Part shown: in pieces, positions 1 through 64,000 of the stretch
Numbering within the stretch: the stretch's first letter is position 1
How the letters are laid out: each line of letters begins with the position of its first letter
NCBI RefSeq assembly: GCF_000375425.1
Contig: NZ_AQXG01000008.1
Span: forward strand, 96,500 to 160,499
Length of the DNA: 64,000 bases
Direction: 5' to 3'
Origin: Gracilimonas tropica DSM 19535
GTDB lineage: Bacteria > Bacteroidota > Rhodothermia > Balneolales > Balneolaceae
Translations under genes and position numbers: made by a program
The notes under the pieces: generated by a model
The model's database searches: none
Seen by the model: only the letters and a program-made list of their open reading frames with translations
Told to the model about the DNA's origin: nothing

Positions 1-762
1 TTAGGTGTTCACTTTTTCAATCCGGCACCGCTGATGAAATTAGTGGAAATTATCCCGGGTATCGCCACTGATAAACAAGTTTTTGAAAGCACCAAGACAT
101 TCATCAAAAGCTGGGATAAGATCACCGTTTCCGGTAAAGATACACCGGGATTTATCGTGAACCGGGTAGCCCGGCCGTTTTATGGGGAAGCCCTCAGAAT
201 CTATGAAGAAGGAATCGCGGATGCTGCCACCATCGACTGGGCCATGAAGGAGATCGGTGGATTTCGCATGGGTCCGTTTGAACTGATGGACCTGATCGGC
301 CACGATGTAAATTATGAAGTCACGAGCACGGTATTTGAAGCTTTTTATTACGACCCCCGATTCAAGCCCTCTTTCGCCCAAAAGCGAATGGTAGAAGCCG
401 GGTGGCTGGGACGAAAATCGGGCCGTGGGTTTTATAATTATAATGATGATACCAAAAACCCTGAGCCAACTAAAGACAAACAACTCGGTCAAAAGATCTT
501 CAATCGTATTCTCACTATGCTTATCAATGAAGCATGTGATGCCGTATTTATGAATATCGCCTCTGTGGAAGATGTAGATCTGGCCATGCAAAATGGCGTA
601 AATTATCCCAAAGGGTTACTGCAATGGGCTGATGAGATCGGACTCAAAAACGTGCTCGACAGAATGACGGCCCTTCAGGTTGAATATCGCGAAGATCGTT
701 ATCGCCCCAATCCGTTGTTGAAGAAAATGGTGGCGGATGGAAAGAGTTTTTATGAAGAATAG
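1..762 (+). CDS. paaH: 3-hydroxyacyl-CoA dehydrogenase, PaaH type (5' end outside window)
   Basis: The reading frame is open from base 1, so only the last 253 residues are present and the N-terminal NAD-binding Rossmann part lies upstream of the window. The fragment opens with GVHFFNPAPLMKLVEIIPG, the family segment with the catalytic His and Glu, followed by two C-terminal 3HCDH helical domains (GPFELMDLIGHDVNYEV near residue 95 and a second copy after GRGFYNY). Two such domains are typical of the roughly 475-residue PaaH proteins. The enzyme oxidises a 3-hydroxyacyl-CoA to the 3-oxo form with NAD+, in phenylacetate breakdown 3-hydroxyadipyl-CoA. paaI, paaJ, paaY and paaZ downstream support that role over general fatty-acid oxidation. 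Confidence 0.88.
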   Translation, partial: LGVHFFNPAPLMKLVEIIPGIATDKQVFESTKTFIKSWDKITVSGKDTPGFIVNRVARPFYGEALRIYEEGIADAATIDWAMKEIGGFRMGPFELMDLIGHDVNYEVTSTVFEAFYYDPRFKPSFAQKRMVEAGWLGRKSGRGFYNYNDDTKNPEPTKDKQLGQKIFNRILTMLINEACDAVFMNIASVEDVDLAMQNGVNYPKGLLQWADEIGLKNVLDRMTALQVEYREDRYRPNPLLKKMVADGKSFYEE

Positions 763-835
763 CTGTTAGCTATCAGACTTCAGTTTTAATCTGTAACCAA
801 AAAACTGAAAGCTGATCGCTGACGGCTGAAAGCTT
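761..835. repeat. Palindromic 7-mer-word repeat, family A
   Basis: The left arm is built of AGCTGTT/AGCTATC-like words ending CAGTTT. The right arm, beginning AAACTGAAAGCTGATCGCT, is its inverted counterpart. The arm starts inside the paaH stop codon (TAG-CTG). Related copies lie at 15918, 19091, 19929, 24626, 27108, 29667 and 38430. Confidence 0.8.
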
Positions 836-849
836 AGATAACAACGACT

Positions 850-1272
850 ATGAGTAAAGACAAGAATGCCATAATAAACAACATGCTTTCCAACGACCCT
901 TTCTCCCAATGGATGGGAATTGAGGTATTGGAATCTGAACCGGGTTATTGCAAACTTTCGATGAAAATTCGGGAGGAAATGACCAATGGATTTGGAGTTT
1001 GTCATGGCGGAATTACATTCTCATTTGCTGACAGTGCCCTTGCTTTTGCATCAAATTCCCGTGGAACTATTTCTCTCGCTTTAGAGAACAACATAAACTT
1101 TACAAAGAAAGTGAGTGTTGGAGATACTTTGACAGCCGAAACCGAGGAACTTCAAAATGGTCGGACTATCGGCGTGTACAAAGTCCGCATTAAAAATCAA
1201 GATGAAGAGTTGACAGCGGAGTTCAGAGGCACGGTTTACAGAACCGGCAAGCAACACGAAATTGAAGATTAA
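850..1272 (+). CDS. paaI: Phenylacetate-pathway hotdog thioesterase PaaI
   Basis: A 140-residue single hotdog-fold protein of the length usual for PaaI. The active-site helix region reads CHGGITFSFADSALAFA: His52-Gly-Gly lies at the start of the hotdog helix and Asp61 matches the catalytic aspartate described for E. coli PaaI. PaaI hydrolyses hydroxyphenylacetyl-CoA and other aryl-CoA by-products, freeing CoA when the ring-modification steps stall. It sits between paaH and paaJ, the common order in paa clusters. It follows paaH after an 87-bp gap filled by a palindromic repeat and precedes paaJ by 18 bp. The start at 850 gives the normal N-terminus. Confidence 0.88.
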   Translation: MSKDKNAIINNMLSNDPFSQWMGIEVLESEPGYCKLSMKIREEMTNGFGVCHGGITFSFADSALAFASNSRGTISLALENNINFTKKVSVGDTLTAETEELQNGRTIGVYKVRIKNQDEELTAEFRGTVYRTGKQHEIED

Positions 1273-1290
1273 AATTGAAGATTTAAGATT

Positions 1291-2502
1291 ATGGCAGACG
1301 CATTTATTATTGACGGAATCCGAACTCCTATTGGCAAATTAAAAGGAGCGCTCTCCCCCATTCGGGCCGATGATCTCGCAGCAATTCCTATCAAGGAGCT
1401 CATCAAACGAAATCCTGAAATTGAGTTGGAAGCCATCGAAGATGTGATTCTTGGATGTGCCAATCAGGCGGGAGAAGATAACCGAAACGTAGCCCGAATG
1501 GCTTCGCTATTGGCAGGAATTCCAGTTTCAGTACCGGGTGAAACGGTGAACCGATTGTGTGCTTCCGGAATGAGTGCAACCGTGAAAGCCTATCACGCCA
1601 TCAAAGCCGGCGAAGGAGATCTGTTCATCACGGGTGGAGTCGAACACATGACGCGCGGTCCGATCGTTTTAGGAAAAGGATCCTCCCCTTATTCAGGAAC
1701 CACAGAAATGCATGATTCCACTTTTGGCTGGCGATTCATCAACCCGAAAATGGAAGAAATGTATGGCACCGATGGCATGGGCATGACCGCTGAAAATGTG
1801 GTCGAAAAATACAATATCAGCCGTGAGGATCAGGATAAATTTGCAGCGTGGAGTCAGCAGAAAGCCGGAGCCGCTCGTGATTCGGGAAGATTAGCCAAAG
1901 AAATTGTGCCGGTTGAAATTCCCCGCCGAAAACAAGATCCGCTTTTGTTTGAACATGATGAATTTATGCGTCCCGACACCACTCCCCAAGTGCTCTCCAA
2001 ACTGCGTCCCGCTTTCCGAAAAGATGGTTCTGTAACGGCCGGGAATGCTTCCGGACTGAATGACGGAGCCGGAGCCTTGTTAGTCGCTTCCGATCAGGCG
2101 GTTAAAGATTTTGGTTTGAAGCCGAAAGCACGAATTGTTGCCCATGCGGTTTCAGGAATAGAACCAAGAATTATGGGATTAGGTCCGGTTGAAGCAGCTC
2201 AAAAAGTATTAAAAAGGGCCGGAATGAAACTGGACGATATGGACGTCATCGAATTGAATGAAGCTTTCGCCGGACAATCCCTCGGTGTAACCCGATTGCT
2301 GGAAATGGATGATGATGACCCACGGCTCAACCCAAACGGCGGAGCGATTGCTTTGGGTCACCCATTGGGTATGACCGGTCAGCGATTGCTACAAACGGCC
2401 ACGGTCGAACTTCATGAAAAAGAATCTCACCAATATGCGCTTTGTATGTTGTGTGTAGGGGTTGGGCAAGGCATGGCGGTGATCCTTGAGAAGACAACTT
2501 AA
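1291..2502 (+). CDS. paaJ: 3-oxoadipyl-CoA / 3-oxo-5,6-dehydrosuberyl-CoA thiolase
   Basis: A full-length 403-residue thiolase. The nucleophilic cysteine is Cys90 in VNRLCASGMSA. The histidine of GGAIALGHPLGMTG is His357, and the second cysteine is Cys388 in CMLCVGVGQG, the three residues thiolases use for acyl transfer and proton exchange. Family knowledge: PaaJ/PcaF thiolases cleave 3-oxoadipyl-CoA to succinyl-CoA and acetyl-CoA and also act one cycle earlier on 3-oxo-5,6-dehydrosuberyl-CoA. Sequence alone does not separate PaaJ from PcaF or FadA. The assignment rests on paaI directly upstream (18-bp gap) and on paaY and paaZ downstream. Confidence 0.87.
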   Translation: MADAFIIDGIRTPIGKLKGALSPIRADDLAAIPIKELIKRNPEIELEAIEDVILGCANQAGEDNRNVARMASLLAGIPVSVPGETVNRLCASGMSATVKAYHAIKAGEGDLFITGGVEHMTRGPIVLGKGSSPYSGTTEMHDSTFGWRFINPKMEEMYGTDGMGMTAENVVEKYNISREDQDKFAAWSQQKAGAARDSGRLAKEIVPVEIPRRKQDPLLFEHDEFMRPDTTPQVLSKLRPAFRKDGSVTAGNASGLNDGAGALLVASDQAVKDFGLKPKARIVAHAVSGIEPRIMGLGPVEAAQKVLKRAGMKLDDMDVIELNEAFAGQSLGVTRLLEMDDDDPRLNPNGGAIALGHPLGMTGQRLLQTATVELHEKESHQYALCMLCVGVGQGMAVILEKTT

Positions 2503-2505
2503 TTT

Positions 2506-2589
2506 ACCGCAGAGCTCGCAGAGCCTGCGCAAAAGACGCTAAGTTTTCTTTCTGCGAACTTTGCGAAACCTTAGCGCTCTTAACGGTTA
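2506..2589. repeat. Palindromic ~9-mer-word repeat, family C
   Basis: The left arm repeats CGC-headed words (CGCAGAGCT, CGCAGAGCCTG, CGCAAAAGA, CGCTAAG). The right arm repeats GCG-headed words (GCGAACTTT, GCGAAACCTTA, GCGCTCTTA). A second copy lies between paaZ and the crotonase at 5285. The element fills the paaJ-paaY gap. Confidence 0.75.
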
Positions 2590-2604
2590 CAAAAAATGGT
2601 TCTT

Positions 2605-3198
2605 ATGGCAATTTATGAGTTTAATGGATATAAGCCTGTAGTTCACGAAACAGCATTCGTGCATCCTCAAGCAGCGGTTACGGGAAATGTGATCATCGGG
2701 AGGGATGTGTATATCGGTCCGGGAGCAGCTATTCGTGGCGACTGGGGCAAAATCGTGATCAAAGACGGATGTAATGTACAGGAAAATTGTACGATCCATA
2801 TGTTTCCGGGAGTTACGGTGACGTTAGAAGAATCGGCTCATGTAGGCCATGGAGCTATTATTCACGGAGCGCACCTTGGCGAAAACTGTTTGGTTGGTAT
2901 GAATGCCGTGGTCATGGATAATGTGAAGGTTGGGAAAGAATCCATTATTGGGGCATTATCTTTTGTTCCGGAAGGTATGGAGATCCCGGATCGTAAAGTG
3001 GTCGTTGGAAACCCGGCAAAGGTCATAAAAGATGTTACCGATGAAATGGCTGCCTGGAAAACCAAAGGGACTGGATTATATCAACAGTTACCTGGTGAAT
3101 TACATAACACGCTAAAGGAATGCGAACCGCTTCGTGAAGTACCGGAAGATCGGGAAGATCAGAAGATGGGCTATGAGACGTGGGGGAAGACGAAGTAA
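2605..3198 (+). CDS. paaY: PaaY-type hexapeptide-repeat protein
   Basis: About 197 residues. It has a left-handed beta-helix core of gamma-carbonic-anhydrase/PaaY type, starting MAIYEFNGYKPVVHETAFVH and running through hexapeptide turns (VIIGRDVYIGPGAAIRGD, then GHGAIIHGAHLGENCLVGM). Two histidines in the VGHGAIIHGA stretch are the expected metal ligands. PaaY is a thioesterase/quality-control protein for the phenylacetate route, believed to hydrolyse toxic ring-derived CoA esters. An ATG at 2596 also exists, but PaaY proteins start with the MxIYxF segment, so 2605 is chosen. The extended C-terminal tail (KECEPLREVPEDRED) is typical of PaaY rather than of plain carbonic-anhydrase homologues. 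Confidence 0.82.
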   Translation: MAIYEFNGYKPVVHETAFVHPQAAVTGNVIIGRDVYIGPGAAIRGDWGKIVIKDGCNVQENCTIHMFPGVTVTLEESAHVGHGAIIHGAHLGENCLVGMNAVVMDNVKVGKESIIGALSFVPEGMEIPDRKVVVGNPAKVIKDVTDEMAAWKTKGTGLYQQLPGELHNTLKECEPLREVPEDREDQKMGYETWGKTK

Positions 3199-3226
3199 TT
3201 TTAAATTTTTAAATGCTAAATGTTAA

Positions 3227-5281
3227 ATGGGACGAGATAAGATTAAGGTAACGAGTTATATAAAAGGTGAGTGGATTGAGCAAGGGAAGGAAACCGACCT
3301 CATCAGTGCAGTAACCAATGAGCCGGTTGCTCAGATGGTAGAAGCGGATATTAATTATAAATCAGCGCTGGAATATGCACGGACGGTGGGAGGACCTAAG
3401 CTTCGGGAAATGACCATTCACGAGCGGGCGTTCAAGATCAAGTTTTTGGGGCAGTATCTGATGGAGCGAAAGGAGAAGTATTATGAGATCTCCACGCATA
3501 CCGGGGCTACCCGTGCCGATTCCTGGATCGATATTGAAGGTGGTATCATCACGGCATTTGGCATTTCCAGTAAATCACGTCGCCATCTATCAGATCTTCC
3601 CTGGCATGTGGAAGGCGATACCGAGCGACTTTCCCGTAAAGGCTCTTTCATGGGGCAACATATTTGCGTTCCAAAGCATGGAGTAGCTGTTCATATTAAT
3701 GCCTTTAACTTTCCGATCTGGGGAATGTTGGAGAAATTGGCTCCGGCTATTATTTCGGGGATGCCGGTGATCGTGAAGCCCTCTCCCATCGGGTCTTACC
3801 TTTCCTGGGAAGTCTTTAAGGATATCATTGAATCCGGAATGCTACCGGAAGGCTCGGTTCAGTATATCGCTGCGGATAAGCCCGGAGACCTGCTCGATCA
3901 CCTCAACAGTCAGGATTCTGTGGCTTTCACCGGTTCAGCCCTGACAGGTAAAAAACTGAAAGCTCATCCGAATATCATTGCCAATAATGTGTCTTTTAAT
4001 CTTGAGGCGGATTCGCTGAACTGCTCTATTCTTGGGGAGGATGTCACGCCGGATATGGAGGAATTTGACCTTTTCATTAAAGAAGTGGCGCGAGAAATGA
4101 CGGTCAAAACCGGACAAAAGTGTACAGCCATTCGAAGAACCATTGTCCCGGAACATTTGGAAGAGAAAGTGATCGATGCCTTAAAAGCCCGATTGAAGAA
4201 AACCACGATCGGCGATCCGGCTCAAAAAGAAACGAGAATGGGGCCGCTTGCCAGTTCTCTGCAGGCAGAACGATTTGAGGAGCAACTTCAGCAATTATCC
4301 GAGATCACCGAAACAGTTTATATGGCTGATGGCGATCAGAAAAATGCCTTCACCAATCCACGGGTACTTGTGTGTCACAAACCCATGCAGGTGGATGAGG
4401 TCCACCGATTGGAAGCATTCGGCCCTATGACCACCGTAATGCCTTACAAAACTGCTGAAGAAGCCATCGAGATCGCCAATAAAGCCAATGGTTCGTTGGT
4501 TGGATCTTTGTTTACAGCAGATGATGATCTTGCCCACAAAATAACCATGGGTTGTGCTCCCTACCACGGCCGGTTTATGGTGATCAACAAAAATTCGGCT
4601 GGGGAATCTACGGGACATGGTTCGCCTATCGCTTCATTAGTTCACGGCGGACCCGGTCATGCCGGCGGAGGTGAAGAGTTGGGCGGTGCTCGGGCCGTCC
4701 TTCACAATATGCAACGAATTGCATTACAGGGATCACCGACTACTTTGCGGAACATTGTGAAGCAGCACATAAAAGGAGCCGAAACCCGGGAATCTGAAAA
4801 ACATCCGTTCCAGAAATATTTTGAGGAACTGGAAATTGGGGAAGCATTCACCACCGATAAGCGAACCGTTACCGAAAAAGATGTGGAAGATTTTGCAGAA
4901 TTAAGTGGCGATCATTTTTACGCCCATACCGATCCTGAAGCTGCAGCTCGTTCCCTCTTTGGGAAGATCGTAGCCCATGGTTATTTCGTACTTTCCGCGA
5001 CAGCCGGTTTATTTGTGCACCCTGATGAAGGTCCCGTGATGCTGAATTACGGATTGGAAAATCTTCGATTTGTAGCACCGGTTGCTCCTGGAGATATCAT
5101 TCAGGCCAAGTTGATCCTGAAGCGAAAGAATGTCCGCCAACAGAAGAAAGATGATCCATTCCCATTCGGCGTGGTGTATTGGGATGTGGAAGTGATGAAT
5201 CAGCAGGATGTTTTGGTAGCCGAATACACCATCTTGACGCTGATGAAGCGGAAAAAGAAATTACCTATAGACGAAAAATAA
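3227..5281 (+). CDS. paaZ: Bifunctional oxepin-CoA hydrolase / aldehyde dehydrogenase PaaZ
   Basis: 684 residues, the size of E. coli PaaZ (681). The N-terminal aldehyde dehydrogenase (about residues 1-520) carries the general-base Glu260 (FNLEADSLNCS) and the nucleophile Cys299 (KTGQKCTAIRR). The C-terminal MaoC-type hotdog hydratase (about 540-680) carries Asp562 and His567 in ELSGDHFYAHTDPEAA, the pair needed for ring opening. The protein opens the oxepin-CoA ring and oxidises the resulting reactive aldehyde before it escapes. Both halves look intact, so this is the complete fusion type. It starts 28 bp after paaY at an ATG overlapping an AT-rich spacer. Confidence 0.95.
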   Translation: MGRDKIKVTSYIKGEWIEQGKETDLISAVTNEPVAQMVEADINYKSALEYARTVGGPKLREMTIHERAFKIKFLGQYLMERKEKYYEISTHTGATRADSWIDIEGGIITAFGISSKSRRHLSDLPWHVEGDTERLSRKGSFMGQHICVPKHGVAVHINAFNFPIWGMLEKLAPAIISGMPVIVKPSPIGSYLSWEVFKDIIESGMLPEGSVQYIAADKPGDLLDHLNSQDSVAFTGSALTGKKLKAHPNIIANNVSFNLEADSLNCSILGEDVTPDMEEFDLFIKEVAREMTVKTGQKCTAIRRTIVPEHLEEKVIDALKARLKKTTIGDPAQKETRMGPLASSLQAERFEEQLQQLSEITETVYMADGDQKNAFTNPRVLVCHKPMQVDEVHRLEAFGPMTTVMPYKTAEEAIEIANKANGSLVGSLFTADDDLAHKITMGCAPYHGRFMVINKNSAGESTGHGSPIASLVHGGPGHAGGGEELGGARAVLHNMQRIALQGSPTTLRNIVKQHIKGAETRESEKHPFQKYFEELEIGEAFTTDKRTVTEKDVEDFAELSGDHFYAHTDPEAAARSLFGKIVAHGYFVLSATAGLFVHPDEGPVMLNYGLENLRFVAPVAPGDIIQAKLILKRKNVRQQKKDDPFPFGVVYWDVEVMNQQDVLVAEYTILTLMKRKKKLPIDEK

Positions 5282-5284
5282 TTT

Positions 5285-5365
5285 AACCGCAAAGGACGCC
5301 ATGTTTGCGCTAAGTACGCTAAGTACATCGCGGTCCTTGCGAAATCTTAGCGCTCTCTGCGGTTT
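5285..5365. repeat. Palindromic ~9-mer-word repeat, family C
   Basis: Second copy of the element at 2506. Left words are CGCAAAGGA, CGCCATGTTTG, CGCTAAGTA, CGCTAAGTA. The right arm has GCGAAATCTTA and GCGCTCTCT ending GCGGTTTA. It starts four bases after the paaZ stop codon. Confidence 0.75.
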
Positions 5366-5389
5366 ATTAAACATATAGAATTAGGAAAC

Positions 5390-6154
5390 ATGTCAGAACA
5401 AAACGGAGCCGTAAACCTAAGTATCAACAATAATATCGGGACGATTGAATTCTATCACCCCAAAGGAAATTCGTTGCCCGGAGCTATCCTCAGAGAATTG
5501 GCCCAAACCATAACCGATGCCGGTGAAAATAATGAGATCAGAGTGATCGTAATCAAAAGCCGGGGCGATGGTGCTTTTTGCGCCGGGGCTTCATTTGATG
5601 AGCTGATCGCGATCGAAGATTACGATACAGGCAAAGAATTCTTCATGGGATTTGCACTCGTTCTGAATGCCATGCGTACCTGCCCAAAGCTGATCATCGT
5701 TCGGGTGCATGGAAAAACTGTAGGCGGTGGAGTGGGCATTGCATCTGCCGGTGATTACACCTTTGCCCATGAAAATGCATCGGTAAAACTGAGTGAGCTG
5801 GCCTTGGGAATCGGCCCGTTTGTAGTGGGACCGGCCGTTGAACGAAAAATTGGAACAAGTGCATTTTCAGCCATGGCCGTGGATGCCACTAATTGGTATG
5901 ATGCTAAATTTGCCCGGGAAAAAGGCATGTTCAATAAGGTCTTTGATTCGGTAGCCGACCTCGATCAAGCCGTAAAAGAACTGGCCGAACAGTTAGCAAA
6001 AAGCAGCCCCGATGCCATGAAAAACCTAAAGGCTGTTCTTTGGAAAGGTACCGACGATTGGGATCTGTTGCTGGAGCAACGGGCTGAGATCAGCGGACGA
6101 TTGGTGCTATCCGACTTCACCAAAAATTTTATCAAAAAGTTCAAAGAAAAGTAA
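5390..6154 (+). CDS. Crotonase-family enoyl-CoA hydratase/isomerase (PaaF/PaaG-like)
   Basis: A 254-residue crotonase-fold protein. The oxyanion-hole segment is GAFCAGASFDEL and the second is VHGKTVGGGVGIASAGD. In classical hydratases the second segment reads GG-x-E-L and supplies the first catalytic Glu; here that place is glycine. A Glu remains in KLSELALGIGP, the position of the second catalytic Glu. Loss of one acid favours an isomerase or a specialised hydratase over a standard enoyl-CoA hydratase. Position at the end of the paa cluster suggests it supplies the PaaF (dehydroadipyl-CoA hydratase) or PaaG (ring isomerase) step, but this is inference. It converges end-to-end with the kinase at 6155 with no spacer. 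Confidence 0.72.
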   Translation: MSEQNGAVNLSINNNIGTIEFYHPKGNSLPGAILRELAQTITDAGENNEIRVIVIKSRGDGAFCAGASFDELIAIEDYDTGKEFFMGFALVLNAMRTCPKLIIVRVHGKTVGGGVGIASAGDYTFAHENASVKLSELALGIGPFVVGPAVERKIGTSAFSAMAVDATNWYDAKFAREKGMFNKVFDSVADLDQAVKELAEQLAKSSPDAMKNLKAVLWKGTDDWDLLLEQRAEISGRLVLSDFTKNFIKKFKEK

Positions 6155-9121
6155 TTACAGCTCTTTAGGTAAGGTAATCTTGAAGGTTGTTCCCTCATCA
6201 TTGAAGATCTCTATATCTCCTTTGATCTGGCTGGTGAGCGAATGAATAAGCGTGATACCCAACGAAGTCCGTTTTTTAATGATCAGTTCTTCGGATATAC
6301 CTACACCATCATCTTTTACCTGAAGAAGATATCGATTGCCCACATATGGCCGGAATTCCACCCAAATATTCCCTTCTTTCAATTTATTGAAAGCGTGTTC
6401 GTAACAATTGCTGATCAATTCATTGAGAATCAAACCGCAAGGAATAGCGATGTTTACATTTAACTCGCCCGGCCGGATGTCCATATGCAATTTGATATCT
6501 TTATCCTGTCCCTGCATGGAAGCTGATATCCTGTGAATGAGGTCTTCCGCAAAGGCTTTAAAATCCACATCAGTAAGGGTTTTACTTTGATAGAGCTTTT
6601 CGTGGATGGAGGACATCGTTTGGATGCGCTGCTTGCTGTTTTCAATGGCAGCCTTTGCTTTTGCATCTTTAATCTTAAAACCTTGTAGCTCCAGAAGGCC
6701 TGAGATCACCGCCATATTATTTTTTACGCGATGATGTATTTCCTTGATCAATAACTCTTTCTCATCCAGGGCTTGCTTTAATTCGGAGGTTCTCTCTTCC
6801 ACCATTTTACGCAGGTTCTTCTTCTCGTAATACAAAAGAAACATTCGGACTTTGAGATACATCAACCCGCCAATCACAATTATTGCCAGCACATAGAACC
6901 AGGTTCTCTTCCAATAAGGTTTTTCGATTTCAATGGAAGCCAGGGTAACAGGCGCTCCCCATCCCGATTGAATACTCTTGGTTTGTACTTCCAATTGGTA
7001 TTGGCCGGGACTTAAGTTTGTGTAACTGAGTTCCGGCTGACCGTAACGTTGCTGCCACTCCTGCTCAAAACCCTTCAAACGATACCGAAAAAACACACGC
7101 TGTGGGTTTTCATAAAACAGTGATGCGATATTAAAAGCCACATTATTTTGGTTGTGAGCAAAAGCATGAGTTTCAGGATCACCCAAATCAACTTCTCGTC
7201 CATTTACACTAAATGATTGAATGATTGGTTTGGGAGCTGGCTTCTGATATGGCTGGATATCACCTTCATATTTGATGAGTCCATGCGTGAAAGAGCCGAA
7301 CCAAAGATCCCCGTTATTATCCATGTGGGAAGCCATAAAATTCATTTCAACGCCTTTCCCAAAATCCTGAAGCGGGTAGAAAAACCCATTGATGACATTC
7401 CGCTTTTCTTTAGGTAAAGATGCCATCTTATGGTAATGCAAGCCTCCGCTTGTTCCCTGCCAGATATTACCTTCATTATCGAACTGTAAAAACTGGGTTT
7501 CTTTTAAAAATTCATCCGGTAAGGTGTAATTGTACAGAGCCTGAATCTGATCTTTTTCGTCAAAAGTAATTCTTGAAAAGCCAACATTAGTACCCACCCA
7601 GAAAGTACTGTCCCCGGATTGGGTAATGAAGTGCATCGATGAACCTTCAATACCATCCTCAAAAGAAAATGACCGAACTGAATCTCCTTCTACTTTATGA
7701 ATTCCCTGATCACTGACCGCCCAGATATTCGACTCAAAATCTTTGAACAACGACCACACAAAATTGTCTGCTAATCCCTGCTCTGAATTAAAACTCGTGA
7801 ATTCATTATTTTCATATTTCAAAAGGCCGGATTCTGTAGCAATCCATAAGGCACTCCCATCTACCAAAATATCCTGCAGCGCCCAATTTTTCAGGCCAAT
7901 TTTAGCATCATAATCAGTAAAGTTTTGACCATCAAACTCTACCAACTGTGAGTAACTATTCTGTATCAATAAATTCCCATTAGACAACTGATCGATATCC
8001 CAAATCTCCTTGTAGTCCACCAATTCATTTGGTATTCGAAAATGTTGTGAATTACCTTCCTCGTTGAATTTGGTAAGACCTGTTTCCGTTCCCAGCCAAA
8101 GGCCTGCCTCATTGTCAAAGATCACATTCACTGACTCACCTAAAACAAAATCTGAATCCCTGTATATCCTGAATCCCCTGCTGCGGAGGATGTTAACTCC
8201 GTTTTCATCGGTAGCTACCCAAACCCGACCTTGATTATCTTCATGTAGGCTATACACGTAATTGGAACTCAAGCCATTACTTTTGTTGATGTGGGTATAA
8301 TTTTCTCCATCATACAGATAAATCCCATCACCTTCCGTCGCAATCCAGAGTGTCCCTGTTCCATCAACAAGCACAAAATATACATACTCCAAATCCTCAC
8401 CGTTAATCGACTCTATGGCTTCCCATTTCTTTCCATCAAATACCGAAACACCGTTACTGGTGGAGGCCCATATATTCCCTTCGTCGTCTTCTGCAAAATT
8501 ATAGACCGATGCCCCGCTTAAGCCATCTTCTGTGGTTACCGTCCGGATAGTATCTCCTTCAAATATGGCAATTCCATTCCAGGTACCAATCCACACTTCG
8601 TCAGGCTCCTTATGAAACAAATTCCAGGTATAATCGGAAGGAAGCCCCTCCTCTTCAGTCAGCTGAATCATAGTCTCTTTATCCCAGATAAAAACCCCAT
8701 GACCATAGGTGGAAAACCATAACCTGCCATCAACTGATTCTGATACATGCATTACGGACAATGAATCCAATGCTGAGAGCTCCGGCAGATATCGTATGCT
8801 GTCACCTTCAAAGATTCCGACACCGGCTTCTTCAAACGTTATCCAAAAACGATCTTCAGAATCTATAAAAAGATCATATACAAGATCGCTGCGTAAACCG
8901 TGCTTGGTGGTATAGGAAGTTGGCTCCGTACCATCGTACCGCACCAAGCCTTCATAAGTGGAAAGCCAGATATAACCATTTTCATCCTGAAGCACATCTC
9001 CAATCTGGCCGGCGGGCAGACCTTCATTAGTCGATATTTTTTTGATATCGAAAGTCTGTGCCTTACTTGCTCCTGTACTCAGGATAGCAATAAAACCTAA
9101 TAAAACTATACTTTTATTCAC
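6155..9121 (-). CDS. Exported two-component-propeller sensor histidine kinase (HisKA_2 type)
   Basis: 988 residues. A signal peptide (MNKSIVLLGFIAILSTGASKA) leads into about 12-14 repeated two-component-regulator propeller blades (recurring motifs such as GLPSDYTWNLF and NIWASTSNGVSVFDG). A Y_Y_Y-like domain follows (FRYRLKGFEQEW near residue 690), then one membrane segment (WFYVLAIIVIGGLMYL, about 755-775). The cytoplasmic kinase has the HisKA_2 box KEIHHRVKNNMAVISG (first His about 796) and an ATPase domain with a normal N box (NELISNCYEHAF). It has no fused receiver or HTH domain, so it must signal through a separate regulator that is not adjacent. Such sensors often monitor periplasmic ligands; convergence with paa genes is no proof of a link. 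Confidence 0.87.
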   Translation of the reverse strand: MNKSIVLLGFIAILSTGASKAQTFDIKKISTNEGLPAGQIGDVLQDENGYIWLSTYEGLVRYDGTEPTSYTTKHGLRSDLVYDLFIDSEDRFWITFEEAGVGIFEGDSIRYLPELSALDSLSVMHVSESVDGRLWFSTYGHGVFIWDKETMIQLTEEEGLPSDYTWNLFHKEPDEVWIGTWNGIAIFEGDTIRTVTTEDGLSGASVYNFAEDDEGNIWASTSNGVSVFDGKKWEAIESINGEDLEYVYFVLVDGTGTLWIATEGDGIYLYDGENYTHINKSNGLSSNYVYSLHEDNQGRVWVATDENGVNILRSRGFRIYRDSDFVLGESVNVIFDNEAGLWLGTETGLTKFNEEGNSQHFRIPNELVDYKEIWDIDQLSNGNLLIQNSYSQLVEFDGQNFTDYDAKIGLKNWALQDILVDGSALWIATESGLLKYENNEFTSFNSEQGLADNFVWSLFKDFESNIWAVSDQGIHKVEGDSVRSFSFEDGIEGSSMHFITQSGDSTFWVGTNVGFSRITFDEKDQIQALYNYTLPDEFLKETQFLQFDNEGNIWQGTSGGLHYHKMASLPKEKRNVINGFFYPLQDFGKGVEMNFMASHMDNNGDLWFGSFTHGLIKYEGDIQPYQKPAPKPIIQSFSVNGREVDLGDPETHAFAHNQNNVAFNIASLFYENPQRVFFRYRLKGFEQEWQQRYGQPELSYTNLSPGQYQLEVQTKSIQSGWGAPVTLASIEIEKPYWKRTWFYVLAIIVIGGLMYLKVRMFLLYYEKKNLRKMVEERTSELKQALDEKELLIKEIHHRVKNNMAVISGLLELQGFKIKDAKAKAAIENSKQRIQTMSSIHEKLYQSKTLTDVDFKAFAEDLIHRISASMQGQDKDIKLHMDIRPGELNVNIAIPCGLILNELISNCYEHAFNKLKEGNIWVEFRPYVGNRYLLQVKDDGVGISEELIIKKRTSLGITLIHSLTSQIKGDIEIFNDEGTTFKITLPKEL

Positions 9122-9279
9122 GGTATAACCCCTAAGAATTTAACCGTGTAAAGATGGGGAATTAATTGACTATAAAAAATTAGTAGTTTTTTAGCCGTTT
9201 TGGTCTGTTAATCACTATTTACTACAATTGATTTTATGAATTGCTATACTCTGCCAAACTTCTAATCAACTTTTCTACT

Positions 9280-12200
9280 ATGCGATATCTTGCTTTCATT
9301 TTAACGCTGATTTTTGCCGGCACCCCCCTTTTTGCTCAAGAAAAAGAATGGGACGTTACCAACCCCGACCTGGGTGAAACAACTGAAGTCACATTTACCA
9401 CCGATGAAGGCACCTGGATGAATGTGGATGTGAGTCCCGATGGCAGCCAGATCGTATTTGACCTGTTAGGCGATATTTTTCTGTTGCCCATTGAAGGTGG
9501 CGAAGCTGAATTGCTGCGAGGCGGACATGCTTACGAAATTCAACCACGCTTTAGCCCGGATGGCTCCCAAATTCTGTTTACCAGCGATGCCGGTGGCGGC
9601 GATAACATTTGGGTAATGGATGCGGATGGCGAAAATGCCAAACAGATCACCGACGAAAGCTTTCGACTTTTGAACAATGCTGTCTGGGCTCCGGATGGAG
9701 AATATATTATCGCCAAGAAGCATTTTTCTTCTACGCGTTCTTTGGGAGCCGGTGAGATCTGGATGTACCACAAATCTGGCGGAGCAGGTATTCAATTAGT
9801 AGAAAAAGCCAACGAACAGCAGGACATCGGCGAACCCTGGGTTTCTCCGGATGGGCAGTATGTGTATTACAGTCAGGCCGTATATCCCGGCGGATATTTT
9901 CAGTATAACAAAGATCCAAATAGCCAGATCTATGTGATTCGTCGCTATGATCGTGAGACTGGCGATATCGAAACGGTAACCGGTGGAAATGGTGGGGCGA
10001 TCCGGCCTCAGGTTTCTCCCGATGGTGAAACGCTGGCTTTTGTAAGACGAGTTCGCACCAAGTCTGTACTCTTTTTGCGGGATCTGGATACAGGACGCGA
10101 ATGGCCTGTGTATGAAGATCTAAGCAAAGACATGCAGGAAGCATGGGCTATTTTTGGCCCCAATGCCAATTTTAACTGGATGCCCGACAATCAGCATATC
10201 ATTATCTGGGCAAACGGGAAGATCAACAAGATCAATACCGAAACCCATGAGGCAGAAGTCATTCCTTTTGAAGTGGAATCTTCGCACGAGATCGTGAAAG
10301 CCGCTCGCTTTAAGCAAGAGGTTGCTCCAGATAAATTTACCGTAAAAGCCGTTCGTCATTTAAAAACCTCACCTGATGGAGATCGTGTGGTATGGAATGC
10401 GGCCGGATACCTCTGGATCAAAGAACTCCCCAATGGAACACCCAGGAGATTGACATCCGGATCTGATTTTGAGTTCGAGCCGGCCTTCTCTCCCGACGGA
10501 CGATCACTCGCTTACGTTACCTGGAGTGATGAAGAGATGGGTGCCATCAACGTGATTGAATTCAATCGCCGTGGAAATGCGGGTTCTCCCCAAAAGATAA
10601 CAACCGAAAAAGGCATTTATCGTGAACCGTCTTTTGCTCCGAATGGCCGAACCATTGTATTTCGTAAAGAAAGCGGCAATGGTCAGCAAGGATTTATACA
10701 TACCTTGAATCCCGGAATTTATACGATTTCGGCCAATGGAGGTGAAAGTACTATGATCACCGATGAAGGTGCGCTCCCGAAATTCAGTCCGGATGGAAGC
10801 CGTATTTTTTATCAAACCGGTGGATACATTTTTGGAGCCATTGATAAAGCTTACAAGAGCGTAAATTTGCGGGGTGAAGATGAGATCACGCATTTCACTT
10901 CGAGCTATGGGCATGAATTCGCTCCAAGTCCCGATGGCAAATGGATGGCGTTTTCTAATCTTCATAAAGTATACCTGGCTCCCATCCCCAAAACCGGAAA
11001 AACGATAGAGTTGAACCCAAACACCAAAGCCATTCCGGTGAAGCAGATCTCGGAGGAAGCAGGGTATCACATGCACTGGTCGGATGACAGCCAAAAAATT
11101 CACTGGACGCTCGGTGAAGAATATTTCACTGTTGACCTGAAAGACACGTTCGGTTTTGTGGATGGGGCTCCTGAAGAACTCCCTGAGCCTCCGGCTGAAG
11201 GCATTCACCTGGGACTTGAACTTGAAACCTATGTACCTGAAGGAACCATCGCCTTCACCAACGCGCGCATTATCACCGTGAATGATGACAATGAGGTGAT
11301 TGAAAACGGAACTATCGTAGTCGAAGGAAATCGCATCGTTTCACTAGGAACTGATGTAGAAGTCCCATCCGGCGCCAAAGTGATTGACGCCTCTGGAAAA
11401 ACCATCATGCCGGGTATCGTGGATGTGCATGCTCATATTGGAAACTTCCGATTGGGAACCAGTCCGCAGCAACAGTGGGAATATTATGCAAACCTCGCTT
11501 ATGGAGTAACGACTGCACACGATCCTTCTTCGAATTCAGAAATGATCTTTTCTCATTCAGAAGCTGTGAAAGCCGGAAATATGGTAGGACCGCGTATTTT
11601 CTCAACGGGAATCATTCTGTATGGAGCCGATGGTTCTATCAAAACCGAAATCAACAGTTATGAAGACGCACTGTTTGCCCTCGAACGAACCAAAGCCTGG
11701 GGCGCCTTTTCAGTGAAAAGCTATAATCAGCCGCGAAGAAATCAGCGGCAGCAGGTGATGAAAGCCGCCAAAGAACTCGAAATGATGGTAATGCCGGAAG
11801 GTGGTTCTACCTTCACACACAACATGAGTATGATCCTGGATGGACACACAGGTATCGAGCATAACATTCCGGTAGCTCCGCTTTATAATGATGTTGTTCA
11901 ACTGTGGGCAGGAAGTGAAACCGGTTACACCCCAACGCACGTTGTGAATTATGGAAGCATGAGTGGTGAGTATTATTGGTATCAGAAAAATAATGTGTGG
12001 GAAAACGAGCGACTGCTGACTTTCACTCCGCGCAGTGTGATCGATCCACGGTCTCGCCATCGTACGATGATTCCGGATGAAGAATACGAGAATGGTCATA
12101 TTCTAACCGCAGAATCAGATAAGAAATTAGCCGATGCCGGAGTAAAAGTGAACCTTGGAGCACACGGTCAGCTTCAGGGACTGGGCGCCCATTGGGAACT

Positions 12201-12558
12201 CTGGATGTTCGAGCAAGGCGGCATGAGTAATATGCAAGCCCTCCGTGTGGCCACCATCAACGGAGCCCATTACCTGGGTATGGATCATGAGATCGGTTCC
12301 CTGGAAGAAGGTAAACTGGCCGACTTGGTAGTGTTGGATAAGAATCCTTTGGAGAATATCCGAAATACCAATTCGGTGACGCATACTATGGTCAATGGCC
12401 GCTTGTTTGATGCGGCTACCATGAATGAAGTGGGTAATCAGGAAAACGAGCGTCTTCCTTTCTGGTGGGAACGTGACAGCTACGACAAGGAATTCGACTG
12501 GCATGCCATCACGCTGGCCCCAGCCGGACTACAGTGTACTTGTTTTGGTGCGCATTAA
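9280..12558 (+). CDS. Exported TolB-propeller amidohydrolase
   Basis: About 1092 residues from the ATG at 9280, which gives a clean signal peptide (MRYLAFILTLIFAGTPLFAQ); an upstream in-frame TTG at 9241 would bury it. Residues about 30-640 are a TolB/PD40-type beta-propeller with repeated SPDG turns (VSPDGSQIVFD, FSPDGSQILFT, VSPDGQYVYYS). From about 660 on is a metal-dependent amidohydrolase of the imidazolonepropionase-like group, with the metal-binding HxH in VDVHAHIGN and the terminal EEGKLADLVVLDKNP segment. The product is probably a periplasmic or surface amide/peptide hydrolase. The substrate cannot be read from sequence. It ends in a Cys-containing tail (GLQCTCFGAH). A strong terminator follows at 12622. 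Confidence 0.85.
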   Translation: MRYLAFILTLIFAGTPLFAQEKEWDVTNPDLGETTEVTFTTDEGTWMNVDVSPDGSQIVFDLLGDIFLLPIEGGEAELLRGGHAYEIQPRFSPDGSQILFTSDAGGGDNIWVMDADGENAKQITDESFRLLNNAVWAPDGEYIIAKKHFSSTRSLGAGEIWMYHKSGGAGIQLVEKANEQQDIGEPWVSPDGQYVYYSQAVYPGGYFQYNKDPNSQIYVIRRYDRETGDIETVTGGNGGAIRPQVSPDGETLAFVRRVRTKSVLFLRDLDTGREWPVYEDLSKDMQEAWAIFGPNANFNWMPDNQHIIIWANGKINKINTETHEAEVIPFEVESSHEIVKAARFKQEVAPDKFTVKAVRHLKTSPDGDRVVWNAAGYLWIKELPNGTPRRLTSGSDFEFEPAFSPDGRSLAYVTWSDEEMGAINVIEFNRRGNAGSPQKITTEKGIYREPSFAPNGRTIVFRKESGNGQQGFIHTLNPGIYTISANGGESTMITDEGALPKFSPDGSRIFYQTGGYIFGAIDKAYKSVNLRGEDEITHFTSSYGHEFAPSPDGKWMAFSNLHKVYLAPIPKTGKTIELNPNTKAIPVKQISEEAGYHMHWSDDSQKIHWTLGEEYFTVDLKDTFGFVDGAPEELPEPPAEGIHLGLELETYVPEGTIAFTNARIITVNDDNEVIENGTIVVEGNRIVSLGTDVEVPSGAKVIDASGKTIMPGIVDVHAHIGNFRLGTSPQQQWEYYANLAYGVTTAHDPSSNSEMIFSHSEAVKAGNMVGPRIFSTGIILYGADGSIKTEINSYEDALFALERTKAWGAFSVKSYNQPRRNQRQQVMKAAKELEMMVMPEGGSTFTHNMSMILDGHTGIEHNIPVAPLYNDVVQLWAGSETGYTPTHVVNYGSMSGEYYWYQKNNVWENERLLTFTPRSVIDPRSRHRTMIPDEEYENGHILTAESDKKLADAGVKVNLGAHGQLQGLGAHWELWMFEQGGMSNMQALRVATINGAHYLGMDHEIGSLEEGKLADLVVLDKNPLENIRNTNSVTHTMVNGRLFDAATMNEVGNQENERLPFWWERDSYDKEFDWHAITLAPAGLQCTCFGAH

Positions 12559-12621
12559 GCCGTTGGCTATCCCATAATTAACCAATATTGATCGGATAAA
12601 CCCGAACGCAGTTTGTAACTT

Positions 12622-12650
12622 AAAGCCTCCTAATGTGGGAGGCTTTTTTA
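12622..12650 (+). terminator. Rho-independent terminator after the amidohydrolase
   Basis: A 9-bp stem AAAGCCTCC / GGAGGCTTT with a 7-base loop (TAATGTG) is followed by further T residues. It lies 64 bp after the amidohydrolase stop. The only upstream ATG of the next gene lies in the loop (see that entry). Confidence 0.85.
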
Positions 12651-13568
12651 ATTTCAGAAGGATTCGTCATCAACAACCAAAAACTCTCTGCCCTACTCAT
12701 AGCTGCTACCGGTATTATCCTGTTCTCATCCAAAGCGGTAATGGTGAAATTGGCCTATGGCTATGAGATTGATGAGCTTTCTCTACTGCTCCTTCGCATG
12801 GTTTTTGCCCTGCCTTTTTACCTTTGCGTATGGATCTATAAACGTTCGGAATGGAAAGAACGTCCGCTTAGCATCAAGCAATGGGCCGGAGTGATTGCCC
12901 TTGGATTGGTCGGTTATTACTTTGCCAGCTTTTTCGATTTCAAAGGATTGACCTACATCAGTGCCAGCTTAGAGCGACTGATCCTTTTTACCTATCCAAC
13001 TATAGTACTCATCCTCAGCGCCATCTTCCTGAAAAAGAGAATTACTGGATTCCAGATCACAGCTATCCTGATTACCTACGCCGGGCTTGCCATCATTTTT
13101 CTGGACAATCAAGGTATTGCTTCCGGAGCAACCGAAGATGTTATCACCGGCTCGGCCTTCATCCTGCTCAGTGCTCTGACTTATGCCATGTATTTAACCG
13201 GCACCAATTTTATGATCGGCGGCATTGGCACCTTGCGACTCACAACTATTGTAATGAGTATGTCGTGTTTGTCAGTGATCATTCATTTCTCTTTTGTTCA
13301 GACTCCGGATATTTTTGGCTATCCTTACCAAATATATTTGATAGGTATTTTGATGGCTGTTTTTGCTACCGTTCTTCCTTCCTTTATGATCAATGAGGCC
13401 ATCAAGCAGATAGGAGCACCGGATGTTTCTATTTTGGGGAGTTTGGGACCGGTTTCAACGATTACGCTGTCCATGATCTTTTTAGGTGAACGATTGACCC
13501 TCATTCAGTTTTTTGGCGCCTTGGTTATCATCTCCGGAGTTGCGATAATCACATTGAACAAACGCTGA
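12633..13568 (+). CDS. EamA/DMT-family inner-membrane transporter
   Basis: Up to 311 residues with ten predicted membrane helices in two EamA repeats (first repeat from KLSALLIAATGIILFSSKAV, second from VITGSAFILLSALTYAMYL). The pattern fits drug/metabolite transporters that export small metabolites, amino acids or drugs; the substrate is unknown. The start is uncertain. The ATG at 12633 is in the loop of a terminator hairpin, and no other ATG, GTG or TTG occurs in frame until deep in helix 1. Either a rare start codon (for example ATT at 12651) or initiation from the hairpin loop on read-through RNA must be used. The alkD-like gene follows after 10 bp. Confidence 0.82.
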   Translation: MWEAFLISEGFVINNQKLSALLIAATGIILFSSKAVMVKLAYGYEIDELSLLLLRMVFALPFYLCVWIYKRSEWKERPLSIKQWAGVIALGLVGYYFASFFDFKGLTYISASLERLILFTYPTIVLILSAIFLKKRITGFQITAILITYAGLAIIFLDNQGIASGATEDVITGSAFILLSALTYAMYLTGTNFMIGGIGTLRLTTIVMSMSCLSVIIHFSFVQTPDIFGYPYQIYLIGILMAVFATVLPSFMINEAIKQIGAPDVSILGSLGPVSTITLSMIFLGERLTLIQFFGALVIISGVAIITLNKR

Positions 13569-13578
13569 CTCCACCGCT

Positions 13579-14283
13579 ATGACACACGATCAACTCATCA
13601 GAGAACTCCAAAAATACGCTGATCCTGAAAAAGCCAAGCATTCTGCACGTTTCTTCAGAGCGGGTCCCGGGGAGTATGGTGAGGGAGATAAATTTCTTGG
13701 AATCAAGGTCCCGCCACAACGTAAAGTCGCCAAGAAATTTCAGGATATGGAATTGGATGAAGTGGCTAAATTGCTTCATAACAAGTATCACGAAGTTCGG
13801 CTTACGGCAGCTTACCTATTAGTTTACAAAGTGGAGAAAAGAGATCAACAAACTCTGGAGGCCGTAGTGAAATGTTATCTCAAAAATCTGGAAGGCATCA
13901 ACAATTGGGACTTGGTCGATAGTTCCTGCCACAAGATTCTTGGTCCCTATTTTGAAGATAAAGAACGAAACCTGCTATACGATTTTGCCCGTTCTGAGGA
14001 TCTTTGGAAGAAACGCATCGCGATGATCTCCTGCTATCATTTCATCCGAAATAATGATTTTGAAGATGCCCTTAACATCGCTGAAATTCTGGTGAATGAC
14101 GATCATGATCTTATCCACAAAGCCGTTGGCTGGATGCTCCGCGAGATCGGTAACTGGGACTTAGAAGCTGAAGAATCATTCCTGAAAAAACATTACCAAA
14201 CCATGCCTCGCACCATGCTCCGGTATGCCATCGAGAAATTTGATGAGCCTTTACGATTGAAGTATTTGCACGGGGAGATTTAA
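13579..14283 (+). CDS. AlkD-like DNA alkylation-repair glycosylase
   Basis: A 234-residue HEAT-like-repeat protein of the AlkC/AlkD superfamily. The family signature FRAGPGEYGEGDKFLGIKVP is at residues 28-47. The active-site region NNWDLVDSSCHKILG (about 112-126) holds the Asp and aromatic residues that stabilise the flipped alkylated base. AlkD enzymes excise positively charged 3- and 7-alkylpurines without base flipping into a pocket. Length and motifs are normal. It lies 10 bp after the EamA gene and probably shares its transcript. Confidence 0.88.
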   Translation: MTHDQLIRELQKYADPEKAKHSARFFRAGPGEYGEGDKFLGIKVPPQRKVAKKFQDMELDEVAKLLHNKYHEVRLTAAYLLVYKVEKRDQQTLEAVVKCYLKNLEGINNWDLVDSSCHKILGPYFEDKERNLLYDFARSEDLWKKRIAMISCYHFIRNNDFEDALNIAEILVNDDHDLIHKAVGWMLREIGNWDLEAEESFLKKHYQTMPRTMLRYAIEKFDEPLRLKYLHGEI

Positions 14284-14543
14284 GTGCGTTCTGACTCCCC
14301 TCCCTGAAAGCAACAGCAAGCTGTTCTTTCGGTCCCTCCAGCGGGACATAGGTTTCTTAGCTTTAACAACTTTGTAGGATTGATTACTCAAAGATATTTT
14401 TCACTGGAATGAACCTATCTCTCTTTGGAGAGAGACCGATTTCAGCTCTGCTGGAAATCAGAGAGAGGGCTGTTTAAACGGTCTAAAATTTAATTCCTAC
14501 ACCGTCCAAGCGGACGCTTGAACTAGTACTGGGTTTTAAAACC
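14284..14543. other. Intergenic repeat-rich segment between convergent genes
   Basis: 260 bp without a gene. It contains CT- and GA-rich inverted words (ACTCCCCTCCCTG, and GAGAGACCGATTTCAGC). These resemble the element at 56840. No clear T-tailed terminator was seen. Confidence 0.5.
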
Positions 14544-15911
14544 TCAAAACCGCAGCGTAAACGTAGATCCTTTTCCCTTTTCAGAATTCAGGATCAAGCT
14601 GCCACCGTGCAAGCGCATGATCTGCCGGGATAAACTTAGCCCGATCCCTGAGCCTTTTGTTTTTCCATTTCCACCAACCGTATAGAAGGGAATGAAGATC
14701 TTTTCCTTCATCGCTTTTTTCACACCGGGACCGTTATCCTGGATATGAATGACCGTGCGACCCGATTCATCGATCTCTCCTCTCAATATTACTTTTCCTC
14801 GTTCCTGCTCATCCAATACCCGGATTGCATTTTTCGTTAGATTGATCAGCACCTGCTCCACCAAATGCGGATCTGCCGTCAGCTCTAAACTCTCAGGGTC
14901 ACAGGCTATATTAATGTCAACTCCTACTTCTTCAGCCTGATTTTTCATCAAACTCGAAGTTCTTTTTAAGACCTCCATCACGCTAAATTGCTCAAAATTT
15001 GGATCGGGAATCTGCGTAAAATCTCGATAAGAATTCACAAACCGCATCAAACCCTGACTTCGGTTACTGATGGTATTCAACGCTTCGGTCACATCCTGAA
15101 TGGTTTCGGTATTCAACTTTACCTCCTCTTTTTCGGGGTCGAGGTGTTCTTCCAGCAGCATCTTCACCGTTCCGGAAAGTGAAGAGATCGGCGTAATGGA
15201 ATTCATGATCTCGTGCGCCAGAACCTGCGTCAAATTTTGCCAGGCTTCCATCTCTTTTTCTTCCAGTTCGGTATGAATGTTTTGGAATGAAATGAGCTTA
15301 TATGCTTCATCCCGCATCCTGAATTCTGTCGCGTACATGGCCAACTGCAAGGTTTCATTTTGAACCGTGATTCGAATCAGGCTACGCGTTCCGCCTTTCT
15401 GCTTTTTAACCGATTCATAAAGTTTTTCAGAGATGGATTTTAGCGAATCAACCGTCCTGATCGTTGCCACTTTGAACAATCGTTTTGCCGCGGTATTCAG
15501 TAACACCACCTCGCCATTCCCATTCACACACATCAACCCAATACCTATATGCTGCACCACCGTTTCCAGATACCGAATGCTCTCCTCCTTCTCGCTCCGC
15601 TCTTCCTTGAACCGATCGATCACTTCACTAAAGGAGGCATTCAATTCATCAAAATTACTCCCCAACCCGTGATTTCGGAATGAACCGGTGAAATCGGAAT
15701 AACGGATGGCATCCAGAAAACGAGTCAACAATACATTCGTCCGTTCCAGGTAGTGGATCAGCGAAACGATCTCCCCAATGATGATCACCCCAAGAATACT
15801 TATGCTCACGTAATAAGACGTCTCCAGTATCAGATACATCAATCCCAGTAGCGAAAGCGCCAGCAACGCCACACGAACAATTATTCCGAACCGAAAGGAT
15901 TTGAAGATCAT
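14544..15911 (-). CDS. Sensor histidine kinase with minimal periplasmic domain (partner of the sigma-54 activator)
   Basis: 455 residues. Two membrane helices (about 9-27 and 33-53) are joined by only a few residues, so no periplasmic sensor domain exists. A HAMP-like linker, a PAS domain (VQHIGIGLMCVNGNGEVVLLN, about 112-132), a HisKA box with His233 (TQVLAHEIMNSITPISS) and a HATPase domain (DNGPGV; GSGIGLSLSRQIMRLHGG) follow. The layout is like intramembrane-sensing kinases, which often read the state of a neighbouring ABC permease. It is transcribed after the NtrC-type regulator (16036-17409) with a repeat-filled 124-bp gap. The regulator is its likely phosphorylation target. Confidence 0.88.
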   Translation of the reverse strand: MIFKSFRFGIIVRVALLALSLLGLMYLILETSYYVSISILGVIIIGEIVSLIHYLERTNVLLTRFLDAIRYSDFTGSFRNHGLGSNFDELNASFSEVIDRFKEERSEKEESIRYLETVVQHIGIGLMCVNGNGEVVLLNTAAKRLFKVATIRTVDSLKSISEKLYESVKKQKGGTRSLIRITVQNETLQLAMYATEFRMRDEAYKLISFQNIHTELEEKEMEAWQNLTQVLAHEIMNSITPISSLSGTVKMLLEEHLDPEKEEVKLNTETIQDVTEALNTISNRSQGLMRFVNSYRDFTQIPDPNFEQFSVMEVLKRTSSLMKNQAEEVGVDINIACDPESLELTADPHLVEQVLINLTKNAIRVLDEQERGKVILRGEIDESGRTVIHIQDNGPGVKKAMKEKIFIPFYTVGGNGKTKGSGIGLSLSRQIMRLHGGSLILNSEKGKGSTFTLRF

Positions 15912-15917
15912 TTTTGA

Positions 15918-16030
15918 GCAATCAGCTGTCAGCCATCAGGCTTCAGCTATTTTTGTTTGAGATTATAATTCTAAGTCGATCCATATTTTCAAAAAAGGCA
16001 AGAAAACTGAAAGCTGATGGCTGAAAGCTT
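15918..16030. repeat. Palindromic 7-mer-word repeat, family A
   Basis: The left arm has ATCAGCTGTCAGCCATCAGG words. The right arm is ACTGAAAGCTGATGGCTGA followed by AAGCTT. It has a longer central loop than other copies. It separates the regulator and kinase genes. Confidence 0.7.
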
Positions 16031-16035
16031 TCTTC

Positions 16036-17409
16036 CTACAATCCATACTTCTCCAGTCTTCGGTAAAGAGAGGCTCTCGTCAACCCTAACTCATCGGCCG
16101 CATGCGAGATATTTCCTTCGTGCTTGTCCATGGCTTTGCGGATGACCGTTTTCTCCACTTCTTCCAAATTTAATCCGGCCACAGGAAGTTGGTCATTGTT
16201 TTCGGGTCTGGAGGTCAGCAAGAAATCTCCTTTTTGTAATTCATCCTCATCAGTCATGATCACAGCACGTTCCACGGCATGTTCCAGTTCCCGAATATTT
16301 CCCGGCCAATGGTATTCTTTTAAGTGATCGGTGGCCTGTTCGGTGATCCCATGAATTTCTTTCTTATACTTCGTTCGATACTTCTTCAAAAAATGCTCGA
16401 TTAGTAGAGGGATGTCTTCCATTCGCTCCCGTAGCGGAGGCAACTTCACTTCAATCGTATTGATCCGATACAACAGATCCTGCCGAAAATCCTGATTTTT
16501 TACCATTTCCCCAAGATTCTCATTGGTAGCGCACACCAGCCGAATATTGATCTTGGAAGTTTTGTTGGAGCCGATTCGTCGAATCTCATGCGTTTGTAAG
16601 GCCGATAGTAATTTGGGTTGTAGCTGAAGCGGAATATTCCCGATCTCATCCAGAAAAAGGGTCCCTCCATTGGCAATTTCAAACCGACCGGCCCTTGATT
16701 CTTTGGCATCGGTAAAAGCTCCTTTTTCATGACCGAATAGCTCACTTTCAAACAGACTTTCCGGCAATGCCCCCATATCCACCGAAATGAACACATTCTC
16801 ACTGCGATTGGACCGCCGGTGCAACGCCCGTGCTACCAACTCCTTCCCGGTTCCATTTTCTCCGGTGATAAGCACATTGGCATCGGTTTTGGCCACCTTT
16901 TCAATGGTTTGAAACACCTGTTCCATCGCCCGACTCTCCCCAATGATATTCTGATACGGCTGTTCCATATCTGCCTTGAGGACAGCATTTTGAGTTTTAA
17001 GTCGTTGGGAATCGCGCTTGCTTTGGCTGAGGTTCATGGCCGAGGTGACCGTCGCTAACAGTTTTTCATTTTGCCAGGGTTTCAGCACAAAATCGGAAGC
17101 GCCCATTTTAACAGCTTGAACGGCTTTCTCTACATCTCCATAAGCTGTAATCAGCACCACCGCCATCGCCGGATCGATCTCAAGAATTTTCTCCAGCCAC
17201 GTAAAACCTTCTTCCCCGCTGCTTACATCTTCCGTGAAATTCATATCCAAAAGTACCGTGTCATAATCGTACTCCTTCAGCAAAGCTGGAATCAGCTTGG
17301 GATTGGTTTCCACATCCACTTTTTCCACGTGTTGCTTGAGATACAGACGCGCCGCATTCAGCACGTCCGTATCGTCATCAACCACTAAAATTCGTCCGGT
17401 TTTTTTCAT
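16036..17409 (-). CDS. NtrC-family sigma-54-dependent response regulator
   Basis: 457 residues in three parts. A receiver domain carries phospho-acceptor Asp55 (TVLLDMNF). The AAA+ domain has Walker A GENGTGKELVARA, the sigma-54 contact loop as GAFTDA (the canonical loop is GAFTGA) and Walker B TLFLDEIG. The C-terminal Fis-type helix-turn-helix reads NISHAADELGLTRASLYRRL. Proteins of this kind bind enhancer palindromes about 100 bp upstream and remodel sigma-54 polymerase. Directly upstream, reading away from this gene, are a paired palindrome and a sigma-54 promoter, repeated before two permease operons. It is therefore the inferred activator of the whole ABC region. The kinase gene downstream is its likely partner. 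Confidence 0.93.
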   Translation of the reverse strand: MKKTGRILVVDDDTDVLNAARLYLKQHVEKVDVETNPKLIPALLKEYDYDTVLLDMNFTEDVSSGEEGFTWLEKILEIDPAMAVVLITAYGDVEKAVQAVKMGASDFVLKPWQNEKLLATVTSAMNLSQSKRDSQRLKTQNAVLKADMEQPYQNIIGESRAMEQVFQTIEKVAKTDANVLITGENGTGKELVARALHRRSNRSENVFISVDMGALPESLFESELFGHEKGAFTDAKESRAGRFEIANGGTLFLDEIGNIPLQLQPKLLSALQTHEIRRIGSNKTSKINIRLVCATNENLGEMVKNQDFRQDLLYRINTIEVKLPPLRERMEDIPLLIEHFLKKYRTKYKKEIHGITEQATDHLKEYHWPGNIRELEHAVERAVIMTDEDELQKGDFLLTSRPENNDQLPVAGLNLEEVEKTVIRKAMDKHEGNISHAADELGLTRASLYRRLEKYGL

Positions 17410-17424
17410 TATATAATAGTTTTT

Positions 17425-17496
17425 CAGTGCGATGATGTTATAGTGTTACGGTGTTTGGATCTGGCTTTTAAAACACCATAACACCTTAACATTACC
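17425..17496. repeat. Palindromic 8-mer-word repeat, family B
   Basis: The left arm is octamers AGTGCGAT, GATGTTAT, AGTGTTAC, GGTGTTTG. The right arm is AAACACC, ATAACACC, TTAACATT. Other copies lie at 35985 and 40882. It lies just upstream of the sigma-54 activator gene. Confidence 0.75.
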
Positions 17497-17569
17497 CTAT
17501 GCCAATTCCATACCATTTGTAACATTTCGGCTTTAAATCAGTCTTGATGATAGTTTTGGGATTTTCGAC

Positions 17570-17606
17570 TGTCCGATATCGAACACCAGGTGTTGGAATG
17601 TGAACA
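17570..17606 (+). promoter_or_regulatory. Paired enhancer palindromes, copy 1 (sigma-54 activator site)
   Basis: TGTCCGATATCGAACA (17570-17585) and TGTTGGAATGTGAACA (17591-17606) are two 16-bp imperfect palindromes with a 5-bp spacer, so their centres are 21 bp apart, two helical turns. The pair recurs at 21986 and 33410 with the same spacing and the same distance to a sigma-54 promoter. The pair midpoint is about 98 bp upstream of the predicted start. Confidence 0.85.
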
Positions 17607-17659
17607 ATAATTAGGAAAGAATCATCCTTATTTCACTTTTAACTGTGGTTGGCTTAGTT

Positions 17660-17675
17660 TGGCACGCATCTTGAA
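17660..17675 (+). promoter_or_regulatory. Sigma-54 promoter of the adaptor/ATPase operon
   Basis: TGGCACGCATCTTGAA matches the -24/-12 consensus: GG at 17661-17662, ten bases, then GA where GC is usual. The predicted start is near 17686, giving a 150-base leader before the adaptor gene at 17836. It begins exactly 90 bp after the first enhancer palindrome. Confidence 0.88.
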
Positions 17676-17733
17676 ATTACGGTACACAAAGTGAAGTTAT
17701 TCTTTCGCGTTTGAAACCAAAAATCACAATGAA

Positions 17734-17788
17734 CGTCAGATACTCACCAATTCAAACTAAAAGCTGAGCGCTAAATGCTGATGGCTTT
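17734..17788. repeat. Degenerate 7-mer-word palindrome in the adaptor leader
   Basis: A weakened family A copy: the right arm is AAAGCTGAGCGCTAAATGCT, followed by GATGGCTTTT. The left arm is eroded. It lies between the predicted sigma-54 start and the adaptor start codon. Confidence 0.45.
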
Positions 17789-17835
17789 TGTACTTGAAAT
17801 AATAACTAAGGATATAAATTATAGGCTTTACCCTT

Positions 17836-19092
17836 ATGGGAATGGATCGAAAAATTGAGAAGAAAACCTGGACCTTGAAACGGATCTTAATGATTGCCGC
17901 GATCGTGGCTTTTGTGGGACTCAGCATTTACGCGTTCTGGTTCATGGATGTGCGCTCCACTTTGAATGTTGAACGAGAAAAGATCACCATCTCAGAAGTT
18001 CGGGAAGACACTTTTCAGGAATTCATTCAGGTTACCGGTACAGTTCAACCCATACAAACCATTTACCTGGATGCCATCGAAGGCGGTGTGATTCAAAATG
18101 TGTATCTGGAATCCGGCACGATGGTCGAAAAAGGAGACACCATTCTCACCCTTACTAACTCAGGCCTGCAGCTTCAGGTAATGGGACAAACGAATGGCCT
18201 GTACGATCAGATCAACAATACTCGAAATTCTCGTTTGGCACTTGAACAAAATACCCTTCGATTGCAAGAACAACTGGCCAATGCCCGATCTCAAATGGAG
18301 ATCCTGAGGGGGCAATACGAACGCCAACAAAAACTGATTGAACGAGACCTTATTTCAGAAGAAGAATTCCAGACCACTAAAGAAAACTATGAATTTCAGA
18401 AGCAGCGGTACGAGTTAACCTATGAATCGTATGTCAAAGATTCGGTTCAAACCATACGACAAATGCAGCAGTTGGATCAATCAGAACAACGGATGTACCA
18501 AAACCTGGAGGCTGTTCAGCAAATTCTGGATAATCTCACAGTCAAAGCACCAATAACGGGACAGTTGAGTACGATCGAGCTCAATCAGGGACAGTCAATT
18601 TCATCCGGCGAGCGTATTGGTCAGGTCGATATTCTGGACAATTATAAAGTCCGTGTGGCGATTGATGAGTATCACCTTTCAAGAATTACACAAGGACTTC
18701 GTGGTTCTTTCAACTTTGATGGACAAACCCATGAGCTTGAGATCACCAAAATTTATCCGGTGATCAACAACGGGCAGTTTGAAGTGGATATGGAATTTGT
18801 GAATGAAGCACCGAATAATTTACGCAGGGGTCAGACGGTTCGAATTCGCCTTGAATTGGGTGAATCGGCCAGTGCGGTTCAAATTCCCCGGGGCGGATTT
18901 TACCAAACCACCGGCGGTAACTGGGTTTTTGTTGTGAATGATGACGAAGGCCGCGCCTACCGCAGAGAAATTAGATTAGGCCGGCAGAACCCCGAATATT
19001 TTGAAGTGCAATTTGGCCTGGAACCGGGCGAGAAAGTGATTACCTCGAGCTATGATACTTTCGGCGACAATGAAGTGCTTGTTTTAGAGTAG
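17836..19092 (+). CDS. HlyD/MacA-type periplasmic adaptor (efflux RND/ABC adaptor subunit)
   Basis: 418 residues. One N-terminal membrane helix (ILMIAAIVAFVGLSIYAFWF, about 17-37) is followed by a split lipoyl domain (VTGTVQPIQTIYLDAIEGG; later LTVKAPITGQLSTIELNQG). A long coiled-coil hairpin rich in Gln, Glu and Arg spans about 125-235, and beta-barrel and membrane-proximal domains run to the end (LEPGEKVITSSYDTFGD). Such adaptors bridge an inner-membrane ABC permease to an outer-membrane channel. Only one adaptor is encoded here for eight permeases. No TolC-like gene is visible in the window. The leader carries the sigma-54 promoter and enhancer pair. The ATPase gene follows after 144 bp. 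Confidence 0.9.
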   Translation: MGMDRKIEKKTWTLKRILMIAAIVAFVGLSIYAFWFMDVRSTLNVEREKITISEVREDTFQEFIQVTGTVQPIQTIYLDAIEGGVIQNVYLESGTMVEKGDTILTLTNSGLQLQVMGQTNGLYDQINNTRNSRLALEQNTLRLQEQLANARSQMEILRGQYERQQKLIERDLISEEEFQTTKENYEFQKQRYELTYESYVKDSVQTIRQMQQLDQSEQRMYQNLEAVQQILDNLTVKAPITGQLSTIELNQGQSISSGERIGQVDILDNYKVRVAIDEYHLSRITQGLRGSFNFDGQTHELEITKIYPVINNGQFEVDMEFVNEAPNNLRRGQTVRIRLELGESASAVQIPRGGFYQTTGGNWVFVVNDDEGRAYRREIRLGRQNPEYFEVQFGLEPGEKVITSSYDTFGDNEVLVLE

Positions 19093-19167
19093 CTGTCAGC
19101 CGTCAGTTCTCAGCTTTCAGTTTACCTCGAAAACACTGAAAGCTGAAGTCTGATAGCTGAAAGCTTT
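19091..19167. repeat. Palindromic 7-mer-word repeat, family A
   Basis: The left arm is AGCTGTC, AGCCGTC, AGTTCTC, AGCTTTC, a clean four-word heptamer array. The right arm is CTGAAAGCTGAAGTCTGATA followed by GCTGAAAGCTT. It overlaps the adaptor stop codon. Confidence 0.85.
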
Positions 19168-19236
19168 ATAGTTAGAGCATCTAACACCTAATTCCTTACA
19201 AAATTTTAAAAGACCATTAAACCAAATACTGAAACC

Positions 19237-19926
19237 ATGATTCAAACAAAAAATCTAAAAAAGGTCTACACAACTGAAGAAGTGGAAACCACTGCGTTAA
19301 GCAACGTGAATCTCGAAATTAATGAAGGGGAATTTGTAGCTATTATGGGTCCTTCGGGATGCGGGAAATCTACTCTACTTAATATCATGGGACTGCTCGA
19401 CAATCCCTCTGACGGCGAGTATCATTTCCTGGGGCATGAGATTTCCAATCACTCTGAGCGGGAACGAGCTCAGCTTCGCAAAGGAAACATCGGTTTCATC
19501 TTCCAGAGCTTTAACCTGATCGACGAGCTGACGGTATTCGAAAATGTGGAACTGCCGCTCCTTTATCTGGGTGTTGATTCTGCCGAGCGTAAAGAAAAAG
19601 TAGAAACCGCGCTCGACCGTATGGGTATGATGCACCGCCGTAATCACTTTCCTCAGCAGCTCTCCGGTGGACAGCAACAGCGTGTAGCCATTGCACGCGC
19701 CGTAGTAGCCAACGCCAAACTCATTCTTGCCGATGAGCCCACCGGTAACCTGGATTCCGATCATGGTGACGAAGTGATGAAGCTTTTGGCCGAACTCAAC
19801 GAAGCCGGAACAACGATCGTGATGGTAACCCACTCGCCTCACGATGCTGACTATGCCCGACGTGTCATCCACTTATTTGATGGTCATGTGGTGACTGAGA
19901 ACATGCAGGAAGGTTTTCATGTGTAA
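19237..19926 (+). CDS. MacB/LolD-type ABC ATPase (first of two)
   Basis: A 229-residue stand-alone ATPase. It has Walker [14 protein letters not shown]-loop [14 protein letters not shown], an intact signature [14 protein letters not shown], Walker [15 protein letters not shown], and the switch histidine in [10 protein letters not shown]. It belongs to the MacB/LolD/FtsE group that powers mechanotransmission permeases rather than importing substrate. It is in the adaptor operon and no permease gene is directly downstream; the nearest is at 22206. It is the likely engine for the permease array together with the ATPase at 40970. Confidence 0.93.
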
Positions 19927-19928
19927 TA

Positions 19929-20007
19929 GTTCTCAGCCGTCAGCAATCAGCTTTCAGTTCCATTGATCTTGAAATTAACTGAAAGCTGAAGACTCAAAGC
20001 TGATCGC
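19929..20007. repeat. Palindromic 7-mer-word repeat, family A
   Basis: The left arm is TCTCAGCCGTCAGCAATCAG, then CTTTCAGTT. The right arm is AACTGAAAGCTGAAGACTCA, then AAGCTGATCGC. It lies just after the ATPase stop. Confidence 0.8.
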
Positions 20008-20179
20008 ATTTGGCATGTTATGATCTGCCGGACATTTTGGACTTCCTGGGGAGTTTAGGATCCTAAGAAATTTGTACCGGGTTTAGTACCATCGGCATAT
20101 TCGTAAAAAGTATTTTCTGATACAGCCATAGTTTTTACCTTGAGCTACTCTCAGAATTGATCAATACTTACCAGACTTC

Positions 20180-21715
20180 ATGCCCAAAAAAAGAACCCTC
20201 GTTTTCTTTCTGACATCTCTTTTTATTTATTCAGGATGTCAACCGGTTAAGAACTTACTTAAGAAACCACAACCCAAAGAATTTCCCCAGGTTCAACGCG
20301 AATTCCGTGCAGCCTGGGTGGCTACAGTCGCTAATATAAACTGGCCAAGTGCTCCGGGACTCCCTGTTGAACAGCAGCAGGAAGAAGCGATCCAACTTTT
20401 GGACCTGCTTCAACGAAATAACTTCAATGCCGTGATTTTTCAGGTACGGCCACAAGCGGATGCACTGTATAAGAGTACCTTGGAACCTTGGTCTTATTAC
20501 CTGACCGGAGAGCAAGGAGTAGCTCCCGATCCGTATTATGATCCACTCAGTTTCTGGATTGAAGAAGCTCACAAACGTAACCTGGAACTTCATGTATGGC
20601 TGAATCCTTACCGGGCCCATCATACCACCGGAGGATTGATCTCCGAAAGTTCGGTCGTAAACACCAAAAGTGAACTTGTAAAAGAACTTGACAGCGGATA
20701 CTGGTGGTTCGACCCCAGTCTCAAAGCTACCCAGGATCATTCTCATGCCGTCGTGATGGATATCGTGAAACGCTACGATATTGATGGAGTCCATTTCGAT
20801 GATTACTTCTATCCCTACCCCTCTTACCACAACGGAGACTTCCCCGATGATGAAAGTTGGGAAGCGTATCAAAAATCGGGAGGAAAACTAAGCCGGGGAG
20901 ACTGGCGCCGAAAAGCCGTAGATGATTTTATTGAGCGGGTATATCGTTCCATCAAAGAAGAAAAGCCCTATGTTAGATTTGGTATCAGTCCCTTTGGAAT
21001 TTGGCGTCCCGGCCATCCAAACTCTATAGAAGGATTTGATCAATACGAGGAACTCTACGCCGATGCCAAAAAATGGTTAAACGAGGGCTGGGTAGATTAC
21101 TTTACTCCGCAGTTATATTGGCCGGTGAACCAGGTACCTCAAAGCTTCCCGGTATTATTGAATTGGTGGGATGAACAAAATTACAAAGACCGGGATGTAT
21201 GGCCCGGAATGAGTATTGGCCGGTTTCAGGGCAATCAACAAATTGATGAGGTGCTGAATCAAATCATGATCACACGAGGTATCACTCCCAAATCACCCGG
21301 AACGGTACACTGGAGTATTGAACCTTTGGTTGGAAATGACTCATTACAGCAAGCACTGCAAAACACTGTTTATGCGGAGCAGGCAGTGGTTCCCCCCATG
21401 GACTGGCTCTCAAACCGTGTACCTAAAAAACCGGAGGTGAATAGTACTTTATCTACAAATTATCTCGAGGTTTCCATCCAGAAAAAGCCCGAAGAAATCG
21501 ATCATTGGACTATTTATGCCAAATATGGGAATCGATGGAAGATCAGGAAAGTGAACAAATTTACGGATCATTTCAAAGTAACTGCATACATCCCTGTTTC
21601 ACCTTCAACTGAGGAATCCCCGCATTTTCAAAAGGTGCACATTCTTGATGAAGTATTTGTAACCTATCAAAATCGATATGGTTTGGAAAGTGAGGCGACT
21701 AAAATCACTTTTTGA
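20180..21715 (+). CDS. Lipoprotein of the glycosyl-hydrolase-like GHL10 (DUF187) family
   Basis: 511 residues with a lipoprotein signal (hydrophobic FFLTSLFIYSG, then lipid-accepting Cys20 in SGCQ). The body (about 40-410) is a TIM-barrel of the GHL10 family, with conserved segments REFRAAWVATVANINWPS, VIFQVRPQADALY, LELHVWLNPYRAHHT and GVHFDDYFYPYP. Carboxylates in the HFDDYFYP stretch are the best catalytic candidates. The C-terminal part (about 420-511) looks like a small beta domain. GHL10 proteins are thought to act on cell-wall or surface glycans; activity on peptidoglycan-linked sugars is known only for relatives. It lies inside the sigma-54 ABC region, so an envelope role fits. Confidence 0.85.
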   Translation: MPKKRTLVFFLTSLFIYSGCQPVKNLLKKPQPKEFPQVQREFRAAWVATVANINWPSAPGLPVEQQQEEAIQLLDLLQRNNFNAVIFQVRPQADALYKSTLEPWSYYLTGEQGVAPDPYYDPLSFWIEEAHKRNLELHVWLNPYRAHHTTGGLISESSVVNTKSELVKELDSGYWWFDPSLKATQDHSHAVVMDIVKRYDIDGVHFDDYFYPYPSYHNGDFPDDESWEAYQKSGGKLSRGDWRRKAVDDFIERVYRSIKEEKPYVRFGISPFGIWRPGHPNSIEGFDQYEELYADAKKWLNEGWVDYFTPQLYWPVNQVPQSFPVLLNWWDEQNYKDRDVWPGMSIGRFQGNQQIDEVLNQIMITRGITPKSPGTVHWSIEPLVGNDSLQQALQNTVYAEQAVVPPMDWLSNRVPKKPEVNSTLSTNYLEVSIQKKPEEIDHWTIYAKYGNRWKIRKVNKFTDHFKVTAYIPVSPSTEESPHFQKVHILDEVFVTYQNRYGLESEATKITF

Positions 21716-21753
21716 AAATGCGATTCTCTCAATCAGTGTTAAGTTTAATCATA

Positions 21754-21909
21754 TCAATGAAAGTCTGTGAGCTGATGACGGAAGTTCAGGTGCCCTAACA
21801 ATTCATTATACCCAAAATATTCATGGTAAGAAACTGCTTTGGCGGTCAATCCTTGTCTTTCAAAAGCATCTGATAAATTGAGCGTAACGATGGTTATTTG
21901 ATACCAACA
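21754..21909 (-). pseudogene. Possible C-terminal remnant of an unknown protein
   Basis: On the minus strand a frame without any start codon reads about 50 residues of protein-like sequence (for example LTAKAVSYHEYFGYNELLGH) and ends in TGA at 21756-21754. A stop lies just upstream in the frame. The family is not recognised. It may be the 3' end of a gene destroyed when the permease array was rearranged, or chance. Confidence 0.22.
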
Positions 21910-21985
21910 TCAATATTCTTTTTAGTATGCAATAAATGTGCTTTTTTACAAACAACAGATTCGCTCAACGCAGGAAATCAATTAC

Positions 21986-22022
21986 TGTCCGCTTCTGAAC
22001 ACCGGGTGTAGTAAACCGAACA
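21986..22022 (+). promoter_or_regulatory. Paired enhancer palindromes, copy 2
   Basis: TGTCCGCTTCTGAACA (21986-22001), a 5-bp spacer, then TGTAGTAAACCGAACA (22007-22022). Layout and spacing are identical to copies 1 and 3. Confidence 0.85.
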
Positions 22023-22075
22023 GTTTTCATGGTAAGACCCTTGTTTTCAGCGATTTTAAGGCTATTAAAAGATCT

Positions 22076-22091
22076 TGGCACACTTATTGAC
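22076..22091 (+). promoter_or_regulatory. Sigma-54 promoter of the first permease operon
   Basis: TGGCACACTTATTGAC: GG at 22077-22078, ten bases, then GA at 22089-22090. It begins exactly 90 bp after the first enhancer palindrome. The predicted start is near 22102, 104 bases before the permease start. Confidence 0.88.
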
Positions 22092-22125
22092 CAAGAGGTT
22101 TTCGTGATGGTATCGAATAGAAAAT

Positions 22126-22200
22126 AACTATCAGCACTCATCCGCCAACTGACGGGTGTCAAATTGGGTCTACTGAAAGCTGATGATCGCTGAAAACTTA
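22126..22200. repeat. Degenerate 7-mer-word palindrome in the first permease leader
   Basis: The right arm CTGAAAGCTGATGATCGCTG is clear. The left arm (ACTATCAGCACTCATC) is eroded. It lies between the sigma-54 start and the first permease gene. Confidence 0.45.
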
Positions 22201-22205
22201 GAATT

Positions 22206-24620
22206 ATGATTAAAAATTATCTGAAAATTGCTCTTCGTAATCTTAGAAAAAATAAAAGTCATACTATAATAAATATTGGCGGACTCTCTCTGGGTATTAT
22301 CTGTTCGCTTGTTATTTTTTTGGTTATCCAGTTTGACCTGAGTTTTGATAATTGGCATACCGACAGCCATCGGATTTATCGGGTGGTTACCGAGAATACT
22401 GATTATGGAATTTTAGATCATAACTCCGGCGGCCCCTATCCCAGAGCCGAAGCAATTCGTAATGATATCAATGGAATTGAATATGTTGCTTTAGTAAACA
22501 CTAATTTTAGATCAGCTGTGGTTTCTATCCCCGGAAGAAGCAGCACAGGAAAAAAATTCAAAGAAGAAGAGCTCGCTTTTGTTGACCCCGAATACTTCAA
22601 CATATTTACTTATAAATGGGTAGCCGGCGATCCTGAAACCGCTCTTCAAAAACCAAATACCGTTGTTTTAACAGAAGGCTTTGCAAACAAAATGTTTCAA
22701 AGTACCGATGTAATTGGCCATTCATTGACTGTTTTCACCGAGGACTTCGTGGATGTAGAAATTACCGGGATAGTAAAAGATCCTCCCAAAAACACCGATT
22801 TTCCATTTAAAATATTTGTAGCAAGTAACTCAAGATCCAGAGCGGGCTATACCTATGCAGAAACCGATACAGAATGGTCAAGCACTTCCAGCGGATACCA
22901 AAACTATGTAAAGTTAAAGCCCGGTATAACTCCTGAAGAAATAAACAAACAATTTGACCTGCTGATCACCAAGTATAGTGGGGAGGAAGTAGCAGCAGAT
23001 AAAAATTACTTTTTGCAACCTCTTTCGGACATTCATTTTGATGCCCGATTTGACAATTACTCCGGGCGCATCATAGAAAAGAAAACATTATTAGCGCTTG
23101 GTATTATTGGATTTTTGCTTCTACTAACAGCATGCATCAATTTTGTAAATTTAAACACAGCCATAGCTGTTCACCGATCAAAAGAAGTAGGACTTCGGAA
23201 AACGTTAGGTGGAACCAAAACTCAGCTTACGCTTCATTTTTTGGGTGAGACCGCACTTATTGCATTGATTTCTATCATTTTAGGAATTGGTATCACTGAG
23301 GTAGTATTACATGGTATTGAACCTATACTTGGTTTTACCCCTGTATTGAACCTGTTTTCAAACCCGGAATTAATACTCTTTTTAGGGCTTCTTTTTATTG
23401 TGATAACAATTGCGGCAGGGTGGTATCCGGCACGCCATCTTTCAAGTTATAGTCCTATTGATGCTATTCGAAATAAAATCAATGCAAGTTATGGACAGGG
23501 GCTTGTACTTCGTCGCAGCCTTATCATTATTCAATTTGCGATCACTCAAATCCTTGTGATTGGCACTGTTATAATTTCCAGCCAAATTAAATTCTTTCAG
23601 TCCAAAGATCTTGGATATAACAAAGAAGCTATTGTAGAAGTCACCATACCAAATGATGACGAACAAGTTCTGAACACCTTCAAGAATCAGCTTCTTAATG
23701 AATCCGGTATTCAAAATATAACCTTCTCTAACACCGGAACTACGAGTAATAATACCTGGTCGGCCAACTATCTGATCATGAAAGATAGTGTCCGGTTTGA
23801 AAATAACGCCCATGTCAAATTTGTAGATAACGATTTTGTAGAAACCTATGGTCTTACCATCTTAGCAGGCCGAGATCTTGCCCCCTCCGATACGGTGAAT
23901 GAATACCTCGTAAATGAAGCCTTTGCCAAGCAAGTTGGTTACGAAAATAATTACGAAAAACTCCTCGGAAAATATAATCGCTTTTACGGAATTGATGCTC
24001 CAATTGTAGGAGTGGTGAAAGACTTCAATACCCAATCGCTCCATACCGAACTTCCTCCTGTAGTGATTACAACAAGACGCAACTTCTACGTAGGTGCAAT
24101 ACAAATTAATCAGGAGCAAACTAAAGATGCCCTATCAGCTATTGAAGAAACCTATAAGCTGGCATTTCCTGATTATGTGTTTGAATATGAATTTCTGGAC
24201 GACAGCATCGCAAAAATGTATGAACATGAGCAAAGAACCGCTCGCATAATGGATGCTTTCACCTTTGTGGCCATTGTGATTGGATATCTTGGGTTATTTG
24301 GTTTGATTTCGTACATGGCTACGACACGAACAAAAGAAATCGGGGTACGAAAAGTTTTGGGTGCTACTCTCGCTGACATTTTGAAAATCTTCGGCATGGA
24401 GTTGACTTTATTAACCGGAATTTCATTTATCGTAGCAGCTCCAATTTCCTGGTACCTGATGCAAAAATGGCTTTCAGACTTTGCCTATCGTATTGAAATT
24501 GGAGCAGAAATATTTGCTATAGCTTTTTTAGGAACCATCGTACTGGCGATACTCACCGTTGGATATAAATCCTTCTCTGCGGCTATGCAAAACCCCGTGG
24601 ACAGTTTACGAAGTGAATGA
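22206..24620 (+). CDS. Double MacB-PCD/FtsX ABC permease, paralogue 1
   Basis: 804 residues with the layout shared by all eight paralogues. Helix 1 is about 20-42 (IINIGGLSLGIICSLVIFLV), followed by a periplasmic MacB-PCD domain (about 45-290) and three FtsX helices (about 292-420, with SKEVGLRKTLGG). Helix 5 (RRSLIIIQFAITQILVIG), a second periplasmic domain (about 470-690) and a final FtsX helix triplet (with TKEIGVRKVLGA) complete it, ending NPVDSLRSE. This is the mechanotransmission ABC fold duplicated in one chain, like the duplicated orphan permeases known from Acidobacteria. It has no ATPase of its own and must borrow one. It is first gene of the sigma-54 operon with start site near 22102. 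The gap to the next permease is 98 bp. Confidence 0.9.
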   Translation: MIKNYLKIALRNLRKNKSHTIINIGGLSLGIICSLVIFLVIQFDLSFDNWHTDSHRIYRVVTENTDYGILDHNSGGPYPRAEAIRNDINGIEYVALVNTNFRSAVVSIPGRSSTGKKFKEEELAFVDPEYFNIFTYKWVAGDPETALQKPNTVVLTEGFANKMFQSTDVIGHSLTVFTEDFVDVEITGIVKDPPKNTDFPFKIFVASNSRSRAGYTYAETDTEWSSTSSGYQNYVKLKPGITPEEINKQFDLLITKYSGEEVAADKNYFLQPLSDIHFDARFDNYSGRIIEKKTLLALGIIGFLLLLTACINFVNLNTAIAVHRSKEVGLRKTLGGTKTQLTLHFLGETALIALISIILGIGITEVVLHGIEPILGFTPVLNLFSNPELILFLGLLFIVITIAAGWYPARHLSSYSPIDAIRNKINASYGQGLVLRRSLIIIQFAITQILVIGTVIISSQIKFFQSKDLGYNKEAIVEVTIPNDDEQVLNTFKNQLLNESGIQNITFSNTGTTSNNTWSANYLIMKDSVRFENNAHVKFVDNDFVETYGLTILAGRDLAPSDTVNEYLVNEAFAKQVGYENNYEKLLGKYNRFYGIDAPIVGVVKDFNTQSLHTELPPVVITTRRNFYVGAIQINQEQTKDALSAIEETYKLAFPDYVFEYEFLDDSIAKMYEHEQRTARIMDAFTFVAIVIGYLGLFGLISYMATTRTKEIGVRKVLGATLADILKIFGMELTLLTGISFIVAAPISWYLMQKWLSDFAYRIEIGAEIFAIAFLGTIVLAILTVGYKSFSAAMQNPVDSLRSE

Positions 24621-24625
24621 TAAAT

Positions 24626-24713
24626 AGCGGTCAGAGCTCAGACTTCAGCTTTCAGTTTTTCAAGGTCGAAACAACTGAAAGCTGAGAGCTGACGACTGAA
24701 TGCTAAAAGCTTA
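24626..24713. repeat. Palindromic 7-mer-word repeat, family A (array subtype)
   Basis: The left arm is AGCGGTCAGAGCTCAGACTT, then CAGCTTTCAG. The right arm is AACTGAAAGCTGAGAGCTGA, ending GCTAAAAGCTTA. It is nearly the same as the elements at 27108 and 29667. Confidence 0.85.
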
Positions 24714-24718
24714 AAACA

Positions 24719-27103
24719 ATGCTTAAAAACTACTTTAAAATTGCCTGGAGAAATTTCAGGAGAAATAAATCGTATTCTATAATTAATGTTCTCGGACTTT
24801 CCATTGGTTTGGGCAGTTTGATTTTGATCTCCCTTTTTGTCAGTGATGAACTCAGCTATGATCGCTTTCATGAAAACAGCGACGAAATCTATTTTGTAGG
24901 AAGAGAAAGCACCTTCGGGGGGAATAGCAATAAGGGTATAAGCACTCCCTTCCCGGTAGGTCCTACTATGGAAAAAGAAATTCCCGAGGTGGAACATGCT
25001 GTCGTCACGCTATACAATGGCTCTGGAGATGTGAGTACTAATAGTGAAGATTTTTCAGAAGAAGACCGTGTTTTGCATGCTTCGGAAGACTTCTTCAACA
25101 TGTTCTCTTTTCCCTTAAAAGTTGGGGATGCGAAAACCGTTCTTGCTGATCCAAATTCTGTAGTGATCACTGAAGAAATAGCCGAAAAATACTTCGGGGA
25201 TGAAGATCCACTCGGAAAAACACTGCATATCAACCGATATGAAGAAGGAGAATACATTGTCACCGGTATTGCTGAAAACATGCAGCAAAACTCCTATTTA
25301 AGCTTTGACATCATTCCTTCTATCAAAAGCACTTCTTATTCCGAGTCTCATCGTGATTCCTGGGGCTCAAGCATGTTTAATACTTACATTCAGCTTCAGG
25401 ATGGGAAAACATGGAAAGATATTAAGCCAAAGGTAGCTGAGTTGGTCGAAAAAAATCTTGGCGAGGAATCCACGGTTTCCTTCTTTCAGATTCCATTGAC
25501 AGAGTTATACCTCTCTGAACATACCTCAAGCAGTGGGTTCCAGGGAAATAGTAAGTATGTGTATATTTTTTCTGCCATTGCGCTATTCATCCTGATCCTG
25601 GCATGTATCAATTATATGAACTTAGCAACGGCCAGGGCTATGCAGCGTTCCCGAGAAGTAGGGGTTAGAAAAGTGGTTGGAGCCGGCAAACCTCAGCTTG
25701 TTTTCCAATTCATTGGGGAGGCCGTATTAGTATCGGTATTCGCATTTATTGTGGGACTTTTTATTGCTGAAATTATGCTGCCTTTTTTCAATGACTTCAT
25801 CGGAAAAGATTTAGCACTGAACATTTCAGAAACCGGATCTCTATTATCTCTTCTATTCCTCATCTCAATTGGAGTTGGAGTTCTCTCCGGCAGCTACCCA
25901 GCCTTCTTTCTGTCTCGGTTCAAGCCTTCAACCGTATTGAAAACCACTTCTCATCGAAGTGTAAAAGGGGGTGGTTTTAGAAAGATTTTAGTTACTCTGC
26001 AGTTTGTGGTTTCAACAGCGCTGATTATCTGCACACTTATTGCATTCAACCAATTACAGTTTGTTCAAAACAAAGATCTTGGTTTCCAGGATGATCAGGT
26101 TATGTATATTCCCGCCCATCAGATCAGGGGTAATTTAGAAACCTTTAAAGAAATAGCACTGAATCATTCTTCGGTATTAGATGCTTCTGCTGCCACCGAT
26201 ATTCCGGGAAGATTTGGGATGCGAATGGGGCAAGCCTTCGATCCTGATAATCCAGATGATCCATTTTATGCCCATCAACTAAGAACCGATGCAGATTATG
26301 ATGATGTTTTGAATTTAGAGATGGCTGCAGGTAGATTTTTTGATAAAGACCGAACAACAGACCGAGACAATGCCCGTGTTATAAATGAAGCAATGGTTGA
26401 AAGATTGGGATGGGGTGAACCGGAAAATGCCGTCAATAGAATGATCGCGGATAGTTCCACAGTTGTAGTTGGTGTCGTAAAAGACTTTCATTTCAAATCA
26501 CTCCACGAAAAGATTGGACCGGTTTATATGCAAATGAAACCTTCGGAACCAGGTACTTATACTTCATACTCAATGTTAGTTCTGAAATTCAACCCAGGGC
26601 AGGTAGAATCCCTTATCTCTTACTTACAGGAAGAGTGGAAGAATCTTTGGCCTGAAGATCCGCTGGTTTATCATTTTCTGGATGAGAAATTTGCTGAACA
26701 GTATGCTACCGATCAAAAGCTTAGTCGCGCATTTTCAGCATTTGCGTTTGTTGCCATCTTCATTGCTTGTTTAGGATTGTTTGGTTTAGCGGCATTCTCC
26801 GCTCAAAAGCGCACCAAAGAAATCGGCATCCGAAAAGTCCTGGGAGCATCGGTTGCCAACATTGTCACCCTGCTCTCCAAAGATTTTGTGAAACTGGTGA
26901 TCCTCGGTTTTGTTATCGCCATTCCCATTGCCTGGTACGCCATGAACCAATGGCTGGCTGATTTTGCGTATCGCATCGAAATTGGTCCCGGAATATTTGC
27001 CCTGGCTGGAATCGCGGCTTTGGTGATCGCTTTGCTGACGGTTAGCTGGCAATCCATCAAAGCAGCCGTAGCAAACCCCGTAGATAGTTTAAGAAGTGAA
27101 TGA
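24719..27103 (+). CDS. Double MacB-PCD/FtsX ABC permease, paralogue 2
   Basis: 794 residues, starting MLKNYFKIAWRNFRRNKSYS. The first FtsX half has CINYMNLATARAMQRSREVG followed by VRKVVGAGKPQLVFQFIGE. The first periplasmic domain is acidic (DVSTNSEDFSEEDRVLHASE), unlike those of its neighbours, which may reflect a different ligand. The last 97 residues, from RTKEIGIRKVLGASVANIVT to the end, are identical to those of paralogue 3, and the DNA is also almost identical, although the remainders of the two proteins differ clearly. This points to gene conversion. No internal promoter was seen in the 98-bp gap upstream; co-transcription with paralogue 1 is likely. Confidence 0.9.
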   Translation: MLKNYFKIAWRNFRRNKSYSIINVLGLSIGLGSLILISLFVSDELSYDRFHENSDEIYFVGRESTFGGNSNKGISTPFPVGPTMEKEIPEVEHAVVTLYNGSGDVSTNSEDFSEEDRVLHASEDFFNMFSFPLKVGDAKTVLADPNSVVITEEIAEKYFGDEDPLGKTLHINRYEEGEYIVTGIAENMQQNSYLSFDIIPSIKSTSYSESHRDSWGSSMFNTYIQLQDGKTWKDIKPKVAELVEKNLGEESTVSFFQIPLTELYLSEHTSSSGFQGNSKYVYIFSAIALFILILACINYMNLATARAMQRSREVGVRKVVGAGKPQLVFQFIGEAVLVSVFAFIVGLFIAEIMLPFFNDFIGKDLALNISETGSLLSLLFLISIGVGVLSGSYPAFFLSRFKPSTVLKTTSHRSVKGGGFRKILVTLQFVVSTALIICTLIAFNQLQFVQNKDLGFQDDQVMYIPAHQIRGNLETFKEIALNHSSVLDASAATDIPGRFGMRMGQAFDPDNPDDPFYAHQLRTDADYDDVLNLEMAAGRFFDKDRTTDRDNARVINEAMVERLGWGEPENAVNRMIADSSTVVVGVVKDFHFKSLHEKIGPVYMQMKPSEPGTYTSYSMLVLKFNPGQVESLISYLQEEWKNLWPEDPLVYHFLDEKFAEQYATDQKLSRAFSAFAFVAIFIACLGLFGLAAFSAQKRTKEIGIRKVLGASVANIVTLLSKDFVKLVILGFVIAIPIAWYAMNQWLADFAYRIEIGPGIFALAGIAALVIALLTVSWQSIKAAVANPVDSLRSE

Positions 27104-27107
27104 TAAT

Positions 27108-27196
27108 AGCGGTCAGCGCTCAGAATTCAGCTTTCAGTTTTATCAAAATCGAAACTACTGAAAGCTGAGAGCTGAAGGCTGATCGCTAAAAGCTTA
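27108..27196. repeat. Palindromic 7-mer-word repeat, family A (array subtype)
   Basis: The left arm is AGCGGTCAGCGCTCAGAATT, then CAGCTTTCAG. The right arm is CTGAAAGCTGAGAGCTGAAG, then GCTGATCGCT. It follows the paralogue 2 stop with only a few bases between. Confidence 0.85.
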
Positions 27197-27201
27197 AAAC
27201 A

Positions 27202-29661
27202 ATGATTAAAAATTACCTGAAAATTGCTCTTCGAAATCTAAGAAAAAATAAAATTGATTCGGCCATAAGCATTGGGGGATTAGCGGTGGGTTTAGCCTGT
27301 TGTATCCTGCTGGTTTTTTATGTGCGGTTTGAATGGTCACACGACAATTTCCATGAAAATAAGGATCGGCTATACCGAATAACGGACCAAACTACCGCGA
27401 GGAATTCCGGGGAGATTCAAAAGAATTTAACCACCCCATACCCTCTTGCAGCAGTATTGGATTCAACTTTTCCTGAAATAGAGCGGGTAATGAACATTGC
27501 TTTAGGACCGGTACATATTTTAGATCGCGGCAAATTTCATCAAGTTGAGGTCACTTTTGCCGATCCCGGTTTTTTTGAAGCCTTCACCTTTCCCATTTTA
27601 TATGGAAATTCTACATCACCACTTGAAAATCCTGATCAACTGGTGCTTACCGAAGATGAAGCCCTTCATTATTTCGGAACCAAAAATGCCGTTGGAGAAA
27701 CCCTGTCGTTCAAGCTTCACGAAACGGAATATGATCTTACTGTAGCTGCTGTAGCCGAAAACCCACCGGCCAATTCCAGCCTTACCTTCAATATTGTCCT
27801 TCCCTTCGAAAACTATTTCAGATCGGTACCTAAAGAAAGAGTGGATACCTATCGCAATAGCTGGTATATCGGATTTGGAGAAACCTGGGTTCTGCTTAAT
27901 GATAAATCTTCTGCTAAGGACCTGACCTCAAAATTCCCGGAGTTATTGAGATCTCATTTAGGCAGTTTTGCGGAAACACAACAAATGGTAATGGGGCTTC
28001 AGCCACTCAATGGAGCCTACTTCGATCAAGAATATCGGTCTTATATTACCGGCAATACCAACATTTTATACTCATCAATTTTAGGTGGAATTGCGCTGGT
28101 TATTCTCATCATTGCAGGAATGAATTTCATGAGCCTTACCCTTAGTCGCGCTTCTCAGCGCAGTCATGAGATAGGGATTCGTAAGGCAGCAGGTGCGCAA
28201 CGGGGACAAGTCAGTTTTCAGTTATTTGGAGAAGTCTTTGTTACCTGTACCATTGCCATCCTCTTGGGGCTCATGTTAGCTGAACTCGCTTCCCCCTTCT
28301 TTCAAAACCTAACCGGCAAAGCCTTTGAAGTTTCTATCATCAGCGATCCGGTATTATGGTTCGCTTTGTTGGTCATAGTAGGCTTTATTACCATTATAAC
28401 AGGCGGATATCCTGCTTTCCAAATGGCCCGAAAGAACACGGCACGTATGTTTTCATCCCGCCGAAGTACCGAACGAATTCCTTTGTTTGTGAAAGGGTTG
28501 ATCATCGCACAATTCGCCCTTTCTATCGCCTTCCTCATTGCCACTTTTACCATGAACAGTCAGCTGAACTTTCTGCTTAATAAGGATTTGGGATTCGACT
28601 CCTCCAATGTGATCACCGTGGAAATACGAAATCAGGCTGAAGCCGCAAAGCAAGCAGAATTATTTGCCGATGAAGCTCAACGACTTCCCGGAGTAGAACA
28701 GGTAGCCAAAATTGGAAGTGCCTATCGGGGCGATCCAAGATATATGCAAGCAAAAATCGGATTTGGGATGGGAACCATGGGCTCAAGCACTAGTCTGGAA
28801 GGTTTTGATCATAGTATAACCTCTGAAATTATCGATGAGCATTATCTTGAAGTTATGGGAATGGACCTTTTGGAAGGTCGAAATTTCTCCCCGGATCGTC
28901 CGTCTGAATTAAAAAATGGAATTATCATCAATGAAAAATTTGCAGAAATCATGGGATGGGATAATCCGGTAGGACAAGTCATAAAAGATAAAGCCGAGGG
29001 CTGGACGCCTCCATTTGATGGCAAAGAAGTAATTGGTGTGGTAGATAATTTTCATTTTCGACCTCTTTATGAACAACTTCAACCCATTGCCCTTCAGCAT
29101 TTAGAAGGAGCTGGGTTTGATGTTCCCGGAACCATACTTATAAAATCCCGACCAGGAATGCTCAGCGAAACCGTCGATCAGCTTTCTGCTCTTTGGAATG
29201 AAGTATTACCTTCTGCTACCTTCAATTACAGTTTTTTAGATGAGCTGGTGGAAATGCAATATCAGGAAGAGCAACGCTGGCGGAATATCATCTGGTTCGC
29301 TTCCATTATGGCAGTTGCACTTGCCAGTTTTGGTTTATTCGGATTAGCTGCTTTAGCAGCCGAACGCAGAACTAAAGAAATCGGCATCCGAAAAGTCCTC
29401 GGGGCTTCGGTTGCCAACATTGTAACTCTGCTTTCCAAAGATTTTGTGAAACTGGTGATCCTCGGTTTTGTGATCGCCATTCCCATTGCCTGGTACGCCA
29501 TGAACCAATGGCTGGCTGATTTTGCGTATCGCATCGAAATTGGCCCCGGAATATTTGCCCTGGCTGGAATCGCGGCTTTGGTGATCGCTTTGCTGACGGT
29601 AAGCTGGCAATCCATCAAAGCAGCCGTAGCAAACCCCGTAGATAGTTTACGAAGTGAATGA
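27202..29661 (+). CDS. Double MacB-PCD/FtsX ABC permease, paralogue 3
   Basis: 819 residues, starting MIKNYLKIALRNLRKNKIDS, a start very close to that of paralogue 1 while the end is that of paralogue 2, so the gene looks like a mosaic. The middle is its own: GMNFMSLTLSRASQRSHEIG followed by IRKAAGAQRGQVSFQLFGE in the first FtsX unit, and a second periplasmic domain containing GMGTMGSSTSLEGFDHSITS. The C-terminal 97 residues equal those of paralogue 2. The reading frame is intact with no broken segments. It is third in the first sigma-54 operon. Confidence 0.9.
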   Translation: MIKNYLKIALRNLRKNKIDSAISIGGLAVGLACCILLVFYVRFEWSHDNFHENKDRLYRITDQTTARNSGEIQKNLTTPYPLAAVLDSTFPEIERVMNIALGPVHILDRGKFHQVEVTFADPGFFEAFTFPILYGNSTSPLENPDQLVLTEDEALHYFGTKNAVGETLSFKLHETEYDLTVAAVAENPPANSSLTFNIVLPFENYFRSVPKERVDTYRNSWYIGFGETWVLLNDKSSAKDLTSKFPELLRSHLGSFAETQQMVMGLQPLNGAYFDQEYRSYITGNTNILYSSILGGIALVILIIAGMNFMSLTLSRASQRSHEIGIRKAAGAQRGQVSFQLFGEVFVTCTIAILLGLMLAELASPFFQNLTGKAFEVSIISDPVLWFALLVIVGFITIITGGYPAFQMARKNTARMFSSRRSTERIPLFVKGLIIAQFALSIAFLIATFTMNSQLNFLLNKDLGFDSSNVITVEIRNQAEAAKQAELFADEAQRLPGVEQVAKIGSAYRGDPRYMQAKIGFGMGTMGSSTSLEGFDHSITSEIIDEHYLEVMGMDLLEGRNFSPDRPSELKNGIIINEKFAEIMGWDNPVGQVIKDKAEGWTPPFDGKEVIGVVDNFHFRPLYEQLQPIALQHLEGAGFDVPGTILIKSRPGMLSETVDQLSALWNEVLPSATFNYSFLDELVEMQYQEEQRWRNIIWFASIMAVALASFGLFGLAALAAERRTKEIGIRKVLGASVANIVTLLSKDFVKLVILGFVIAIPIAWYAMNQWLADFAYRIEIGPGIFALAGIAALVIALLTVSWQSIKAAVANPVDSLRSE

Positions 29662-29666
29662 TAAAT

Positions 29667-29748
29667 AGCGGTCAGCGCTCAGACTTCAGCTTTCAGTTTT
29701 ATCAAAATTGAAACTGCTGAAAGCTGACGCCTGATCGCTGACTGCTTG
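29667..29748. repeat. Palindromic 7-mer-word repeat, family A (array subtype)
   Basis: The left arm is AGCGGTCAGCGCTCAGACTT, then CAGCTTTCAG. The right arm is CTGAAAGCTGACGCCTGATC, then GCTGACTGCTT. It is followed directly by a separate promoter-like sequence at 29757. Confidence 0.85.
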
Positions 29749-29756
29749 AAAAAATT

Positions 29757-29785
29757 TGTAACGTTTTTTCAAACCTTTCGTCTAA
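29757..29785 (+). promoter_or_regulatory. ECF-sigma-like promoter before paralogue 4
   Basis: TGTAAC (29757-29762), a 16-bp spacer, then CGTCTAA (29779-29785). This matches the general -35 AAC / -10 CGTC pattern of ECF (SigW/RpoE-like) promoters. The predicted start is about 20-25 bases before the permease ATG at 29814. It is the only such site seen in the array. Confidence 0.6.
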
Positions 29786-29813
29786 CTCACGGAACATTAA
29801 ATCGGGTTAGACC

Positions 29814-32162
29814 ATGCTGAAAAATTATCTCAAAACTGCCTTTCGAAGCTTTAAGCGACACAAAAGTTCATTCCTTATTAATGTCATCGGCCTTTCTATC
29901 GGGATGGCCTGCAGTATCCTCATCCTGCTTTGGGTGATCGATGAGCTGAACTTTGATCGCTTCCATGCCGATGCCGACCGTATCTACCAAGTTATGGAGC
30001 ATCAAAATTATTCGGATAATATCATGACCACGATGTCCACGCCGGGCATCCTCGCTCCTGCGCTCAAGGAAGAAATTCCGGAATTTGAATACGCTGCCAC
30101 CTACACCTGGGATATGGAGTTTCTGTTCACCAAAGGCGATAAATCCCTGAAAGAACGAGGTCGTTATGCGCGACCGGATTTCTTCCACATCCTGGATGTA
30201 AAATTACTCCACGGCGACCGTGATAACCTGATCAGCTCTCCGCGAAGTGTAGCGATCTCCAAAGAACTGGCCATCAAATATTTTGGAACGGAAAATGCGG
30301 TGGGTGAGTCAATCACCATCAACAGTACCGACGTGCATACGGTAACCGGCGTCTTCGAGAAACTGCCCGAAAATTCAAGCTTCCGGTTTGATTACGTACT
30401 TCCTTTTGAGGACTGGCTGGAAGATAACGAGTGGGCTACGAACTGGGGCAATAACGGACCACAGACCATTGCCAAGTTGTATCCCGGCGTGGATGTGGAA
30501 GCACTGAACACCAAACTTAAAGATTTCATCAAAGAGCGAAATGAGGACTCAAATATCGACTTGTTCGTGTACCCAATGCCGGAATTGTACCTGAATGGTC
30601 AGTTTGAAGAAGGCAAAGTGGCCGGTGGCCGAATTGAATATGTTCGTCTTTTCACCATCGTAGCCATTTTTATTTTGATCATTGCCTGCATCAATTTCAT
30701 GAACCTGAGTACCGCCAAGGCGACCAAACGCGCTAAGGAAGTAGGCATTCGAAAATCCATTGGAGCCAGTCAGGGTTCGCTCATCGGACAATTTATCGGG
30801 GAGTCCATGATCATCACTTTCTTTTCGCTGTTGGTTTCGGTTTTCCTGGTGGAAATGAGTCTTCCGGTGTTCAACGATCTCACCGATAAAGCCATTAGCG
30901 TCAATTATGGCGATCCGACGCTGTTGCTCATGTTTCTGGGAACCGCTTTAGTCACCGGATTACTGGCCGGAAGTTATCCTGCGTTCTATCTCTCCTCCTT
31001 TGAAGCCGTGAAAACGCTGAAAGGAAACCTGAAGATCTCCGGCAGTGAAGCTTTCGCCCGAAAAGGACTGGTCGTTTTTCAGTTCACACTTTCCGTAATC
31101 CTGATCATTTCTACCATCGTGGTCTATCAGCAGATTCAATTCACCCAAAACAAAAACCTGGGGTATCAAAAAGAAAACCTGGTGACCTTTGTGGTGGAAG
31201 GCGACATTTCCAACAATTGGAACACCTTTAAGCAGCAGATCAAGGATATTCCCGGAGTGGTGAATGTCTCACGTGCCGGATCCAGCTTTTTAGGACGAAA
31301 TTCCAACACTTCCGGACTCGAATGGCCAAACAAAGATCCCGAAACAACTATCCTTTTTGAGAATGTAACTTCTGATTACGGTCTCATCGAAACTATGGGA
31401 TTTGACGTACTTTCAGGCCGAAGCTTTTCTGAAGAATTTGGAGCCGATACCGCTCGCATTGTCATCAATGAAGCAGCCGCAAATGTCATGGGATTTGAGG
31501 ATCCGGTTGGAAAATTTATCACGCTTTGGGGGGATGAAACCGAGATCATTGGCCTGGTTAAAGACTTCAACTTCCAGAATCTACGCTATGGGATCGAGCC
31601 GCTCTTTTTCCGACTGGATGATTTTGGATGGAAAGCTTTTGTTCGTATTGAATCCCAAAATATCCAGCAAACCATTGCTGAGATCGAAAACAAATACAAG
31701 GAATTCAACCCTACCTATCCTTTTGCTTACGAATTTATGGATGAACAATACGCTGCCTTATATCGCAGCGAGCAGCGAATCGGGGATCTGGCCAAATACT
31801 TTGCGATCTTTGCCGTGATCATCTCCTGCCTCGGCTTATTTGGTCTTTCAGCTTTCACGGCAGAACAGCGCGCCAAAGAAATTGGCGTTCGAAAAGTGCT
31901 CGGTGCTACCGTGCAAAATCTGGTGCTTCATCTTACCAAAGACTTCACCAAGCTGGTCCTTATTGCCATCCTTATTGCCATTCCGGTTTCCTGGTGGATG
32001 ATGAGTCAGTGGCTCTCCGATTTTGCCTTCAACTCCGGACTGAACTGGTGGATCTTTGCGGCTTCCGGATTTTTGGCCGTAGTCATTGCCTGGCTGACCG
32101 TGAGCTGGCAATCCATCAAAGCTGCGTTGGTGAATCCGGTTCAGAGCTTAAAGAGTGAATAG
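29814..32162 (+). CDS. Double MacB-PCD/FtsX ABC permease, paralogue 4 (divergent)
   Basis: 782 residues, the shortest of the set, starting MLKNYLKTAFRSFKRHKSSF. It stands apart from its neighbours: it ends NPVQSLKSE rather than NPVDSLRSE, the terminal helices differ (KDFTKLVLIAILIAIPVSWW), and the codon third positions look richer in G and C. The first FtsX unit reads VGIRKSIGASQGSLIGQFIG. An ECF-type promoter lies 30 bp upstream and the gap (152 bp) is wider than those between paralogues 1-3. It may therefore be transcribed both from the sigma-54 start and on its own. Confidence 0.9.
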   Translation: MLKNYLKTAFRSFKRHKSSFLINVIGLSIGMACSILILLWVIDELNFDRFHADADRIYQVMEHQNYSDNIMTTMSTPGILAPALKEEIPEFEYAATYTWDMEFLFTKGDKSLKERGRYARPDFFHILDVKLLHGDRDNLISSPRSVAISKELAIKYFGTENAVGESITINSTDVHTVTGVFEKLPENSSFRFDYVLPFEDWLEDNEWATNWGNNGPQTIAKLYPGVDVEALNTKLKDFIKERNEDSNIDLFVYPMPELYLNGQFEEGKVAGGRIEYVRLFTIVAIFILIIACINFMNLSTAKATKRAKEVGIRKSIGASQGSLIGQFIGESMIITFFSLLVSVFLVEMSLPVFNDLTDKAISVNYGDPTLLLMFLGTALVTGLLAGSYPAFYLSSFEAVKTLKGNLKISGSEAFARKGLVVFQFTLSVILIISTIVVYQQIQFTQNKNLGYQKENLVTFVVEGDISNNWNTFKQQIKDIPGVVNVSRAGSSFLGRNSNTSGLEWPNKDPETTILFENVTSDYGLIETMGFDVLSGRSFSEEFGADTARIVINEAAANVMGFEDPVGKFITLWGDETEIIGLVKDFNFQNLRYGIEPLFFRLDDFGWKAFVRIESQNIQQTIAEIENKYKEFNPTYPFAYEFMDEQYAALYRSEQRIGDLAKYFAIFAVIISCLGLFGLSAFTAEQRAKEIGVRKVLGATVQNLVLHLTKDFTKLVLIAILIAIPVSWWMMSQWLSDFAFNSGLNWWIFAASGFLAVVIAWLTVSWQSIKAALVNPVQSLKSE

Positions 32163-32265
32163 CGTATAGTGCATGGCCGTTGATTTTCACAACAAACTAT
32201 GCGCTCTGCATTGGCACCACAAAAATTGCTATGTTGTATATCATGTTTGATAAAGCTCAGTTTGG

Positions 32266-33405
32266 ATGAAAGATCTCACATTTACTATTTCCGGCGGAGG
32301 AATCGCAGGATTAACTACCGCCATTGCTTTAAAAAGAATCGGCATCAAAGCGAAGATCGTAGAGGCGGCCCCTGAGTTTAAACCGGTTGGAGCAGGCATC
32401 ACCCTCGCCCCAAATGCAATCAAAGCGTTTCAGCATCTCGGCATAAAACAAGAAATCGAGGAAGCTTCAAACCTGATTTCCGGTTTAGAGATTTGTGATT
32501 TTAAGGGAAAAACGATCACCCAACAGCCCTCAGAATTCGATGAATCAACAGCTATTCATGCCATCCATCGGGGGAATTTACATGAGGTTCTGCTCTCTCA
32601 CCTAAAAGATCATTCCATTGTTTTGGGGAAGCGAACCACCGGATTCAACAAAAAAGCAGACCAAATAGAGCTCACTTTTGATGATGGAAGTACACATCTC
32701 ACAGATCTTCTAATCGCCTCCGATGGCATCCATTCCCCCATTCGAAAACAACTTTTACCGGATTCTGAGTTGCGGTATGCCGGATATACCTGCTGGCGGG
32801 GCATCTCTGCAAATAACTTCGGAATTGAAAAAGCAACCGAGAGCTGGGGTCACGGAAAACGATTTGGGATCGTGCCACTTCCTGATAATCAAATTTACTG
32901 GTTTGCTTGCCTGAATGCGCCTGTAAATGATCCTCAAATGAAAAAATATGGGGTTCACGAACTGAGGCAGGTTTTTGAGGATTTTCATACTCCAATTCCA
33001 GACCTGATCGGCTCAACCCCAGACAGTCAAATTCTTTGGAATGATATTTATGACCTGAAACCGATCAGGAATTTTGCGTTTGGGGATGTGGTATTGATTG
33101 GGGATGCGGCCCATGCCACAACACCCAACATGGGTCAAGGGGCTTGTCAGGCCATAGAAGATGCAGTGATCTTGGCAGAATGTTTGAAGCGTTCATCAAC
33201 CGCTGCTCAAGCCTTTCAATTTTTTGAACAACATCGGAAAAAACGAGCCCAATCCATTGTGAACCGATCATGGAAAATGGGCAAGATGGCTCAAATGGAC
33301 AACCGGTTCCTTTCTACCCTCAGAAATGGATTAATGCGAGCTATTCCGGCTTCTGTTCTAAAAAGTCAGCTAAAGTCGATTTACGATATTGATTTCACCC
33401 TTTGA
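32266..33405 (+). CDS. FAD-dependent aromatic-ring-type monooxygenase
   Basis: 379 residues of the PHBH-type class A flavin monooxygenase fold. The dinucleotide motif ISGGGIAGLTTAIAL is at the N-terminus. The DG motif is ASDGIHSPIRKQL (about 146-158), and the FAD ribityl GD motif is VVLIGDAAHATTPNMGQGAC (about 275-295). These enzymes use NAD(P)H and oxygen to hydroxylate small organic molecules, sometimes detoxifying antibiotics. The substrate cannot be told. No signal peptide, so cytosolic. It is inserted between permease genes 4 and 5, ends 4 bp before the third enhancer pair, and may be read from the first permease operon. Confidence 0.9.
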   Translation: MKDLTFTISGGGIAGLTTAIALKRIGIKAKIVEAAPEFKPVGAGITLAPNAIKAFQHLGIKQEIEEASNLISGLEICDFKGKTITQQPSEFDESTAIHAIHRGNLHEVLLSHLKDHSIVLGKRTTGFNKKADQIELTFDDGSTHLTDLLIASDGIHSPIRKQLLPDSELRYAGYTCWRGISANNFGIEKATESWGHGKRFGIVPLPDNQIYWFACLNAPVNDPQMKKYGVHELRQVFEDFHTPIPDLIGSTPDSQILWNDIYDLKPIRNFAFGDVVLIGDAAHATTPNMGQGACQAIEDAVILAECLKRSSTAAQAFQFFEQHRKKRAQSIVNRSWKMGKMAQMDNRFLSTLRNGLMRAIPASVLKSQLKSIYDIDFTL

Positions 33406-33409
33406 CCAC

Positions 33410-33446
33410 TGTCCGTTTTCGAACACCCGATGTGTAATTTCGAACA
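33410..33446 (+). promoter_or_regulatory. Paired enhancer palindromes, copy 3
   Basis: TGTCCGTTTTCGAACA (33410-33425), a 5-bp spacer, then TGTGTAATTTCGAACA (33431-33446). It lies immediately after the monooxygenase stop codon. Confidence 0.87.
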
Positions 33447-33499
33447 TCATTGGGTTCATAATCGTCTTTTTAAAACCTTTTGAGCTTTCTTTTCCACTT

Positions 33500-33515
33500 T
33501 GGCACATTTGTTGAA
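33500..33515 (+). promoter_or_regulatory. Sigma-54 promoter of the second permease operon
   Basis: TGGCACATTTGTTGAA: GG at 33501-33502, ten bases, GA at 33513-33514. It begins exactly 90 bp after the first enhancer palindrome. The predicted start is near 33526, giving a 72-base leader. Confidence 0.88.
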
Positions 33516-33531
33516 TACTCGTATTCAGCGT

Positions 33532-33592
33532 ACAGTGATCAGTTAACAGTTACCAAAAAACCTGATCACTGCGAACTGTTAACTGATCACTG
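33532..33592. repeat. Palindromic 7-mer-word repeat, family E, in the second permease leader
   Basis: The left arm is CAGTGAT, CAGTTAA, CAGTTAC. The right arm is GATCACT, GCGAACT, GTTAACT, GATCACT. It is a different word from family A but has the same period and symmetry. It begins about 6 bases after the predicted sigma-54 start. Confidence 0.8.
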
Positions 33593-33597
33593 AAAAG

Positions 33598-35979
33598 ATG
33601 CTGAAGAATTACCTCAAAATTGCGTTTCGAAATATTTCCAAGCATAAAGGATATTCATTCATAAATATCGCCGGTTTGAGTATCGGGATTGCTTTAAGTC
33701 TGCTGATATTCTTATTTGTGATGCATGAATTCAGCTATGATAATTTTCACAAAAATGCAGATAAAATTTATGCTGCAACACTGCATCAGGGAGAGCAGAC
33801 TATCGCCGTTACTCCTTCCATTATTGCACCGGCTTTAGATCAACAATTTCCTGAAGTTGATAAATGGGTTCGCATTTATGAGCCTACCAGATATAGTCCG
33901 GTTGTGGTAAAAAAAGGTGAAAATATTTTTCAGGAAGATAATTTCCTGTACGCTGATTCTGCTTTCTTCGAAATGTTCAGTTTCCCTTTTATCTCCGGAG
34001 ATCCCACCACAGCTCTTGAACGTCCCCGAACCATTGTACTTACCGAATCATCTGCGACAAAACTTTTCGGCGATACAAATCCGGTTGGACAAATCCTTGA
34101 AGCCCGCGTTTTCAGTGATGTCATTAATTTTGAAGTGACCGGAGTAATTAAAGACGTACCTTCAAATTCTCATCTGCAGTTTGACTACCTGGCTTCTATG
34201 ACTACCCGAAGTAATTGGTCGGAACTATCTGATACTCAGATACGAGCAGCTAACTTTTTCACCTATTTAATGCTTAATGATGAGCGATCAGAAGCGTCAC
34301 TATCCAACAAGTTACCTTCATTCCTGAGCAATTTTGTCTCTGAAGAATCAGACCTTTCGCTCTCCCTGCTTCCACTTACCGATATCTACCTGAGCTCCGG
34401 AATTCAGGCTGAAATGAACGTCTTGGGTAATAAAAATGCACTTTTTGGCTTTATTGCCATCGCATTTTTAGTGCTTTTGATCGCAATCACCAATTATATA
34501 AACCTTGCCACGGCCCGCTCTTCCAACCGGGCAAGCGAAGTAGGAATTCGAAAGACGTTGGGAGCCCACCGGGGTGCTTTGATCCGCCAATTCTACAGCG
34601 AATCCGTTATCACAACCATTGTTTCTGTTGGCATAGCCATTGCATTAGTGGAAATTTTTAAGAACCCGTTTTTTGATCTGATTGGTAAGGAGATTTCCAT
34701 TTCTCTTTTTTCAGATCCGTTAGTTTGGTTCATGATAATCCTCACAACTCTTATTACAGCTTTAGCAGCCGGAGGATATCCTGCATTGGTACTTTCGTCA
34801 TTTGAACCGGAAAAAGTGCTCAAAGGAAATTTCAGAGGCTCAGGCTCGGATGCATTCTTTCGTAAAGGGTTGGTAACCTTTCAATTTGCAGCTTCCATTT
34901 TCCTGATCATGGGAACTGCCGTGATTTATCAACAAACGGACTACATCCTAAATAAAGATCTTGGATTTGATAAAGAACAAATCGTGATCCTCCCTACCGG
35001 CGATAACATTCTATCTCAGAAAAGGGAGCTTCTAAAAAGTGAGGTTTTGAGGGAACCCGGGGTCATGAGCGCTACATATATGTCTAACGTACCGGGAAAT
35101 CCATTTGGAGGATATACGGCGATACATGCGCCGCTTCAGGAATCAGTAAGTACCTCTGCCGGGGCAGCCGACCCTGATATTGTTAGTACCCTGGGATTAG
35201 AACTTTTGGCCGGAACCGGATTTCCAAATAATTCCGAATATACTCCCGAACAGGGGTACGTATATATCATCAATGAGAAATTAGCAGAAACTTTCAACTG
35301 GTCTTCTGAGGAAGCCATTGGAAAAGACCTCAACTTGCAAGGCGGACGCGAAGGAAAAGTCGTTGGAGTGGTAAAAAACTTTAATTACGCATCTCTAAAA
35401 GAAAATATTGAGCCGCTTGCGTTATTTATGCAGCCCAATATGTACGATAACTTATTAGTCAAAATCTCCCCGAATTCTATTCGGACAACCTTATCCTCAC
35501 TTGGGGAATTATGGAGAGATCTGGCCCCGCACCGGCCATTCGAATTTCAGTTTCTGGATCAAAACTTAGATGCTCTTTATAAATCTGAGCAGCGAACCAA
35601 AAATATCTTCCTGCTTTTTGCGGGTTTCGCCATTTTCATTGCTTGCCTTGGTTTAATTGGGTTGTCTTCCTACACTATCGAAAGGCGAACCAAGGAAATT
35701 GGCATTCGAAAAGTCTTAGGAGCTTCCCTGTCCGGCATTGTAAGCCTGGTATCATTTGATTTCCTAAAGCTTGTAGCGCTTGGCTTCGTAATCGCAACAC
35801 CGGTTGCATGGTACACCATGAACCAATGGCTTGCAGACTTTGCCTATCGTATAGATATGGGGCTTGGTGTTTTTATTGTTGCTGGAATTGCCGCCCTTTT
35901 GATCGCTTTGTTTACCGTAAGCTGGCAATCCATAAAAGCGGCCGTGGCAAACCCTGTAGAAAGTTTAAGAAGTGAATAA
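33598..35979 (+). CDS. Double MacB-PCD/FtsX ABC permease, paralogue 5
   Basis: 793 residues, starting MLKNYLKIAFRNISKHKGYS. The first periplasmic domain has the segment DKWVRIYEPTRYSPVVVKKG. The first FtsX unit reads ITNYINLATARSSNRASEVG, where the usual Cys before IN is Thr. The second FtsX unit keeps TKEIGIRKVLGASLSGIVSL and the end WQSIKAAVANPVESLRSE. It is first gene of the second permease operon, behind the third copy of the enhancer/sigma-54 module. Confidence 0.9.
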   Translation: MLKNYLKIAFRNISKHKGYSFINIAGLSIGIALSLLIFLFVMHEFSYDNFHKNADKIYAATLHQGEQTIAVTPSIIAPALDQQFPEVDKWVRIYEPTRYSPVVVKKGENIFQEDNFLYADSAFFEMFSFPFISGDPTTALERPRTIVLTESSATKLFGDTNPVGQILEARVFSDVINFEVTGVIKDVPSNSHLQFDYLASMTTRSNWSELSDTQIRAANFFTYLMLNDERSEASLSNKLPSFLSNFVSEESDLSLSLLPLTDIYLSSGIQAEMNVLGNKNALFGFIAIAFLVLLIAITNYINLATARSSNRASEVGIRKTLGAHRGALIRQFYSESVITTIVSVGIAIALVEIFKNPFFDLIGKEISISLFSDPLVWFMIILTTLITALAAGGYPALVLSSFEPEKVLKGNFRGSGSDAFFRKGLVTFQFAASIFLIMGTAVIYQQTDYILNKDLGFDKEQIVILPTGDNILSQKRELLKSEVLREPGVMSATYMSNVPGNPFGGYTAIHAPLQESVSTSAGAADPDIVSTLGLELLAGTGFPNNSEYTPEQGYVYIINEKLAETFNWSSEEAIGKDLNLQGGREGKVVGVVKNFNYASLKENIEPLALFMQPNMYDNLLVKISPNSIRTTLSSLGELWRDLAPHRPFEFQFLDQNLDALYKSEQRTKNIFLLFAGFAIFIACLGLIGLSSYTIERRTKEIGIRKVLGASLSGIVSLVSFDFLKLVALGFVIATPVAWYTMNQWLADFAYRIDMGLGVFIVAGIAALLIALFTVSWQSIKAAVANPVESLRSE

Positions 35980-35984
35980 ATAAT

Positions 35985-36058
35985 AGTGTCACAGTGCGTA
36001 GGTGTTACGGTGTTATGGTTTTCATAGGTCAACCATAACACCGTAACACCATCGTACC
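35985..36058. repeat. Palindromic 8-mer-word repeat, family B
   Basis: The left arm is AGTGTCAC, AGTGCGTA, GGTGTTAC, GGTGTTAT. The right arm is AACCATAACACCGTAACACC. It fills the gap between paralogues 5 and 6. Confidence 0.85.
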
Positions 36059-36072
36059 ATAAAACCAATATA

Positions 36073-38424
36073 ATGCTCAGAAATTACCTTAAAATTGCAT
36101 TCCGCCATCTGGCAAAGAACAAATCCTATACTTTCATTAATACGCTGGGATTGGGAGTTGGACTTGCCGCCTGTATCATTATCGGGCTTTGGGTGAATTA
36201 TGAACTCAGTTATGACGATTACCACCAAAACTCAGATCAGATCTACCGGGTATTGAATGGGGATGTTGCTGCCATTCCTCCGACTTTGGCTCCGGCTCTC
36301 AAAAGTGATTACCCGGATTTGGCGGAAAATGTAGTTCGGTATTGGCCTGTCAAATCTCCATCGGATATCATTTATGAAGACAAGCAGTTTGCAGAACGAA
36401 ATATCACCTTCACCGATCCCGAGATCTTTGATGTATTTACTCATCCTTTGGTCATGGGTGACAAGAAAACCGCCCTATCTTCATCTCATCGTATTGTGAT
36501 CAGTGAGTCGATGGCCGAAAAATACTTCGGAGCAGAAAATCCGCTGGGCAAAACCATGAATATGTGGGGACAAGACCTGGAAGTGTCCGGTATTTTTGAG
36601 GATGTTCCGCTCAATTCCCATCACCGTTTTGATTTCCTCGTTCCTATCGATCTCCTTCAAACATTCATGGGCAACATGATGCAGAATTGGACCTGGTCTG
36701 GCTTCTATACTTATATCAAACTCCCCGAAAAAGTGGAACCGGCTCAAGTTGAAACAGCTATCGCTTCTATTTTTGACAAATACAGCGAAGAAGATTTTCC
36801 GGCTCCGCAGCTTCAACCGCTGAATGACATTTATTTTGAACCCGCCGAGAAAGACATCGCCTCCACCGGAAATTTTAGTTATGTAATCATCCTGGCCACC
36901 ATCGCCATTGTGGTTTTGGTGGTGGCATGCATCAACTTCATGAATCTGTCGACCGCCTACTCTACTATGCGAAAAAAAGAAGTTGGCATGCGCAAAACAT
37001 TAGGCGCTCAGCGGAATCAGTTGATCGGGCAATTTTTGGGAGAGGCCATTTTACTGAGCCTCATGGGATTATCCGTGGCATTGATCTTAGTGGAAGTCAG
37101 TCTGCCCTTTTTCAGCAACTTCACCGGAAGTCCATTAACTATGCCTTATGAACACAGTTGGGTAACTATTCTGGGATTCGCAGGGTTTGCACTTTTTGTA
37201 GGTACGTTCTCCGGAAGTTATCCAGCCTTCTTCTTATCCCGGTTCAAGCCAATGAGTGCTTTGAAGCAGTCTGATCGTACAGCTTCATCGGGAGGAGGCT
37301 TGCGAAAAGGACTTGTAGTCTTTCAGTTTGCTATCTCCATTTTTCTAATCGTAGCAGCTTTGACGGTCTATTCTCAGATCAATTTCATGCAAGAGAAAGA
37401 TCTCGGTTTCAATGAAGAAAAAGTGATCATTACCGGAGCTGAAAACTATCAAAATATGAAGGCGGAGCTAGAAAAAATGCCGGAGGTACAGCAAGTTTCA
37501 GCTGCACAAGGCGTTCCGGGGCAACGTTTCCCTTTTTATCCCATTCAAACAAACGAAATGGCTCCAGATTCCCTGCCCACCATGCGAACCCTTCGGGTCA
37601 ACCCGGGATTTATTGAAACTTTAGGTATGAAAATGGCTATGGGGCGTAGTTTCGAGGAGCAAATTCCTACTGACGCCACTCAGGCTTTTGTGATCAACCA
37701 AGCTGCCGCAAATTATTTGGGCTGGGATGATCCCGTCGGCAAAGAAATTTCTTGGTACAATTTCAGTGAAGACGGTTCTTCTTTTGAAGTCGCAAAACAA
37801 GGAGAAGTGATCGGTGTGGTCGATGATTTCAATTATGCCTCACTGCATAATCCTGTGGAGCCGCTGATCATGCATGTAAGTCAGGATATCAATATGGCGA
37901 TCGTCCGACTGAATGCAGGGAGTGATCAGCAAACCCTGGCAAAGATCAGGGAAACATGGAATAGTGTAACTCCCGGCAGTTATTTTTGGTACTATTTTCT
38001 GGATGATGAGCTGGATCGCCAATACGGTGCCGAACAGAAGTTAGGTCAGGTTTTTGGCGGACTAACCTTACTTGCACTGTTTATTGCTTGTTTAGGATTA
38101 TTGGGATTGACCACCTATTCTACCCAGCAAAGAACTAAAGAAATTGGCATCCGGAAAGTGATGGGCGCCGGCGTGAAGCAGATCCTTGTATTATTAAATA
38201 CAGAGGTACTGAAAATGATCGGAATAGCACTGATCATCGCCATTCCCATTGCCTGGTACGCCATGAACCAATGGCTCACCGAATTTGCCTACCGCATTGA
38301 AATTGGCTTCGGAATTTTCATCTTCGCGGGAGCATCTGCCTTAGTGATCGCTTTGCTTACCGTTAGCTGGCAATCCATCAAAGCAGCCGTTGCAAACCCC
38401 ATAGATAGTTTAAGAAGTGAATAA
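36073..38424 (+). CDS. Double MacB-PCD/FtsX ABC permease, paralogue 6
   Basis: 783 residues, starting MLRNYLKIAFRHLAKNKSYT. The first helix is GVGLAACIIIGLWVNYELSY. The first periplasmic domain is short and begins NGDVAAIPPTLAPALKSDYP. The first FtsX unit reads CINFMNLSTAYSTMRKKEVG followed by MRKTLGAQRNQLIGQFLGE. The last 60 residues resemble the shared tail of paralogues 2 and 3 (IAIPIAWYAMNQWL is identical) but differ further in. It is second in the second permease operon. Confidence 0.9.
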   Translation: MLRNYLKIAFRHLAKNKSYTFINTLGLGVGLAACIIIGLWVNYELSYDDYHQNSDQIYRVLNGDVAAIPPTLAPALKSDYPDLAENVVRYWPVKSPSDIIYEDKQFAERNITFTDPEIFDVFTHPLVMGDKKTALSSSHRIVISESMAEKYFGAENPLGKTMNMWGQDLEVSGIFEDVPLNSHHRFDFLVPIDLLQTFMGNMMQNWTWSGFYTYIKLPEKVEPAQVETAIASIFDKYSEEDFPAPQLQPLNDIYFEPAEKDIASTGNFSYVIILATIAIVVLVVACINFMNLSTAYSTMRKKEVGMRKTLGAQRNQLIGQFLGEAILLSLMGLSVALILVEVSLPFFSNFTGSPLTMPYEHSWVTILGFAGFALFVGTFSGSYPAFFLSRFKPMSALKQSDRTASSGGGLRKGLVVFQFAISIFLIVAALTVYSQINFMQEKDLGFNEEKVIITGAENYQNMKAELEKMPEVQQVSAAQGVPGQRFPFYPIQTNEMAPDSLPTMRTLRVNPGFIETLGMKMAMGRSFEEQIPTDATQAFVINQAAANYLGWDDPVGKEISWYNFSEDGSSFEVAKQGEVIGVVDDFNYASLHNPVEPLIMHVSQDINMAIVRLNAGSDQQTLAKIRETWNSVTPGSYFWYYFLDDELDRQYGAEQKLGQVFGGLTLLALFIACLGLLGLTTYSTQQRTKEIGIRKVMGAGVKQILVLLNTEVLKMIGIALIIAIPIAWYAMNQWLTEFAYRIEIGFGIFIFAGASALVIALLTVSWQSIKAAVANPIDSLRSE

Positions 38425-38429
38425 TTAAT

Positions 38430-38495
38430 AGCTGTCAGCTCTCAGACTTCAGCCGTCAGATTTGGCCGGACTGAAAGCTGACGGCTGAATGCTTA
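38430..38495. repeat. Palindromic 7-mer-word repeat, family A
   Basis: The left arm is AGCTGTC, AGCTCTC, AGACTTC, AGCCGTC, AG. The right arm is GACTGAAAGCTGACGGCTGA, then ATGCTTAA. The ATG at 38489 falls within this arm, which argues for the later start of the next gene. Confidence 0.85.
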
Positions 38496-38506
38496 AAAGA
38501 ACACAT

Positions 38507-40876
38507 ATGCTTAAGAATTACTTTAAAATTGCTTGGAGAAATCTCTTAAAAGGAAAACTATATTCTGTGATCAATATCACAGGCTTAGCAATTGGTATTG
38601 CGTGTTGTTTATTGATTGGCCTATATATATTTCAAGAGCTTCGGTACGATCGCTTTCACGAAGATGCGGATCGTATTTACCGAGTAAACCTAACACTTGC
38701 TAACGAAGCCAAATCCACCACCATTGCCACAACCCCTCGTCCATTGGCAGATATGCTCGTAAATCAATTTCCTGAAGTTGGCTCCATCACCTCGCTGGAA
38801 TTTGAAGACGGTGTAATTCGGTATAATAATGAGCTTTCTAATATTACATTTGCGGTAACAGACTCTAACTTTTTTAATGTGTTTAGTTTTGAAATAAAAG
38901 CTGGTTACGCCATTTCTTCTATTTCATCCCCCAATGAGGTGCTAATACCCGCCTCACTTGCTAAGAAATTATTTGATAATGAAAACCCCATTGGTAAAGT
39001 AATTGACTTACGAATTAATGAGACATTTTATCCTGCTACCGTTGGCGCAGTCATAGAAAATCCTCCTTCTTATTCCAGTATCACCCATGACATCCTGATC
39101 CCTGAACCACTCTGGCAAGCAGCAAACCCAAGAAGTTCAAGAAGCTCTAACTGGGGAACGATGGCAGGTGTACGATATGCAAAATTAGCTCCTAATACTG
39201 ATCTCAAACAGCTTTCAAGTGATCTCAATGAAGCTATGATTAGCCTTATTCCTGAACGGTTTCGGATAAACCGGGAATACAGCTTTCAACCATTGACAGA
39301 TATCCATTTCGGTAAACAGGTGATGTGGTCGCAAACCCCAACGGTAAATCCAAATTTTGTACTTATTGCGGCAATTATCGCATTTGTTATTCTTGGCATT
39401 TCTTGCATCAACTTTACCTCACTTTCTATTGGCTACTCTTCTCGAAGAACCAAAGAAATAGGTATGAGAAAAGTGATAGGAGCAGAGCGAAAACAATTGA
39501 TCATGCAGTTTTGGAGTGAGACGTTCTTCATCGCTTTAATAAGCCTGATCCTGGGCCTGTTTTTTACCGAAATACTTAGCCCATACTTTTCAGCTTTAGT
39601 AGGAGACACTACCCAATTCAGACTCTTTGAGCATCCGGCCATTTTGTTGATCATTGGGATCATTGTGCTTCTCACGGGCATACTTGCGGGAAGTTATCCT
39701 GCCATTTACCTCTCTAAATTCAAACCCTCCCAGGTATTTCAAAAACAGTCTTCCCATAACTCTAACCATAAACTTATTCCAGTACTCACCACTATTCAGT
39801 TTAGTCTTGCTGTTGTTTTGATTGTAGGAACGGTGTTCATGAATAACCAAATGCAGTTATTAAGTGATAAAAATCTCGGGTTTGATGACGAATATGTAGT
39901 TCAACTCGAAACGCCCTATCGAGAAGGAGAGAAAATACTTCAGGTGCTCCGAAATGAGCTTTCAAATGAAACCAGTATTCGTGGAATCTCAGGTTCCTGG
40001 AATAGTCTTGATGGAGAAGGAGTTTCTTTCAATAACATCCCTTTCCAGGCAGATGGAAAAGAAATACGTGGTTCTAAGTTTGGCGTAAGTTCTAATTTGC
40101 CCGAAGTCCTAGACATCAAATTACTTGCAGGCAACCCGCTTTCTGAAACGGACGAGACAACCAATGAGGTATTAGTGAATGAAGCACTAGTTCGTTCTTT
40201 TGGCTGGGAAAATGCGATCGGAAAACGTATTGATGGAGCCTTTGATGAAAGCTACACCGTAAAAGGAGTCGTACAGAATTTTCATTTTCAATCCCTTCAT
40301 AAAGTAATCTCCCCTTTGATCCTCGAGCCCAATGAAGCACTTACAAAGATCTACCTAAAAGTGAATGGACAGCAGCTCTCCTCAACCATCAATACTATTG
40401 AAGAAGCATGGATTGCATCAGCACCTGATCTCCCATTTCAGTTCTCTTTTCTCAATGATCAAATCGAAAAACAATACCAGTCAGATCAAAAATGGGTAGC
40501 TATGGTTCAGGCAGCTTCTTACCTAAGTATTTTACTTTCGTGCCTTGGCCTATTTGGATTAGCTACACTGGCATCCTCAAAAAGGAAAAAAGAGATCAGT
40601 ATTCGAAAAGTGATGGGAGCTACTGTTTCTTCCATAGTATTCCTGTTATCCAAGGATTTCTTAAAACCAGTATTGATCGGATTGATCATCGCCATGCCCA
40701 TATCTTGGTATATGCTTACCATTTGGCTACAAGATTTTGCATATAAAATAGAACTTAATCCATTGACATTTTTTATCGCAGGAATGACAACTATTTTAAT
40801 TGCCCTGCTTACAGTAAGCTGGCAATCCATCAAAGCCGCCGTAGCGAATCCCGTAGAAAGTTTAAGAAGTGAATAA
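38507..40876 (+). CDS. Double MacB-PCD/FtsX ABC permease, paralogue 7
   Basis: 789 residues from the ATG at 38507, which gives the family start MLKNYFKIAWRNLLKGKLYS. An ATG at 38489 lies inside a repeat arm and would add six atypical residues. The first FtsX unit has CINFTSLSIGYSSRRTKEIG followed by MRKVIGAERKQLIMQFWSE. The second has KKEISIRKVMGATVSSIVFL. The base composition looks more AT-rich than that of paralogue 4. It ends NPVESLRSE, 93 bp before the second ATPase. Confidence 0.9.
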   Translation: MLKNYFKIAWRNLLKGKLYSVINITGLAIGIACCLLIGLYIFQELRYDRFHEDADRIYRVNLTLANEAKSTTIATTPRPLADMLVNQFPEVGSITSLEFEDGVIRYNNELSNITFAVTDSNFFNVFSFEIKAGYAISSISSPNEVLIPASLAKKLFDNENPIGKVIDLRINETFYPATVGAVIENPPSYSSITHDILIPEPLWQAANPRSSRSSNWGTMAGVRYAKLAPNTDLKQLSSDLNEAMISLIPERFRINREYSFQPLTDIHFGKQVMWSQTPTVNPNFVLIAAIIAFVILGISCINFTSLSIGYSSRRTKEIGMRKVIGAERKQLIMQFWSETFFIALISLILGLFFTEILSPYFSALVGDTTQFRLFEHPAILLIIGIIVLLTGILAGSYPAIYLSKFKPSQVFQKQSSHNSNHKLIPVLTTIQFSLAVVLIVGTVFMNNQMQLLSDKNLGFDDEYVVQLETPYREGEKILQVLRNELSNETSIRGISGSWNSLDGEGVSFNNIPFQADGKEIRGSKFGVSSNLPEVLDIKLLAGNPLSETDETTNEVLVNEALVRSFGWENAIGKRIDGAFDESYTVKGVVQNFHFQSLHKVISPLILEPNEALTKIYLKVNGQQLSSTINTIEEAWIASAPDLPFQFSFLNDQIEKQYQSDQKWVAMVQAASYLSILLSCLGLFGLATLASSKRKKEISIRKVMGATVSSIVFLLSKDFLKPVLIGLIIAMPISWYMLTIWLQDFAYKIELNPLTFFIAGMTTILIALLTVSWQSIKAAVANPVESLRSE

Positions 40877-40881
40877 TTAAT

Positions 40882-40966
40882 AGTGTTACAGTGCGAAAGT
40901 GTTACGGTGTTACAAGTAGCATCGGTAACACCGTAACACGTAAACACTCTCACACCATAACACCAC
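40882..40966. repeat. Palindromic 8-mer-word repeat, family B
   Basis: The left arm is four octamers AGTGTTAC, AGTGCGAA, AGTGTTAC, GGTGTTAC. The right arm is GTAACACC, GTAACACG, TAAACACT, CTCACACC, ATAACACC. It is the cleanest octamer copy in the window, between paralogue 7 and the ATPase. Confidence 0.9.
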
Positions 40967-40969
40967 ATT

Positions 40970-41653
40970 ATGATCCAACTTAGAAACATTGACAAATATA
41001 TCGACAAACGGTTCCAGCGAACCTTCATCCTGAAAGGCATTGACCTTGATATTGAGGAAGGAGAATTCGTGACTATAATGGGGCCAAGTGGTGCCGGGAA
41101 ATCAACTTTGCTGAATATCCTGGGTTTTTTGGATGATGCATCTGAAGGCGAGTATAAATTCCTTGGTGAACCGGTTCACAATCTCAGCGAAAAAAAGAAA
41201 TCAGACTACCACAAATCGCACATCGGCTTTGTATTTCAGGCCTATCACCTTATTGATGAATTGACGGTCTACGAAAATATTGAAATGCCGCTGCTTTACC
41301 GAAAAGTAAAAAGCAAGCAGCGCAAAGCTATGGTCGCCGATATTTTGGATCGGTTCAACATTGTGGCTAAAAAAGACCTGTTTCCGCCTCAACTTTCCGG
41401 TGGACAGCAACAGGTGGTCGGCGTGGCCAGAGCTATCATTGGAAGTCCGAAGTTACTGCTGGCAGATGAACCAACCGGAAACCTCCATTCCGAACAAAGC
41501 GAGCAGATCATGGAGATGTTCAAAAAACTAAATGATGAAGGTGTGACGATCATACAGGTTACCCATTCAGAAAAAATGGCTGCTTATGGTAACCGTATCA
41601 TCAACCTAAAAGATGGGGCAGTGGTTAAGGAAAATCCTTATGAAGAAGAATAA
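40970..41653 (+). CDS. MacB/LolD-type ABC ATPase (second of two)
   Basis: 227 residues. Walker A is GPSGAGKSTLLN, the Q-loop is FVFQAYHLIDELTV, Walker B is [14 protein letters not shown], and the switch His is in IQVTHSEKMA. The signature helix is altered: LSGGQQQVVGVARA, where the first ATPase has [14 protein letters not shown], so the usual Arg after the glutamines is Val. ATP binding residues otherwise look complete. It closes the second permease operon and probably serves paralogues 5-7. Whether it pairs with the first ATPase as a heterodimer or replaces it is open. Confidence 0.92.
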   Translation: MIQLRNIDKYIDKRFQRTFILKGIDLDIEEGEFVTIMGPSGAGKSTLLNILGFLDDASEGEYKFLGEPVHNLSEKKKSDYHKSHIGFVFQAYHLIDELTVYENIEMPLLYRKVKSKQRKAMVADILDRFNIVAKKDLFPPQLSGGQQQVVGVARAIIGSPKLLLADEPTGNLHSEQSEQIMEMFKKLNDEGVTIIQVTHSEKMAAYGNRIINLKDGAVVKENPYEEE

Positions 41654-41656
41654 CCG

Positions 41657-42115
41657 TTAGCTTTCAAGCAGATATATGGTCGCGATTCGGGCATTTTCTT
41701 TGATATTGCACCCGGCCTCGGAAACGGTCACGTTCATGAACAGGCTTTTTTCGGTATCATCAGAAGAAAAGATGATTGAGTTTGCTATCAGTCCTGCCTC
41801 GCGTGCGTGAACATGAGGGACAATAATCCCAAATACACCTTCAGGAAGATCCAACGACTCATTAAAGGTAATTTTATAGGGCCCTTGACCCAGTTTCCAC
41901 CAGCCATAATCATCTTCCGGCTTTTGCTTTTCGGGGTTTAATTTCTCTGATGTGGCAGGCTTGAATTCACTGCCTCCAAAATCGAGTGAGCCGGCTCCGG
42001 TTATACGATGCACTTTTGAAACTGTAAGGTCAATACGATCTGCATGCCTTTGGGTATCTGCATGAATGATTCCAGAAATAAAATCCATACTTTGTTTCGA
42101 TGATAAAAATCCCAT
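41657..42115 (-). CDS. Small dCTP-deaminase/dUTPase-fold-like protein
   Basis: 152 residues. The second half resembles the trimeric dUTPase/dCTP deaminase fold: ESLDLPEGVFGIIVPHVHA, then AREAGLIANSIIFSSDD, ending in ARIATIYLLES, like the C-terminal RIAQ strand of dUTPases. The usual RSS catalytic motif of dCTP deaminases is not evident (HAREAG stands in that place), so catalysis is doubtful. The first half (GGSEFKPATSEKLNPEKQ) is unrecognised. It starts just before the divergent gene at 42206 and faces the second ATPase tail-to-tail with only 3 bases between. Family assignment is tentative. Confidence 0.45.
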   Translation of the reverse strand: MGFLSSKQSMDFISGIIHADTQRHADRIDLTVSKVHRITGAGSLDFGGSEFKPATSEKLNPEKQKPEDDYGWWKLGQGPYKITFNESLDLPEGVFGIIVPHVHAREAGLIANSIIFSSDDTEKSLFMNVTVSEAGCNIKENARIATIYLLES

Positions 42116-42205
42116 CGGTTCTCTCCTTTATTTTGATTTTCATGTATGTTTATAACATATCTATCGGAAGCTATCATTCAAACTATATCATTTACTAACA
42201 AGAGC

Positions 42206-42580
42206 ATGTTCAATTTCTTCAAAAACATATTTCAAACCTCAGCTCCCGAAGATAAACCTGTTTCTAAACCCGACATTGATTCTATCATTCAAAAAGTTCA
42301 ACAAGTAGAAGAAAATTCTGATATCGAACCCGGGCGAAAGATCCACGAGTTCGATCATGGCTTTCTTTCTCTGCGGCTAGACCGTGACATCACCAAAAAC
42401 TATCGTATCACTGTATTTCAAGGAACTGAACGGATCTATAGTTTTTCGATTAGCGAAGATTCGGTGCTTGAGAATGCGCTTCATCAAATTCTGGATTTTT
42501 TGAACGGTAGCCGATCATTCAAAGAACTTCCAAATTCCGAAACACTGAAAGGGTTTTATTTTGGCCATCCCAAAGATTAG
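42206..42580 (+). CDS. Hypothetical small acidic protein
   Basis: 124 residues from the ATG at 42206 (MFNFFKNIFQTSAPEDKPVS). An earlier start at 42146 would add 20 residues. No family recognised. After a charged N-terminal linker, residues about 45-120 alternate hydrophobic and polar positions (FLSLRLDRDITKNYRITVFQ) and look like a small alpha/beta domain. No signal peptide or membrane helix. It lies alone between a divergent gene and the hydrolase at 42665. Confidence 0.6.
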   Translation: MFNFFKNIFQTSAPEDKPVSKPDIDSIIQKVQQVEENSDIEPGRKIHEFDHGFLSLRLDRDITKNYRITVFQGTERIYSFSISEDSVLENALHQILDFLNGSRSFKELPNSETLKGFYFGHPKD

Positions 42581-42664
42581 CAGTAAAATGGGAGTGGAAC
42601 TTTAGCCGGCCCTCACTCCGTTTTAGTGTCGGTTTCAACTATCCTTAAATTCAAAAAGAAGTGT

Positions 42665-43684
42665 ATGAACACCCTATCCAGAAGCTTGTCATTCCTTTGT
42701 GTTCTTTTTGTTCTCTCCCCTTTTCCCCTTTTAGCTCAGCCCTCAGCTGAAGCTTCCCTGCAAAATATTTGGGATGAAGCCGAAGCCATTGGAAGTCTTC
42801 GAAGTGTTCTTATTCAGCAAAATGGGGGATTATTGGGAGAAGAATATTTCCGGAATGCATCGGCTGATTACCCCTACAACATCAAATCAGCCTCTAAGAG
42901 TATCATTTCTCTTCTGGCAGGTATTGCAGTCGATCAGGGTCATATTTCCATTGAAGAGACGCTGGGCGATTATTTCCAGGATTACTTTGAAGCCAATCCA
43001 AATCCAGAGAAGGAAGCCATTACCATTCGGAATTTGCTGTCTATGCAATCGGGATTGGAGACAACGAGCTTTTATAACTATGGGGCGTGGGTGATCAGCG
43101 ATAATTGGGTAGAATTTCAGCTTGATCAGCCTATGGAAGAAGAACCGGGCGGAAAGATGGTGTACAGTACCGGAACTTCACATTTGCTGTCGGTTATTAT
43201 CACCAAAGCCACCGGAATGAGTACCAAAGCTTTTGCTGAAGAGTTTTTGTTTGACCCGATGGACATTCACGTAGGCGGCTGGGATCGTGATCCACAGGGA
43301 TATTACATGGGTGGAAATAACCTGGCATTAATCCCACGCGACATGCTTAAGATCGGACAAATGATGCTGAATGGCGGAGAGTATGCCGGGGAACGGATCG
43401 TCTCTAAAGAATGGGTGCGCGATTCGTTCAAAAGCTATACCCGCAGTAACTTCAATCCCTATGATTACGGATATATGTGGTGGAGCCGTCCCGTTGCCGG
43501 TTATGAAGTCTACTTTGCATGGGGATTTGGCGGGCAGTATATCTTTATGATCCCGGAATTAAATAGCGTGGTGGTGATCACCAATTCCCTTCAAAATGCT
43601 ACCCAGCGCAGAACATATAAAGAACCCATCTTTAATTTATTGGAAAATTATATCCTTCCATATCTTGAGAACGCCTCAGATTAA
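42665..43684 (+). CDS. Exported beta-lactamase-fold serine hydrolase
   Basis: 339 residues from the ATG at 42665, which puts a signal peptide first (LSFLCVLFVLSPFPLLAQ). An upstream GTG at 42626 would not. It belongs to the class C beta-lactamase / DD-peptidase-like family: the nucleophile motif S-x-x-K is SASK in NIKSASKSIISLLAG, the tyrosine motif is YSTGTSHLL, and the third motif place reads WGFGGQYIF instead of HxG. Such proteins are usually esterases or D-amino-acid peptidases rather than true beta-lactamases. It precedes permease 8 by 148 bp. Function in the envelope is likely; substrate unknown. Confidence 0.85.
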   Translation: MNTLSRSLSFLCVLFVLSPFPLLAQPSAEASLQNIWDEAEAIGSLRSVLIQQNGGLLGEEYFRNASADYPYNIKSASKSIISLLAGIAVDQGHISIEETLGDYFQDYFEANPNPEKEAITIRNLLSMQSGLETTSFYNYGAWVISDNWVEFQLDQPMEEEPGGKMVYSTGTSHLLSVIITKATGMSTKAFAEEFLFDPMDIHVGGWDRDPQGYYMGGNNLALIPRDMLKIGQMMLNGGEYAGERIVSKEWVRDSFKSYTRSNFNPYDYGYMWWSRPVAGYEVYFAWGFGGQYIFMIPELNSVVVITNSLQNATQRRTYKEPIFNLLENYILPYLENASD

Positions 43685-43832
43685 ACTATTATCAAGTAAG
43701 TAAAATTTTTTTGTAACAAATTGTAATCTCTTTTCTCTTGTTTTTTGATTGTTAAAATCAAAAGCTACTCACTCTTCTCTTTAAAATTCAGGGTTTCATT
43801 TAAAGTTGGCACAGTGAAATTTTATTCTTTCT

Positions 43833-46295
43833 ATGATTAAGAATTACATTAAGATCGCTTTCAGGAATCTCCTTAAAAATAAGGTGTATTCACTGATCAA
43901 TATTTTGGGTTTGGCTATTGGGCTGGCTACTACCTTACTTATATTGATTTACGTATTCCATGAAACACGTTACGATCAGTTTCATGAAAACTCGGATCGG
44001 ATATTCAGAATTGCACAAATCACTGAATCGAAAGATCGCTACGAAGAACAAGCTACCACCCCCTTTCAGTTAGGTACGGTCTTAAAAGAAGAATTTCCCA
44101 ATCTCGTTGACAAGACGGTACGATTTTATGACTTACAGGAAGAGAGTCACACTTTCCTAAACCGGGAGGATAATATTTCTTTTCGTGAGTATAACTTCTA
44201 TTTCGTGGATTCCACCTTCTTTGATGTTTTTTCGGCTGAATTGATTCAGGGTAATCCCGATGAAGTGCTTAAAAATCCGCTCTCGCTGGTTATCACCCAA
44301 GAATTAGCCCACAAGTATTTTGGGGATGAGAACCCAATTGGGCAAGCACTCAGCTATCGTGGTATAAATGAGATGACCGTTACCGGTGTGATGAAATCAT
44401 GGCCGGAGCAATCTCATATGAAGATCGACCTCGTTGCTTCCTTCAGCAGCCTGAACAGCATCTACGCCAGCAGCCCAAATTACGATCAAAGCTGGTTGTG
44501 GAATCCCGTTTGGACTTATGCGCTTTTAAAGGAAAACACGGATCCCGTACAGCTTGAAGATCAGATCACGAACTTGATTGATAAATATTATTACGCTTAT
44601 TCCGGCTGGCCGGCGGATGAGGAGCTCACTTTACAGCTTCAGCCCATAACCGATATTTACCTGGAATCGAACCGGGATCAGGAAATGGAGGCCAACAGCT
44701 CCTCTACCTATATTTATATTCTTTTGATCGTTGCCGCGTTCACATTGCTGATCGCCTGCATTAATTTTATGAATTTATCTACCGCTCGATCGCTGGAGCG
44801 AAGCCGGGAAGTTGGAATGCGAAAGGTACTCGGAGGATATAAAAAACAGCTATTCGGGCAGTTTTTAGGTGAATCTTTTATGGTGGCATTAATCGGTACA
44901 CTCATGGCTTTACTGATCGTGTTTATCACCCTTCCAACATTTAATTCCCTGATCGGTAAAGATCTTACTTTTGGGCTTTTTCAAAATTTGTATGTGATTC
45001 CCGGTTTATTACTCCTTACCCTTTTGGTTGGATTCATATCGGGAGCTTATCCTGCTATTTTCCTTGCTTCATTTGAACCTTCTGTTGTATTAAAAGGGAA
45101 TGCAACCAAAGGCAGATCAAGTACTTTGTTTCGAAAATTATTGGTGACCTTTCAGTTTTCTCTTTCGGTGATGCTGATCATCGGTACAGCCATCATCTAT
45201 CTTCAGCTGCAATATATTCAGGATAAAGACCTCGGCTTCGATGAAAACAATGTGGTGCTCCTTCCCACCAAACAAAACCTGATTGCCTGGGAATTTGAAA
45301 CATTCCGGCAGCAGGCATTAAGTCATGCGCAGATTGAATCGGTTACCGGTTTGGGAAAGATCCCCGGTTCTGAGACACAGGAATATTACCGGTATGTACC
45401 AGCCGGAGTCGGTCAAGATCAGGATGTCACCAACCTGGCCCTTTATGTCACCCACGACTTTGAAAAAACGTTCGATGCTAACATCTTAGCCGGCCGGGCT
45501 TTTTCCCGCGACTTCCCTTCTGATCCCGATCAGGCTGTGATCATCAACGAAGCCATGCTTCAGCAGTTTGATGTGGATTCTCCCGAAGAAGCCATTGGAA
45601 AGACGGTTTATTTTTATCCTTTGAATGAGGAACGAGAATCCCTTTCAGTGATAGGTGTTGTAGCCGACTTTAACTATACCTCCCTTAAAAAAGAGATCGA
45701 ACCGGTGGTGATCCGGCTTTCAGCGGGCACCAATTCCATTTTAAGAAGTATAGAACATACGGCGGTAGAGATCGCGCCCGGCGATCCATCAGCGGCTCTT
45801 GCTCACCTCGAAACCGTGTGGAATGAAGTTAACCACATCGACCCTTTTGAATACAAATTCCTTGATGCACGGCTTGATCAGATCTATGAAAGTGAACAAA
45901 CTATGAGCGCACTGGCTACCGCTTTTTCGATCCTTTGTATACTTATTGCTTGTTTGGGCTTGTTGGGATTGGCATCATACTCTGCTCAGTTGCGCCAAAA
46001 AGAGATCGGTATCCGTAAAAGCCTGGGGGCCTCTGTCTCAAACATCGTTTCCCTGCTTGCCAAAGATTTCCTGATTTTGATACTGATCGGTAACCTGATC
46101 GCCTGGCCGGTGATCTATTATTTTGGGTCCTCATGGTTAGAAAACTTCCCCTATCGTTTTGATCTGTTAGCCTATCTTCCGGGTATTTTTGCAGGAACGG
46201 CCGCTTTTATCATAGCCATTGCTCTCCTTACTGTTAGTTATCATTCCGTAAAAGCAGCCGTAATCAACCCTGTAGATGCCATAAGAAATGAGTAA
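43833..46295 (+). CDS. Double MacB-PCD/FtsX ABC permease, paralogue 8 (detached)
   Basis: 820 residues, the longest of the set, starting MIKNYIKIAFRNLLKNKVYS. Unlike the array it ends NPVDAIRNE. Its first FtsX unit reads CINFMNLSTARSLERSREVG and its last helices differ (NLIAWPVIYYFGSSWLENFP). Between the start and the previous gene no enhancer pair is present; TGGCAC occurs at 43807 but has no -12 element. It is separated from the array by four genes and is probably regulated differently. Confidence 0.9.
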   Translation: MIKNYIKIAFRNLLKNKVYSLINILGLAIGLATTLLILIYVFHETRYDQFHENSDRIFRIAQITESKDRYEEQATTPFQLGTVLKEEFPNLVDKTVRFYDLQEESHTFLNREDNISFREYNFYFVDSTFFDVFSAELIQGNPDEVLKNPLSLVITQELAHKYFGDENPIGQALSYRGINEMTVTGVMKSWPEQSHMKIDLVASFSSLNSIYASSPNYDQSWLWNPVWTYALLKENTDPVQLEDQITNLIDKYYYAYSGWPADEELTLQLQPITDIYLESNRDQEMEANSSSTYIYILLIVAAFTLLIACINFMNLSTARSLERSREVGMRKVLGGYKKQLFGQFLGESFMVALIGTLMALLIVFITLPTFNSLIGKDLTFGLFQNLYVIPGLLLLTLLVGFISGAYPAIFLASFEPSVVLKGNATKGRSSTLFRKLLVTFQFSLSVMLIIGTAIIYLQLQYIQDKDLGFDENNVVLLPTKQNLIAWEFETFRQQALSHAQIESVTGLGKIPGSETQEYYRYVPAGVGQDQDVTNLALYVTHDFEKTFDANILAGRAFSRDFPSDPDQAVIINEAMLQQFDVDSPEEAIGKTVYFYPLNEERESLSVIGVVADFNYTSLKKEIEPVVIRLSAGTNSILRSIEHTAVEIAPGDPSAALAHLETVWNEVNHIDPFEYKFLDARLDQIYESEQTMSALATAFSILCILIACLGLLGLASYSAQLRQKEIGIRKSLGASVSNIVSLLAKDFLILILIGNLIAWPVIYYFGSSWLENFPYRFDLLAYLPGIFAGTAAFIIAIALLTVSYHSVKAAVINPVDAIRNE

Positions 46296-46348
46296 GAGCT
46301 TTCAGCATCCGAATCTTCTTTAAAAATTCATCCTGATTATGTACCATA

Positions 46349-47719
46349 ATGGAACCTTCAACAACAGGGAAACATTGGGTTAGTATGAAATGGATGACCA
46401 ACTTATTTGCGCTGCTTTTATGGATACTGAGCTCTTATCAGGGAGTTGTTCAGGCCGGCACCTTGCAAGACAGTACTTCTCAAAAGGCCGTAACTGTCAT
46501 CACTGTTCAGGGAGCTATCGGCCCTACAACCACCAATTATATCGTTCGGGGACTTGAAACCGCTGTGGAAAATAACAGTGAAGCTCTCATCATTGAGCTT
46601 GATACCCCCGGCGGATTGTTGAATTCTACCGAAGATATCGTAAAAGAAATGCTGGCTTCCAAAATGCCCATTGTAGTGTATGTGACTCCATCAGGTGGAA
46701 ATGCAGGCAGTGCAGGTACATTCATCACGCTGGCAGCTCACATTGCAGCTATGGCTCCTACCACTACCATTGGAGCTGCTTCACCCGTTACAATGGGTGG
46801 AGGGCAACAAGATTCCGTCATGCAAAAGAAGATCTTTAACTACTCTGAAAATTTTATTGAGAATATTGCTAAGGAACGCGGCCGAAATGTAGAATGGGCA
46901 AAATCTGCTGTACGAGATGGTGCTGCTGTTACAGAAACAGAAGCCCTTGAATTGAACGTGATCGATCTAATTGCGGCTGACCTAAATGAGCTTCTTTTAA
47001 AGATGGACGGAATGGTCGTTGAGGGTGATTCACTGCAAACGGCTCAGGCCAACATAGAGCGACTTGAGGAAAGCTTTGCTGAAAAATTTTTTAGTTTCAT
47101 CATGAGACCCGAGATCATGTTGATACTGACCATGATCGCGATCTATGGCATTGTTGGAGAAGTAACCAATCCAGGTGCCATTGTTCCGGGAGTATCCGGC
47201 GTGATCGCTCTGATCTTATTGCTATACGGATCTGCGGCTATGCCCATTAATGTGGCAGGCTTTGTTCTCATCGGACTTGCCATAGTACTGTTTGTGATAG
47301 AGGCATTTACACCAACCTTTGGCATATTATTAACGGGCGGTGCCGTTTCATTTTTTCTTGGAGCTTTGATGTTGTTCCAGGAATTTCCAAAGGAAATGCA
47401 ATTAGACTGGTATTGGTTGGTTCCGGCTACCATTTTGACCGTTATCTTTTTCGGATGGATCGCCACTTCAGGCATCAGGGCACAATTTACCGGCCATAGA
47501 ACCGGGCTCGAATCCCTGATCGGCAAGAAAGTGAAAGTGATCGATGATGTGAGCCAAGATTCCGGACGAGTTATGATATCGGGTGAATATTGGAATGCCG
47601 TTACCGATGGTGAAGAAATTAAAGCAAACGAATGGTGCGAAGTGGTCCGTTTTGAAGGACTTACCGTCACCGTAAAACCGTACAAATCAAATAAGGAGAT
47701 TGACCATGGAGTCAACTGA
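46349..47719 (+). CDS. NfeD-family membrane serine protease
   Basis: Up to 456 residues. The signal helix is TNLFALLLWILSSYQGVV; ATGs at 46385 or 46394 give a more usual start. Residues about 45-230 are a ClpP-class protease domain with the Ser motif GGNAGSAGTFITLAAHIAAM and a downstream Lys region (ERGRNVEWAKSAVRDGAAVT). Four membrane helices (about 248-370) precede a C-terminal OB-like NfeD domain (GRVMISGEYWNAVTDGEEIK). Long NfeD proteins work with SPFH partners, and the stomatin gene overlaps this one by 14 bp. Role: quality control of membrane proteins. Confidence 0.9.
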   Translation: MEPSTTGKHWVSMKWMTNLFALLLWILSSYQGVVQAGTLQDSTSQKAVTVITVQGAIGPTTTNYIVRGLETAVENNSEALIIELDTPGGLLNSTEDIVKEMLASKMPIVVYVTPSGGNAGSAGTFITLAAHIAAMAPTTTIGAASPVTMGGGQQDSVMQKKIFNYSENFIENIAKERGRNVEWAKSAVRDGAAVTETEALELNVIDLIAADLNELLLKMDGMVVEGDSLQTAQANIERLEESFAEKFFSFIMRPEIMLILTMIAIYGIVGEVTNPGAIVPGVSGVIALILLLYGSAAMPINVAGFVLIGLAIVLFVIEAFTPTFGILLTGGAVSFFLGALMLFQEFPKEMQLDWYWLVPATILTVIFFGWIATSGIRAQFTGHRTGLESLIGKKVKVIDDVSQDSGRVMISGEYWNAVTDGEEIKANEWCEVVRFEGLTVTVKPYKSNKEIDHGVN

Positions 47720-48512
47720 GATCTTTTCCGGCTATATAACCTGGCTGATAACACTGGTAGTTTTTCTGGTATTACTGGCCCCGCAAATCTTCAAAATCCT
47801 CAGGGAATATGAACGGGCTGTAGTATTCCGACTGGGTAAATTTCAAAGTGTGAAAGGCCCCGGCCTGATCGTACTAATTCCCTTTATAGATAAAATTGAG
47901 CGGGTAGATCTGCGAGTGCTTACCATTAATGTAGACCGGCAGGAAGTGATCACCAAAGATAATGTAACCGTAAATGTAGATGCCATCACTTTTTTCCGGG
48001 TGGTAGATGCCGAAGCGGCCGTTATTCAGGTTGAACGCTATATTCACGCTACATCCATGCTGGCTCAAACCACCCTTCGCAGTATCATAGGTCAGGTAGA
48101 ATTAGATGAATTACTAGCCAACCGCGAGAAGATCAACAAGCAGATCCAGAAAAATATTGATACGCAGACCGATCCATGGGGAATCAAAGTAGTATCTGTG
48201 GAAGTGCGTGATGTGGTACTCCCCGAAAACATGAAGCGAGCAATGGCACGACAGGCTGAAACCGAACGTGATCGTCGTGCGAAAGTCATTAATGCCGAAG
48301 GTGAATACCAAGCTGCCGAAAGACTCGTGGATGCCGCTAAAATGATCGAGACTGCACCGGCTGCATTGCAACTCCGCTTCCTGCAAACCATGAACGAGAT
48401 CAGTGAGGAGAATGCAACCTTTGCCTTCTTACCCCTGCCCATGGATTTCCTGGAGGCTTTTCGAAAGATAAATCCTACGGATAACATCAAGAAAAAAGAC
48501 GACAGCGAATAG
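47706..48512 (+). CDS. SPFH/Band 7 slipin (stomatin-like) protein
   Basis: 268 residues from the ATG at 47706, preceded by AAGGAG at 6-7 bases spacing; an in-frame TTG at 47700 is less likely. One N-terminal membrane helix (YITWLITLVVFLVLLAPQIF) is followed by the SPFH domain (YERAVVFRLGKFQSVKGPG, VDLRVLTINVDRQEVITKDN) and a coiled coil (ARQAETERDRRAKVINAEGE). Slipins oligomerise in the membrane, are clipped at the C-terminus by their NfeD partner, and organise lipid microdomains. The gene overlaps NfeD by 14 bp, so translation is probably coupled. Confidence 0.93.
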   Translation: MESTEIFSGYITWLITLVVFLVLLAPQIFKILREYERAVVFRLGKFQSVKGPGLIVLIPFIDKIERVDLRVLTINVDRQEVITKDNVTVNVDAITFFRVVDAEAAVIQVERYIHATSMLAQTTLRSIIGQVELDELLANREKINKQIQKNIDTQTDPWGIKVVSVEVRDVVLPENMKRAMARQAETERDRRAKVINAEGEYQAAERLVDAAKMIETAPAALQLRFLQTMNEISEENATFAFLPLPMDFLEAFRKINPTDNIKKKDDSE

Positions 48513-48840
48513 TTGTAACCACGGAAGGCTCTGAATACACGAAGTTTCTTCTGAGTTAAGAATCTAATTCCAAATTCCGGTTACAATTTAAATCGCAACT
48601 GATAGCTCCGATGCTCTGCTTCGGAGCTTTTTTATTAGAGGATTAAATTTCTTGGTGGAATACTTTAGATCATTACGATCGACTCTGGAGAGTCGAGTTA
48701 CATCGTGGTGCTCCTTTACGGAATCCCAAATAAAAGCTTTAAGCATCACTAAAATTTTTAACCGCTAAATTATTCTAATCCCACCTACAGTTTTGTTAAT
48801 TTCAGAGGACTTCAAACCTGAATAGAATACACATTTCACA
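48513..48840. other. 328-bp gene-free gap before the MscS gene
   Basis: Holds a repeat-like stretch directly after the slipin gene (CCACGGAAGGCTCTGAATAC), a terminator at 48604, and a hairpin centred near 48688 (CGACTCT-GG-AGAGTCG) within words seen as dispersed repeats. No gene. Confidence 0.55.
48604..48634 (+). terminator. Rho-independent terminator after the NfeD/slipin operon
   Basis: An 8-bp stem AGCTCCGA / TCGGAGCT with a 9-base loop, followed by TTTTTT. Confidence 0.85.
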
Positions 48841-50541
48841 ATGGGGCACATTCGAACATTTCTACTCATATTTTTCTTTTTAACGCTTGGCTACGATTTG
48901 GCTTTCGGGTTTCAGGATTCCAATGCACCACAACCACGAGAGCAGAACCTGTTGACCAATCCACAGCGAGCCGTGCATACTTTTCTCCACTGGCAGCAAG
49001 CCGGACATCAAAATATGGAACGGGTAATCACCACCATGAAACTGGCGGGAGGCGATGCGGAACAAAAAGCTGAATTGGCTTCTCAGCTATTGAAAGTTTT
49101 GGATGCCCGCGGATTGCTTATTGAATACAATAAAATTCCCACCGATCCCAATTACACAGATAGCCTGTCAGGCATGCAGCAGTATATTTTGTTTCAAAGT
49201 CTGCCGGAAGTGTATTTAACGAAAACCGCCCAAAATGAATGGGTTTTTTCCGAAGCTACCGTACAAATTATCCCCGATTTATACGCAAACACCTTCTCGG
49301 TTTGGTTTACCTTTTTTGTAGACAATCTCCCCGATTGGGCGTATAACGAATGGTTGGGAGTAAAGATCTGGCAATATCTTGCGGTCTTCTTGTGGCTTCT
49401 TTCCGGGCTTATACTTATGAAGATCTTCAATTTCTTTTTGGATAATTACGTCCGAAGGGTAGCCTTAAAAACGAAATTCACATGGGATGACGACCTCATC
49501 GACAGCATAGAAAAGCCCGCCGGTTATATCTTCCTGTTGACCTTCTTTTTCCTCACCTATTCAAACCTCCAATTTTCCGTAACAATAAGTCATTTTTTGT
49601 CGGTTTCACTCGAAATTGCTCTGTCGGTAACTTTTGTATGGCTTTTCTATAACCTGGCGGATGTATTCTCGAAATATCTTGGTGTACTCACATCCAAAAC
49701 GGAGACGGCTCTCGATGATCAACTCATCCCTTTGATCCGCAAAACCTTACGTTTTTTTGTGATTGTGATGGGAGTGATCGCTATCCTGCAAAACAATGGA
49801 TACAACGTGGCTTCGCTCATCGCCGGACTTGGAATCGGAGGTTTGGCCGTAGCTCTGGCAGCCCGGGAAACACTTTCCAATTTCTTTGGCTCACTCACCA
49901 TATTCCTGGACCGACCGTTCAAGATCGGGGACTGGATCAAAACCGGAAATGTGGAAGGAACCGTGGAGGAAGTTGGCTTTCGGTCAACCCGGATCCGCAC
50001 CTTTTATAATTCGCTGGTAAGTGTACCGAACTCCAATCTCGCCAACACCGATATCGATAATCTGGGATTACGAAAATATCGCCGACTTAAAACCGTGCTT
50101 AATCTCACCTATTCCACCACTCCGGAGCAGATGGAAGCTTTTGTGGAAGGCATCAAAGCCATTGTGAAAGCAAATAAAAATTTCCGGCAAGATTATTACG
50201 AAGTACATTTCAACTCCTTCGGAGCCCATTCCCTGGATGTATTGGTATATGTTTTCTTTGATGTACCCGACTGGACTACAGAATTGCAACAACGCCATAA
50301 TTTCTTCTTGGAGATCTTACGGCTGGCTAAAGAAGTAGGAGTTGAGTTTGCCTTTCCAACCCAAACTTTACATATGGATAGCTTCTATAAAGATGAACCT
50401 CGAAAAGTGGGCGAAGAACGAACAGAAGAGGAACTGGCTTCGGCCATCTATGAGTTTGGCCCTGATGGTAAGAAAGGCAAACCGGATGGCATCCGAATTT
50501 TCCGAGCCGGTGAAGAAGTGGATTTTGGCGCGAAAAAATAA
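48841..50541 (+). CDS. MscS-family mechanosensitive channel (long form)
   Basis: 566 residues. A signal peptide (LIFFFLTLGYDLAFG) and an N-terminal periplasmic domain (about 25-170) precede helices around 178, 230, 262 and 310. The pore helix is GLGIGGLAVALAARETLSNF, the Gly/Ala-packed MscS TM3, followed by the beta domain (LDRPFKIGDWIKTGNVEGTV) and the cytoplasmic vestibule. The extra N-terminal domain makes it larger than E. coli MscS (286 residues) and similar to YbdG-like channels. It releases osmolytes upon membrane stretch. No obvious operon partner. Confidence 0.93.
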   Translation: MGHIRTFLLIFFFLTLGYDLAFGFQDSNAPQPREQNLLTNPQRAVHTFLHWQQAGHQNMERVITTMKLAGGDAEQKAELASQLLKVLDARGLLIEYNKIPTDPNYTDSLSGMQQYILFQSLPEVYLTKTAQNEWVFSEATVQIIPDLYANTFSVWFTFFVDNLPDWAYNEWLGVKIWQYLAVFLWLLSGLILMKIFNFFLDNYVRRVALKTKFTWDDDLIDSIEKPAGYIFLLTFFFLTYSNLQFSVTISHFLSVSLEIALSVTFVWLFYNLADVFSKYLGVLTSKTETALDDQLIPLIRKTLRFFVIVMGVIAILQNNGYNVASLIAGLGIGGLAVALAARETLSNFFGSLTIFLDRPFKIGDWIKTGNVEGTVEEVGFRSTRIRTFYNSLVSVPNSNLANTDIDNLGLRKYRRLKTVLNLTYSTTPEQMEAFVEGIKAIVKANKNFRQDYYEVHFNSFGAHSLDVLVYVFFDVPDWTTELQQRHNFFLEILRLAKEVGVEFAFPTQTLHMDSFYKDEPRKVGEERTEEELASAIYEFGPDGKKGKPDGIRIFRAGEEVDFGAKK

Positions 50542-50590
50542 ACCACGGAGTACACAAAACTACACTGAGGTAGAACCTTAGAACCTGAGA

Positions 50591-50676
50591 GCCTCCAGCG
50601 GTCCTCGCAGCGTTTTGTTATTGGACATTATAGGTTGAAACCGTAACGCTCGCAGGTCCTGGCGGACGCTTCGAGG
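50591..50676. repeat. Imperfect GC-rich palindrome
   Basis: The left arm is GCCTCCAGCGGTCCTCGCAG. The right arm is CGCTCGCAGGTCCTGGCGGA, then CGCTTCGAGG. It has the CGC/GCG flavour of family C words and lies between the MscS and bacilliredoxin genes. Confidence 0.6.
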
Positions 50677-50713
50677 TTGCTCCAGCAAAATCTCCGCCAA
50701 AGCCAAATCCCTT

Positions 50714-50746
50714 CATAAAAAAAGCCGACTCAACTGAGCCGGCTTT
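50714..50746 (-). terminator. Terminator of the bacilliredoxin gene
   Basis: Stem AAAGCCG-A-CTCA / TGAG-C-CGGCTTT with one mismatch and a 2-base loop. On the minus strand it is followed by seven T residues. It could also act in the plus direction. Confidence 0.8.
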
Positions 50747-50793
50747 CAAAATTTTAAACTGCGAACAACCGCAACATCTATGTCATCTGCGTT

Positions 50794-51252
50794 CTATTCC
50801 GCTGCTTTTTCCTTTTCCTTCTCTCCGGAAAAAGCTTCGAATACCATTTTCAGATCTTCAGCCACTTGTTCCTTTGTGCGGCCTTCGATACGGTGCCTTG
50901 GGATCATGGCTTTGATCTCGCCATCCACAAAATAGGCAAATGCCGGTGATGATGGCGGGTATTCGCTGAAATACGCACGGGCATGAGCCGTAGCCTCTTT
51001 ATCCTGACCGGCAAAAACAGTAGTCATGTGGTCTGGCTTTACATCTGATTGTTCCAAAGCAATTCCCAAACCCGGGCGTGCATTACCCGCAGCACAACCA
51101 CATACGGAGTTAATCGCCAAAAGCATGGTGCCTTTGTATTCTTTCATGGCGCGATCTACATCTTCTGTCGTCTTCAGTTCTTCTACGCCGTACTTGGTCA
51201 GCTCTTCTCTCATCCAGGACGTATCAGGTCCCATTCCAAATCCAAATTGCAT
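50794..51252 (-). CDS. Bacilliredoxin of the BrxA/BrxB (YphP/YqiW) family
   Basis: 152 residues from the ATG at 51252 (MQFGFGMGPDTSWMREELTK). A longer frame begins at 51315 but adds atypical sequence. The CGC redox motif of the family is in NSVCGCAAGNARPG. The protein has a thioredoxin-like fold and in Bacillus removes bacillithiol from oxidised proteins. Whether this organism makes bacillithiol is not shown here; relatives occur across Bacteroidota. It lies beside superoxide dismutase on the same strand, which suits a role in oxidative stress. Confidence 0.85.
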   Translation of the reverse strand: MQFGFGMGPDTSWMREELTKYGVEELKTTEDVDRAMKEYKGTMLLAINSVCGCAAGNARPGLGIALEQSDVKPDHMTTVFAGQDKEATAHARAYFSEYPPSSPAFAYFVDGEIKAMIPRHRIEGRTKEQVAEDLKMVFEAFSGEKEKEKAAE

Positions 51253-51321
51253 AATAGTCTCTTTAAGTTTATTTGATTGCTTAAACGGCTTAAAATTACA
51301 AAAAATTTTAGCCAAAATAAG

Positions 51322-51351
51322 TCAAGGCTTCCACATAATGGGAAGCCTTGA
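51322..51351 (-). terminator. Terminator-like hairpin after sodA
   Basis: A perfect 11-bp stem TCAAGGCTTCC / GGAAGCCTTGA with an 8-base loop. On the minus strand T-rich sequence (TTATTTT) follows. A second short hairpin (ATTCCCG / CGGGAAT) lies at 51362-51381. Confidence 0.65.
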
Positions 51352-51406
51352 AAATATTCAGATTCCCGCTAAGACGGGAATGACCGTATCTAAAGTCGGT
51401 GTTGCG

Positions 51407-52015
51407 TTACTTCGCTGCTTTGTAATTTTCAGCTACTTGATCCCAGTTGATCACATTCCAGAATGCTGCAACGTAATCGGGACGTCGGTTTTGGTAGTGC
51501 AGGTAATATGCATGTTCCCAAACATCAATTCCAAGGATTGGAGTGTGTCCATCCATTAGCGGACTGTCTTGGTTTGCTGTAGAGTGAACAACAAGATTAC
51601 CGTCTCCATCTACAGAAAGCCATGCCCATCCGGAACCGAATCGGGAGCCTGCTGCTGAAGAAAATTCTTCTTTAAAATCATCGAAACTTCCGAAAGCATC
51701 GTTAATAGCTTCCGCTAAGTCTCCGGTTGGAGTTCCTCCACCGTTTGGAGACAGAATCGTCCAAAATAGTTTATGATTTGCATACCCGCCGCCGTTATTA
51801 ATCACAGCTTGTTTGATATCTCCTGGAACTTCGTCAATGCGTTGCAGCACTTCTTCAATTTCAAGATCAGCAAAATCGTGACCTTCCAACGCTGCATTTA
51901 CTTTATTGGTGTAACCCTGATGATGTTTGGTATGGTGAATTTCCATGGTTCGCGCGTCAATATGTGGTTCAAGCGCGTCGTATGCGTAAGGTAAATCAGG
52001 AAGTGAATAAGCCAT
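51407..52015 (-). CDS. sodA: Fe/Mn superoxide dismutase
   Basis: 202 residues from the ATG at 52015 ([20 protein letters not shown]), chosen because an AGGAG ribosome site lies 7 bases upstream. A longer frame to 52087 has an unusual basic extension. Metal ligands are visible: the His of [12 protein letters not shown], the His of NHKLFW, and the Asp and His of [13 protein letters not shown]. The enzyme converts superoxide to peroxide and oxygen; Fe or Mn preference is not certain. It is a cytosolic type without signal peptide. The divergent gene is the SthA-like flavoprotein. Confidence 0.93.
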
Positions 52016-52244
52016 TATATAACTCCTTTTTAAATTTCGGTTATGTTGGCGCTTAAAACTTGTGCGCCTTTCATTTATCGTCTTCAAACATAAGCAAAAC
52101 AGCCTTAAAATTCGTTCCTGTAGTCCATCAATACAATCTATCTTTTAGATTTGTTAACACTATGAAGAAAGGTTACTCTGAAATCCTCTGAGAATTGAAG
52201 TATCTTTAACCAACTCAGTCATTTTATCTCACTCACAACTATTT

Positions 52245-53705
52245 ATGAAGTACAATTACGATGTAATTATCATTGGCAGCGGCCCGGCAGGTTTCTCTTG
52301 TGCCATGCAAAGCTCCAAGTTTGACAAGAAAGTATTGGTTATCGAAGCCAATGAAGAATCTTTTGGGGGAACATGGATCAACTCAGGTACCATCCCCAGT
52401 AAAGCCCTTCGCGAAACCGCCCGCATTATCCAACGTTTCCAAAGTCAGTTTGAGGATCTTTCCCACGAGAAAGCATATCAGCACCATAAAATGGAAGAGT
52501 TGCTGAAATACAAGAATGAAACGCTCAAAAGTAAGAACACCAAGGTCGAAAACGACTTCAATAAAAATGAGATCGACACCGTTCGCGGATTTGGGGTTTT
52601 AAAGGATAACAATACCGTCGAAGTAACCGCAAAAGACGGTTCTAAAAAAGAGTATTCCGGTGAGTTTATCTTTGTATCTCCCGGAAGCAAACCTTTGCAG
52701 CCGAAAGGGTTTAAAGTTGATCACGACAAGGTACTGGACTATACCTCTGTCTTGAATTTGAATCACATCCCCAGAAAAATATTGATCATCGGAAGTGGGG
52801 TTCAGGCTCTGGAATATGCCACAACATTCTCGAATCTGGGCAGCCGGGTTTCGATATTGAATGAGACGGACTCTTTTCTACAATTCCTGGATAATGAAAT
52901 TCGAGATCAGCTGACTATGATCCTCGATAAACAAAAGATCGAGGTCTTTTCTAATGCTGAGAATATTGAGATACAGTCTAACGGACTCAGAAATACAACG
53001 GAAGTTCGATATAACCTGCGTAATGATAATGAGGGGAAACGCACCCGTGTTATCGAAACCGAACATGTGCTTTATTTGGGTGGAAAAACTCCTAATACCA
53101 GCGGACTTGGCTTTGAAAATACCGGTGTAGAACTGGATGAGGAAGGATATATCGTAGTTAATAGCGATTATCAAACCAACGTAGAAAATATCTTTGCCGG
53201 CGGTGATGCGATCGGTTATCCGGCTTTGGCTTCGGCCTCTTTTTCGGAAGGACGTTTGGCTTCCTGCCGCATGTTTGGAATAAAAGCACTGGATGTTCCA
53301 CCCGAAATTCCTTTCGCCATATACTCTATCCCGGAAATTTCAAGCATCGGACTTACGGAGAAAGAGGCAAAATCCCGTGGATACGATGTGACCGTTGGAC
53401 GAGCTTATTACAAAAACATCACCCAGGGAGATATCAGCAATCAGCAAGATGGATTATTGAAATTAGTGTTTGAAACCGAGAGCCTGAAGCTGGTAGGAAT
53501 TCATATTATTGGTGAGCGCGCCAGCGACCTGATTCACCTGGGGCAAGCCGTGATGTCGCTTGGCGGCGATGTTCGCTATTTCATCAATCACGTACTCAAC
53601 TATCCCACTTACAGCGAAGCCTACCGAATCGCCGCTTTTAATGGTATGAACCGCGTATACAAAGCCGGCGTGAAGTACAAAAAACTTCTGAAGAACAATA
53701 AATAA
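52245..53705 (+). CDS. sthA: Soluble NAD(P) transhydrogenase-like flavoprotein (SthA type)
   Basis: 486 residues of the two-dinucleotide-binding flavoprotein family. FAD motif VIIIGSGPAGFSCAMQS is at the N-terminus, NAD(P) motif ILIIGSGVQALEYATTFSNL is near 175-195, and the C-terminal dimer domain begins about 345. At the position of the redox disulfide of lipoamide dehydrogenase the sequence reads GGTWINSGTIPSKALRE, with both cysteines replaced, the hallmark of SthA. SthA balances NADPH against NADH. It stands alone, divergent from sodA, and the D-type repeat follows its stop. A TAGATTTG sequence at 52146 resembles the Bacteroidota -7 promoter element but has no good -33 partner. Confidence 0.87.
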   Translation: MKYNYDVIIIGSGPAGFSCAMQSSKFDKKVLVIEANEESFGGTWINSGTIPSKALRETARIIQRFQSQFEDLSHEKAYQHHKMEELLKYKNETLKSKNTKVENDFNKNEIDTVRGFGVLKDNNTVEVTAKDGSKKEYSGEFIFVSPGSKPLQPKGFKVDHDKVLDYTSVLNLNHIPRKILIIGSGVQALEYATTFSNLGSRVSILNETDSFLQFLDNEIRDQLTMILDKQKIEVFSNAENIEIQSNGLRNTTEVRYNLRNDNEGKRTRVIETEHVLYLGGKTPNTSGLGFENTGVELDEEGYIVVNSDYQTNVENIFAGGDAIGYPALASASFSEGRLASCRMFGIKALDVPPEIPFAIYSIPEISSIGLTEKEAKSRGYDVTVGRAYYKNITQGDISNQQDGLLKLVFETESLKLVGIHIIGERASDLIHLGQAVMSLGGDVRYFINHVLNYPTYSEAYRIAAFNGMNRVYKAGVKYKKLLKNNK

Positions 53706-53789
53706 GAACATCGAACAAGGAACATCCAACATCGAACTTTGAACGGGTTACTTCTCCTTTCGATGTTCCTTGCTCGATGTTGGATGTTC
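53706..53789. repeat. Palindromic 7-mer-word repeat, family D
   Basis: The left arm is GAACATC, GAACAAG, GAACATC, CAACATC, GAAC. The right arm is TTCGATG, TTCCTTG, CTCGATG, TTGGATG, TTC. It starts at the sthA stop codon and ends just before the DUF429 gene stop. Confidence 0.9.
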
Positions 53790-53796
53790 TGAAGTT

Positions 53797-54504
53797 CTAC
53801 ACGTAATGAATGGCTTTGCGCATACCTTCAGAATCGTACTCAAATTCTTCGGGGAGGGTTTTGATGCCTTTCTCTTTTGAGATTTTGGCTGAATAAGCCA
53901 GTACCATTGCATCCACGATGTCATCCTCTTCTACCTCGTTTCGGCGGAATTCTTCTTTGATATCACGGAAGAAATCATCGGCAATCGGTTCGCGGTTTTT
54001 AATCAATTCCAACCGGTGCTTGATGCCTTTTTTAAGGTTTTTCTTCTGGTAGATCATCCCGCCATTCAAAGTTTGGAAAAGCAGTTCGGGATGAGCTTCC
54101 AATACTTTGTCGATCAGAGATTCATCGGCTCGCAACAGCTCATCAACCATCTGTATTTTTGGGGTGATGTTCCACGATTGCAGCGTAAGCTTTTTTTCGG
54201 TGTATTCGTGGCTGATCATGTTAGCTTCCACATAAGAAGGAGCCGTCAAAGCCGGACGAATGGGGGGACTAAACACACTGGAAGCGTATTCGTCACCCAG
54301 TTTTTTACGCAGCAGTGCATCGGCTTCGCGGGTATATTCTTCGTCTTCCAACCCGATCGGCATATCAATGAAAATTCGATCGTAGGTTTCAAAAGCTTCC
54401 TTCAACGCTTCCCGATCCCGAAGAATCTCATATTTTTCATCGCCCTCATCAAAAGTGATGAGAATCCACCCTGCCTGGCAACCGTCTATTCCTGCTGTTT
54501 TCAC
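53797..54504 (-). CDS. DUF429-family protein
   Basis: 235 residues, starting at GTG 54504. The N-terminus (TAGIDGCQAGWILITFDEGD) and the segment DRIFIDMPIGLED are typical of DUF429, an RNase-H-like fold proposed to be a nuclease. Conserved acidic residues D7, D48 and E53 could bind metal. The middle is SSVFSPPIRPALTAPSYVEA. The GTG overlaps the aspS stop codon by one base (TAGTG), so its translation is probably coupled to aspS. Biological role unknown. Confidence 0.75.
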   Translation of the reverse strand: MKTAGIDGCQAGWILITFDEGDEKYEILRDREALKEAFETYDRIFIDMPIGLEDEEYTREADALLRKKLGDEYASSVFSPPIRPALTAPSYVEANMISHEYTEKKLTLQSWNITPKIQMVDELLRADESLIDKVLEAHPELLFQTLNGGMIYQKKNLKKGIKHRLELIKNREPIADDFFRDIKEEFRRNEVEEDDIVDAMVLAYSAKISKEKGIKTLPEEFEYDSEGMRKAIHYV

Positions 54505-56285
54505 TATAACTGATCTTTAATGTTTTTCTTAAGTTGAATGTGCAGCTCATCCAACTGATGTTTATCCACCGTATCCGGAGAATTATCCATCATGCTTTGC
54601 GCTTTCTGGTTTTTTGGGAAAGCGATAACATCACGAAGACTCTTGGCTCCGGTCAGTAACATCACCGCTCGATCTACTCCAAAAGCAATTCCGCCATGTG
54701 GAGGCGCTCCATATTTGAAGGCATCCAGCAAGAAACCGAATTTCTCTTCCGCTTCTTTTTCTGAAATCCCCAAAAGCTCAAATACTCGACGCTGCATTTT
54801 TTGATTGTGGATACGAATAGAACCACCACCCAGCTCGTTTCCGTTCAATACCAGGTCATAAGCGCGGGCTTTTACTTTGCCAGGATCAGAATCCATCAGT
54901 TCCACATCTTCTTCTCTCGGTGAGGTGAATGGATGGTGCATAGCATGATAGCGACGAGTTTCTTCATCCCACTCCAGCAGCGGAAATTCCGTTACCCACA
55001 AGAAATTATATTTCGATTCATCGATCAGTTCAAACTCTTTGCCCATCATCAGACGAAGCTGACCAAGTTGTTTTAAAACATCCGGTTTTGGTCCGGCAAG
55101 AATAAGAACCAGGTCTCCTTTCTTCGCTTCGGATTTTGCTACCATCTGTTCCACTATCTCATCAGTCAGGAATTTTGCCACGCTGCAAAGTGGTCCATCT
55201 TCCTGCATCTTGATGTAAATCAGTCCACCGGCACCGGTTTCTTCTTTCACGCGATCCGTCAGTCGGTCGATAGCACCACGGCCCATATCTCCTTGTCCCG
55301 GCACGGTGATTCCAACTACTCCACCGCCATCTTTAACGGTCCCGGAAAATACTTTGAACTCAGCATCGCGTACGATCTCAGAAAAATCCTTGAATTCCAG
55401 GCCAAAACGGGTATCCGGCTTATCGGAACCGTAGGTATTCATAGCCTCTTCATAGGTCATGCGTGGGAATGGCGTTTCAACTTCGTATCCAATGGTATCT
55501 TTGAACACTTTCTTCCAAAGGGATTCATGCGTTTCGTAGATCACTTCTTCATCCACAAAACTCATCTCCACATCAATTTGGGTGAATTCCGGCTGTCGAT
55601 CGGCACGGAGGTCTTCATCCCTAAAGCACTTCACGATCTGGAAATAGCGGTCGTAGCCGGAAACCATCAGCAACTGCTTGTAGGTCTGCGGACTTTGAGG
55701 AAGCGCAAAAAACTTCCCTGCATTCACGCGGCTTGGCACCAAATAATCACGGGCCCCCTCCGGAGTACTGCGCATCAGAACCGGTGTTTCCACTTCGGCA
55801 AACTGCAGGTTATGATAAAACTCCCGAACCGACTGGTAGAACTTGGAACGCAACATCAACCGATTCTGCACTTCAGGTCTGCGAAGATCCAAGTAACGAT
55901 ATTTTAACCGTACATCTTCATTCGTGGGAATGCCGTCTTTGATCTCAAAAGGTGGTGTTTCGGCTTCAGAATAGATCACCAGGCCGGTCGCTTCAATTTC
56001 GATCTCACCGGTCGGTAAATTTGGATTCTTATTCTCCTCACCCCGGGTAATAACCTTGCCTTTAACGCCAATCACATATTCGGCACGCAGTTGCTCCGCC
56101 TTTTCGTGCAGCTGATCGTCCTCTTCAGTAAAAACAACCTGTGTAACGCCGTATCGATCTCTCAGGTCAATAAAAATTACGCCGCCGAGGTCGCGCCGGG
56201 GACCAACCCATCCGTTTAAAATTACTTCTTCGCCAATATGTTCTGCGGTTAACTCCCCGCAGGTGTGTGTTCTTTTGAGGGTCAT
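54504..56285 (-). CDS. aspS: Aspartyl-tRNA synthetase
   Basis: 593 residues from the ATG at 56285 (MTLKRTHTCGELTAEHIGEE). The frame extends to 56342 but the extra residues are not family-like. An OB-fold anticodon domain (about 1-105), the class II core with motif 2 CFRDEDLRADRQPEFTQIDV, the GAD insertion domain (about 285-420) and motif 3 GIAFGVDRAVMLLTGAKS show the bacterial type. Whether it is strictly aspartate-specific (AspRS) or also charges tRNA-Asn cannot be told from these motifs. The DUF429 gene overlaps its stop by one base. Confidence 0.95.
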   Translation of the reverse strand: MTLKRTHTCGELTAEHIGEEVILNGWVGPRRDLGGVIFIDLRDRYGVTQVVFTEEDDQLHEKAEQLRAEYVIGVKGKVITRGEENKNPNLPTGEIEIEATGLVIYSEAETPPFEIKDGIPTNEDVRLKYRYLDLRRPEVQNRLMLRSKFYQSVREFYHNLQFAEVETPVLMRSTPEGARDYLVPSRVNAGKFFALPQSPQTYKQLLMVSGYDRYFQIVKCFRDEDLRADRQPEFTQIDVEMSFVDEEVIYETHESLWKKVFKDTIGYEVETPFPRMTYEEAMNTYGSDKPDTRFGLEFKDFSEIVRDAEFKVFSGTVKDGGGVVGITVPGQGDMGRGAIDRLTDRVKEETGAGGLIYIKMQEDGPLCSVAKFLTDEIVEQMVAKSEAKKGDLVLILAGPKPDVLKQLGQLRLMMGKEFELIDESKYNFLWVTEFPLLEWDEETRRYHAMHHPFTSPREEDVELMDSDPGKVKARAYDLVLNGNELGGGSIRIHNQKMQRRVFELLGISEKEAEEKFGFLLDAFKYGAPPHGGIAFGVDRAVMLLTGAKSLRDVIAFPKNQKAQSMMDNSPDTVDKHQLDELHIQLKKNIKDQL

Positions 56286-56367
56286 TCGTTTCGATGAATC
56301 GTAGAGTGAAAACTTTTGGTTATTAAGGCGCTGAAAATACACATAATGTTAACGAATCGCCTAATCA

Positions 56368-56799
56368 ATGTGGCCGGAACTTATTTTTCTCATTAATACC
56401 TTTGCCTCCGTTTTCATGACGGGACTTATTTGGATCGTCCAATTGGTTCATTACCCCTCCTTTCGATTTGTAAGCGAAGTGAATTATCTCGCTTTTCAGA
56501 ATCACCACGTCCGCAGTATTGATAAGATCGTGATTCCGGTGATGGTGGCTGAGATCACGACCTCTTTTGCTCTTTCCTGGTTTGATGGTTTTCTCTCAAT
56601 GAATGCGTTAGGTTTCTACTTGGTGCTGCTGATCTGGATTTCTACAGGATTGTTTTCAGTTCCGGCTCACTCCAAACTGGAATCCAGAAAAGATATCGAT
56701 GCCATCAATAGCCTTGTTTCCACCAACTGGATACGGACGATCTTATGGACGGTGAAATCCGGGTTGAGTTTTTATTTGTTGATGGGGATGTTGGGTTGA
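56368..56799 (+). CDS. Small four-helix membrane protein, unknown function
   Basis: 143 residues with four membrane helices (about 5-27, 52-70, 78-97 and 118-140). Conserved-looking motif GLIWIVQLVHYPSFRFV with a His before PSF, and a His in FQNHHVRSIDKI, hint at haem or metal binding but no family is named with confidence. It starts 26 bp from the divergent aspS frame end and appears monocistronic. Confidence 0.7.
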   Translation: MWPELIFLINTFASVFMTGLIWIVQLVHYPSFRFVSEVNYLAFQNHHVRSIDKIVIPVMVAEITTSFALSWFDGFLSMNALGFYLVLLIWISTGLFSVPAHSKLESRKDIDAINSLVSTNWIRTILWTVKSGLSFYLLMGMLG

Positions 56800-56839
56800 A
56801 AGAAATGGACATGACTAAATTTTTAGCCTTGGTGACATT

Positions 56840-56905
56840 CACCCCTCCCTGCTAAAGCCGGACTCCCCTCAAGGGAGGTACCGACCGAATGGGAGGCGAA
56901 GGGTG
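56840..56905. repeat. GC-rich imperfect palindrome
   Basis: The left side is CACCCCTCCCTGCT. The right side is AATGGGAGGCGAAGGGTG, with an inner CCCCTC-AAGGGAGG hairpin. It resembles words at 14290-14340. Together with AT-rich DNA it fills the gap before the LuxR-type gene. Confidence 0.6.
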
Positions 56906-57038
56906 TTTGCCGGTAATTAATTACTGAGTACCACACTACCAAAAATTAAAATTGGCAAACTTCCCTCAATTTTAACTACATTATTTGTCCTTTCTTCGAG
57001 TGGGTCGGAGAAAGAACCATTCTGCCTGGGGAGGTAAA

Positions 57039-57692
57039 ATGAATATCATCGAAACCATTGTTGCTGACGGCAACGAAATTTTCAGACATGGACTCAGTTC
57101 CATTTTGCGGGATCACGGTGCATTTAATATTTGCAGCGAGGTTGACAATGGAGCATTGGTGCTTACCGCTTATGAAAGTGTGAAGCCAAAGCTTTGTATC
57201 CTCTCCTTTTCCATGCCTGAGATGGAAGGCATCATCATTGCAAAAAAGATCATTGATAAAGACCCGAATGCCAATATTCTCCTCATGGCTGACAATACCG
57301 ATCAGCGTACACTCAATGAGTTTTTAGATTCCGGTGCCTATGGATTGATCCAAAAATCAGCCCACCGGTTCGAACTTATCGATGCGGCCCAAAAAGTTGC
57401 CAATGGTGAGCGCTTTCTTGGCAAACAGTTTTCCAGAATGATGACCGAAGAGTATAAGCGCCTCGCCCGCAAGAAAAAACGCCCCGACCCTATCAAATCT
57501 ATCACCAAGCGGGAACGAGAAGTGTTGAGCCTGCTCACTGAAGGATTTACCAGCTCCGAGATCGCAGATAAGCTATATATCAGTCCAAGAACGGTAGAAA
57601 AGCATCGCACAAATCTGTTAAAGAAACTCGATCTCAAAAATACAGCTGCCCTCGTCCGCTTTGCCATGGAAAACGAACACACTTTGCTATAA
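57039..57692 (+). CDS. NarL/FixJ-like regulator with a pseudo-receiver domain
   Basis: 217 residues from the ATG at 57039, which has a GGGAGGT ribosome site 4-6 bases before it; an upstream frame from 56985 is discarded. Residues about 1-120 form a receiver fold, but the phospho-acceptor position reads CILSFSMPEMEG, with Ser56 in place of Asp, and the acidic pair is reduced to ADGNEIF. The receiver Lys remains (GLIQKSAHRFEL). The C-terminal HTH is intact: SITKREREVLSLLTEGFTSS and TVEKHRTNLLKKL. Phosphorylation by a kinase is therefore unlikely. It may be constitutive or controlled by partner binding. A palindrome and a candidate small RNA follow. Confidence 0.88.
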   Translation: MNIIETIVADGNEIFRHGLSSILRDHGAFNICSEVDNGALVLTAYESVKPKLCILSFSMPEMEGIIIAKKIIDKDPNANILLMADNTDQRTLNEFLDSGAYGLIQKSAHRFELIDAAQKVANGERFLGKQFSRMMTEEYKRLARKKKRPDPIKSITKREREVLSLLTEGFTSSEIADKLYISPRTVEKHRTNLLKKLDLKNTAALVRFAMENEHTLL

Positions 57693-57697
57693 TTACC

Positions 57698-57747
57698 AAA
57701 TTCCAATGGTCAATGCTTTAGAATTTGAACATTGACCATTGGAATTT
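57698..57747. repeat. Perfect 18-bp palindrome, family F
   Basis: AAATTCCAATGGTCAATG pairs with CATTGACCATTGGAATTT across a 14-base loop. It starts 5 bases after the LuxR-type stop codon, with no T run. Confidence 0.85.
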
Positions 57748-57793
57748 ACATCACTACGTATTTTCACGTACACAAATTACGTATTTCCCACTA

Positions 57794-57898
57794 TTGACGA
57801 ACAAGCCACTTAAGGCTATGTTTTAAGTGCAAATGGGGTAATAGCCGTCTGTAGATGATATCTGCCACCGCTCATTGATTTGAGGGTGGCTTTTTTTT
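57794..57898 (+). ncRNA. Candidate small RNA with own promoter and terminator
   Basis: TTGACG (57794-57799), a 17-bp spacer and TATGTT (57817-57822) form a housekeeping-type promoter, though this is not the consensus of Bacteroidota sigma-ABfr. About 70 bases on is a terminator: GCCACC-G-CTCA / TGAG-GGTGGC at 57864-57890, then eight T. No ORF fits. Alternatively the terminator belongs to the LuxR-type gene 170 bp upstream. Confidence 0.35.
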
Positions 57899-57937
57899 GG
57901 AAAATACCTGCCCGGAATCTCTAAAAGACGAAAGCAT

Positions 57938-58570
57938 TTAATTATTTTTTTCGGCTATTTGCTTCAATTTAGCCGCCCGAAGTTCATTGTACATATTTTG
58001 CTCCTCCACCATCTTTGAAAGAGCGAAGAGGTCATATACAGCACCCAAACCCAGTACGCCACCGCTCAGCAACCAGCCGATCCCCGTTCCCACTCTTCCC
58101 AAATAAAAACGATGCAATCCCAGTATTCCGAATAAACCTAAAAACCAAAACAGGTAGGCTTTTCCTTTGGATTTAGTCCCAACAGGTTCTTCCTCTTTTG
58201 CTCGGATGATCGAAAGCTTTTTCCTGCCTCCCACCTTTGCAATGAAATCCTCATAACTTGTTAGCAGTTTTCGGGCAAATTTCCTGGTACGAACCGATTC
58301 CTGTTTGGCATACTCCAACTCCGCTTCCATCACCTGGTATTCAAAAACAAATTCCTCCACTACCTTTTCCATGGTCATCTTATCCTGAAGATACGCTTCC
58401 ACTTTGCGGGTCAGGTTCCGAATGGAATCATGAATAGTAACCGTAAGATCGGTCCTGCTGTCATCCCCGTCCTTTTCTAGTTCGTTGATCAGCTCTGCAT
58501 AGGTATTTGCGGCCTTCTTCAGGGCCTGTTCGGCTGCAAGGGCCATTTCATATTCTTCGGATCTCCGCAT
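57938..58570 (-). CDS. TM2-domain protein with N-terminal coiled coil
   Basis: 210 residues. The N-terminal 130 are helical and charged, with coiled-coil character (EMALAAEQALKKAANTYAEL and on). Residues about 135-190 are a TM2 domain: LFWFLGLFGILGLHRFYLGR with the conserved GxHRFYLG element, then GWLLSGGVLGLGAVYDLFAL. The role of TM2 proteins in bacteria is unclear. It is transcribed away from the candidate RNA, with the terminator of tRNA-Met before its start region. Confidence 0.82.
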   Translation of the reverse strand: MRRSEEYEMALAAEQALKKAANTYAELINELEKDGDDSRTDLTVTIHDSIRNLTRKVEAYLQDKMTMEKVVEEFVFEYQVMEAELEYAKQESVRTRKFARKLLTSYEDFIAKVGGRKKLSIIRAKEEEPVGTKSKGKAYLFWFLGLFGILGLHRFYLGRVGTGIGWLLSGGVLGLGAVYDLFALSKMVEEQNMYNELRAAKLKQIAEKNN

Positions 58571-58647
58571 ATTGATCTGTTTTTATGGATTCGTACCTGC
58601 GTTCGAAATACGGAAATTTTTGTTCCAAATAGAAGGGTAAAAATAAT

Positions 58648-58678
58648 AAAGCCCGACTTTCTTATTGAATCGGGCTTT
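58648..58678 (-). terminator. Terminator of tRNA-Met
   Basis: Stem AAAGCCCGA / TCGGGCTTT with a 13-base loop. On the minus strand it is followed by ATTATTTTT. It lies 10 bases past the tRNA 3' end. Confidence 0.8.
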
Positions 58679-58688
58679 AAATTGTAAG

Positions 58689-58762
58689 TACCGTGGGGCG
58701 GAATTGAACCGCCGACCTCACGATTATGAGTCGTGCGCTCTAACCATCTGAGCTACCACGGC
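58689..58762 (-). tRNA. tRNA-Met (anticodon CAU)
   Basis: A 74-base cloverleaf without encoded CCA. Acceptor GCCGTGG pairs with CCACGGT (one G-U at the end), the D arm is GCTC/GAGC, the anticodon stem is CACGA/TCGTG with loop CTCATAA, and the T arm is GGCGG/CCGCC with TTCAATT. Elongator Met is most likely, as the sequence around the loop (ACTCATAAT) is like E. coli elongator. A tRNA-Ile2 with modified C34 cannot be excluded. Confidence 0.93.
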
Positions 58763-59221
58763 ATATCTTTTTCAAGAGAGCATCAAATATACGGGTTTAT
58801 ATAACAAAGGGTAAAATGTTTTTTCAGGTTGATTTTATAGAGCGTGAAGATCTTTGAACCATTGCAAAGTTCGGATCTCATAAAGGAGGGTTATAAACAG
58901 TCCTGCACAACGAATGCAAAACATTCGACCTTAGAAAAAAGAGCGTGAAGAAGATGACGGAATGGAACGTTAAAAAATAAATCATACCGCACAGGTATTT
59001 ACCTACAGGCAAGCACAGAGAAGGAGCATTGATTTATTTTAGTGCAATGGAGACATCTTTAGCTCTTTTTTCGCAGTCGAGAGTTTTTGGTTCTTTTGTC
59101 GGCACAAAAGAACAAGGAAGTTGATAAGGGCTTGTATGTAATATTTCCCTACCTCCCCTTAATCTCTTCGCTAAGTTTCTTAACTTCCACGGTTCACAGA
59201 AAACCAATCTAAAAAAGGTTC
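58763..59221. other. 459-bp gene-free gap between tRNA-Met and proS
   Basis: No ORF, RNA or clear promoter was found. It contains a hairpin at 59090 and a repeated word GAGCGTGAAGA (two copies, about 105 bp apart). Confidence 0.5.
59090..59113. repeat. Short perfect hairpin
   Basis: GTTCTTTTGT-CGGC-ACAAAAGAAC, a 10-bp perfect stem with a 4-base loop, not followed by a T run. It resembles short dispersed palindromes common in Bacteroidota. It lies 108 bp before proS. Confidence 0.7.
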
Positions 59222-60688
59222 ATGGCTAAAAACATTACTTCTCAGGAAAAAGATTATTCACAATGGTATCTGGATGTGGTTCGGGAGGCAAAATTGGCGG
59301 AGCATTCTCCGGTACGCGGAAGCATGGTTATCCGCCCTAACGGAATGGCGCTTTGGGAAAATATGCGCAATGCCCTCGATCAGATGTTCAAAGATACCGG
59401 CCATGAAAATGCCTATTTCCCGCTGTTTATTCCCAAATCATTTTTGTCCAAAGAAGCGCAGCATGTGGAAGGGTTTGCGAAGGAATGTGCGGTAGTCACT
59501 CACAGCCGACTCAAAAGCGTGGACGGTGGCGTGGAAGTGGATCCGGAATCGAAACTGGAAGAAGAGCTGATCGTCCGGCCTACCTCGGAAACCATTATTT
59601 GGGATACTTACCGAAACTGGATCCAGTCCTATCGGGATCTGCCTATTCTGGTAAATCAGTGGGCGAATGTAGTCCGTTGGGAAATGCGTACACGGTTATT
59701 TCTCCGCACCATGGAATTTCTCTGGCAGGAAGGTCATACAGCTCACGCCACTAAAGAAGAGGCGGTTGAAGAAACCCGTCAAATGTTGGATGTATATGCA
59801 ACTTTTGCTGAAGATTTCATGGCGATGCCTGTTCTTAAAGGAGTGAAAACAGCCAGCGAACGTTTCGCCGGAGCCGTTGATACCTACTGCATCGAAGCGC
59901 TGATGCAGGATGGAAAAGCACTCCAAGCCGGTACCTCCCACTTTCTGGGGCAGAATTTTGCCAAGGCTTTTGATGTGAAATTTCAGGATAAAGACGGCGA
60001 ACACAAACTCGTTTGGGCCACAAGTTGGGGCGTTTCTACCCGACTGATCGGTGGATTGATCATGACACATTCGGACGATCAGGGATTGGTGCTGCCTCCA
60101 AAACTGGCGCCGACTCAAGTGGTCGTAGTTCCTATTTACCGTAGTGATGAACAGCGCGAAGCCGTACTTGAATACGCAGACGGTATTTATGACGAATTGA
60201 AAGAACTGGGCGTTCGTATCAAAGTGGATGACCGTGATAATTACAATCCGGGCTACAAATTTGCGGAGCATGAAGCGGCCGGCATCCCACTCCGAATTGC
60301 TATAGGTCCCCGTGATCTGGAGAATAATAATGTGGAGCTGGCTCGCCGCGATCTGAAGTCCAAGAATATTGAAAGTCGTGAAGGACTCGGTTCCCGCGTC
60401 AAGAAATTACTGGATGATATTCAGGATGAGCTTTTCGAAAAAGCCAAAAAACGTCGCGATGAGATGACTTCCGAAGTGGATTCCTACGAGGAATTTCAGA
60501 AAATAATTGAAGACAAAGGCGGATTTGTATGGGCTCACTGGGATGGTACATCCGAAACTGAAGAGAAGATCAAAGAAGAAACCAAAGCCACCATTCGCCT
60601 CATTCCGCTGGAAGAAGGTGAAGAGGGAAAGTGTATGGTTACCGGCAAGCCATCAAAGCAGAAAGTGTTGTTTGCGCGGTCTTATTAA
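59222..60688 (+). CDS. proS: Prolyl-tRNA synthetase (short, archaeal/eukaryote-like form)
   Basis: 488 residues. Without the bacterial INS editing domain and with a C-terminal zinc-domain-like tail it belongs to the ProS type 3 found in Bacteroidota and archaea. Class II motif 2 is [20 protein letters not shown], motif 3 is [20 protein letters not shown], and the anticodon domain begins near 295 ([20 protein letters not shown]). It lacks cis-editing of mischarged alanine, so a stand-alone deacylase elsewhere would be expected. It attaches proline to tRNA-Pro in the cytosol. Monocistronic. Confidence 0.95.
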
Positions 60689-60707
60689 TAAAATATAGCT
60701 TAGATTC

Positions 60708-60855
60708 TTGTCATCCTGAGTGATTATTTTTTCAAACTTGGTATCGATGTATTCCGCGAAGGATCTCAAATTTTAATGCTGCTCGTTGCAAAGTTTGAGA
60801 TCCCTCGTGTTTAACACCAGATCCCATACAAATTTCGTAAACACTCGGGATGACA
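60708..60855. repeat. Long imperfect palindrome overlapping the next start codon
   Basis: The outer arms TGTCATCCTGAGTG and CACTCGGGATGACA and the inner arms GCGAAGGATCTCAAA and TTTGAGATCCCTCG form a 148-bp dispersed-repeat type (CATCCTGAG family seen in Bacteroidota). The right arm contains the ATG at 60850. Confidence 0.8.
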
Positions 60856-62382
60856 ACATTGAAATCAATGATCAGTAAAATGATGCCAAAAATCCCGCCT
60901 CCATATTATTTGTCTAATGCCGAGCAATCCCGGTTCATGGACGAAAAGACCATCTCTGAATTTGGGATCGATGGTTTTACCCTGATGGAGATTGCGGGAA
61001 CACGCGCTGCTGATTTTATACAGTCAGAAATTCCAACCGGTTCGCACGGACTATTCTTTTGTGGGAAAGGAAACAATGGCGGAGATGCGCTGGTGATCGC
61101 GAGGTTACTTTCTCAGCAGGATTATAAGATCACGGTATGTTTTTTATCTGGAACCGATGACTTGAGTCAGGATGCTGATAAAAATTTCAAGCTCCTCCAA
61201 AAACTTGATGCAAACATTGAAGTTCTAAACTGGAATGACTTCACCCCAAAAGAATATGATTTTGTGGTTGATGGCATGTTGGGAACTGGACTAAACTCTG
61301 ATGTCAGAGTACCCTATTCAGAAGCCATCGAGTGGATCAACGGGCAGGAGTCGCCGGTATTTTCGTTGGATATTCCCACAGGATTAAATGCAGATTCCGG
61401 CCAAATTATGGGTACTTCGGTTCAAGCTGATTTCACCCTGAGTTTTGGCGTTCTTAAAACCGGTTTTTATCTGAATAATGGTTTTGATACCACGGGAGAA
61501 GTCATTCTTTGCGAGCTTTCTTTCCCGAATAAATACAAAAAATCCACCGCCTGCCTGATAGATGAAAGCTGGGTTCAGGCAAATACTCCTTCACCAAAAA
61601 AAAGAAAGCATAAGTATGATGAAGGGGTACTTTACATTGTTGCAGGGTCAGAAGGTTTGACCGGTGCCGGTATTTTGGCAGCAAGAAGTGCATGGTCGGC
61701 CGGTTTGGGAGCAGTGATCCTCATCACTCCAAAAGGGTTGCTGGATATCTACGAGAAACAGCTGGAGCAGATCATAAAAAAAACGGTCGGAGATCGGAAT
61801 GACCTGTATTTCAAGGAATCACATGAGGAAGAGGTAACACAGATCCTGCAAGAGAAACCCGGAAAACTCCTTATTGGCCCCGGGCTTGGAAGAAAGCAGG
61901 AAACCATTCGGTTCACCCAAAAACTATTGAACAGTTTTGATGGAGATATAGTGGTTGATGCGGATGCGCTATTTGCCTTATCTGAACTTGAGTCTTGGGA
62001 TAAACCTGCCAAAGCACAATGGATCCTGACGCCACATCCCGGGGAGCTCAAGAGCTTGTTGAATAAAGATGTAGGAGATGACTTATTCAGGCTGGAAACA
62101 GCTAAAACCCTGGCTTCACAAAAAAAGATCACGGTTTTATCTAAAGGAATGCCATCGATCGTTGGAACACAATCGGGAGATGCGTATTTAACCGGGTACG
62201 ACACACGGATTTTTTCCCGTGCAGGATTCGGAGACGTACTTGCCGGTAAAGCGGCGGCCTATTGGGTGAGCTCAAATTCACCGGAGCTTGGTTGTTGCCT
62301 TGCATTATTAGACGGTTACCAAAAATCACAACAATATTTTGCATCAAACAGCGGTTCCTTAGAACCAAACGATATTATTTAA
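60850..62382 (+). CDS. nnr: Bifunctional NAD(P)HX epimerase/dehydratase
   Basis: Up to 510 residues. The N-terminal YjeF_N epimerase domain (about 20-225) has CGKGNNGGDALVIARLL and the segment VDGMLGTGLNSD. The C-terminal ADP-dependent dehydratase (about 240-505, ribokinase-like) has PGKLLIGPGLGR, ILTPHPGELKSL and the GFGDVLAG nucleotide motif. The enzyme repairs NADHX and NADPHX, hydrated side products of NAD(P)H, in the cytosol. The first ATG (60850) lies inside a palindromic repeat; starts at 60868, 60880 or 60883 give a more usual N-terminus. VanZ follows directly at the stop codon. Confidence 0.93.
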   Translation: MTTLKSMISKMMPKIPPPYYLSNAEQSRFMDEKTISEFGIDGFTLMEIAGTRAADFIQSEIPTGSHGLFFCGKGNNGGDALVIARLLSQQDYKITVCFLSGTDDLSQDADKNFKLLQKLDANIEVLNWNDFTPKEYDFVVDGMLGTGLNSDVRVPYSEAIEWINGQESPVFSLDIPTGLNADSGQIMGTSVQADFTLSFGVLKTGFYLNNGFDTTGEVILCELSFPNKYKKSTACLIDESWVQANTPSPKKRKHKYDEGVLYIVAGSEGLTGAGILAARSAWSAGLGAVILITPKGLLDIYEKQLEQIIKKTVGDRNDLYFKESHEEEVTQILQEKPGKLLIGPGLGRKQETIRFTQKLLNSFDGDIVVDADALFALSELESWDKPAKAQWILTPHPGELKSLLNKDVGDDLFRLETAKTLASQKKITVLSKGMPSIVGTQSGDAYLTGYDTRIFSRAGFGDVLAGKAAAYWVSSNSPELGCCLALLDGYQKSQQYFASNSGSLEPNDII

Positions 62383-62793
62383 ATGACAAAACCTTCCAAA
62401 ATTTTACCCCGCTCGGTTAAATTATATTTAACCCTGCTAACCATCTCGACAGGATTGATCATCTATGGAACCCTTTTTCCCACTGATTATGATGTACCTC
62501 ACGGACTAATAGGCATGGACAAACTTGTTCATGTGGTGATGTTTGCTACATGGTCTTTCTTTTACGGACTGGTCCGATTTCTGAAAGATAAATACAAACT
62601 TCTTCCTGTATTTCTGGTCAGTACTTTCTTTGGATTACTGATCGAAGTTTTTCAATACTTCCTGCCTACCGGACGCTCTGCAGAACTTATGGATCTTATT
62701 GCGGATAGTACCGGGACCGGGATTGCATTAGTGCTACTTTATTTGCTATCCAGGAAAATACCTGAATTTCAGCCGGAACCTTCCTCCGAATAA
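62383..62793 (+). CDS. VanZ-family membrane protein
   Basis: 136 residues with four helices (about 12-33, 45-64, 72-92 and 103-125). The VanZ-like region is MDKLVHVVMFATWSFFYGLV, with the conserved His, followed by LIEVFQYFLPTGRSAELMDL and a final Gly/Ala helix. VanZ-like proteins are linked to teicoplanin resistance in enterococci, but most homologues have no known role. The ATG follows the nnr stop codon immediately, so both are co-transcribed. Confidence 0.82.
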   Translation: MTKPSKILPRSVKLYLTLLTISTGLIIYGTLFPTDYDVPHGLIGMDKLVHVVMFATWSFFYGLVRFLKDKYKLLPVFLVSTFFGLLIEVFQYFLPTGRSAELMDLIADSTGTGIALVLLYLLSRKIPEFQPEPSSE

Positions 62794-62887
62794 TTTGACC
62801 ATCCGTTTTTAAGAACGTGCAATTTTCTACTTTTTTGCTATTTTAATGGGGTAACTGTGCAACGCTTTCCCAAATACGGAGGTGCGC

Positions 62888-63544
62888 ATGTCCCTGAAAA
62901 ATCCATCTGCCGATTTACGATTGAATTATCCCATCCTCCTTGAAACCGGGATAATAATTGCCTTGTTGGTTTTGATCTTTTGCATGAAAATTGATCTCCC
63001 CACGGTTAATACTTCTTCCGTTCTTTATGTGGAAGGAGATGAGACGGCATTAGTCTTGCCACCTTCGGTTGTGGAAAATACGTCTCTCATCAAACCTCCT
63101 CCTCGGCCCCAAGTCCCTGTTTACTTACCAAATGATACACCCATTGAACCGGAACCTATAGAGATTGATGAGTTCGATCGCATTTCAAGGCTCATGATCC
63201 CTCCCCTGCCTGATCAGATCATTGTTGAGCCAACCTATGACCTATTCAAGGATATTGAGCAACTTCCGGAATTGATCGGTGGCGAACAGGCCTTTCAGAA
63301 TAGTATCGAATATCCCTTGTTAGCACGAAGAGCCAGAGTTCAGGGTATTGTTGAAGTTGAATTCACTGTTTCCGAAACGGGTAAGGTTCTCGACCCGGTG
63401 ATCATAAAAGGACTGGGTTATGGGTGTGACAAGGCTGTACTGGATGCGATCAAACTGCAGCGATACCGCCCCGGAAAAAAGGCCGGAAAAGTATCCAGCT
63501 TTCGCATCAAGGAAACGGTTCAATTTATATTACTGAACACTTAG
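62888..63544 (+). CDS. TonB-family protein with C-terminal TonB domain
   Basis: 218 residues from the ATG at 62888, preceded by GGAGGT; a GTG at 62882 is within the ribosome site. It has one N-terminal membrane helix (ILLETGIIIALLVLIFCMKI), a proline-rich linker (PPPRPQVPVYLP), and a C-terminal TonB domain (about 130-216) with YPLLARRARVQGIVEVEFTV and the RYRPGKKAG turn. TonB proteins carry inner-membrane proton-motive energy to outer-membrane receptors. ExbB and ExbD are not in the window. A similar protein follows. Confidence 0.9.
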   Translation: MSLKNPSADLRLNYPILLETGIIIALLVLIFCMKIDLPTVNTSSVLYVEGDETALVLPPSVVENTSLIKPPPRPQVPVYLPNDTPIEPEPIEIDEFDRISRLMIPPLPDQIIVEPTYDLFKDIEQLPELIGGEQAFQNSIEYPLLARRARVQGIVEVEFTVSETGKVLDPVIIKGLGYGCDKAVLDAIKLQRYRPGKKAGKVSSFRIKETVQFILLNT

Positions 63545-63671
63545 CTATACCCGGATACTAAAATCATTTCTTGAATGTTAAAATATTGCTAAGGGTACTT
63601 GCACACGACTGATAAAATTCCGTTCTTTTGCACTTACTCGTCGAAACCGATTAAAACAGTATAAGAGTATT

Positions 63672-64000
63672 ATGAGAAAAGAAAGAAAATCACCTAAAGC
63701 AGATCTGAAAAGATCATACACTGTTTATCTTGAAGCAGGTTTGATCTTTGCACTGCTTGTAATGATTGTTGCTGTCAAAGTGAATTTAGAAACTGAACCT
63801 CCAAAAGCTATTGCCCTTGATGAGCAAGAAGTGGTTGAAATGGAGGAAGTGATCCAAACCAAACAAATCGAAACCCCCCCACCTCCTCCACGTCCACCGG
63901 TACCGGTTGAAGTTCCCAACGACGAGATTATTGAAGATGAGATGATCGATCTTGACGCTGAACTTGATATGGATGCTCCCATGGACCTCCCTCCACCACC
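63672..64000 (+). CDS. TonB-family protein (3' end outside window)
   Basis: Open frame from the ATG at 63672 to the window end, 109 codons. The N-terminus (MRKERKSPKADLKRSYTVYL, then EAGLIFALLVMIVAV) and the Pro- and Glu-rich linker (TPPPPPRPPVPVEVP) resemble the preceding TonB protein: both have a basic start, the same helix position and the same acidic Asp/Glu stretch. The TonB domain itself is not in view. It looks like a tandem duplicate with a longer acidic periplasmic linker. Confidence 0.8.
   Translation, partial: MRKERKSPKADLKRSYTVYLEAGLIFALLVMIVAVKVNLETEPPKAIALDEQEVVEMEEVIQTKQIETPPPPPRPPVPVEVPNDEIIEDEMIDLDAELDMDAPMDLPPP

Follow-up and report, generated by a model that had tools for sequence, protein, structure and literature searches.

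In the Bce-type detoxification modules of the Firmicutes, FtsX-type ABC permeases are encoded beside a histidine kinase whose two membrane helices are joined by hardly any loop; the regulator is of the OmpR type and, by definition, kinase and permease associate in a sensor complex. The locus described here lies in a 64,000-nt stretch of the Gracilimonas tropica DSM 19535 genome (hereafter, the window) and resembles these modules in its loop-less two-helix kinase next to FtsX-type ABC permeases. It differs from them in its regulator, which is NtrC-type and not OmpR-type, in its sigma-54-type promoters and in its periplasmic adaptor. A second likeness is to the darobactin exporter DarBCDE, as the models that fit the adaptor and the ATPase best are DarC and DarD. 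However, all Dar model scores are under the curated cut-offs (adaptor, 225 of 450; ATPase, 281 of 375; the two permeases scanned, 159 and 109 of 700), and an identification of the locus as a DarBCDE exporter was hence rejected.

The regulator shares its domain order with the PEP-CTERM-box regulator (TIGR02915), AtoC, NtrC and ZraR, which give its best NCBIfam scores in that sequence; it differs from them in its GAFTDA loop. No curated NCBIfam identity was obtained for it among the best 25 of 90 matched models, all below cut-off. Orthology with these four or with GlrR was rejected on the scores and because E. coli NtrC, AtoC, ZraR and GlrR fall outside the branch of the module-linked regulators. 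The E. coli system QseF/GlrR is nevertheless comparable: a two-component sigma-54 activator of envelope functions (promoters glmY and rpoE) that has several TGT...ACA sites ahead of a sigma-54 promoter. Their consensus is TGTN12ACA, and three lie at glmY (PMC6075780). Here, in contrast, the sites are TGTN10ACA with CG...CG inside and form pairs with a 21-bp step, for which two distances from the promoter are favoured, and the targets are exporter genes.

A 2025 promoter survey reports that COG0577/FtsX-like permeases are controlled by sigma-54, with an enrichment in Bacteroidia, gammaproteobacteria and Opitutia (PMC12316311). In the accessible part of its text, the terms palindrome, upstream activating and bEBP are absent, and enhancer binding protein occurs in a reference only. 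Beyond that survey, as far as its accessible part goes, no described control was found for long rows of MacB/FtsX paralogues. A literature search on sigma-54 with MacB/FtsX/HlyD regulators, or on the operator letters, likewise returned nothing, which leaves room for a record in print.

Three Modules and the Genes Around Them

The palindrome TGTCCG-N4-YGAACA starts at 17570, 21986 and 33410 in the window. In all three modules, a second 16-bp palindrome starts at +21, leaving 5 bp between the two, and TGGCAC-N5-TTGA starts at +90 from the first base (17660, 22076 and 33500). On the forward strand, operator pair 1 (17570..17606; palindromes 17570-17585 and 17591-17606) is followed by the -24/-12 element TGGCACGCATCTTGA (17660..17674), pair 2 (21986..22022; 21986-22001 and 22007-22022) by TGGCACACTTATTGA (22076..22090), and pair 3 (33410..33446; 33410-33425 and 33431-33446) by TGGCACATTTGTTGA (33500..33514). 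Pattern search and shuffles sustain all six features, and orthologous loci add to this for pair 1. The preliminary description had given exactly this geometry and considered its triple occurrence unlikely by chance; both statements hold, as the full 105-base pattern occurs three times in the window but never in 100 dinucleotide shuffles. A genome-wide search, which it had suggested, returned the paired palindrome at the same three places of the 3.83-Mb assembly (backward control, 0). The one-mismatch form gave these places again, one of them also on the other strand (control, 0), and no fourth module place was found in the assembly with the patterns tried.

All three elements have GG at -24 and G at -12 with ten bases between, as in sigma-54 promoters. 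In each of them, the -12 G is followed by A and not C (TTGA, not TTGC), which counts against a sigma-54 reading. The predicted +1 positions, 17686, 22102 and 33526, are arithmetic, counted from the -24 GG.

Left of module 1, on the reverse strand, lie a sensor histidine kinase (14544..15911; HATPase_c E 1.2e-22, HisKA below cut-off) and the proposed activator, an NtrC-type response regulator (16036..17409) with receiver (PF00072), sigma-54 AAA+ (PF00158) and Fis-type HTH (PF02954) domains. The two N-terminal membrane helices of the kinase, recognized by hydropathy, are joined by a loop of ~5 residues (by eye), without a periplasmic domain. Downstream of module 1, on the forward strand, are an HlyD/RND-type periplasmic adaptor (17836..19092) and a MacB/LolD/DarD-like ABC ATPase (19237..19926), both assigned by Pfam and NCBIfam, and a GHL10 glycosyl-hydrolase-like protein (20180..21715; Pfam), the last gene before module 2 and a presumed member of the operon. 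Module 2 precedes four MacB_PCD/FtsX permease genes (22206..32162: 22206-24620, 24719-27103, 27202-29661 and 29814-32162; DNA repeats D1-D5) and, at the operon end, an FAD-dependent monooxygenase-like protein (32266..33405; Pfam, NCBIfam). Module 3 precedes three permease genes (33598..40876: 33598-35979, 36073-38424 and 38489-40876) and a second ABC ATPase (40970..41653; Pfam). Pfam covered three of the seven permease ORFs (first, second and fifth), the other four being judged by size and DNA repeats. The gene calls made earlier for the activator and the adaptor, ATPase and permease operons were correct according to ORFs and Pfam.

A sigma-54-like promoter, TGGTATGGAATTGGC (17501..17515, reverse strand), points towards the regulator gene and lies 91 bp from the distal edge of operator pair 1. 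It is present at 8 or 9 of 9 letters in 26 of 29 orthologous loci (500 shuffles: mean 0.5, largest 3), with a motif, lacking the C of TGGCA, that was picked after inspection of the data. The promoter is absent in G010, G018 and G044, and the regulator gene is more than 500 bp away in G024 and G026.

Conservation in the Family and in Distant Bacteria

Among 91 genomes of the Balneolaceae, 29 have an activator orthologue (identity at least 63%), and the module adjoins it in every case. The step between palindromes is always 21 and the offset is 90 (20 modules), 89 (5), 88 (2) or 91 (2). TTGGCA[CT]N5TTG fits all 29 loci, each with an adaptor homologue downstream (window included), and additional modules are located upstream of permease homologues in G029, G039 and G044. 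Identity amounts to 82% and 69% for the palindromes and 77% for the promoter, vs. 33% for the spacer and downstream DNA (91 pairs of 14 representatives, ungapped). In the order, the strict pattern occurs in 17 of 129 genomes, right beside the activator orthologue in 15 of them. In the phylum, it occurs in 35 of 393 genomes (23 of 49 in the family, 12 of 344 outside; backward control, 0 among the matches listed). Since related genomes are included, these counts are not independent. Sequences, fixed distances, conservation and linkage to regulator and exporter genes are direct observations.

A scan of named genomes gave at least 119 stretches with a module, of which 81 modules were read. Among the matches listed, the offset is 89-92 in 38, 98-102 in 36 and elsewhere in 7; the two groups are about one helical turn apart. 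Phase coherence is 0.70, vs. at most 0.40 in 2000 uniform draws, and nearly equal for periods of 9.5-12. In columns left free by the pattern, in the 81 modules listed, G occupies the -12 place in 65 and the full TTG is present in 40, and the interior of palindrome 2 reads C (84%), G (65%), G (96%). An IHF consensus was seen within the spacer of 15 of these 81, in an uncontrolled count. Operators outside the strict pattern occur in two plasmid-borne relatives counted as linked (L082 and L084); in the plasmid collection searched for distant regulators, the altered operators are those of Parabacteroides and Phocaeicola. In the Pseudoalteromonas operator L083, the first palindrome is perfect and the second less exact.

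The first homologue within 1 kb downstream of the 81 modules listed is an adaptor in 32, a permease in 14, an ATPase in 3 and the regulator in 2; 30 have none. Beside 21 of the 81, a window-gene homologue on the expected strand is absent altogether, which counts against the explanation preferred here; some GC-rich modules (L088, L097) may be chance matches. A check of 24 distant modules for downstream ORFs yielded 23 proteins (one module had no ORF), from which 10 were chosen; in 3 of the 24, a window homologue follows further downstream after all. Among the proteins left out of this choice, by eye, L102, L135 and L103 resemble outer-membrane efflux proteins, and L154 resembles L131.

A regulator homologue is present within the stretch for 36 of the 81 modules listed. 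In a tree, a branch with 100/100 support separates the 48 module-linked regulators from 13 others (nine paralogues and E. coli NtrC, AtoC, ZraR and GlrR). The 48 rows comprise 17 of the 29 family orthologues, three plasmid-borne relatives and 28 distant regulators; the latter are the 29 longer than 400 residues less row 31, which was omitted because its C-terminal end is unusual. Linked regulators from Bacteroidota and Pseudomonadota have the recognition-helix pattern LG[LI][TS]R..LYR[RK] in common: it occurs in 28 of the 29 orthologues and in 27 of 28 distant regulators of full length, but in none of nine paralogues. GAFTGA is the sigma-54 contact loop of NtrC-type activators. All 29 orthologues read GAFTDA instead, which counts against the sigma-54 reading; among the matches listed at 36 distant loci, the loop is GAFTDA in 28, GAFTGA in 5, GSFTNA in 1 and not found in 2. 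The kinase shows two helices with a very short loop in 35 of 36 rows, the window's own included (hydropathy, by eye); the exception has a cut start.

A Proposed Two-Way Switch and Its Alternatives

The kinase-regulator pair (14544-17409) probably runs a sigma-54 regulon of ABC-exporter genes, a reading to which we give a probability of about 0.87. The preliminary description had proposed that the activator drives the adaptor, ATPase and permease operons as one response. Comparative evidence supports this, since operator and promoter are conserved at fixed geometry and the intervening DNA is not, the module tracks the activator, and the distant downstream genes are exporter parts. New relative to that description are the divergent promoter, the existence of two favoured distances, the broad distribution and the loop-less kinase. 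We infer binding, RpoN dependence, autoactivation and a signal as follows. The phosphorylated regulator would bind the two palindromes, two helical turns apart, and its AAA+ ring would assemble on the operator pair. DNA looping would let the ring open RpoN polymerase at the -24/-12 promoter, 90 bp from the first base of the pair. Pair 1, between divergent operons, would act both ways, on the adaptor-ATPase operon and on the regulator-kinase operon, the latter by way of a weaker -24 element of the GGTA type at a distance of 91 bp, so that the system would amplify itself. Pairs 2 and 3 would place the permease operons under the same switch.

The palindromes could instead serve a repressor or an enhancer-binding protein other than 16036-17409, whose link to them would then be one of gene order only. 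The genome has three further strong sigma-54 activator matches, and 45 of the 81 distant modules listed have no regulator homologue in their stretch, but many of these stretches are too short to span the regulator gene. As each of the 17 genomes of the order that contain the pattern belongs to the 29 with an activator orthologue, and the linked regulators share one branch and one recognition-helix pattern, this explanation is unlikely. It is still less probable that the pair acts on a promoter of the sigma-70 family, with TGGCAC-N5-TTGA as part of another promoter type. Such a promoter would agree with the fact that no Sigma54_DBD match, and hence no recognisable RpoN, was found in this assembly. 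However, the GG-N10-G spacing is kept, the further activators are themselves of the sigma-54 type, and RpoN is present in 10/10 congeners and in 27 of 28 other genomes with an activator orthologue, the exception (G034) being 82% complete. The missing RpoN is probably an assembly gap because all ten congeners have it and the usual rpoN neighbour gene is missing here too; the 14 kb around a congener rpoN have no DNA match in the assembly, which is uninformative alone.

Modules 2 and 3 are followed by paralogous permease genes, as expected if the three modules were recent copies of one segment, in which case the 90 bp would reflect duplication and not function. By eye, though, the three 53-bp spacers show no resemblance to one another, and the motif-only conservation between genera, together with a distance that other phyla retain or shift by about one turn, reduces this explanation to a negligible probability.

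In distantly related bacteria, too, the arrangement adjoins a regulator of this kind, and the module therefore has the look of an old, common on-switch of exporter genes. More tentatively, and with the odds rather against it, it may be an ancient detoxification switch of Gram-negative bacteria that ranges from Bacteroidota to alpha- and gammaproteobacteria. Its loop-less kinase would read the state of the MacB/FtsX exporter inside the membrane, like Bce kinases, and its GAFTDA activator, on one two-way operator pair, would make more exporter and more of itself, with two favoured pair-promoter distances about one helical turn apart. MacB/FtsX exporter genes form a long paralogous row here, seven in number. 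The operator-promoter signature would assign such rows to one regulator family and predict which paralogues act together, and any genome can be searched for it. As a natural data set, the two favoured distances bear on the way in which an AAA+ ring on an enhancer reaches its polymerase.

Modules and genes in the window

A pattern search of the window confirmed the three modules that the preliminary description had placed at 17570, 21986 and 33410. In each, TGTCCG-N4-YGAACA is followed, after a 5-base gap, by TGT-N7-YGAACA, and TGGCAC-N5-TTGA starts 90 bases from the first base. The whole pattern has three matches in the window and none in 100 shuffles; an assembly-wide search for the operator pair likewise returned, with the patterns tried, only these three places.

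To the left of module 1, a histidine kinase (14544-15911) and the NtrC-type response regulator (16036-17409) are encoded leftward. Rightward, module 1 leads into genes for an HlyD-type adaptor, an ABC ATPase and a GHL10 protein. Module 2 stands before four MacB/FtsX permease genes and one for an FAD monooxygenase, and module 3 before three more permease genes and that of a second ATPase (permeases 3, 4, 6 and 7 were assigned from size and repeats). From spacing and direction, we infer that each row of genes is one operon. The FAD monooxygenase-like gene (32266-33405) closes a permease operon; among its best 25 NCBIfam models, only NF005243, a hypothetical protein, exceeds the cut-off.

Many intergenic gaps among the exporter genes are occupied by imperfect inverted repeats of the type TCAGCTTTCAGT...ACTGAAAGCTGA (15916-15948, 19090-19165, 19927-20008, 24625-24705, 27107-27194, 29666-29746 and 38429-38500). 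A second repeat family, GTGTTACGGTGTTA/TAACACCGTAACAC, is found at 35980-36071 and 40880-40958. Directly behind the kinase gene, a Whalefall-1 RNA (RF01762) scores above the gathering threshold (14415-14470, plus strand).

No RpoN match was obtained in the window's assembly (98.8% complete, 48 contigs). RpoN is present in 10/10 congeners and in 27 of the 28 other genomes with a regulator orthologue. In a congener, rpoN has a neighbour that also adjoins it in 8/10 further loci; this gene, too, is absent from the window's assembly. The simplest account of the missing RpoN is an assembly gap.

Conservation and a putative regulator-side promoter in the Balneolaceae

A protein search of 91 family genomes separated, by a clear gap, 29 regulator orthologues (at least 63% identity, the window's own included) from paralogues at about 40%. 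Up to 20 kb, mainly on the exporter side, was examined at the 28 other loci. The operator pair with its 21-bp step and TTGGCA at 88-91 are present at 29/29 orthologue loci, each with an adaptor homologue behind the module. In ungapped comparisons of 91 pairs of 14 representatives, identity is 82% and 69% for the palindromes, 77% for the promoter and 33% for the spacer and downstream DNA.

A looser pattern was positive in 17 of the 129 genomes of the order, all within the 29 with an orthologue. The match adjoins the orthologue in 15 and lies elsewhere in two (G066, G092). Extra modules precede permease homologues in three genomes (G029, G039, G044), and a permease homologue lies 1.5 kb behind module L080 of G026. 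In module L079 of G066 (position 18150, offset 89), the palindromes are identical, both TGTTTGTTTTCGAACA, and no window homologue follows within the stretch examined.

On the other strand lies a putative second promoter, TGGTATGGAATTGGC, which faces the regulator gene and begins 91 bases away from the pair's far edge. Sites matching at least 8/9 consensus letters occur on this side at 26/29 loci, against a mean of 0.5 and a maximum of 3 in 500 shuffles, a figure that is too favourable because the motif was defined after looking at the data. The distances are 79 in one locus, 88-91 in 12 and 96-101 in 13 (G006, with sites at 88 and 103, was counted at 88). The regulator gene is more than 500 bp away in two genomes, G024 and G026, where another small frame may intervene.

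Relatives outside the family

When the named genome collection was scanned for the pair plus a TGCCA lying 45-70 bases away, at least 119 stretches matched; 80 of them are listed, many from draft MAGs. Those listed are mostly from Bacteroidota; record titles place others in Pseudomonadota (Kordiimonas, Halioglobus, Woeseiaceae and others), Chlorobiota, Aminicenantes and a few further groups. Across the phylum, 35 of 393 genomes matched this same pattern, 23/49 in the family and 12/344 outside, so the strict form is uncommon there; the backward control gave no match among the matches listed. Looser relatives are present outside the family. At a Parabacteroides locus (L082, 19874-19983), where the regulator is divergent from a permease, an altered operator (TGTACG...CGCACA) precedes TGGCAT-N5-TTGA.

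The offsets of the 81 modules among the matches listed are uneven: 89-92 in 38, 98-102 in 36 and elsewhere (82-107) in seven. Phase coherence is 0.70 (at most 0.40 in uniform draws) but stays at 0.65-0.70 for all periods between 9.5 and 12, and so shows two groups separated by about 10 bases, not an exact pitch. In columns left free by the pattern, the -12 place has G in 65/81 modules and the full TTG in 40/81, and the interior of the second palindrome reads C (84%), G (65%) and G (96%). In the 1 kb behind each module, the nearest window homologue is an adaptor for 32 modules, a permease for 14, an ATPase for three and the regulator for two; 30 modules have none. Some of the listed genomes share a genus or contribute more than one module, so the counts from these scans are not independent.

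A regulator homologue lies within the stretch examined for 36 of these modules, divergently in 31. In a midpoint-rooted tree, 48 linked regulators (28 distant, 17 family orthologues and three plasmid-borne relatives) fall on one side of a branch with support 100/100, although long branches meet in this tree (tool warning), the separating one included; on the other side are nine paralogues and E. coli NtrC, AtoC, ZraR and GlrR. The recognition-helix pattern LG[LI][TS]R..LYR[RK] occurs in 28/29 orthologues, 27/28 full-length distant regulators, 3/3 plasmid-borne relatives and 0/9 paralogues. The sigma-54-contacting loop is GAFTDA in 29/29 orthologues and at 28/36 distant loci (GAFTGA at five, GSFTNA at one, not found at two). 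It is GAFTGA in eight paralogues, GAYTGA in the ninth and GAFTGA in all four E. coli proteins.

At five distant loci, it is the TGGCA promoter itself that lies toward the regulator: two of these promoters are 70 and 73 bp from the regulator start, the other three about 1.4 kb from it. In 11 of the 31 divergent loci, the pair lies 2-56 bases from the regulator start, without room for a second promoter, an arrangement that would suit repression instead. Self-activation of the regulator is therefore proposed for the Balneolaceae and not for all relatives.

Targets, earlier work and the kinase

Ten hand-chosen proteins that follow modules lacking an immediate window homologue were scanned. They comprise two outer-membrane efflux proteins, an S46 peptidase, a PD40 protein, a DUF4097, a DUF5916 and a DUF2807 protein, a TonB-receptor plug, a weak TPR match and one protein that matched nothing. 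The set suggests envelope functions, though it is small and may include chance matches. Modules L162, L131, L154, L128 and L123, in other Bacteroidota and Aminicenantes, precede S46 peptidase, PD40 (L154 assigned by eye), DUF5916 and DUF4097 proteins, as though the switch also served further envelope proteins. On contig C9 of the window's own genome (91813-121044), two TGGCAC-N5-TTGCA sites lie about 30 kb or less from another strong sigma-54 activator, perhaps a second sigma-54 regulon.

A 2025 promoter-matrix survey (PMC12316311) places FtsX-like permeases under sigma-54 control, calling this first evidence, with COG0577 enriched in Bacteroidia, gammaproteobacteria and Opitutia. In its text, the terms palindrome, upstream activating and bEBP are absent, and enhancer binding protein occurs solely in a reference. 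Neither the operator letters nor regulators of this kind turned up in literature searches. The sigma-54 link is thus already known in outline. Within the literature searched, the regulator group seems to be new, as do its operator pair, the two distances, the divergent promoter and the loop-less kinase.

The kinase has two helices separated by a loop of about five residues, and there is no space for a periplasmic sensor domain. Strongly hydrophobic stretches lie within the first ~65 residues in 35/36 kinase rows (own included; two helices by eye), in those from Bacteroidota and from Pseudomonadota alike. In Bce systems, kinases of such build pair with FtsX-type ABC permeases. Our hypothesis is that the exporters may report to the kinase.
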